Below are positions 1 through 26,725 of a stretch of 26,725 nt of DNA, piece by piece. Positions within the stretch are counted from its first letter, which is position 1. The number at the start of each line of letters is the position of its first letter. The translations under genes and the position numbers were made by a program. The notes under the pieces were generated by a model that saw only the letters and a program-made list of their open reading frames with translations, ran no database searches and was not told the DNA's origin. The stretch is from a virus: positions 2,202 through 28,926 of the IMG/VR virus record IMGVR_UViG_3300030419_003212; one strand, 5' to 3'.

Positions 1-578
1 GCAGCAGTTCCACTACCACTACCTGGTATTACTAAGTAGGCATAAGAACCATCCTGGAATGGAGATTGTATACCATTGTTACCAAAGTCTTTCTTGAAGT
101 CAAGTGCTCCAACTTCTGAATTACCATCATAAGCAACAGAAGTTTCGAGGTTCATCCAACCACCTTGTGTAGCATCGTCATCGTCTGAGGCTGTTGAGAA
201 CACATAAACAAATTCTGATAAATCAGAAGTATATGATACTTTCTGATCAAGAATTGTTTCAATGTATGCTTCAAGAGCTTCGTCTGTGAGTTGACCTTCA
301 CTTAGATCAATACCACCTACTGCAACGTCATATTTTTCCTGACCTGGGAAACGACCTTTACCTTCTTCAGATACTGCTTGGTTATAATAGTTGTTAGCCA
401 CTGTAAGAATTTTGTCGATGTTTGCCATTGATTTCTTTTCTTTTGCACCAGCGCCTACTTGACCAAACTTTGGAGCCGCCGTTGTAGCTAAAGTAGCCAT
501 CATGGCTGTAGTGACAGCAAATTCAGCAAGTGAATTTCCTCTGTTACTCTTTAGTTTTTTGATTAGGTTAATGAACAT
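1..578 (-). CDS. Type IV prepilin-like protein, 3' end outside window
   Basis: This reading frame stays open from the start at 578 to the window edge (192 codons seen). The start has a strong ribosome binding site, GGAGG seven bases before the ATG. The N-terminus looks like a class III prepilin: a short basic leader (residues 1-14, ending KSNRG), then N-S-L-A-E, so Gly is at -1 and Glu at +5 of the predicted mature protein. A hydrophobic stretch follows to about residue 36. Prepilin peptidase would cut after Gly14, and the hydrophobic helix would anchor the pilin in the membrane or pack into a filament. The rest is a soluble domain with an acidic DDDD loop near residue 136. It follows the tail tube gene in the same direction but is separated by a gap with two palindromes. 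Codon use has more C-ending codons than many neighbours, resembling the capsid gene. The prepilin signature is seen directly; a role in host pilus function or infection is inference. It could be a virion protein with a chance match. Confidence 0.7.
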   Translation of the reverse strand, partial: MFINLIKKLKSNRGNSLAEFAVTTAMMATLATTAAPKFGQVGAGAKEKKSMANIDKILTVANNYYNQAVSEEGKGRFPGQEKYDVAVGGIDLSEGQLTDEALEAYIETILDQKVSYTSDLSEFVYVFSTASDDDDATQGGWMNLETSVAYDGNSEVGALDFKKDFGNNGIQSPFQDGSYAYLVIPGSGSGTA

Positions 579-662
579 TTCAGTTCCTCCATACTCACTA
601 ATTGATTTTATTATCAATTGCGTGTATATAAGTAAGAACTAAAGTTCAAAACATTTTTAGGA

Positions 663-678
663 TATGCACTAGTGCATA
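663..678. repeat. Palindrome 1, TATGCA-CTAG-TGCATA
   Basis: A perfect 16-bp palindrome with half-sites TATGCA/TGCATA. It shares these half-sites with the palindrome at 692-709, and the two centres are 30 bp apart. It could be an operator for a dimeric regulator. Confidence 0.6.
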
Positions 679-691
679 AAGTCTTGAGATT

Positions 692-709
692 GTATGCAAT
701 ATTGCATAC
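692..709. repeat. Palindrome 2, GTATGCA-ATAT-TGCATAC
   Basis: A perfect 18-bp palindrome whose outer half-sites match the palindrome at 663-678 while its four central bases differ. Conserved arms with a free centre are typical of a protein binding site rather than a random repeat. Confidence 0.6.
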
Positions 710-732
710 TTTTGGGTTAGCTTATCGTAGAA

Positions 733-1221
733 TTAGAACTGTAAGATAGCGTAGTCGTATCTAAGAGTAAGTGAAATTTCTACAGGAGAGCTGTCTTCAA
801 AAGACATATCACCAAAATTTGCTGACTGTATGAAAGCTCCTTTTAATGTCCACTCTTCTATTATGTCACCTACCGGACCAAGTACGTTAAATGTAATATC
901 TTTCTTATAAAAGTCTGAATATCCATCACGACCAGTCACTGATTCGTGTCCTAAACGAATCCATTCAAGAACAGCCTGAGATGCAGAAGGTACTATTGGA
1001 TCGTATAATGTTATTTCTAAAGTTTCCCATGTCGCTTTACCCTTAACGTAACGCTTTACGTTCATGTGGTGTAATTCAACCTCTTCAAATGAGATAGTTG
1101 GTCTATTAATCGCTTTTATCATATAAGCAGGGATACCATCGATCTGCATGATAAACCGATTTTTGAGCTTTGGCTCAAAGGGTGTAAACATTATGTCATT
1201 TGCATCAACTAAATCAGGCAT
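733..1221 (-). CDS. 19: Tail tube protein, gp19-like
   Basis: This 162-residue protein has the length of T4 gp19 (163). Gp19 stacks in rings to form the inner tail tube inside the contractile sheath, through which DNA passes. The start M-P-D-L-V-D, the early F-x-P-x-x-K-N-R-F-I segment, the central W-E-T-L-E-I-T-L-Y-D-P and a C-terminal beta strand ending R-Y-D-Y-A are typical of T4-family tube proteins. AGGAG lies seven bases before the start. It directly follows the two sheath genes, the same sheath-then-tube order as T4 18-19. Confidence 0.92.
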   Translation of the reverse strand: MPDLVDANDIMFTPFEPKLKNRFIMQIDGIPAYMIKAINRPTISFEEVELHHMNVKRYVKGKATWETLEITLYDPIVPSASQAVLEWIRLGHESVTGRDGYSDFYKKDITFNVLGPVGDIIEEWTLKGAFIQSANFGDMSFEDSSPVEISLTLRYDYAILQF

Positions 1222-1257
1222 TTAATTTCTCCTACATAGGTTATATTCTTGTTCATA

Positions 1258-1265
1258 TATAAATA
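1258..1265. promoter_or_regulatory. TATAAATA octamer upstream of the tail tube gene
   Basis: An exact T4-late-promoter octamer lies 37 bases before the tail tube start. It reads TATAAATA on the plus strand, opposite to the gene. On the coding strand the sequence is TATTTATA within an A/T run. Confidence 0.35.
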
Positions 1266-1292
1266 TAAATTAATCAAAAAAATACCCATAAA

Positions 1293-3605
1293 TTATTCAG
1301 GGAACGTAGCCCCTGTTGGTTGTAATGTGAAATCAAGCACTATAAATTCTGCCGTCCTCGTTGGTTGTACAAATATTTGTCCATACAAGATATTTCTATC
1401 TACTAAGTCTGGTGTGTTATTGGATGCATCCATAACAACCCTAAATGCTGTTAATCCTGAATTGGATTGTACTTGTTCCATATATGGATTAACTATACTT
1501 AGAAACTGCTGTCTTGTTTTAGAATTATTTTGTTCAAAAACTAGAAACCTACTTGTGCTTGCTATAAACTTCTTCAAAGTAATAAGTAACCTACGAACAT
1601 TTACACGATCCACTGCGGATGCTTTTTTCTGTAATGTCTTTTGACCCCATACACAAACTCCCTGTCCTGGGAATATCGCTATAGGATTAACGTTGCTTTC
1701 ATAGAGTGTATCTCTTGCTGAGTGAGTAAGTTTTCTTTCAACTTGCTGCACTGAATCTATAATACCTCTATTCAAACCTGCTGGTGCAAACCATTGTTGA
1801 CCAACTCTATCGTTAAAAGAGTAAACTCCTGCTATTACAACAGAAGGTGGTACCCACACGCCTCCAACTACTGGATCGTTTACTTGTACCCATGGATAAT
1901 ACATTGCTGCATAACTTGAATCTCTGCCTTCAGCTTCACCAGTTGCTGTCGTTATAGCTGAATCGTAAAATACTGGATCTGCTACTACAAAGGTATCACC
2001 TCTATTTTCAGCAGTTTCAATTGCTCTGCTTAGAATAGTTCCACCACCGGTTCCGGCATCTACTACACCTGGAAGTAGAATCAAGTTGACATCATATTCA
2101 TCTTGGTTTCCAAGTAACTTAATAGCGTCTATATAAGCATCTTGTCCGCTACCAGCTACATTAAGGTTTAAACCTTGTGAATTTGTGTCTGCAATTTTAT
2201 CATAAAAATTCTTAGGATGTTGAACGGTACCATCACTTCCACCACTAAAACTACCACCAAATGAACCACTATTGGATCCACTAAAGAATGTTGGTAATGA
2301 TCCAGATAATGAATTAGTTCTGAGATTACCGTTCTCGTCAAGATAATCTACTGTGGTATTCATTACTTCAACTCTAACATATTTAGATTGATTTGGGAAA
2401 GATCCACTTAGTGTTAAGTATGGATCATCTGTTCCACTACCCCTAAGTACCATCTTTTGATCACCAATTCTTTTAGCAATATAATTTGTTGAATTTGGAT
2501 CTAACGATAGGTTTCTATAACTTTCAAGCGTTTGCTTTTTCTTAGTTATATCATCACCACTACGTATTGCTAAAGAAAATGTACCTTTCTTTTGATTTAA
2601 TGACGAAATCTCGTATCTTAAATTATTGGATGAACCAGATAGTAATAATCCTTCATCACCACCATGTAAATCAACACCGTTACCACTATTTAATATTTCA
2701 CCATCAGCATGTGTGTGTAACTTGAATACTACCTGATCAGTGTGTTCAGCTCCATCATATCTTAATGATCCCAATCCAGTAACTAGCTGATCACCTTTAA
2801 ATGAACCAGTCATAACTGAAGATGTGTGGAATGTAAATACTGTATCGCTAGTGCCTCTCATTCCATGTCCATATGAAATGTCTGTTTCACCACCAACACT
2901 TCCAGTCAAACCTACAACAAATGCTCCGTCACTACTAGCTGACAAATGACTAAGCTGGTGTAATGATTGACTATTGTTGATAGCATCTCTTAGTGCGGCG
3001 GCTGCAAAAATTCCAGTACCTGCGGCACCACCATCTGCTGATGCTGTCATTACGTGAATAAGATTAGCTGTATTGCTATTTAAATTTTGATGTGAACCAG
3101 TAAATACAAAATCGACTTTAGTAACTGCTCCAAGTCTAGCATCTGATGATGTAACTGCCAACTTAATAGCATCTTGTGTCCAAGCCGCACTTGATGTACC
3201 GGCGTCATATCCACCACCTAATGTTATAGATCCAGATCCTTTTGTTAATCTAGAATTAGATTCACCAATTACAAATGGATCGTTAGAAGCTGATATTTCA
3301 GCTGATGCACCACTATATGATCCAGCAAGGACTCTAACAACTGTTAATACACTACCATTTTTTAAGTATTCTCTTGCAGCTAATGAAGTCATGTACTGAT
3401 AATCAGCACTACCACTCTCAAAAACATCACCAAATATTTGCTGATATTCACTATAGCTACTCACTTGTGTTGGTATTCCGGCAGGTCCTCTAACTGTTGG
3501 ACCAATTATTGCCGCTCCTATATCACCAACTCCAGCTGGTAAAAACGTTTGGTCTATCTCATTTGTAAATACACCGGGGCTTACTACTTTTTCACTTGAT
3601 GGCAT
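1293..3605 (-). CDS. 18: Tail sheath protein paralogue 2 with large insertion, gp18-like
   Basis: A 770-residue contractile tail sheath protein. Its first 24 residues are identical to those of the neighbour at 3625-5514, and its C-terminal part is very similar (E-R-K-L-T-H-S, L-Y-E-S-N-V-N-P-I, F-P-G-Q-G-x-C-V-W-G-Q-K-T-L-Q-K-K, ending Q-P-T-G-A-T-F-P-E). The main difference is about 160 extra residues between roughly 103 and 293, rich in Gly, Ser, Thr and Ala, in the region that decorates the sheath surface in T4 gp18. T4 gp18 has 659 residues, so this copy is long. Only 19 bases separate it from the first sheath gene, so the pair is probably a tandem duplication on one transcript. Whether both enter the same tail or alternate is unknown. 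Confidence 0.9.
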   Translation of the reverse strand: MPSSEKVVSPGVFTNEIDQTFLPAGVGDIGAAIIGPTVRGPAGIPTQVSSYSEYQQIFGDVFESGSADYQYMTSLAAREYLKNGSVLTVVRVLAGSYSGASAEISASNDPFVIGESNSRLTKGSGSITLGGGYDAGTSSAAWTQDAIKLAVTSSDARLGAVTKVDFVFTGSHQNLNSNTANLIHVMTASADGGAAGTGIFAAAALRDAINNSQSLHQLSHLSASSDGAFVVGLTGSVGGETDISYGHGMRGTSDTVFTFHTSSVMTGSFKGDQLVTGLGSLRYDGAEHTDQVVFKLHTHADGEILNSGNGVDLHGGDEGLLLSGSSNNLRYEISSLNQKKGTFSLAIRSGDDITKKKQTLESYRNLSLDPNSTNYIAKRIGDQKMVLRGSGTDDPYLTLSGSFPNQSKYVRVEVMNTTVDYLDENGNLRTNSLSGSLPTFFSGSNSGSFGGSFSGGSDGTVQHPKNFYDKIADTNSQGLNLNVAGSGQDAYIDAIKLLGNQDEYDVNLILLPGVVDAGTGGGTILSRAIETAENRGDTFVVADPVFYDSAITTATGEAEGRDSSYAAMYYPWVQVNDPVVGGVWVPPSVVIAGVYSFNDRVGQQWFAPAGLNRGIIDSVQQVERKLTHSARDTLYESNVNPIAIFPGQGVCVWGQKTLQKKASAVDRVNVRRLLITLKKFIASTSRFLVFEQNNSKTRQQFLSIVNPYMEQVQSNSGLTAFRVVMDASNNTPDLVDRNILYGQIFVQPTRTAEFIVLDFTLQPTGATFPE

Positions 3606-3624
3606 GTTAGTTTCCTATATTATC

Positions 3625-5514
3625 TTATTCAGGGAATGTTGCACCTGTAGGTTGAATTGTAAAATCAAGTACTATGAATTCAGCTGTTCTTGTAGGCTGT
3701 AAGAATATTTGACCGTATAGTATGTTTCTATCTACTAAATCTGGTGTGTTATTCGTTTCATCCATCACAACTCTGAATGCATTCAAGCCTGAATTAGATT
3801 GCACTTGCTCTAAGTAAGGATTTACTATTGCTAAGAAACGTTTCCTTGTTGAAGCATTGTTTTGCTCAAACACTAAGAATCTTGAAGAACTCGCAATAAA
3901 CTTCTTGACTCTAATCATTAATCGTCTTACATTTACCCTATCCAATGCTGAAGATTTCTTCTGTAATGTCTTTTGACCCCATACACAAATTCCTTGTCCA
4001 GGAAATGTTGCTATTGGATTTACATTAGATTCATATAATGTGTCTCTATTAGAATGTGTTAGCTTACGTTCAACTTGAACAGCCACATCAATTCCACCTC
4101 TGTTTAATCCAGCAGGAGCAAACCAAGGATGAGCTACTTTATCATTAAATGCAAATATACCACCCATTACTACTGATGGTGGTACCCAAACGCTTTTGTT
4201 CAAGTCTGGATCTGCTATTTGAACCCAAGGATAATACATTGCTGAATAACTTGAGTCTCTACCTTCTGCTTCACTAGTCGCAGTAGTTATAGCTGCATCA
4301 TAGAAAGTTGGATCTGCGATAACAAATGCATCTGATCTGTTTTCACACATATCGATTGCTTTTGTAATCAATTGTCCACAACCTGATCCATTATCGATGA
4401 GTCCGGGCATTAACACTAAGTTGATATCATACTCATCTTGGTTACCTAATAAGTTAATAGCATCTTGATATGCTGAAAATCCTCTACCAGTGTTTGAAGA
4501 TGAACCACCAGACAAATCGTATCCTTGTGAATTATCATCTGTTATTTTTTCATAAAAATTAACAGCAGAATCATCACCTTGTTGAGTTCCTAATGAATCA
4601 AATCCTATCCATCCATCTGATCCACCTGTGAACGATCCACTATTGATACCTGGAAGTGATCCAGTAATTACAGCGTGACCAGCCGCGTTAGTTGTAATAT
4701 TTCCATTTGCATCTAAATATCCTGCAGTATCTTTTAATACTTCAACTCTAACGTATTTAGATTTGTTTGGATGTGATCCACTTAACTGTAGATATGGTTC
4801 TGTTGTTCCGCTATCTTTTAATGTTAATGATTGATCACCAATTATTTTTGCAATATAATTTGGTTCTCGTGGATCGAGTGATACATTATTCCAAGTCTCA
4901 AGAGTTTGCTTTCTCTTATGTGTATCATTACCACGTCTAATTAATAGAGTGAAAGTACCTTTCTTAGGATTAACAGTTGATATTTCCCATCTCAAATTAT
5001 TAGCTGAACCGGACTTATTTAAATTTGATGTTGTAAGATCATTACCTTCATAACCACCAGTACCTGGACGTGCTCCATTTAGAATTGATCCGTGTGATAT
5101 GGTATGTAGTTTAAAAGAATTTTGATCTGCTGCATCCCAATCTGTTGCTGTAGAACTTCCGGTGTTATACTGAGTACCTGAAGGTCCTATACTACCAGTT
5201 GGAATATTTGCTTCTGCAGTGCTGTAAGCACCATCCAGTATTCTTACTACTGTTAATGAAGCTCCATGCTTTAAATATTCTCTCGCTGTATACGATGTTA
5301 AATAAGAGTAGTAACCACTACCACTTTTGAATGTGTCTCCAAAAGTTTGTTGATATTCTGCATAATTTGTTACTACAGTTGGTATTCCAGCAGGGCCTTT
5401 AACTGTTGGTCCGATTAGAGCTGCTCCAATGTCCCCTACCGCCGCTGGTAAAAATGTTTGATCTATTTCGTTAGTAAATACGCCAGGACTTACTACCTTT
5501 TCACTTGAGGGCAT
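3625..5514 (-). CDS. 18: Tail sheath protein paralogue 1, gp18-like
   Basis: A 629-residue contractile sheath protein, close to T4 gp18 in length (659). The N-terminal segment S-P-G-V-F-T-N-E-I-D and the conserved C-terminal third, with N-x-L-Y-G-Q-I-F and P-T-R-T-A-E-F-I-V-L-D-F, are hallmark sheath sequences used in ring-to-ring contacts. Sheath subunits wrap the tube and contract to drive it into the host. It is the first of two adjacent sheath genes and is the more compact version. Upstream is a TATAAATA-bearing gap with a possible terminator, so this gene likely opens a sheath-sheath-tube operon. Confidence 0.92.
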   Translation of the reverse strand: MPSSEKVVSPGVFTNEIDQTFLPAAVGDIGAALIGPTVKGPAGIPTVVTNYAEYQQTFGDTFKSGSGYYSYLTSYTAREYLKHGASLTVVRILDGAYSTAEANIPTGSIGPSGTQYNTGSSTATDWDAADQNSFKLHTISHGSILNGARPGTGGYEGNDLTTSNLNKSGSANNLRWEISTVNPKKGTFTLLIRRGNDTHKRKQTLETWNNVSLDPREPNYIAKIIGDQSLTLKDSGTTEPYLQLSGSHPNKSKYVRVEVLKDTAGYLDANGNITTNAAGHAVITGSLPGINSGSFTGGSDGWIGFDSLGTQQGDDSAVNFYEKITDDNSQGYDLSGGSSSNTGRGFSAYQDAINLLGNQDEYDINLVLMPGLIDNGSGCGQLITKAIDMCENRSDAFVIADPTFYDAAITTATSEAEGRDSSYSAMYYPWVQIADPDLNKSVWVPPSVVMGGIFAFNDKVAHPWFAPAGLNRGGIDVAVQVERKLTHSNRDTLYESNVNPIATFPGQGICVWGQKTLQKKSSALDRVNVRRLMIRVKKFIASSSRFLVFEQNNASTRKRFLAIVNPYLEQVQSNSGLNAFRVVMDETNNTPDLVDRNILYGQIFLQPTRTAEFIVLDFTIQPTGATFPE

Positions 5515-5574
5515 GCTTAGTCTCCTTTAATAATTTTTGTTTGATAAGTATATAGAATGGTCCGTTTCATCACA

Positions 5575-5582
5575 TATAAATA
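5575..5582. promoter_or_regulatory. TATAAATA octamer upstream of sheath gene 1
   Basis: It lies 61 bases before the sheath start and reads TATAAATA on the plus strand, opposite to the gene. It sits in the dyad CATAT-AA-ATATG. A one-mismatch octamer in the coding direction (CATAAATA) lies further upstream, at about 5607-5614. Confidence 0.3.
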
Positions 5583-5584
5583 TG

Positions 5585-5615
5585 ATAAAAAAAACAAAAC
5601 CATATATATTTATGG
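5585..5615 (-). terminator. Possible terminator before the sheath operon
   Basis: On the minus strand a short 5-bp stem (CCATA/TATGG, 5600-5615) is followed by a long T-rich run, the complement of the A-rich stretch at 5587-5599. The stem is weak, but the T-tract fits a rho-independent terminator for the gene at 5632-5943. Confidence 0.35.
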
Positions 5616-5631
5616 ATTTACACTAAACTTT

Positions 5632-5943
5632 TTAAGTAGTTTCTGAAGTGTCTGGCTCTATATCTGTAGGTTTGTTAGGTGTAAACTCTCCGGTCTGAGG
5701 ATTTAGAACTCCTTGACCGTATTTTTCATTTACTACCTTAACAAATGCTGCTTCATCTTGCTGTGTTTTTTCAAATGCTTGTCTAACTTCGTCTTCCATA
5801 GCATCTAATTCTCCCATCCTTTGTTCTGTTTGGATTCTTTGAACAGCAATCTGTCCTAGACTATTTTGATGTTGTACATACTGATTTTGAAAAGCTGCGA
5901 TTTGTTCCATCTCTTCTTTTTCAAATTTAACTGGTTCAGCCAT
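5632..5943 (-). CDS. Small coiled-coil protein upstream of the sheath genes
   Basis: A 103-residue acidic protein. Residues 5-70 are almost entirely helical and Glu/Gln-rich with heptad-like spacing, which suggests a coiled coil. They are followed by the turn-rich segment Y-G-x-G-V-L-N-P-Q-T-G-E-F-T-P and a disordered acidic tail. From memory, similar small proteins (helical domain, then K-Y-G-x-G-x-L-x-P-x-T-G) are common in marine T4-like phages without known function. Its position next to the tail genes suggests an assembly or chaperone role, but that is inference. A correctly oriented TATAAATA lies 28 bases upstream. Confidence 0.75.
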   Translation of the reverse strand: MAEPVKFEKEEMEQIAAFQNQYVQHQNSLGQIAVQRIQTEQRMGELDAMEDEVRQAFEKTQQDEAAFVKVVNEKYGQGVLNPQTGEFTPNKPTDIEPDTSETT

Positions 5944-5970
5944 AATAAGTAACCTCCGTATTTTTGTTTA

Positions 5971-5978
5971 TATTTATA
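5971..5978 (-). promoter_or_regulatory. T4-type late promoter octamer in the coding direction
   Basis: The minus strand reads TATAAATA 28 bases before the start at 5943, in the correct orientation and at a normal distance for a T4 late promoter. It is the only one of six intergenic octamers that points toward its gene. Confidence 0.5.
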
Positions 5979-5991
5979 TATATAACCATAT

Positions 5992-6852
5992 TTATTTTTT
6001 CGTCTGATAATCTGAGGCATTTCCCTCGTAACCAAAGCTAACCTTTCTTGGTGTGAGTATTTTGCTCATCTCTGCTGATTTACCAAAAAGATTATCTGTA
6101 AATTCTGGTATCATATATCCTTTGATTGTTATTGATAATTCATTTTTTATAATTCTTTCTCCGGCACTATCCATTTCAGATGCATCTGATATGTCTCCTT
6201 CTAGCGCTGACAATAATTTGTATTTAGTTGAATCTCCAAAATATGTTTCTAAGTGCTCAACCCATAAATCTATAAGATCAGCCATTTGATCCATATATGC
6301 CGTGAACATCATTATATTGTAAGAAACTACTACAAAATCTGGCATTCCTGTTGCAATTAATTCCATACTTGGTTTTGCACCAGTTTGTACTGAAAATTTG
6401 TCATAATGATTTTTCTTAGACCACTTATTACCTCGTATAACAGATATAAACTCTCCTCTAACATCGTGATCAAATGATAGTGGTAAGTCTGGATTCATAG
6501 ATAACCCAGTTCGACGTATCATCATTAATGGTAATATTATACTATTGTTATTATCTCGCAACACTCCATTTGCTCTAACAGATTTCCATCTCTCTTCATT
6601 TCCATACAATACCGGACACTTAACAACTTCTCCAGCTTCTCTAACAGTAGGCTTCATTATATTTTTTATATGTGACATTACTGTGGTATCGATGTCCTTA
6701 ATACCTATACTCAATCCTCTACCAAAATTTAGACCTGGATTGGCTCTTTCAGATCTATTTCCAATTTCAGTATTACGAAATGATCGTTGTGCGGCCCTAT
6801 CAACTGATCCTCCTGCTACTATTGATCTGTTAGTTATTGGTTTAACTGCCAC
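5992..6852 (-). CDS. Probable tail terminator / sheath stabiliser, gp15-like
   Basis: A 286-residue protein, close to T4 gp15 (272), which caps the tail and joins it to the neck. Features that fit are an aromatic-rich middle (Y-D-K-F-S-V-Q-T-G), a strand V-V-V-S-Y-N-I-M-M-F-T-A-Y-M-D-Q-M followed by a helix (L-I-D-L-W-V-E-H-L), and a late strand E-L-S-I-T-I-K-G-Y-M-I-P, a layout typical of tail-completion proteins. It lies between the neck genes and the sheath genes, as gene 15 does in T4. The N-terminal 45 residues are polar and probably flexible. I rely on layout and context more than on an exact motif; another neck or tail-completion protein is possible. Confidence 0.6.
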   Translation of the reverse strand: MAVKPITNRSIVAGGSVDRAAQRSFRNTEIGNRSERANPGLNFGRGLSIGIKDIDTTVMSHIKNIMKPTVREAGEVVKCPVLYGNEERWKSVRANGVLRDNNNSIILPLMMIRRTGLSMNPDLPLSFDHDVRGEFISVIRGNKWSKKNHYDKFSVQTGAKPSMELIATGMPDFVVVSYNIMMFTAYMDQMADLIDLWVEHLETYFGDSTKYKLLSALEGDISDASEMDSAGERIIKNELSITIKGYMIPEFTDNLFGKSAEMSKILTPRKVSFGYEGNASDYQTKK

Positions 6853-7210
6853 GATGTCCTCTCCTCAACGCACGTAATTTTTGACTCTTTGTCATTACCT
6901 TTCCTTCATAGACATCCGACTCTACTGCATTCTTATCTACGTTTGAGATAGCAATCTCTCTTTTTATATCAACTTCCACTGGTGCTGTTCTCATAGATTT
7001 ACCATTTGTAATTTTTCCCGCGATTGCGTTAGCTAATTGATTTATATCAATGTTTGGTTGTTGTGGTGGTAATGGTTTGCTATCACCATACACACTCATA
7101 TCCTCTTCTACAATAGTATGTTGTGGTGCTCTTTTAACAATAGGTTTTGGTGGTGGATTTCCAGATGTCCTAACAATTCGTTTAGCTCCTGTAAGTGGTT
7201 GAACAGCCAT
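6842..7210 (-). CDS. Unrecognised small protein with a KLRALRR C-terminus
   Basis: A 122-residue basic, proline-rich protein that I do not recognise. The first half is low-complexity (P-P-P-K-P, L-P-P-Q-Q-P-N) and likely disordered. It is followed by a short helix I-N-Q-L-A-N-A-I-A and a basic end with K-L-R-A-L-R-R. The same seven residues end the membrane protein at 17761-18066. The gene overlaps the gp15-like gene by 11 bases and shares one base with the preceding gene, so translation is probably coupled. Confidence 0.65.
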   Translation of the reverse strand: MAVQPLTGAKRIVRTSGNPPPKPIVKRAPQHTIVEEDMSVYGDSKPLPPQQPNIDINQLANAIAGKITNGKSMRTAPVEVDIKREIAISNVDKNAVESDVYEGKVMTKSQKLRALRRGHRGS

Positions 7211-7503
7211 TAAGTAAACCTCTCTTTACCAGTTCCACCTAATTTTCGTTGTATGTATCCTTGTGCCCATTTACCAGCTTTTCTTAGAATGTGAGTTCCT
7301 GTATCTACTATATAGTTAGCACCTTTGCCTTTTACGATCAAATAATAATCATGCTTTTTAATTCCGTGCTTCTTTCCAATAGAATGACGATCAGCCTCAC
7401 TACTACGATAAAGTCCAACAGATCTGCCACCTTTTAATCGAGCGGTGCCTACATACTCATCACCTACAGCCATTCGTTCTAATAAATCTTTTAATTTTAC
7501 CAT
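7210..7503 (-). CDS. Small basic protein with capsid-targeting-like leader
   Basis: A 97-residue basic protein. It begins M-V-K-L-K-D-L-L-E, matching the leader shared by the block at 14.4-22.3 kb and ending in L-L-E, a potential gp21 protease site. The body has a compact beta-rich look (Y-V-G-T-A-R-L-K-G-G-R-S-V-G-L-Y) and a basic C-terminus. No enzyme motif is evident. If the leader works as in T4 internal proteins, it is packed in the prohead and trimmed after Glu9. It is the only such gene located among the neck and tail genes. It overlaps the preceding gene by 7 bases and ends in a TAATG overlap. Confidence 0.65.
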   Translation of the reverse strand: MVKLKDLLERMAVGDEYVGTARLKGGRSVGLYRSSEADRHSIGKKHGIKKHDYYLIVKGKGANYIVDTGTHILRKAGKWAQGYIQRKLGGTGKERFT

Positions 7504-8384
7504 TTTCTACAACTCCAATATCTGGCCTTATGTCTAGGTCCAGGGTTATCACAATTATGTCTTGCTCTAAAAGACTTTCTAGCTTCAGGATTATCTTTTT
7601 TAATTTTCATTCCTTTTTGTCCAAAATTTACTTTGACTACATTACCTTTTGGATTTTTAACATATACTTTAAATTTTTTACTATCACCTGCCGTTGGTTT
7701 ACCGAGTTTTACTTCACGACCTTGATATTCCGCTTCACCAAGTTGTGTTTGTGCCATCTGTTTAAGATATGGTATAAATGTGGTGTAATCTTGTTCATTT
7801 ACAACATCAAACTCTTCTGCTATTGGAACACAGTTTGGAACTTCCTGTCCGTTCTTCATTTTCATACCAATCATTTCATACCCATCCCAACAAGGATTAT
7901 CATTTTCTTGTTCTTTTGCATTTATCTTTTTGCCAGCTTTTACCGCATCTTGATATGCTTTTGAATTTGGATGAGATGATTTTTCACCTCTGGCTTTTTT
8001 CTTTCTTATATTATGCCAAAGTCCTTTGCTTTGCTCATTTACTTTTCCACCCATTTTAATTACTCCTAATGGTCTCGGACCACATCGTTTTCTCCAAGCC
8101 GCATTTGATTCGCCTGGTAGTTTGCGATCACAGCTAGGGTCTTCATTTATCTCGGCAGTGTAACCTTCTGGATGATATTTCATCTCCACTACCTGAGCAT
8201 CTTTCTTAATACTTTTGTTATCTACCAGCACTTCAACTGGAGCAGGTTTGTCTGGTTTTTCATACCAGTATGCCATTTTGTATCCACCATCATCAAGAAG
8301 TTTTACTAACATACCTCTTTTATAATCTTTATCTTCTGCCTGTAATACTACAGTTTTTCCTCTTGGTAAAATTAAATCAGCCAT
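7497..8384 (-). CDS. Multidomain virion-associated protein with Cys-bearing C-terminal domain
   Basis: A 295-residue protein built from several segments. Residues 1-70 are a small beta domain. About 85-150 is basic and contains a Cys pair (S-C-D-R-K-L-P-G-E-S-N, then R-C-G-P). About 163-187 holds the motif P-C-W-D-G-Y-E-M-I-G-M-K ending N-C-V-P. The last 80 residues carry the motifs F-K-V-Y-V-K-N-P-K-G, K-S-F-R-A-R-H-N-C and A-R-Y-W-S-C-R-K-W. From memory, these C-terminal and P-C-W-x-G-Y modules recur in marine T4-like phage structural proteins of unknown function. Just before the last domain is L-G-E/A-E-Y-Q-G, a perfect gp21-type site, so the C-terminal domain could be cut free during maturation. 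Spaced Cys residues suggest metal binding, unproven. It overlaps both neighbours slightly. Confidence 0.7.
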   Translation of the reverse strand: MADLILPRGKTVVLQAEDKDYKRGMLVKLLDDGGYKMAYWYEKPDKPAPVEVLVDNKSIKKDAQVVEMKYHPEGYTAEINEDPSCDRKLPGESNAAWRKRCGPRPLGVIKMGGKVNEQSKGLWHNIRKKKARGEKSSHPNSKAYQDAVKAGKKINAKEQENDNPCWDGYEMIGMKMKNGQEVPNCVPIAEEFDVVNEQDYTTFIPYLKQMAQTQLGEAEYQGREVKLGKPTAGDSKKFKVYVKNPKGNVVKVNFGQKGMKIKKDNPEARKSFRARHNCDNPGPRHKARYWSCRKW

Positions 8385-8509
8385 TAGTATTCCAATTGCT
8401 TCTTCAAATTTATCTTTTCTTGTCCTCTACTTTTTCTACGTTTATCTTTGAACGCCTTAGTAGTCGGTATTGGAAAATCTGACATTTTTGGTTTATAAAT
8501 TTTTTTCAT
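8384..8509 (-). CDS. Very small basic protein (41 residues)
   Basis: A short gene that fits exactly between two others: its ATG overlaps the stop of the gp14-like gene (TAATG) and its stop overlaps the ATG of the next gene (TAATG). The product begins M-K-K-I-Y-K-P-K-M-S-D-F-P-I-P and is strongly basic, with K-D-K-R-R-K-S-R-G in the middle. I recognise no domain. The perfect double coupling and the absence of any other gene in this space make it a likely real gene. Confidence 0.7.
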   Translation of the reverse strand: MKKIYKPKMSDFPIPTTKAFKDKRRKSRGQEKINLKKQLEY

Positions 8510-8976
8510 TATTTAGGCCTCTCAACTATTTGTAATGACGATTGACGTATTCTATGCGCCACAGCTTTTATCATATGTTTAAATGCTTGATGACCACCAA
8601 TTAATTGTGGTTCTGTGATAGCATTCATTTCCCAATAAAAATCATTCCAATATACTATATCTCCCATTTCTGGAGCAAATCCTGCCTCTGTAAGTGTGGT
8701 TCTATGAAAATACATTTCTAAATTTGCATTTAGATCAGGTCCCATGTCACCAATATCAACAGACGGCTCTTCAAAAGAAATTAAACAATTCACTCTAAAT
8801 CCAACATCATAATATTTTGTAGTCGACTCACCATAAATATTTGAATCTGTATTTTCTAATGATATTTTATAAATATCAACATACTGACCCAAAATGTCGT
8901 CAATTAATTCCTCATTTAAAGTATCAAAAAGATCTACTTCTTTTTGTGGAATAAAAAATGGTGACGTCTCAGCCAT
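8509..8976 (-). CDS. 14: Neck protein, gp14-like
   Basis: A 155-residue protein resembling the core of T4-family gp14, which with gp13 forms the neck that closes the filled head and accepts the tail. Fitting features are E-L-I-D-D-I-L-G-Q-Y-V-D-I-Y-K near the start, Y-G-E-S-T-T-K-Y-Y, G-F-R-V-N-C-L-I, the segment G-F-A-P-E-M-G-D-I-V-Y-W-N-D-F-Y-W-E, and Q-L-I-G-G. It is shorter than T4 gp14 (256), as I recall for marine relatives. It starts four bases after the gp13-like gene, keeping the T4 13-14 order. Confidence 0.72.
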   Translation of the reverse strand: MAETSPFFIPQKEVDLFDTLNEELIDDILGQYVDIYKISLENTDSNIYGESTTKYYDVGFRVNCLISFEEPSVDIGDMGPDLNANLEMYFHRTTLTEAGFAPEMGDIVYWNDFYWEMNAITEPQLIGGHQAFKHMIKAVAHRIRQSSLQIVERPK

Positions 8977-8980
8977 CAGA

Positions 8981-10162
8981 CTATCCTATGTAAATACCAA
9001 CCGGAGACCTAGCTAAGATTTCTTGATTTGCTTGTGCTGTATCAGCTTCAGCTCTAGCTCTCTCAGATAATGTAACTCCCTCTAAAAATTCTTTTAACTC
9101 TTCTAACAATGCGTCTTTTTCTTCTCTTCCTTCAGCTTTCAATGATTCACCATCCATTGTAACTTCACCGTTTGGTAATGGTAGTGATGCATATTTGCTT
9201 CTAATTATTCCTAACAATTCCTTAGCCAATGCTAATGCAAATTTACGTATCCATTGACGACCTGCCGCATTAATTCCAGCGTATGTAATAAATTTGTATG
9301 GTACGTTACTTGGATCTGAAACCTTGTTTGTAGAATAGTCTCTCGTAGTATCCGTCAGATCATTTCTAACGTAATACTCAAACCAAACTTTATCACCAGC
9401 ATCTTCTGCTTTTGGAACAGGAAATATTTTTAATCTGTTGTTAATTATTTCAAACGAATATGCTGATTTTCTAACTAAATCGTTTGTCTCGATTGCATTA
9501 GCTCGAGCTAAATCGTGTGATATTGGACGCATTACGTATGAGACTGCTGGTGATACATTTCCCATACCAAATGAATCTAGCATATTACGTTGTTCAAAAG
9601 ATCCTGCAAATGGATCATAAAATCTTGATATTGCTGATGGACCTCTATTAAATACTCGTTGTATTACAATACGATTTGAGCTTTCTGATACTGCGGCCCA
9701 ATCAACGTTTAAATCATAATCTTGTTGTTCTGACACTAGTGATATAGAACCACTCTTCAATGTAACACCACCACCTACTCCCGCCATAGTACCATACTGC
9801 TCTGAAAGCATGAATGTGCTTCCCATATTTGCATGTACTGGTTCCATACTGCCGGTTGAACTCATAGCAGATCCTGAAACTCTATCAACATTACCATATT
9901 GTTCCCATAGCCAATTTTTCATATTGTAATGATTTATGTGTAACGAATATTCAGATATAGCTTCTTCAAAACAAGTGTATATTGATCCAGAATTAAATTC
10001 AAGTTGCATTACTGGATGACCTAACCGTCTTGCAACCCACTTACATACATTTAAGCTGTCATCAACAAATGCTGAATCGTCGTTGTATGTTCCGTAAGGT
10101 GTTGACTGAGTCACCTCATTCTTGTTTGAAGGATCTGTATATATGTAGCTGAATTTTGACAT
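8981..10162 (-). CDS. 13: Neck protein, gp13-like
   Basis: A 393-residue protein with features of marine T4-like neck/adaptor proteins. An N-terminal helical segment contains W-V-A-R-R-L-G-H-P-V-M-Q-L-E, then a helix C-F-E-E-A-I-S-E-Y-S, a long beta-rich centre, and a C-terminal helical part with L-A-K-E-L-L-G-I-I-R-S-K-Y-A-S-L-P-L-P and a conserved-looking G-E-V-T-M-D-G-E-S-L. Neck proteins bind below the portal and seal the packaged DNA. It is longer than T4 gp13 (309). It is followed at once by the gp14-like gene. Upstream lie a strong terminator and a TATAAATA octamer, so it probably begins a new transcript. Confidence 0.72.
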   Translation of the reverse strand: MSKFSYIYTDPSNKNEVTQSTPYGTYNDDSAFVDDSLNVCKWVARRLGHPVMQLEFNSGSIYTCFEEAISEYSLHINHYNMKNWLWEQYGNVDRVSGSAMSSTGSMEPVHANMGSTFMLSEQYGTMAGVGGGVTLKSGSISLVSEQQDYDLNVDWAAVSESSNRIVIQRVFNRGPSAISRFYDPFAGSFEQRNMLDSFGMGNVSPAVSYVMRPISHDLARANAIETNDLVRKSAYSFEIINNRLKIFPVPKAEDAGDKVWFEYYVRNDLTDTTRDYSTNKVSDPSNVPYKFITYAGINAAGRQWIRKFALALAKELLGIIRSKYASLPLPNGEVTMDGESLKAEGREEKDALLEELKEFLEGVTLSERARAEADTAQANQEILARSPVGIYIG

Positions 10163-10186
10163 TAAATTATTCCTGTTACGTTCTTA

Positions 10187-10194
10187 TATAAATA
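10187..10194. promoter_or_regulatory. TATAAATA octamer upstream of the neck operon
   Basis: It is 25 bases before the gp13-like start, within TATATAAATATA. The octamer reads on the plus strand; the coding strand shows TATTTATATAAG. A terminator just upstream means a promoter is expected here. Confidence 0.4.
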
Positions 10195-10220
10195 TACAAC
10201 AATAACAAAAAGCCTAACAT

Positions 10221-10250
10221 AAAAAAAGGGGTAGTAAAACTACCCCTTTA
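10221..10250 (-). terminator. Rho-independent terminator
   Basis: A perfect 10-bp stem (10225-10234 with 10240-10249, arms AAAGGGGTAG/CTACCCCTTT) has a tight 5-base loop. On the minus strand it is followed by a run of T residues. It ends transcription of the gene at 10296-10799. Confidence 0.88.
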
Positions 10251-10295
10251 GTTTTGTTCGGTCTAACGACTATTAATATCTTATGATTTAAATCA

Positions 10296-10799
10296 TTAAG
10301 ATGTAGCCCACGGAGCAGAACCCTGAGTATTGGCGAAGCCTAAACACACATAGTTTGTGCCATCGCAATATACTTCGAGTCTATCACCAACCACAGAATT
10401 AACCGTATCAGCATTATATCTGACTGTGGTTACTGTATCTGTAGTGTGTGCTTGTGCTGCACCTGATCCAGTAAAGCTAGTACATGACATAATCATGTTA
10501 TCAGCTCCAGAAGTCCAAGTAACATCATTATCAGAAATAATTTTGAATATGAATGTTGCATGAAATCCTGCTGCACCGGCTACTGCAGGTAACGTGTACG
10601 CGATGGTCCCATCAGTGCTATCCATAAGATACGTTCTTCCAGAATCAGCCATTACCAATGTTGGAGTGGCCGCTCCAGTTGTTGTACTTACTTGAACTCT
10701 AGCACCCACCGACTGGTGAGCTGCTATTGCTGCTACTTTGTGGATTTGCTGCGTATTATGCTTTTTGCCATCAACCGTAACTTGTCTTAATATCCCCAT
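10296..10799 (-). CDS. Small beta-rich probable virion protein
   Basis: A 167-residue protein rich in Ala, Thr, Gly and Val with alternating strands, probably a beta sandwich. Notable segments are S-G-R-T-Y-L-M-D-S, Y-T-L-P near 80, and G-D-R-L-E-V-Y-C-D-G-T-N-Y-V. These T-Y and G-x-N-Y-V patterns resemble small phage decoration or fibre-associated domains, but I cannot name a family. Position right after the major capsid gene suggests a head decoration protein. It is enclosed by two terminators with only about 24 bases between the upstream hairpin and its start, so its expression may rely on readthrough from gp23 or a very compact promoter. Confidence 0.7.
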   Translation of the reverse strand: MGILRQVTVDGKKHNTQQIHKVAAIAAHQSVGARVQVSTTTGAATPTLVMADSGRTYLMDSTDGTIAYTLPAVAGAAGFHATFIFKIISDNDVTWTSGADNMIMSCTSFTGSGAAQAHTTDTVTTVRYNADTVNSVVGDRLEVYCDGTNYVCLGFANTQGSAPWATS

Positions 10800-10809
10800 T
10801 AAACTTCTC

Positions 10810-10855
10810 CAAGTTAAATAAAGGTTTGAGAGCTAAAATTAATTAGCTCTCAAAC
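10810..10855 (-). terminator. Rho-independent terminator after the major capsid gene
   Basis: A perfect 13-bp stem (10824-10836 with 10843-10855, arms beginning GTTTGAGAGC) has a 6-base loop. On the minus strand CCTTTATTTAACTT follows, a T-rich tail though not a pure run. It lies 16 bases after the gp23 stop. Confidence 0.8.
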
Positions 10856-10870
10856 TCATTATTGTTGATT

Positions 10871-12550
10871 TTACAGTTTATCTAATCCGTCAATATGGAT
10901 CTTACCATAAAACTCAGGTCTGATCATCTTCTTAGCGTAACGAGTCATCACACCTTTTCTTGGAGTAAAATCACTTGGATCATACACAAGAGGTGTCATA
11001 ATTAACGGAACGTAAGGAGCATAAACAGCACCAGTTTCTAGGAAATTGGATCCACGGAATCCAACAAGAACAGTGTTCTCAGTCATGTAAGGATTCTTAT
11101 AGACGTTAAAACGGTTATTAATACCACCGATTTTCTGTACGCCCATTGCGAATTGTGCTTTATCACCATCTGTATCAGCCATGTAGCCAGGAAGCGATTC
11201 AAGAATCGTCGCGACTTTAGGTGAAACAACACAGAAGTTAGCACCACCACGTAGTGTTAATCTGTGAATTTCATTAGATACTTTTTGGATCTTCTGCACT
11301 AGTGTTTGATACCACTCGAAACGTGTACCGTAGAAGGTTGTGTTTACAAACGATGTTGAACTCGAGTTGTAATCGTCACCTTGGTTTACGGACCAGTAAT
11401 CGACTGTGGAAGCATCACTAATTAACATATCAAGAATCTCAAGATCGATTTCCATTGATACATACTCAGAAAGCATTGAAGTCAACTCTGCTTCTGCGTC
11501 AACACTGTGATAAGCGTTAAGGTCTTGAGCAAGCTCAGGAGTCCATACAGCTTTCAACTTACGAGTTTTCGCAACGATAGCACGAGATTTAAGTTCAATA
11601 TCTACTTGTGGAATCTGTAAAGAATCTGAAGTAGCATCGCCACCTGAATCTTCGAAGTCACCACGTGCAGCTTCTGAAGTGTATTTCACATATGAAGCGG
11701 TAATTGACAGCAAGTGAGCTGCAGCAGATGCTGAGTAAATTGCTGATAAGGTACCGGCAACACCTTCCGCACCAGTGATTTTAGTAAATTCTGGATAAAA
11801 AGCGTAAACTTCTTTACCTGAACCTATAGCATCACCGTTAGGGTTAGCAGCTGATGGCTGATGGCCATCGCCAGAACCTGAATAGAATTGTGTAGCTCTG
11901 ATTGCAAGTTTGTCAATATCTGTTTCAGTAACAGCTTTTGTTACTTTAAAGATTTGACCAGCGTTCAGAGAAGCACTAAATTCAGTGTTAAAATTAACGT
12001 CATTCCAGTTTGCAGCAGCTGTAGTTAATGAAGCGTAATCTAATGATGCAGTTGCAGCTGAATAGCCGTAACGTCCTGCACCATAGAAACCGTCTTCACC
12101 AAATGGAGCGCTTGAACCAGATGGACTATATTTACCAGTTTTACCTTGTAAACTTTCATCTTCACCTTGACCCATTCTTGAGTTTCCATATTGGAAATCT
12201 AGATAGAATACAAGACCAGATGGTAAGTTCATAGGCTGAACTGATACGAATTCCTGAGCTGCAATCTCACCAAAGATTCTACGAACCAATGGAAGAGCAA
12301 CACCAGACCATTCTTCATCACCTTTGTAAGCACCTAATGATCCAGCATTTGGACTTGTTGAAGAAGCCTCTTTGATTAATTCACGTGCTTGGTTTTCAAG
12401 TAGTTGGGCCATGCCACCTCTTTGAAAATCACCGTCAATACCATCAAGTAAACCAGTCTTGTCCCATTTGTTGACTAGTTTTTTAGCATCTTCTTGCTGT
12501 TTCTTGTAGGGCGAAGCGTCCAGTAATGCGTCGTTTATGTAATTTGACAT
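10871..12550 (-). CDS. 23: Major capsid protein, gp23-like
   Basis: A 559-residue major capsid protein with the HK97 fold expected for the family (T4 gp23 is 521). Typical segments are V-R-R-I-F-G-E-I-A-A, then V-S-V-Q-P-M-N-L-P-S-G-L-V-F-Y, and the C-terminal F-T-P-R-K-G-V-M-T-R-Y-A-K-K. Residues 58-62 read L-I-K-E/A, a perfect [LI]-x-E/A site, so gp21 should remove the first 61 residues; T4 gp23 is cut at 65. The middle has extra Gly/Ser-rich loops. Start has AGGAG seven bases upstream. It follows the scaffold candidate by 18 bases and is closed by a terminator, which fits very high expression. Codon choice is richer in C-ending codons than in most neighbours. Confidence 0.93.
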   Translation of the reverse strand: MSNYINDALLDASPYKKQQEDAKKLVNKWDKTGLLDGIDGDFQRGGMAQLLENQARELIKEASSTSPNAGSLGAYKGDEEWSGVALPLVRRIFGEIAAQEFVSVQPMNLPSGLVFYLDFQYGNSRMGQGEDESLQGKTGKYSPSGSSAPFGEDGFYGAGRYGYSAATASLDYASLTTAAANWNDVNFNTEFSASLNAGQIFKVTKAVTETDIDKLAIRATQFYSGSGDGHQPSAANPNGDAIGSGKEVYAFYPEFTKITGAEGVAGTLSAIYSASAAAHLLSITASYVKYTSEAARGDFEDSGGDATSDSLQIPQVDIELKSRAIVAKTRKLKAVWTPELAQDLNAYHSVDAEAELTSMLSEYVSMEIDLEILDMLISDASTVDYWSVNQGDDYNSSSTSFVNTTFYGTRFEWYQTLVQKIQKVSNEIHRLTLRGGANFCVVSPKVATILESLPGYMADTDGDKAQFAMGVQKIGGINNRFNVYKNPYMTENTVLVGFRGSNFLETGAVYAPYVPLIMTPLVYDPSDFTPRKGVMTRYAKKMIRPEFYGKIHIDGLDKL

Positions 12551-12568
12551 CTAACTTCTCCTAATAAG

Positions 12569-13759
12569 TTATTTGATTATACCAGCTAGTTTTCTAAACC
12601 TATCAGCTACTTGACGCTCTTCTGTAATAATTTCAGTTTTGCGTTTTGTAGATCCAGTTTTAGCACTTGCTGATTCTTTTAATTTTGATTTGCGATTTGG
12701 TACAGTTTTATCAGAAAAACTCTCGACAAGTGTAGCATACACTAACTTGATTTCACGAGTAGATTGAGCACGATCAAATGTCTCAACAACTCTAAGTTTC
12801 TGACTGTTGTCCAAAGCAAACTCTTTAAACAGTTTGTTAGTAAACAGAAGTTTAGCATTCAAAATGTTGACCTCATGTAGCTTAGCTTTTAAGAATTTAA
12901 CTGCAGCTTTGTACTCTTTGAGTTCTTCGCTATCGTCTTCTTCTTTTTCATCACCCTCTTTCATGTCTTCGTCTTCTTCTTTTTCAGCATCGTCATTTTC
13001 AGCTACCATTGCAGGAGTATTACCTACACCAGTATTTTCATCACCGACATGTTCTGGGTCTTCTTTGCCTTCAACATCTTCAGGATAAGCATCATCTGCT
13101 TCTGAGATTTTGGCAGTTCCGCCCATTTCTTCAGGTGGCTGTTCCTTATTAACGTCACCTTCGACGTCTTCAGGATAAGCATCGTCTTCTTCGTTTATTT
13201 CAAGCTCGAGCTCTTTAATGATAGATTCTAGGTCTAAATCTTCTTGACCAGAACCATCAGGGTCTTCAATACCTTCCATTTCGATCTCGTCGTCTTCCAT
13301 ATGCATTTTTTCGTACTTAACACCATTGATGTCAATTACTTCAGGGGCTTCATTTTCTTCATGTGGCTCGTGGCCCATTTCATCTTTTTCGTGTCCCATC
13401 TCATCTTTTTCGTGTCCCATCTCATCTTGCCCTATGTGCATATTTTCAGCGTCTAATTCCATTTCGTCGTCCTCTTCGTGTCCCATTTCAACGTTTGGTT
13501 CACCAGTTACTGGATCCAATGCAGGATCTGGAGCTGGTTCCATTTCGTCGTCCTCTTCGTGTCCCATTTCAACAGCTGGAATTTCTTCTTCATCTTCTTC
13601 GTGTCCTATATCCATTGGATCTTCTTCACGAAGTTTAGCTGACAACATAGATTGAAGTTTTGGCGCGAATGCTTCTTCCAAAGCCATCTTTGCATTTTGT
13701 AAAGCTGTTTCACGAACTGCTTTAGCATCAGCAATAGCTTCTTTCAAAATATCACTCAT
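12569..13759 (-). CDS. 22: Prohead scaffold/core protein candidate with E-M-G-H-E repeats, gp22-like
   Basis: A 396-residue, very acidic protein directly before gp23, where T4 has the scaffold gene 22. The N-terminus (about 1-45) is an Ala/Lys/Glu helix. The middle (about 50-245) is low complexity with six or so copies of [E/D]-M-G-H-E, two copies of D-D-A-Y-P-E-D-V-E-G, and many Glu/Asp residues. The C-terminal part (about 270-396) is helical and turns basic, as expected for a scaffold region that contacts capsid protein. Sites fitting gp21 cleavage include I-S-E/A, L-K-E/S and I-T-E/E, consistent with scaffold destruction during maturation. The His-rich acidic repeats are not known to me from T4 gp22 (269 residues). 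Function is inferred from position, composition and these sites. Confidence 0.72.
   Translation of the reverse strand: MSDILKEAIADAKAVRETALQNAKMALEEAFAPKLQSMLSAKLREEDPMDIGHEEDEEEIPAVEMGHEEDDEMEPAPDPALDPVTGEPNVEMGHEEDDEMELDAENMHIGQDEMGHEKDEMGHEKDEMGHEPHEENEAPEVIDINGVKYEKMHMEDDEIEMEGIEDPDGSGQEDLDLESIIKELELEINEEDDAYPEDVEGDVNKEQPPEEMGGTAKISEADDAYPEDVEGKEDPEHVGDENTGVGNTPAMVAENDDAEKEEDEDMKEGDEKEEDDSEELKEYKAAVKFLKAKLHEVNILNAKLLFTNKLFKEFALDNSQKLRVVETFDRAQSTREIKLVYATLVESFSDKTVPNRKSKLKESASAKTGSTKRKTEIITEERQVADRFRKLAGIIK
13360..13422. repeat. 21-bp tandem repeats in the scaffold gene
   Basis: Two identical 21-bp units (13381-13401 and 13402-13422) follow a diverged one (13360-13380). Each codes for a seven-residue unit of the type E-M-G-H-E-K-D. 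They could change copy number by slippage without breaking the frame. Confidence 0.8.
13457..13573. repeat. 36-bp direct repeats, period 81 bp, in the scaffold gene
   Basis: The segment 13457-13492 recurs exactly at 13538-13573. The 81-bp period keeps the frame and codes for a repeated V-E-M-G-H-E-E-D-D-E-M-E block. Confidence 0.8.
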
Positions 13760-13792
13760 GTGATTTCTCCACTATATTATTTTATTGGAAAT

Positions 13793-13858
13793 ACAGTTAT
13801 TACAAGAACTGTAATAATATTCTCATTTTTTTAGACTCTGTATTGAGCAGGACAGAGT
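13793..13858. promoter_or_regulatory. Inverted repeats in the leader of the scaffold-capsid operon
   Basis: Two dyads lie between bS21 and the scaffold gene. One is ACTCTGT/ACAGAGT (13835-13841, 13852-13858). The other region has two mutually exclusive pairings, TTATTAC/GTAATAA (13797-13803, 13811-13817) or ACAGTT/AACTGT (13793-13798, 13807-13812). No convincing T-tract follows on the minus strand, so a terminator is uncertain. As they lie downstream of the TATAAATA motif they may form a structured 5' leader. Confidence 0.3.
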
Positions 13859-13872
13859 ATTTTATATGTGTA

Positions 13873-13880
13873 TATAAATA
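13873..13880. promoter_or_regulatory. TATAAATA octamer upstream of the scaffold-capsid operon
   Basis: It lies 114 bases before the scaffold start in TATATAAATATAT and reads on the plus strand, opposite to the genes. A promoter is expected somewhere here because scaffold and capsid need strong late expression. Confidence 0.35.
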
Positions 13881-13901
13881 TATGAAAATGAAAAAGTTGA
13901 G

Positions 13902-14126
13902 CTAGTTTTCTCTCATTTTTTGATATTTAGCTCTAAGTATAGCCATTTTTTTCATATGCCTACGTTTAGTGGATTTTTTGGTGTAATGAGCTCGTTCTCT
14001 TATTTCAAGTAATAACTCACTGTCTTTGACTTTTTGTTTAAATTTTGATAATGCTTTGTCTATATTATTGTTATAAACTTTAACGTACAACCCTTTTGTT
14101 TTTGGTTCCTTTTGTCTTCGCGGCAT
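13902..14126 (-). CDS. rpsU: Phage-encoded ribosomal protein bS21
   Basis: A 74-residue basic protein matching bacterial bS21 from about residue 13: V-K-V-Y-N-N-N-I-D-K-A-L-S-K-F-K, then E-I-R-E-R-A-H-Y-T-K-K-S-T-K-R-R and a Lys/Arg helix (M-K-K-M-A-I-L-R-A-K-Y). bS21 sits on the 30S platform near the anti-Shine-Dalgarno end of 16S rRNA and assists initiation. Phage copies are known and are thought to replace the host protein and favour phage translation; that role is inferred here. It has the best ribosome binding site seen in this block, AGGAGG four bases before ATG, placed inside the end of the preceding gene, which it overlaps by 47 bases. It is the last gene before the scaffold-capsid unit. 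Confidence 0.9.
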   Translation of the reverse strand: MPRRQKEPKTKGLYVKVYNNNIDKALSKFKQKVKDSELLLEIRERAHYTKKSTKRRHMKKMAILRAKYQKMREN

Positions 14127-14412
14127 ATAACCTCCTGATTTCTTCTTTTATTATTTGTCGCAGTTTTTGTTCTACACGTGATTCTTTTACAGCGCGTGAT
14201 TCTATAAATTTATTTGCTAAATAACGCTCTTTACCATACTTTGCAAGTTCCCATTTTTTCCTCATTGATTTTGGCATCGTATCATAATCCTCTGACATCT
14301 GATTATTTACAAACCAAGCAACTCTTCTGGCGTCTGCATTTACTAATTTTCTATAACGATTTTCTTCAAGCGTTTTCATCCATTTTTTTATTTCTTTGAC
14401 CGTTATTCTCAT
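14080..14412 (-). CDS. Small basic helical protein, unknown
   Basis: A 110-residue strongly basic, helical protein. The N-terminus M-R-I-T-V-K-E-I-K-K-W-M-K-T-L-E-E recalls the helical leaders of neighbouring genes but is not a clear match. The centre has W-F-V-N-N-Q-M-S-E-D-Y-D-T-M-P-K-S-M-R-K-K-W. Near the C-terminus is L-R-Q-I-I-K-E-E-I-R-R-L, containing an I-K-E site. No known family is recognised. Its start overlaps the stop of the dismutase gene (ATGA), and its end overlaps bS21 by 47 bases in another frame, so all three are probably co-translated. Confidence 0.7.
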   Translation of the reverse strand: MRITVKEIKKWMKTLEENRYRKLVNADARRVAWFVNNQMSEDYDTMPKSMRKKWELAKYGKERYLANKFIESRAVKESRVEQKLRQIIKEEIRRLYAAKTKGTKNKRVVR

Positions 14413-15041
14413 TGTACTTCTCTCATGTTTTGGGATACAACATCCCAGTCTATAATATTAAATATCTCTGTGAGGTACTTTTTTCTATCATTTTTATAAT
14501 CTAAATAATAAGCATGTTCCCATAAATCAATAACCATAACAGGATACGTTCCCATCATTATTGGTGTATCTGCATCATGCATATCTTGTATTACTAATTG
14601 ACTACCATCTTTAACAACCCACACCCATCCTGAACCAAAGTGTTCACTACCCCAATGAATTACTTCTTTTTTGAATGTATCAAATGATCCAAAATTTTTC
14701 TCTATACAATTTAAACATTCACCTTTTGGTTTCCCACCACCTTTTGGTGATAACAACTCCCAAAAAAAAGAATGATTGAAATGTTGTGCGGCATTGTTAA
14801 ATACATTCCATTGTTTGTCTGCGTAAGACCTTACAATGATACTGCTAAGTGGTTGTCCTTCGTATTTTGTATCTCTAATATTTTCGTTAAGTTTTTTAAC
14901 ATAACCACCATGATGTTTGTTGTAATGCACATCAAGTGATTTTATTGGTCTCAAAGATTGAAGACCGTACTTCAGCTTAGGAAGTTTAAAGTCTGTATCA
15001 TCTAGATACTCAAGTTGTTCAATCAGCTTCTTTAACTTCAT
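14409..15041 (-). CDS. sodB: Iron-type superoxide dismutase with capsid-targeting-like leader
   Basis: A 210-residue Fe/Mn superoxide dismutase, converting superoxide to hydrogen peroxide and oxygen. All four metal ligands are visible: His39 (V-H-Y-N-K-H-H), His90 (N-H-S-F-F-W), Asp172 and His176 (D-L-W-E-H-A-Y-Y-L-D-Y). Gln86 in N-N-A-A-Q lies where Fe-type enzymes carry their active-site Gln, and the Mn-type Gln position has Ala157, so iron is the likely metal. The usual enzyme start (F-x-L-P-x-L-x-Y) falls at residue 18, so there are 17 extra residues: M-K-L-K-K-L-I-E-Q-L-E-Y-L-D-D-T-D. These resemble the leader shared by nearby genes and contain L-I-E, a possible gp21 site. The start lies inside the actin-like gene (23-base overlap) and has only a weak ribosome binding site, so coupling is likely. 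The enzyme call is firm; packaging in the virion is inference. Confidence 0.93.
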   Translation of the reverse strand: MKLKKLIEQLEYLDDTDFKLPKLKYGLQSLRPIKSLDVHYNKHHGGYVKKLNENIRDTKYEGQPLSSIIVRSYADKQWNVFNNAAQHFNHSFFWELLSPKGGGKPKGECLNCIEKNFGSFDTFKKEVIHWGSEHFGSGWVWVVKDGSQLVIQDMHDADTPIMMGTYPVMVIDLWEHAYYLDYKNDRKKYLTEIFNIIDWDVVSQNMREVQ

Positions 15042-16077
15042 CTTCTGGCTGTGCTTCTTCTATATCCTCTTGTATTAACTCAGCTTCTGATAAACATCCT
15101 CTTGATACAGCGCTGTGTGCATCTTCTATTAAAATTATTTCCGATATTGGAATTGGAAATGTTTCCTGATCAAATTGCTCGTTGAATACATCTAAGAAAC
15201 CTTTAACTAACGATGTTCCACCACCAATAACAATTGGTACAGCGTTTGGAAATGCTGGTACGTTTGCGGTACCTTCAAATTGTACTTTTAAATTTGTAAG
15301 TAAATAATTTACTAATGCGCCGTAGTATGATCTAATTGCATGTAAGACTGTAAATTCATCTGACCCTTCGTCATAGATGTCTTGTACTATTCCTTTAGAT
15401 AAATCTAATTGATTAGATGTCTCTTTTACATTAGATACTTTTGCAATTGGAACACCCGTATCCATACTTACGTTTTTATCTATCCAATCTCCACCTCTGG
15501 ATACACTAAATGACAGTGCCGTCATTCCTTGATACATCACTGCTATGTTGCACATACCAGCACCCATTGAAATAGCCACACCGGTTAGATCACTATCTAC
15601 TAAACCTTCATATCCAATTGCAACAGCTTCTTCAATCTTTTTTACGTTGTATCCGTAACTATCAATAATTGTTTTCAACACATCTTCGTGATACGAAACT
15701 TCTCTATCCTCATCAATAGGTTTTGACGGAACGCAATAAACACACACTTCATTATCCGTTTTAGGTTTACCTAACAACTCTCCTATTATAGCATTTAAAA
15801 TTGGTAGAGCATCTTTTTCTTCTGGATTCAATAATCCACTTTTCATTGGTCGTCTTAGTGTTGATGTGCTAAATATTTGTGCATAGTTAAATGCATGCTT
15901 TCCTACTATATGAACTTTACCAGCCTTTTCTACAAATGGAATTCGCTGACGTTTTAACATACGCTTTGACTGGTTGGGATCACCATCTACCGTAAGAAAA
16001 GCGTTTCTTTGTTTTTTAATTGAGTCGTCTCGTGATGCTATATAAAACGATGTACCACAATCTAAACCTACTGCCAT
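15019..16077 (-). CDS. Actin/MreB/ParM-like nucleotide-binding protein
   Basis: A 352-residue member of the actin-like ATPase superfamily. Phosphate-1 loop: V-G-L-D-C-G-T-S (3-10). An MreB-like R-R-P-M-K-S-G-L-L lies at 75-83, C-V-P-S at 115-118 and an E-E-A-V-A-I-G segment at 149-155. Phosphate-2 loop: V-A-I-S-M-G-A-G (167-174). S-R-G-G-D-W-I-D follows at 193-200, and the adenosine motif I-V-I-G-G-G-T-S is at 283-290. The usual Asp of the phosphate-2 motif (D-[IL]-G-G-G) is Ser170, which may weaken hydrolysis. The C-terminus is acidic and disordered. Start has AGGAGG five bases upstream. Known relatives make filaments for DNA segregation, cell shape or phage positioning; here the role is unknown. 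Its end overlaps the dismutase start, suggesting coordinated amounts. Confidence 0.85.
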   Translation of the reverse strand: MAVGLDCGTSFYIASRDDSIKKQRNAFLTVDGDPNQSKRMLKRQRIPFVEKAGKVHIVGKHAFNYAQIFSTSTLRRPMKSGLLNPEEKDALPILNAIIGELLGKPKTDNEVCVYCVPSKPIDEDREVSYHEDVLKTIIDSYGYNVKKIEEAVAIGYEGLVDSDLTGVAISMGAGMCNIAVMYQGMTALSFSVSRGGDWIDKNVSMDTGVPIAKVSNVKETSNQLDLSKGIVQDIYDEGSDEFTVLHAIRSYYGALVNYLLTNLKVQFEGTANVPAFPNAVPIVIGGGTSLVKGFLDVFNEQFDQETFPIPISEIILIEDAHSAVSRGCLSEAELIQEDIEEAQPEDEVKEAD

Positions 16078-16086
16078 GTTTACCTC

Positions 16087-16443
16087 CTAAACCCCGTGTA
16101 CAGGGATATTCAATTTTATTAAAACTTCAATAACATTATCAAAATGCTTAGATGGTATTGCTAATACACCTTTGTTTCCTTTTTGTGTAAACGTATAACC
16201 ATCTTTCTTTTTTGGACCCGCTACTGGAATCCGTAATTTTTTCATTGCAGCTAGAATACGTACTTTAGATGCGCGATCTGCTGGTACCTTTAGTTTTTCA
16301 ACTTTAGCTTCTTTGAGCTTTTGTAGCTCATCTGCTATAATTTCTTTTAATCTAGCTTTTGTGATTGTCATTTCTTCTCTTTTCTTTTTCTTCTTTGGAG
16401 CATGACCATGTGATCTTTCTTTGATTGGTCTTAGTTTACTCAC
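16087..16443 (-). CDS. Basic protein, C-terminal part of a gene split by UGA
   Basis: An open frame of 118 codons if begun at the GTG at 16443, but the frame continues open upstream to a UGA at 16585-16587 and beyond it to the coupled ATG at 16710. The GTG has no good ribosome binding site, so it may not be a true start. The product is very basic, with P-K-K-K-K-K-R-E-E followed by M-T-I-T-K-A-R-L-K-E-I-I-A-D-E-L, a helix like the leaders of other genes here; Met25 (16371) could be an independent start with a purine-rich stretch ahead. The last 70 residues look like a small alpha/beta domain ending N-I-P-V-H-G-V. Family not recognised. Confidence 0.65.
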   Translation of the reverse strand: MSKLRPIKERSHGHAPKKKKKREEMTITKARLKEIIADELQKLKEAKVEKLKVPADRASKVRILAAMKKLRIPVAGPKKKDGYTFTQKGNKGVLAIPSKHFDNVIEVLIKLNIPVHGV

Positions 16444-16584
16444 GTGAACATCTTCGTAAAATTTGTTTCCAAACTTTATATCTACTATGTCAACTCCACC
16501 GTCTTCTCTTAAATTATGCCATGTTACTTCACCTACAACACCAGGTCTGTTTAAACTTGGATCCCGCCAAGTTGCATGATGAAA

Positions 16585-16710
16585 TCATGTATGAGGTTTC
16601 ACTTTTGTAGTGTAAACCTTCTCCTCTTCTTTAAGTTGTGCTGGTGTTTTAAACGGTGGCTGATCTGCGTCCGTATAAATCTTTCCTAATTTTACATCTT
16701 TAATCTTCAT
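16585..16710 (-). CDS. N-terminal part of the same gene, ending at in-frame UGA
   Basis: Starts at ATG 16710, which overlaps the stop of the preceding gene (ATGA), the coupling used across this block. It encodes 41 residues beginning M-K-I-K-D-V-K-L-G-K-I-Y and stops at UGA (16585-16587). After the UGA the same frame stays open and reads like continuing protein: A-T-W-R-D-P, N-R-P-G-V-V-G-E-V-T-W-H-N-L and G-V-D-I-V-D-I-K-F-G-N-K-F. The whole gene would be 16710 to 16087, 207 codons. UGA is a normal stop elsewhere in this window, so this is a nonsense mutation, a sequence error or readthrough. Confidence 0.6.
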   Translation of the reverse strand: MKIKDVKLGKIYTDADQPPFKTPAQLKEEEKVYTTKVKPHT

Positions 16711-17048
16711 ATTTTTCTTTGCTTAATTAATTTAATCCAATTGCTTGGTTTTATAGCGGTGTGTCGTTTACCGCTTTTCTCAACCTTGCTAATTATTTTG
16801 CTTATAATATCATTAATTTGTTGAGTTTTCAACCGTCCAGCTTTACCTCTCTCAAGGTCCATCTCTAACTCACCATAATGGTCTTCTTCTCTAGGGCTTA
16901 GATGTCGATGTTTTCTACTCCATAAATTTCTAACCTTTTTCCACCTTGAGTCAGAGCTGTGCTTTTGGAACATTGACTCCGTTATATTGGAACAACAACT
17001 TCCATTACACTCACATTGCTCTGGTATCAAATCTTTTAATTTTATCAT
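16707..17048 (-). CDS. Leader-bearing protein with Cys cluster
   Basis: A 113-residue basic protein with the shared leader M-I-K-L-K-D-L-I-P-E, ending in I-P-E, a potential gp21 cut after residue 10. The predicted mature protein would begin Q-C-E-C-N-G-S-C-C, four Cys within eight residues, which suggests a metal site or disulfides. The middle has R-W-K-K-V-R-N-L-W-S-R-K-H-R-H-L-S-P-R-E and the end is Lys/Arg-rich. Unrecognised. It shares one base with the gene before it (TAATG) and overlaps the next by ATGA. A basic, DNA-binding internal head protein would fit, as inference. Confidence 0.65.
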   Translation of the reverse strand: MIKLKDLIPEQCECNGSCCSNITESMFQKHSSDSRWKKVRNLWSRKHRHLSPREEDHYGELEMDLERGKAGRLKTQQINDIISKIISKVEKSGKRHTAIKPSNWIKLIKQRKI

Positions 17049-17398
17049 TAATTTTTCTTTGAATATGACATATACCCTTTTGCACTTCTAGATGGTCCTG
17101 AGGCTTCATACCCTATATTTTTTAATTGTCTTGCAATATTTTTTAACATTTTATTTGTTTTCTTTATGTCAGCATCCTTATGATATAAGAATATATGTTG
17201 GTGTGAAGGCTTTATTGAGTAAGCAAATTCCCTTCGTTTTATATTATATTTATACCAAAGATTACGTGAACCCGTTTCCCATGTTCTCGTATTAGGTTCT
17301 CTAACTTTTGTTATTTTAAACTTTTTCATTACCCTTGAGATGTCTCTTGCCATCTCTCTATAAATATTTTCTTTAATTAATTGTTTTAATTTAATCAT
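17048..17398 (-). CDS. Leader-bearing small basic protein
   Basis: A 116-residue very basic protein. The leader M-I-K-L-K-Q-L-I-K-E ends in L-I-K-E, the same tetrapeptide as the predicted gp23 maturation site. The body has a helix (E-M-A-R-D-I-S-R-V-M-K-K-F), strands around W-Y-K-Y-N-I-K-R-R-E-F-A-Y-S-I, H-Q-H-I-F-L-Y-H, and a helix K-K-T-N-K-M-L-K-N-I-A-R-Q-L, an alpha/beta layout that could bind nucleic acid. No known family is recognised. GGAGG sits eight bases before the start, inside the gap after the previous gene. Confidence 0.65.
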   Translation of the reverse strand: MIKLKQLIKENIYREMARDISRVMKKFKITKVREPNTRTWETGSRNLWYKYNIKRREFAYSIKPSHQHIFLYHKDADIKKTNKMLKNIARQLKNIGYEASGPSRSAKGYMSYSKKN

Positions 17399-17401
17399 AG
17401 T

Positions 17402-17764
17402 TTATACCTCCACGTATCCAAACACTGAACCTCTGCCCATTGGTGCAAATTCTAAATCTTTTCCATCAATAGCATCTCTAGTTCTTTTAAGGTACCAAAC
17501 TGTTTTTCCACGTATTGTTCCTTTTGCTTTTAAATTGCTTAACTTAATCTTAAACGATTTCTTGTAAAAATCTAATTTTTTTCCCTTTTTTTGTAAAATG
17601 ACGCCTGGTGCCTTTTTGTGATATTTATTATCAACGATTGCATATCCACGTTTTATTGCCAGTATGTGTTGCAGATATCTACTACTTACTACAAGTGCGA
17701 CTCTATCACCTGGTTTTGGATCGTCATCCCTTCCTTCTTTTAATAGTTCTTTAAGTTTTATCAT
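17402..17764 (-). CDS. Leader-bearing protein, possible SH3-like fold
   Basis: A 120-residue basic protein with leader M-I-K-L-K-E-L-L-K-E/G, a perfect [LI]-x-E/G gp21-type site after residue 10. The mature part begins with acidic D-D-D, then P-K-P-G-D-R-V-A-L-V-V, a pattern common at the start of small beta-barrel domains, and later strands such as G-V-I-L-Q-K-K-G-K-K-L-D-F-Y. Unrecognised otherwise. It overlaps the membrane protein gene upstream by ATGA. Confidence 0.65.
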   Translation of the reverse strand: MIKLKELLKEGRDDDPKPGDRVALVVSSRYLQHILAIKRGYAIVDNKYHKKAPGVILQKKGKKLDFYKKSFKIKLSNLKAKGTIRGKTVWYLKRTRDAIDGKDLEFAPMGRGSVFGYVEV

Positions 17765-18066
17765 CTTCTTAATGCCCTAAGTTTATCCTTTTGTGTTTTT
17801 ACTCTACCCTTTGTCTCTTCATCCATTCTAACATGTTGAGTATCGGGCTTAACTAATTCTATATGTTTTTTGGTTTCCACTTCAACTGCCTTGATTGGTT
17901 GCTGAACTGTTGGTTGCGACTGTTGTTTTTGGCGACTGATAACGGTCGTACCAACTTGATTTGGCAACACTTCGATGTTGTTGAAATAATACTTCATAAT
18001 CAGCAGTATTCCGACAATACATTGCCAAATGATTGCTGATATTAGTAGTAGTGTCCACCAATCCAT
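17761..18066 (-). CDS. Single-pass membrane protein with KLRALRR C-terminus
   Basis: A 101-residue protein with one clear N-terminal membrane segment (about residues 3-25, W-W-T-L-L-L-I-S-A-I-I-W), then a Gln/Lys/Val-rich soluble tail. The C-terminus is K-D-K-L-R-A-L-R-R, and the same K-L-R-A-L-R-R occurs near the end of the protein at 6842-7210. It sits amid leader-bearing genes but lacks the leader. The short N-terminal anchor could suit a spanin-like or membrane-docking protein; nothing proves this. The two proteins sharing the tail motif may bind a common partner. Confidence 0.65.
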   Translation of the reverse strand: MDWWTLLLISAIIWQCIVGILLIMKYYFNNIEVLPNQVGTTVISRQKQQSQPTVQQPIKAVEVETKKHIELVKPDTQHVRMDEETKGRVKTQKDKLRALRR

Positions 18067-18069
18067 ACA

Positions 18070-18558
18070 TTATTGTGCTTGGACTGCCTTTGTTACCGCG
18101 TCACGACGATTCTTTAGATACTCGTCTGACTCGTCACTATCACCGTCATTGTCCACATCACCGTCTTCACCACCAACTGGATCTAACGCTTCGTGTATGT
18201 CATAATATCTATTTAAGATACCACCTATGTCTTCATATAAAGATGTTAATCTATTGCTAACAGCATTGTATTCTTTTGCAGCAACTTTAAATTCCTTTAC
18301 CATTCCATTCATGGATTTCATATTTCTATTAATAGTAACTTTATCAAACCACTCATCTGTTTCTGATAGAACGTGATTATGAGCTTGCTCTGCTATCTGT
18401 ACTAGTTGCTCGGCTATTTGAAGTACGTTTGTTTCGGAATAAATAGATTTCCCAATATTACCGTATTGAGATACAGCTTCTATAACTGCATGCTTATCAA
18501 TAGGCTTTTCGTTTTCTTCAAATACTTCCGTCAACAAATCTTTTAATTTTGTCGCCAT
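18070..18558 (-). CDS. Leader-bearing helical protein with Asp-rich Ca-binding-like loop
   Basis: A 162-residue acidic, helical protein. The leader M-A-T-K-L-K-D-L-L-T-E ends in L-T-E (cut predicted after 11). Long helices fill residues 20-125. At 134-145 is D-V-D-N-D-G-D-S-D-E-S-D, matching the spacing D-x-D-x-D-G-x-x-D-x-x-D of calcium-binding thrombospondin type 3/EF-like loops, followed by E-Y-L-K-N-R-R. From memory, similar proteins with this D-N-D-G loop occur in marine T4-like phages without assigned function. Calcium binding is inference. Confidence 0.7.
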   Translation of the reverse strand: MATKLKDLLTEVFEENEKPIDKHAVIEAVSQYGNIGKSIYSETNVLQIAEQLVQIAEQAHNHVLSETDEWFDKVTINRNMKSMNGMVKEFKVAAKEYNAVSNRLTSLYEDIGGILNRYYDIHEALDPVGGEDGDVDNDGDSDESDEYLKNRRDAVTKAVQAQ

Positions 18559-18573
18559 TGTTTTTCTCCTACT

Positions 18574-19701
18574 TTATTTACCTTGTAATGAAGAAATGAT
18601 TTCAGCTTTTTTTGATACTGAAGCATTTCTATATGTTTTCGCAACGTATTCGTAATTTTTATTTACCATATCAGCTGCATCTTTTTTACTATTGCCTTTT
18701 TTAATTAAGTGCAATTGAATTCTTCTCTTTTCAGCGGTTGACTCAATTATAGTTTCTAATTTGAGTTTTTTTATCATCCTTCGGAATTCTCTATTCTTTT
18801 TCATATGTTTCCAAACATCAGGTTTGTATTTTCTCATATATAAAAAATATCTTTCTAACTCCCTGGCAGACATCTTTCTTTCATTTACGGATTCAAAAGA
18901 ATCGTAACCAATACCACCACTCCATTTCTCATCATCGTCACCATTTTTCTTTTTTCCACTACCTGGACCACCCTCTTTAAAGGATTCCTTCTTTACAAAT
19001 AATTTTTGAAGTTCTTTTGCAAGTTTAGATGCATATTTAACTTTTTTAGGTGATGGTATCTTTTTCAACATTTGTATGTATTTGTCCAAACCCCGCATAG
19101 CCCCACTATGAGCATCTAATCTATCTCTAAATGATACTGCCTCATTGGTAGACTCGTTTGCCCTTGCCATTAAGTCAGCAATTTTAGTCAATGTAGCTTT
19201 ATCTTTTTTTGATAACATTTTCAGCTGTCTATCTTTAGCTATTTGTCTTAATGATTTTTCCCAAGATTTTGTTGATTCTTGCTTAACACCCATCAAATCC
19301 TTTCTATCAGGATTGTGTGAAAACACATTTAGAACTCTCATTTTTTTACCGGGATGCATGCTGTTGACTTGACGTATAGCATCATCCTTATCTAAAGCTG
19401 GAATAATAGTGCTAAAAGGAACTGGATCATCATGAAGTTGAACTTCAAATGTCACTCTATATTTATTATTTTCAGTTTCTCTTAACATATTTTCGTACAT
19501 TTTTCTTAACACGTTTTTAAATTGTTCTTCTACCTTTTCTGGTTTCCCAGTATGTTTGGTTGAAGCAAAATCTTTTGCATCTTTGTCAGACATAGATGAC
19601 GCAGCTTTTTTTACTGAAGCTGGTGCGTCTTTCATATCACCTTTTTTATACGAATGAACCATTCCCATGAACCGTTGCTGTGATTTAGACTTACTTGGCA
19701 T
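18574..19701 (-). CDS. Head-cluster protein with N-terminal MPSKSKSQQ domain
   Basis: A 375-residue very basic protein. Residues 1-57 (M-P-S-K-S-K-S-Q-Q-R-F-M-G-M-V-H, later D-A-K-D-F-A-S-T-K-H) match a short module I believe is the DUF3008-type family found in phage proteins. Around 62-78 is a helix ending M-L-R-E, a gp21-type site. About 80-130 looks like a small alpha/beta domain (Y-R-V-T-F-E-V-Q-L-H-D-D-P-V-P-F). A Gly-rich linker G-G-P-G-S-G-K-K-K sits near 245, and helical basic segments fill the rest, with I-I-E/S near 320. Probably a prohead core or internal protein by composition and place. It overlaps the upstream gene by 11 bases. Confidence 0.65.
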   Translation of the reverse strand: MPSKSKSQQRFMGMVHSYKKGDMKDAPASVKKAASSMSDKDAKDFASTKHTGKPEKVEEQFKNVLRKMYENMLRETENNKYRVTFEVQLHDDPVPFSTIIPALDKDDAIRQVNSMHPGKKMRVLNVFSHNPDRKDLMGVKQESTKSWEKSLRQIAKDRQLKMLSKKDKATLTKIADLMARANESTNEAVSFRDRLDAHSGAMRGLDKYIQMLKKIPSPKKVKYASKLAKELQKLFVKKESFKEGGPGSGKKKNGDDDEKWSGGIGYDSFESVNERKMSARELERYFLYMRKYKPDVWKHMKKNREFRRMIKKLKLETIIESTAEKRRIQLHLIKKGNSKKDAADMVNKNYEYVAKTYRNASVSKKAEIISSLQGK

Positions 19702-20323
19702 TTCTCTCGTACTCAGCTATAGAGTTCCACATTTCAGCAAACGCTCTTATACTATTTTTACCACCTTTGTTCCAGTTACCCCTTTTTGCATTATTAGCTA
19801 AATCTTTTGCCATTCTTTGAACTTTACTTTTCAAAGTGCCGTATGTGTACATACCAATGCCGGGAACTTGAATCTTAGCATCTTTATTTATTTTTTCATC
19901 TACTGATTCTTTTCTTCGTATAACATCTTGACCAAATCCTGGTAGTTTTGCAAATTGTCTTAGATAATCAGCTGTTCTAGCATAGGTTTTTATTTTTAGA
20001 AAATCATTTGGTCTTGCGTGACTCATATTAAGAGCACCAATCTTTTCAAATTTGTGCCAACCACTTGGTCCACCTGCATATCTTATAATACCTTTTTTAT
20101 CTATTTCTATTGGTAAAACTGTTTTCTTACCATCTTTATCTTTTACATGAATAAATGCTCCATACAATGCAGCATCTCCTGTACGATATCCTCGCTTGTA
20201 TGGTACATGCTTTAAAACTTTAATCTTTGCGTACTTAAATACTTTGCCTATTTCACTAGCCATTCTACTCATGTCCTGATCCCAATCAAGCTTTTCTGTA
20301 ATTAATTCTCTTAATTTTACCAT
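19691..20323 (-). CDS. Leader-bearing basic protein, 210 residues
   Basis: The leader M-V-K-L-R-E-L-I-T-E ends in I-T-E (cut predicted after 10). The body is basic, with strands near 30-75 (G-A-F-I-H-V-K-D-K-D-G-K-K-T-V-L-P-I-E-I) and helices near 115-130 and 165-207. Tyr and Lys are frequent. I recognise no enzyme motif. Size and charge would suit a DNA-associated internal head protein. It begins four bases after the gene at 20328-20591. Confidence 0.65.
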   Translation of the reverse strand: MVKLRELITEKLDWDQDMSRMASEIGKVFKYAKIKVLKHVPYKRGYRTGDAALYGAFIHVKDKDGKKTVLPIEIDKKGIIRYAGGPSGWHKFEKIGALNMSHARPNDFLKIKTYARTADYLRQFAKLPGFGQDVIRRKESVDEKINKDAKIQVPGIGMYTYGTLKSKVQRMAKDLANNAKRGNWNKGGKNSIRAFAEMWNSIAEYERNAK

Positions 20324-20327
20324 TACC

Positions 20328-20591
20328 CTACCTGTTAAAATATTTATTTAAATGTTTTTGAGCACCTTTAAGATCAAACTTACCTTGCCTCTTTACCCCA
20401 ACTCTAAGTGCATCTATAAAAGCGTGTTGTAAACCTGGTGAGTTAAAGCTACTTAAAGTTTTACCAATCTTTGACATATGTGAATCAATTTGTCTCAGGA
20501 GTACTCCTAATGGAATTTTTAAATCTTGAGCTAATTCCTTATCCTTATCCGCAATTGATTTTTCGTTTAACATATCCTTTAATTTGATCAT
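20328..20591 (-). CDS. Leader-bearing small helical protein
   Basis: An 87-residue basic, all-helical protein. Leader M-I-K-L-K-D-M-L-N-E ends in L-N-E. The rest has helices around L-A-Q-D-L-K-I-P-L-G-V-L-L-R-Q-I and a basic end (L-K-G-A-Q-K-H-L-N-K-Y-F). Its ATG overlaps the stop of the 58-residue gene upstream (ATGA). No known family is recognised. Confidence 0.62.
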   Translation of the reverse strand: MIKLKDMLNEKSIADKDKELAQDLKIPLGVLLRQIDSHMSKIGKTLSSFNSPGLQHAFIDALRVGVKRQGKFDLKGAQKHLNKYFNR

Positions 20592-20764
20592 TGCTTTTCT
20601 CCAAGTATGTCATCTACTAAAGTCCGAACAGCTGAGTCGTTAATTTCAGCTTGCACCTTTTCAAGTACAGATACTTTCTTTGTTACTAATTTTTTCTTTT
20701 GTGTTGACGGACGTGTTGGTCGTTCAATACCAAACATTTCCGACATATAATTTTTGTATTTCAT
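20588..20764 (-). CDS. Short basic protein (58 residues)
   Basis: A small gene fitted exactly between neighbours: its ATG overlaps the stop of the 496-residue gene (TAATG) and its stop overlaps the next ATG (ATGA). It begins M-K-Y-K-N-Y-M-S-E-M-F-G-I-E-R-P-T, has a Lys-rich centre and an acidic helical end with D-D-I-L-G-E. It contains no shared leader. Family unknown, but gene geometry supports it. Confidence 0.65.
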   Translation of the reverse strand: MKYKNYMSEMFGIERPTRPSTQKKKLVTKKVSVLEKVQAEINDSAVRTLVDDILGEKQ

Positions 20765-22254
20765 TAAATAAAACTCTTCATTAAACGTTCATTATATTTA
20801 TTATACTCGATAAATTCTTTTCGTAGGTTGTACACTCCTTCTCCCATAATAGTATCATATAAATCTTCTTCTCTTGTTTCAATATAATTTGCAAGTTTCA
20901 TTCCAGTATCTCCAAAATCAAGAGTACCATCGTTAATACCTTGCATAAGTATAGCATGTTGAATAGCTCCAAACGGATCTTGATCAGGTTTTGGTATTTG
21001 GTTATTTTCTAAATTACTATACATTTCTTTTACGTCATAGTCATCATCAAACCCTTGTACAATTAATTCAAATGCTTTTTCTCTTCTTTCCGGTATAATT
21101 CCATCTATTGCATTGTCAATAGTTTGATCTAAATCAGCTCCACCTACTTCGTCATAAAAATTATCATCGTCGTCATCAGGTTCTTCCCAATCATATGGAT
21201 TGTCTGATCCTTTGGTATCTCGTTCACCAGGACTTTTGTAATTGGGATCAGATGGTGATTGGTTTACTGTTGAACCTGTTCTACCACCCATTGGTGCATT
21301 ATAAAAATCAGATTGGATAACATCAAGATCGTAAGCAAGATTATTTAATGCGTCCTGAAACATTTGTCTACCTTCCCCATCTAAGTTATCTGCAAAGTCC
21401 ATTAGATCTTCATCTGTTGCTCCAGCATCTAGAGCAGCTTGAATATCATCATCAATCATCCTATCAACATCTCTATCTTCACCATATGACATACCTCTGT
21501 TTAATGCGTCATACATTCCTTCCTCCGCATCTTGAAGAGCTGAATCAATTTCCGTAGGATCAGGCTCTTCACCAAAGCCTCTACCACCATAACTACGATT
21601 GCGTTGTCCCATAGATGTATCGTCCCATTCACTATCTTTTTCTGGTTTGTCTGGATCTATAACTTGTTTTACTTTGTCTCTTAAAAATCCCATCTCGTTA
21701 GGTGTTCGACCTGTTGCATCAGATAAAATTTGCTCTACAGTTTTATCAGAGAAAGGTTTACCATCATCTGTTTCATACACACCATCTGCATTTTTATAAG
21801 CACCTCGTCTTGCCATTATGTCTTGTTCAAATCTATCTACAGAATTTGCAACACTTTTAGGTATATCACCTTCGTGAGTTTCTAAATCTACTGATATGTC
21901 TGCTAATTCTTTTCTCGCATTATCATAAGCTTCCTGCCCTCTCTTTGGTTCGTAACCCTTGTCTAGTTCACCTGTTTTATCTGGGCTGGGTTCGTCTGCT
22001 GGTTTTTCTGGATCAAATGGGTTTGCATCAATTTTTGTTATTTTAGGTTTATCAGGTTCTTTCTCAGCACCTTTACCGTCGTCACCACCTACTGGTTCAA
22101 ATTTTCCTTGATCTGTTTTTTTATATACTTGAGCGTTGGGATCTTTTTCCTTACCCTTATCTTTATACTTACCGTAACCGATATGGACTTTATCGTCGGA
22201 TTCTGCAATCACTTCCTTAATTAAATTGCGAATGTAAAGTCTCGTAACTTTCAC
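20764..22254 (-). CDS. Large acidic head-cluster protein with leader
   Basis: A 496-residue very acidic protein. The N-terminus M-K-V-T-R-L-Y-I-R-N-L-I-K-E-V-I-A-E/S contains two overlapping gp21-type sites, I-K-E and I-A-E/S, so the leader is likely removed after residue 18. Then comes a motif V-H-I-G-Y-G-K-Y-K-D-K-G-K-E-K-D that I recall from other marine phage proteins. The centre is Asp/Glu-rich and partly disordered (D-D-D-D-D near 345), with several short helical repeats of the form D-x-x-x-D-A. It lies right after the protease, where T4 has scaffold gene 22, so it could be a second scaffold or an internal protein. Role inferred from position and composition. Confidence 0.65.
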   Translation of the reverse strand: MKVTRLYIRNLIKEVIAESDDKVHIGYGKYKDKGKEKDPNAQVYKKTDQGKFEPVGGDDGKGAEKEPDKPKITKIDANPFDPEKPADEPSPDKTGELDKGYEPKRGQEAYDNARKELADISVDLETHEGDIPKSVANSVDRFEQDIMARRGAYKNADGVYETDDGKPFSDKTVEQILSDATGRTPNEMGFLRDKVKQVIDPDKPEKDSEWDDTSMGQRNRSYGGRGFGEEPDPTEIDSALQDAEEGMYDALNRGMSYGEDRDVDRMIDDDIQAALDAGATDEDLMDFADNLDGEGRQMFQDALNNLAYDLDVIQSDFYNAPMGGRTGSTVNQSPSDPNYKSPGERDTKGSDNPYDWEEPDDDDDNFYDEVGGADLDQTIDNAIDGIIPERREKAFELIVQGFDDDYDVKEMYSNLENNQIPKPDQDPFGAIQHAILMQGINDGTLDFGDTGMKLANYIETREEDLYDTIMGEGVYNLRKEFIEYNKYNERLMKSFI

Positions 22255-22256
22255 AA

Positions 22257-22862
22257 TTAATCTCCTCTCATTATGTCGTTGATAACAGATTCAACTTTAC
22301 ACCATTTACCGCATGTCCTTTTAGATGGATCTACACTTTCATTAACTGGATGTAGGAAGGCGCCATGTGTAGATGGGTTAGAAACGAAATCAAATGCAAT
22401 GAGTTCAAAATCAGGTTGGACTTGAACTGTGTTGTCTTCTGCAATTTCCTTTACTGATCCTAGTCCTCGTGAAGATATGCCCAACTTAATACCTGCTTTA
22501 AATAATTCTTTTAATATATTACCAGAAGGTGTTCCTAACACCTCAACAGTGCCTTTTAGATCATCACCATCCCAATGCATTTCCAACACATTGTGTGAAG
22601 CATTTTGTAAATTAACAACTGATGAGTCTGGATGATCAAGCTCACCAAGTGCTCTTCGTTCTTTGATTTGAGTTTTTTCGTAATTATCGGCTTCTCTCAT
22701 TAACGTTTCTTTTGGATAAATTCTTCCATTTTGGTTTTTAGCGTCAGCTCGCTGCAGTACACCGGAAACGATTAATTTTCCACCATTTTTATTTATTGAT
22801 TCATTAATTTGTTGTGGAGTTATTTGAAATGGTATATAATCCACTAAAAGTCGTTTATCCAT
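22257..22862 (-). CDS. 21: Prohead core protease, gp21-like
   Basis: A 201-residue prohead protease (T4 gp21 is 212), which degrades scaffold and trims capsid and internal proteins after [LI]-x-E during head maturation. Recognisable segments are N-G-R-I-Y-P-K-E-T-L (45-54), G-E-L-D-H-P-D with the likely catalytic His77, G-I-S-S-R-G-L-G-S with the likely nucleophile Ser130 or Ser131, and F-D-F-V-S-N-P-S-T-H-G-A (157-168). AGGAG lies five bases before ATG. It precedes the block of leader-bearing genes that look like its substrates. Confidence 0.93.
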   Translation of the reverse strand: MDKRLLVDYIPFQITPQQINESINKNGGKLIVSGVLQRADAKNQNGRIYPKETLMREADNYEKTQIKERRALGELDHPDSSVVNLQNASHNVLEMHWDGDDLKGTVEVLGTPSGNILKELFKAGIKLGISSRGLGSVKEIAEDNTVQVQPDFELIAFDFVSNPSTHGAFLHPVNESVDPSKRTCGKWCKVESVINDIMRGD

Positions 22863-22870
22863 GATAGCTC

Positions 22871-23206
22871 CTAACTCCTTGTGTTGACGTAAACAAATGT
22901 TACATCACCAGTGTTGTAGGCGTGACCAGCAGTGCTTCCACTCCAAGCTGTTGCATTAATATCTAATCGTACTGGTGTAGCATCACCTATCTTACTAACA
23001 ATTCCTTGTGTAAAACTGCTCATTGAAGACGTTGCATCTGTTGTACCGTATCTAAAACTAAAAGATCCAGTAGAATTCACCAAGACATAAGAAGCGGCTT
23101 GTGCTTCTGCGCAATTTGCTGGTGTAATGGCTTTTGATCCGTGATTAACAGATAACCCCTTAGGAACTTGTTTTTCACTATCGTTAGGGTCTTGTATATA
23201 TGACAT
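22871..23206 (-). CDS. Small beta-rich head-cluster protein
   Basis: A 111-residue protein rich in Ser, Thr, Ala and Gly, with strands such as S-Y-V-L-V-N-S-T-G-S-F-S-F-R-Y-G and a C-terminal V-T-F-V-Y-V. It looks like a small beta sandwich, a common form for head decoration proteins, but no family is recognised. It sits just before the protease gene, between portal and capsid functions. Confidence 0.68.
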   Translation of the reverse strand: MSYIQDPNDSEKQVPKGLSVNHGSKAITPANCAEAQAASYVLVNSTGSFSFRYGTTDATSSMSSFTQGIVSKIGDATPVRLDINATAWSGSTAGHAYNTGDVTFVYVNTRS

Positions 23207-23216
23207 TATGTTCTCC

Positions 23217-23474
23217 TTATGCCCAAGTTGTCCGCTTTATCCATATATCTCTCAATATGGATGCTACTTCTGCTCTAATTAATTTTTTAATGTTCTGCAT
23301 ATCTTTTGCATCTAATGCTTCATTAACTTTTTTCTTTTTACGTTTCTTTCCTTTAAACGCCATTGGAGTCATATATCCAGGAGTTGCTGCTGTTGTTGTA
23401 ATCTCATCCAAATCATCTTCATTCAACTCTTTATACAACTGCTTTATTAACTCTCTTATACGTTCTTCAGTCAT
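23217..23474 (-). CDS. Small prohead-core-like protein
   Basis: An 85-residue protein with three parts: an acidic helix M-T-E-E-R-I-R-E-L-I-K-Q-L-Y-K-E-L-N-E, a conserved-looking turn T-T-T-A-A-T-P-G-Y-M-T-P-M-A-F-K-G, and a Lys-rich run followed by a helix. From memory, the T-T-T-A-A-T-P-G-Y motif recurs in small head proteins of marine T4-like phages. It occupies the place of T4 genes 67/68. L-N-E and L-D-E near residues 16-25 are possible gp21 sites. Its start overlaps the upstream gene by four bases. Confidence 0.7.
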   Translation of the reverse strand: MTEERIRELIKQLYKELNEDDLDEITTTAATPGYMTPMAFKGKKRKKKKVNEALDAKDMQNIKKLIRAEVASILRDIWIKRTTWA

Positions 23475-24328
23475 GCTACCTTATTAAGCTCCTTTAATAG
23501 CTCGTGATATCTCATCATTTGGATTACAACCTTATCCGGAACAACTCGCTCACTACCTACTTTACAAAACGTTCCCATTGAATTAATAGCTTCGGCCAAT
23601 TTTATTTTTGTAATCTTATCAGTTACTTTACCGCTTGCTTTTTTTAATTGTCGCTTTAGCTTAGGTACCGATTCTGTAATGTAGTCTCTTAACGAGCTTG
23701 TATTTGAAACGTTATTTATATAATGTTTTAACAAAGTTTTTTGACCTTGGTTTAGATCTTTATACTTTGCATTAAATTTTTCTAACAAAATTCTGTAAGC
23801 AATTACTCTCAAATCACCATCTTCAGGTAATGTTTTTACTTCTTCAACCAATGTAGGTTTTTGTGTTGTAACATTTTCAAGTAAATTAAAATGAGTAATA
23901 GTTTTTTCTTCAGGTGTTAAATTATCAGCATGTTCAAATAATTTATAAATTGAAGCATATACTTTATAGTTAGGTATTTTAGACGAAAATAATTTACGCA
24001 AATCGTAATTATTTTGTATCTCTTTTATTACGTTAAACTTTTCACGCCTAAGCTGTTTTTTGTTTGCTTTTTTGTTTGCTGATACAACCTCGGAGATAAA
24101 ATAATCCGCCTTCTTATCAGTATCAAATTTTTGGTTTAATAATGCGTTATAAAGTAACAACTCCTTTCCAAGTTCTGTTTTTTCACTAAAACGTTCTTTT
24201 ATAATTTCTAAAGCAGGGCTTTCACTGTCTTTTGAAATTAAATCAGCTGTTACTTGTCGAAGCAAAAATTCAAATAGTAATCCAGTGTTACGAATTTTAT
24301 TGTGCTTCGCCTTCTTATCATTTTTCAT
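23471..24328 (-). CDS. Helical protein between portal and protease
   Basis: A 285-residue, basic, almost wholly helical protein. It starts with M-K-N-D-K-K-A-K-H-N-K-I-R-N-T-G and continues L-L-F-E-F-L-L-R-Q-V-T-A-D-L-I. There is no obvious enzyme motif. From memory, proteins of this size with a start like R-N-T-G-L-L-F-E are found beside the portal gene in marine T4-like phages, of unknown function; a core or scaffold-associated role would fit. Its upstream gap of 71 bases carries a TATAAATA dyad. Confidence 0.72.
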   Translation of the reverse strand: MKNDKKAKHNKIRNTGLLFEFLLRQVTADLISKDSESPALEIIKERFSEKTELGKELLLYNALLNQKFDTDKKADYFISEVVSANKKANKKQLRREKFNVIKEIQNNYDLRKLFSSKIPNYKVYASIYKLFEHADNLTPEEKTITHFNLLENVTTQKPTLVEEVKTLPEDGDLRVIAYRILLEKFNAKYKDLNQGQKTLLKHYINNVSNTSSLRDYITESVPKLKRQLKKASGKVTDKITKIKLAEAINSMGTFCKVGSERVVPDKVVIQMMRYHELLKELNKVA

Positions 24329-24362
24329 GCGTATATCTCCTATGCGAGTATAGTGTCACATA

Positions 24363-24370
24363 TATAAATA
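24363..24370. promoter_or_regulatory. TATAAATA octamer after the portal gene
   Basis: It lies 35 bases before the start at 24328, centred in the perfect dyad ACATAT-ATAA-ATATGT (24358-24373). It reads on the plus strand, opposite to the gene. Confidence 0.35.
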
Positions 24371-24399
24371 TGTAGTTATAAATTTTATCCTCAAGTTTA

Positions 24400-26211
24400 T
24401 TAATCATTTTCGTCATCCAATAGAGCAGATTCATTCAATAATCCTTCTTTAGATATGTCTTTTCCAAAACGTTTTTCTAAGGATTTCATTAAACCTTCTT
24501 TTCTTACAATCGTTGATCCCTTTCCTGGATATAACGGACTGCCACCTTTGAATTCTCTTTTACCTGATGTCGGCGTTTCATATTTATTTGCGTTTTTTAT
24601 GTCTGCATACTCCATAGTGCCTCTATCTAAATCTGGAACTTGTGGGTCTTTTTCAGATCCACCCCAATCACCACGTCTCGCTTGCTCACCACCTTCATCA
24701 CCTGCCTTTTCACCAGTCTCTGCTGGATCGTTTCCTTCCATAGTTATTTGTTCCATCCTAAATGCTTGTTTTTGATCTGATATAACACCTTCAAACATTT
24801 TTGCTTTTTCCGCATCACTTAGTTCAAAAATATTTTCGTAAACCCACTCACGTGAAAACAATTTATTTTCCATTGCAGTGTTAGCTATCTCAACTTGCTG
24901 TGTTAATAGCTCTAATTTTTCTTGCATGTGGATCATTGAAGGGTTAGTAAGCTCTAAATCAAACTGTAGTAACTCTTCATTGTCAAAACCTTGTGTATAT
25001 AAATGTACTATTGCAATTTTTTCAAGTTCAGCAACAATTATTTTTTGTAATCGTTCAATTGTTCTTGCAAATCTAACATCTTCTGCCGCCAATGTAGCTT
25101 TTGATCCAATATTCTCATCATAGCCTAGAAATGCTTTAGGTATTTTCAATGCGGCCATGAGTTTATTACGCATATATTCAATATCGTCTATCGCTCCTTC
25201 ATTTCCTAACCCTTGTAGCGTTTCAATTTCCGTACCACTGTCGCTACCACGAACTGGTAAGAAATAATCCTCAGTAACTGACTCAATATTGTACCGTAAA
25301 TTATAATCTCCTGTTGTTTGATCGATAACTGGAATCTTTTTCATTTTATTTATAATTTTTTGCATAAAATTATCTACTTCGTTTGGTGGTATATTACCAA
25401 TATCGATTTTAAAAATTCTTTTTTCTGGTGCTCTCATAATTCTATGGATTAGCATAGCGTCTTCCATAAGAACTAATTGTTTCCAAACTTTACGAGCCCC
25501 TTCTAACATTGATTTACCATAAGGAATAAAGTTGGAATCTGATAATAATCTAAAATGGCCAATCTCATAATTTTGATATAGCTTTTTGTCTGCGGCTTGT
25601 ATGTTTTTTGCACCTACACTATCACCACTTACTTCAAATTCAACCAATTTTGGGTTCTCTGGATCGTGATCTTCCATCCTAATGACGTCGTATGGTGATA
25701 TTGGTTTAGCATTAACAACACCATACTTATCAAGTATATCTAATAACAGAAAAAAGTCTCCATATTTTACTAAATTACGTACCCATGACCATAAATTGAA
25801 CTCTATATTTAATACATCATAAAATAAATTATGTAATATTTCGTGAGTTTTAACGTTATTTGTTTTTATAGTCAAAATCTCACCCTCTACATTGTCTATA
25901 TTTGATTCATCTGAATAAACATCGAGTGCTGATGATATAATTGGATCAGTATCCATTAGTTCATAATCTCTAAATAGCTCTTGACGTGCTACTTCGTATG
26001 CATTTCGAGCGTTTTGTTGTGCTGAATATTTACCACCAAATCCACCTTGCATTAATTTGGTGTATCTATCAATAAAATTTGAAGTTAATCCTGCTTGAGA
26101 GAAATTTAAATCTTTAACAACAAGTCGTTCATCGTCTGTCTTACGTACAACAATACTGTTGTTAAATAATCGACCTAATCTATTAAAAATATTATTATTT
26201 TGTTCTGCCAT
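24400..26211 (-). CDS. 20: Portal vertex protein, gp20-like
   Basis: A 603-residue portal protein (T4 gp20 is 524), which forms the dodecameric ring at the head vertex through which DNA is packaged and ejected, and which starts prohead assembly. Typical segments are Y-E-L-M-D-T-D-P-I-I-S-S-A-L-D-V-Y, Y-G-D-F-F-L-L-L-D, L-E-G-A-R-K-V-W-K-Q-L-V-L-M-E-D-A, R-A-P-E-K-R-I-F, and I-P-K-A-F-L-G-Y-D-E. The last 100 residues are a charged, probably flexible extension beyond T4 length. GAGG lies six bases before ATG. It starts 14 bases after the terminase stop; in T4 genes 18 and 19 lie between them. Confidence 0.93.
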   Translation of the reverse strand: MAEQNNNIFNRLGRLFNNSIVVRKTDDERLVVKDLNFSQAGLTSNFIDRYTKLMQGGFGGKYSAQQNARNAYEVARQELFRDYELMDTDPIISSALDVYSDESNIDNVEGEILTIKTNNVKTHEILHNLFYDVLNIEFNLWSWVRNLVKYGDFFLLLDILDKYGVVNAKPISPYDVIRMEDHDPENPKLVEFEVSGDSVGAKNIQAADKKLYQNYEIGHFRLLSDSNFIPYGKSMLEGARKVWKQLVLMEDAMLIHRIMRAPEKRIFKIDIGNIPPNEVDNFMQKIINKMKKIPVIDQTTGDYNLRYNIESVTEDYFLPVRGSDSGTEIETLQGLGNEGAIDDIEYMRNKLMAALKIPKAFLGYDENIGSKATLAAEDVRFARTIERLQKIIVAELEKIAIVHLYTQGFDNEELLQFDLELTNPSMIHMQEKLELLTQQVEIANTAMENKLFSREWVYENIFELSDAEKAKMFEGVISDQKQAFRMEQITMEGNDPAETGEKAGDEGGEQARRGDWGGSEKDPQVPDLDRGTMEYADIKNANKYETPTSGKREFKGGSPLYPGKGSTIVRKEGLMKSLEKRFGKDISKEGLLNESALLDDEND

Positions 26212-26225
26212 TTTTTACCTCTAGG

Positions 26226-26725
26226 TTATAGTAGCCATGTTAAATCTTCTTGCTCACCTTTTACTGTAGTGTTCCATGGATCTCCGGCATCAGACTGTCT
26301 CATTTGTCCTTTGGAAAACCCACTATCAAATCCTTTGTTACTAGCTAACAACGAATCCATTAACGCGTGTTGCATAGTATCTCGTTCTTGTTTTAACCGT
26401 AATGCTGTATCACGGATCCATAAAGCAATTGAATATGACATTACTAAATCATCATTATATCCTTGCATCGCTTCAGCTTTTCCGTTGTTATATATAAATA
26501 CAAACAATTCTTCAATTAATCTAATACTTCTTAATTTTGTTAGTTTTTCTCTTGTATATTCTTCCATTTTTGCTACAATTAACGGTCTAGTTTTCATTGT
26601 CGTTGAAAACCCTGGAACCATATTTTTATCTTCAGTTCGATACCGATTAGTAGTCATTTGACCTTCTGTATCTACGTATTTTAAATCTTTAGATTGATAA
26701 AATAAATTTTTATACCCTCTATCAA
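26226..26725 (-). CDS. 17: Terminase large subunit C-terminal part, gp17-like
   Basis: The 3' end of a gene that continues beyond the right edge; the frame is open to the last base, so the internal Met at 26657 is not the start. The visible 165 residues belong to the nuclease half of the packaging motor: G-Y-K-N-L-F-Y, M-V-P-G-F-S-T-T-M-K-T-R-P, R-S-I-R-L-I-E-E-L-F, and G-Y-N-D-D-L-V-M-S-Y-S-I-A-L-W. The N-D-D probably carries a metal-binding Asp of the RNase H-like nuclease that cuts the DNA concatemer. The ATPase half is not in the window. Confidence 0.88.
   Translation of the reverse strand, partial: DRGYKNLFYQSKDLKYVDTEGQMTTNRYRTEDKNMVPGFSTTMKTRPLIVAKMEEYTREKLTKLRSIRLIEELFVFIYNNGKAEAMQGYNDDLVMSYSIALWIRDTALRLKQERDTMQHALMDSLLASNKGFDSGFSKGQMRQSDAGDPWNTTVKGEQEDLTWLL

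Follow-up and report, generated by a model that had tools for sequence, protein, structure and literature searches.

A ten-residue N-terminal leader of the form M-I-K-L-K-x-L-L-x-E, shared by otherwise dissimilar proteins of an uncultivated T4-like virus and its relatives, is very probably a cleavable capsid-targeting propeptide, from which a packaged protein body would be freed by the prohead protease gp21. On the best reading of the sequences, it belongs to the type known from T4 internal proteins, in another dialect and with a much wider cargo. Five observations support the original prediction that the tag is movable, resembles a capsid-targeting sequence and is cut by gp21 behind [LI]xE: the leader keeps the T4 register, it ends in the gp23 maturation core, it is associated with gp20, gp21 and gp23, most bodies behind it avoid the cleavage motif, and leaders are exchanged between bodies.

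The tagged genes and their neighbours

The source record, IMGVR_UViG_3300030419_003212, is a 28.9-kb viral fragment, and the leader search was therefore extended to relatives rather than to a whole genome. The window (the 26,725 nucleotides of this record that were analysed) contains the following features.

7477..7503, minus strand: shifted leader MVKLKDLLE (then R), with E one residue early; gene 7210-7503 (97 aa)
10871..12550, minus strand: gp23 major capsid protein (phrog_138, 3.2e-71)
12368..12379, minus strand: gp23 maturation site L-I-K-E/A, residues 58-61 (alignment of 47 major capsid proteins)
12569..13759, minus strand: putative scaffold of the gp22 type, judged by its acidic composition and its place between gp23 and the leader block; 11 [LI]xE sites, no PHROG match
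15018..15041, minus strand: shifted leader MKLKKLIE, the same kind of shift as in 7210; Fe/Mn superoxide dismutase gene 14409-15041 (210 aa)
17019..17048, minus strand: leader MIKLKDLIPE, exact strict match; gene 16707-17048 (113 aa)
17369..17398, minus strand: leader MIKLKQLIKE, exact strict match; gene 17048-17398 (116 aa)
17735..17764, minus strand: leader MIKLKELLKE, exact strict match; gene 17402-17764 (120 aa)
18526..18558, minus strand: leader MATKLKDLLTE, strict pattern plus one residue; gene 18070-18558 (162 aa)
20294..20323, minus strand: leader MVKLRELITE, exact strict match; gene 19691-20323 (210 aa)
20562..20591, minus strand: leader MIKLKDMLNE, exact strict match; gene 20328-20591 (87 aa)
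22213..22254, minus strand: longer, related second-class leader MKVTRLYIRNLIKE(VIAE); gene 20764-22254 (496 aa, acidic)
22257..22862, minus strand: gp21, prohead serine protease (S77), the proposed leader cutter (PF03420, 2.4e-29; phrog_207, 1.1e-54)
24400..26211, minus strand: gp20 portal (phrog_213, 9.2e-68)

All nine leader-bearing genes that had been predicted exist, on the minus strand, and their leaders differ in form (six strict, two shifted and one of a second class). Seven had been thought to follow M-[IV]-K-L-[KR]-x-[LIM]-[LI]-x-E; the count is six, since 7210 ends in L-L-E and lacks the residue before E. The extra residue foreseen in 18070 is present, and the two leaders described as looser are indeed so, 14409 having the shifted form MKLKKLIE-QLE and 20764 the longer one. 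The assignments of gp21 and of L-I-K-E/A at the gp23 maturation position (ARELIKE/ASST, E61) were likewise correct. The GELDH motif of gp21 is present in 185 of 188 relatives and SSRG in 182.

The bodies behind these leaders were said to share no visible similarity, and this holds: those of 16707, 17048 and 17402 have no homologue among leader-protein bodies (blastp, 1e-3), and those of 17048 and 17402 none among all fetched open reading frames (ORFs; phmmer, 1e-3). PHROG and Pfam searches gave matches only for the dismutase, gp21 and the shared C-terminal modules of 18070, which match PHROG families mostly of unknown function; eight of the nine proteins have no PHROG match, and no homology to IPI, IPII or IPIII was found among the window bodies. 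The 16707 body starts QCECNGSCC and has homologues with MIKLKELIKE/KCNCGSSCC in the contig L035 and others. The shifted form of 7210 recurs in a homologue (MIKLKELLE in L622). The 20764 protein, whose N-terminus reads MKVTRLYIRNLIKEVIAE, gave no tblastn match in annotated phages. The predicted structure of the 19691 protein has a mean pLDDT of 46.

Abundance and spread of the leader

In the window and 80 relatives, which were collected through their gp21, irrespective of the leader, the strict pattern starts 62 ORFs, against a shuffle mean of 0.06 and a maximum of 1 in 200 shuffles, and only 4 of 4701 internal methionines are followed by the same pattern; its abundance is not due to chance. 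A search for further leader genes with unknown or enzymatic bodies had been suggested, and enzymes do occur among the tagged bodies. The leader is very common in IMG/VR. A DNA scan gave 152 matches; at 136 of them an ORF of 60 aa or more begins, compared with 12 of 120 in the permuted control, and 24 loci have two to five matches (control, 0). Head genes of the gp20, gp21 or gp23 type lie in 36 of 119 leader stretches (control, 2). The 705 leader ORFs fall into 169 body components, i.e. at least 169 unrelated body families.

An S77 protease is encoded in 14 of 28 long leader contigs versus 5 of 28 control contigs. Four more leader contigs contain gp20 or gp23 near a contig end, with gp21 not seen; the other 10, without S77 and without gp20 or gp23, are possibly fragments. 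Microcystis phage Mel-JY01 encodes proteins with MIKLKSLLQE and MIKLMSLVTE, from genes at 60276-60926 and 62056-62718; Flavobacterium phage immuto, whose gp21 is 49% identical, has no strict leader and only other repeated N-termini.

A family of this size could in principle reflect the spread of one mobile DNA cassette, the leader having no selected function, and neighbouring genes do sometimes have nearly identical leader DNA. However, at the DNA level nothing is conserved upstream of the start or beyond codon 10, and the protein pattern persists over 169 body components; this explanation is hardly conceivable and was rejected because the flank is not conserved.

Register and cleavage core

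The conserved leader columns are L4, L/I7, L/I8 and E10. By sequence comparison this is the register of the T4 capsid-targeting sequence (hydrophobic residues at 4 and 7, [LI] at 8, E at 10), as in the N-termini of T4 IPII and IPIII (MKTYQEFIAE/A), and bridging forms toward T4 occur (e.g. MIKFKKFMTE). In T4, residues 4 and 7 are the main determinants of targeting and residues 8 and 10 those of processing, and gp21 cleaves after [LI]xE (PMC9026906). The end of the leader also equals the maturation core of gp23: among 47 aligned capsid proteins the site is L-[ILV]-x-E in 45 and I-V-x-E in 2, with E invariant, and the final four residues of the 17048 leader, LIKE, are those of the gp23 site in the window. 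The residue after the leader E is not limited to A or G, the commonest being K, A, S, V and G.

Avoidance of the cleavage motif and exchange of leaders

The observed/expected ratio of [LI]xE is 0.89 in tagged bodies, 1.16 in other ORFs and 1.15 in control contigs (permutation p 5e-5), whereas the mirror motif E-x-[LI] gives 1.19, 1.16 and 1.17, respectively. Among 2124 motif classes, [LIVM]xE and [LI]xE are the two most depleted in tagged bodies, which supports processing by gp21. The bodies of 17048 and 17402 contain no [LI]xE. Depletion differs among the bodies (0.86 for small families vs 1.11 for the large recurrent component), and the few bodies behind second-class leaders (MKLTKSKLKEIIREE-type) give 1.09, with an interval of 0.65-1.54.

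Processing by gp21 is further supported by bodies that recur under different leaders and are joined to them at [LIVM]xE. Among homologues with dissimilar leaders, a set that still includes a few near-copies, the motif lies at most two residues from the homology boundary in 102 of 177, against 20.4 expected; this stricter count replaces an earlier one (173 of 267) that included many near-copies of the leader. In isolates, one kinase body directly follows [LI]xE in both Melnitz (MKTFAELQE/GVYDP) and HTVC008M (MIPFILKE/GLYDP). The body homologous to 20328 carries a different leader, MNLTKSQLKEIIKEELLKE, in L005; the 20764 body has homologues behind MRLKNLLLE, a leader of the first class, in L510 and behind yet others in L020 and L564; and in L022 (7577-7795) a leader of the same type, MKLKDLITE, is joined directly to the C-terminal domain of the 19691 protein.

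These results bear on whether the leader might be an amphipathic helix at the N-terminus that serves expression or association with membranes or RNA polymerase, the [LI]xE being incidental. Such a role would suit its amphipathic and basic character, the scattering of tagged genes in some contigs and the existence of lysozyme and peptidase bodies. Yet strict [LI]xE leaders are enriched in relatives found by gp21 rather than by leader, the gp21 motif is exactly what the bodies avoid, and an [LI]xE end is common to different leaders on the same body, so that we consider this role very improbable.

It is less improbable, though still unlikely, that all tagged proteins are scaffold-like components of the prohead core that are degraded or expelled, none being present in the mature head or injected. 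The window genes sit between gp21 and gp22, and neither the 18070 family nor the large component shows [LI]xE depletion, in which they resemble gp22 and gp67 of T4, which are cut to pieces (PMC9026906). However, avoidance of [LI]xE by most bodies is unexpected in proteins meant for degradation, many bodies are folded enzymes (superoxide dismutase, NUDIX, tRNA nucleotidyltransferase), and some tagged genes lie far from head genes. For 18070 itself a core role is probable, and more so than a cargo role, because its body has five further [LI]xE sites against 1.9 expected and its family (117 matches among fetched ORFs) occurs throughout these head modules. Thus the prediction of a block of internal head proteins stands as regards the movable tag, but 18070 is better seen as a core protein.

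Superoxide dismutase and other putative cargo

The dismutase predicted in the block is confirmed: 14409 encodes an Fe/Mn superoxide dismutase (SOD; PF02777, 2.3e-34; PF00081, 3.9e-19) with three internal [LI]xE sites. SODs of phage relatives are also tagged (MKLKTILKE in L012, MIKLKNILTE in L479 and MKLMSILTE in L111), and H39, H90, D172 and H176, which we take to be the four SOD metal ligands (H, H, D, H), are invariant in the four tagged phage enzymes. No SOD was confirmed in a scan of viral contigs. A possible role of the enzyme is to shield phage DNA, or the newly begun infection, from superoxide.

Pseudomonas phage PA5oct encodes an SOD homologue, EST35_0261, with a short N-terminus ending ISIAE/A; it is only 23% identical to the L479 enzyme. 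Its record is marked ESI-MS/MS; this was rejected as direct proof of packaging because ribonucleotide reductase and other replication or metabolic enzymes are likewise marked.

Other tagged bodies include NUDIX, ADP-ribosyltransferase-like and Mom proteins, tRNA nucleotidyltransferase, peptidases and lysozymes, the last two not being typical of T4 internal proteins. A 24-member cargo family gave no tblastn match in annotated phages.

Proposed mechanism and relation to known systems

We propose that the basic, amphipathic part of the leader binds the core during prohead assembly, so that the tagged protein would be built into the prohead; gp21 would then cleave behind E10, using the [LI]-[LIV]-x-E core that also serves in gp23 maturation, and the released body would stay beside the DNA inside the head. 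Most tagged bodies would be accessory cargo that could enter the next host, like T4 internal proteins and Alt, and might thus form an injected effector set; the recurrent 18070 family would more likely belong to the core and be digested itself. The tag would behave as a module: unrelated bodies gain leaders and bodies swap them, the joint falling at the cleavage site.

The closest parallel is the IPI-III system of T4, with its ten-residue leader of the same register, unrelated bodies under one leader, and an S77 gp21 of the [LI]xE consensus in the same phage; the ADP-ribosyltransferase-like bodies recall T4 Alt. The dialect differs (MIKLKxLLxE vs MKTYQEFIAE), no PHROG match names IPI-III among the window bodies, and cleavage and packaging are here predicted from sequence. 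At least ten internal-protein body families are reported in T-evens (PMC12373910), compared with the 169 components found here, many of them enzymes. T-even ip genes were recognised by their leader, their bodies lacking homology (Repoila et al. 1994, as cited in PMC12373910); the leader likewise identifies new candidate internal-protein genes with non-homologous bodies here, but that account concerns close relatives of T4, whereas ours covers uncultivated T4-type phages and a jumbo contig. SPN3US and phiKZ also have internal, ejected proteins with propeptides removed by a gp21-type protease; most of these propeptides exceed 100 residues (PMC5694885), as against ten here.

Biological significance

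The contents of phage heads are known for few phages, mainly from mass spectrometry. A leader recognisable in the sequence, together with motif avoidance, yields lists of candidate proteins, packaged and perhaps injected, for many uncultivated phages of the T4 type. The three internal proteins of T4 block three different restriction enzymes, one each (PMC12373910), which makes the 169 body groups a natural hunting ground for counter-defence and host-takeover proteins, as well as for a superoxide dismutase whose packaging would be unexpected. More broadly, and with about even chances of being right, short, interchangeable [LI]xE leaders may serve open-water T4-type phages as a cargo code by which a large and rapidly changing set of enzymes and inhibitors (more than 160 families) would be packed along with the genome, freed by the prohead protease and delivered on infection, with tagged SODs in at least two clades suggesting that some of these phages may bring in their own defence against superoxide.

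The head module and its leaders

The window belongs to a viral fragment of 28,926 bases and carries, on its minus strand, a T4-type head module made up of gp20, gp21, a group of small genes, an acidic gp22-like protein and gp23:

24400-26211, minus strand, gp20 (portal)
22257-22862, minus strand, gp21 (prohead protease, S77)
12569-13759, minus strand, gp22-like acidic protein
10871-12550, minus strand, gp23 (major capsid protein)

Nine genes, named by their window coordinates, had been predicted to share an N-terminal leader. The strict form, M-[IV]-K-L-[KR]-x-[LIM]-[LI]-x-E, is present on six (18070 with one additional residue); the leaders of 7210 (MVKLKDLLE) and 14409 (MKLKKLIE) are shifted, lacking the residue before E and still ending in [LI]xE, and that of 20764 is longer. 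Gene 14409 encodes a superoxide dismutase (SOD), bearing out the dismutase anticipated within the set. A 58-aa protein (20588-20764, minus strand; conserved in the related stretch L002, looser in L003) starts with MKYKNYMSE, a possible further leader that looks more like T4's MKTYQEFIAE. Leaders of a second class, MK[IL]T[KR]xxLKxII[KR]E-type, occur at 20764-22254, 16087-16443 and 23217-23474 (minus strand); they are common in relatives and interchangeable with the MIKLK leader, since bodies are shared by both classes.

Other features, all on the minus strand, include an actin-like protein (15019-16077; Volactin, PF25216, E 1.5e-70) encoded within the head module, with gp21 on one side and the gp22-like gene on the other; tandem tail sheath genes (1293-3605 and 3625-5514; 770 and 629 aa) identical in their first 24 residues; and a ribosomal protein S21 homologue (13902-14126; PF01165, 3.6e-11) close to the tagged SOD, such a homologue likewise adjoining gp21 in Microcystis phage Mel-JY01. 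The 285-aa protein behind the portal (23471-24328) contains 12 [LI]xE sites against 4.2 expected and is possibly a core protein destined for digestion. Small modules recurring in other phage protein families are DVDNDGDSDESDEYLKNRRDAVTKAV, at the C-terminus of 18070-18558, and NPCWDGYEMIGMKMKNGQEVPNC, in 7497-8384.

Abundance and spread of the leader

The strict leader starts 62 ORFs in the window together with the 80 relatives that gp21 retrieved (mean of 200 shuffles, 0.06); of 4701 internal methionines, 4 match it by chance. IMG/VR DNA was scanned with a pattern for MIKLKx[LIM][LIM]xE and a permuted control of the same composition, giving at least 152 leader matches in at least 119 stretches. 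Of the 152 matches listed, 136 begin an ORF of 60 aa or more (control, 12 of 120); also among the matches listed, 24 stretches hold two to five leaders (control, none) and 36 hold gp20/gp21/gp23-type genes (control, 2). In 28 whole contigs the true pattern matches 58 times and the pattern read backwards never.

At least four proteins of Flavobacterium phage immuto_2-6A (MW353175, L088-L091) share the N-terminus M-x-F-[DN]-L-[KR]-x-F-L-[VT]-E-N-[KR]-L-T, apparently that phage's own leader dialect. Mel-JY01 has two similar proteins side by side (L085:10276-10926, 12056-12718), with VWH[LV]T starts and the leaders MIKLKSLLQE and MIKLMSLVTE; they are encoded about 40 kb from gp21, and neither has a Pfam match.

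Bodies and their junction with the leader

In total, 705 leader ORFs came from four leader scans and from the relatives found by gp21. Their non-redundant bodies number 217 and fall into 169 components; aligned with their leaders, 116 of these bodies give the consensus MIKLKxxLxE and almost none beyond. The bodies match 33 Pfam families, including superoxide dismutase, NUDIX, HD, poly(A) polymerase/tRNA nucleotidyltransferase, ADP-ribosyltransferase (ART-PolyVal), Mom, zeta-toxin-like kinase, 5'-nucleotidase, SprT, GNAT, 2'-5' RNA ligase, M23 peptidase, VanY and lysozymes. Such a leader is found on four phage SODs. Since the nearest PDB structures are FeSODs for the window SOD and Mn/cambialistic SODs for that of the related stretch L479, the tag has probably joined SOD at least twice.

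The junction and motif-avoidance tests are both independent of the leader's own sequence. Where homologues of leader bodies have a different N-terminus, [LIVM]xE falls at most 2 residues from the edge of the homology in 102 of 177 cases (20.4 expected). The 20328 body stands behind MNLTKSQLKEIIKEELLKE in L005, MKLKDLITE sits directly on the C-terminal domain of the 19691 protein in L022, and a P-loop kinase body is found behind MIKLKDLLNE, MIKFKKFMTE, MKTFAELQE (Melnitz) and MIPFILKE (HTVC008M). The leaders are thus swappable, at a joint coinciding with the proposed cleavage site, which supports the movable tag originally predicted.

Bodies that meet gp21 should avoid its motif. Leader bodies have an observed/expected [LI]xE ratio of 0.89, where the remaining ORFs on their contigs have 1.16 and control contigs 1.15 (mirror motif E-x-[LI], in the same order: 1.19, 1.16 and 1.17). 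This depletion was reached by 0 of 20,000 label permutations. In a blind test of 2124 residue-pair classes, [LIVM]xE and [LI]xE took the top two places for depletion in leader bodies; preceded by a hydrophobic residue, as in the leader, [LI]xE has a ratio of 0.65 versus 1.19. The depletion is confined to small cargo families (0.86; large recurrent component, 1.11), in keeping with leader bodies being partly cargo and partly core-like proteins such as 18070.

Link to gp21 and known systems

T4 gp21 cleaves after [LI]xE; in the T4 leader, targeting is governed mainly by residues 4 and 7 and processing by 8 and 10 (PMC9026906). The N-terminus of T4 IPII and IPIII, MKTYQEFIAE|A, equals the MIKLK leader in length and has the same four key positions. 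As predicted, the window encodes both gp21 and a gp23 with the maturation site LIKE|A, LIKE being the last four letters of the 17048 leader; in 47 relatives this position reads [LI]-[ILV]-x-E. Of 28 long leader contigs, 14 encode an S77 protease, versus 5 of 28 controls. Four of the leader contigs in which none was found have gp20 or gp23; there gp21 was probably cut off by the contig end, because the gp20/gp23 gene lies at most about 4 kb from it in three, and in the fourth (G019), with gp23 9 kb away, tagged genes occupy the interval.

On sequence grounds, the leader is consistent with a capsid-targeting propeptide that gp21 cuts away, with packaging, cleavage and injection predicted. A search for virion proteomes of phages carrying this leader found none. 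A SOD homologue of phage PA5oct, whose N-terminus ends IAE|A, bears an ESI-MS/MS mark in its record; as ribonucleotide reductase and thymidylate synthase bear it too, this support for packaging is only suggestive.

That one leader can gather unrelated proteins into the head is a principle already established in T-even phages: at least ten proteins of this kind have been reported there, with Ip1-3 each blocking a different GmrSD enzyme (PMC12373910). No published description of this leader was found in a literature search short of most subscription journals. What is new is the leader dialect, how widely it occurs among uncultivated phages, how broad its enzymatic cargo is, and both sequence signatures.
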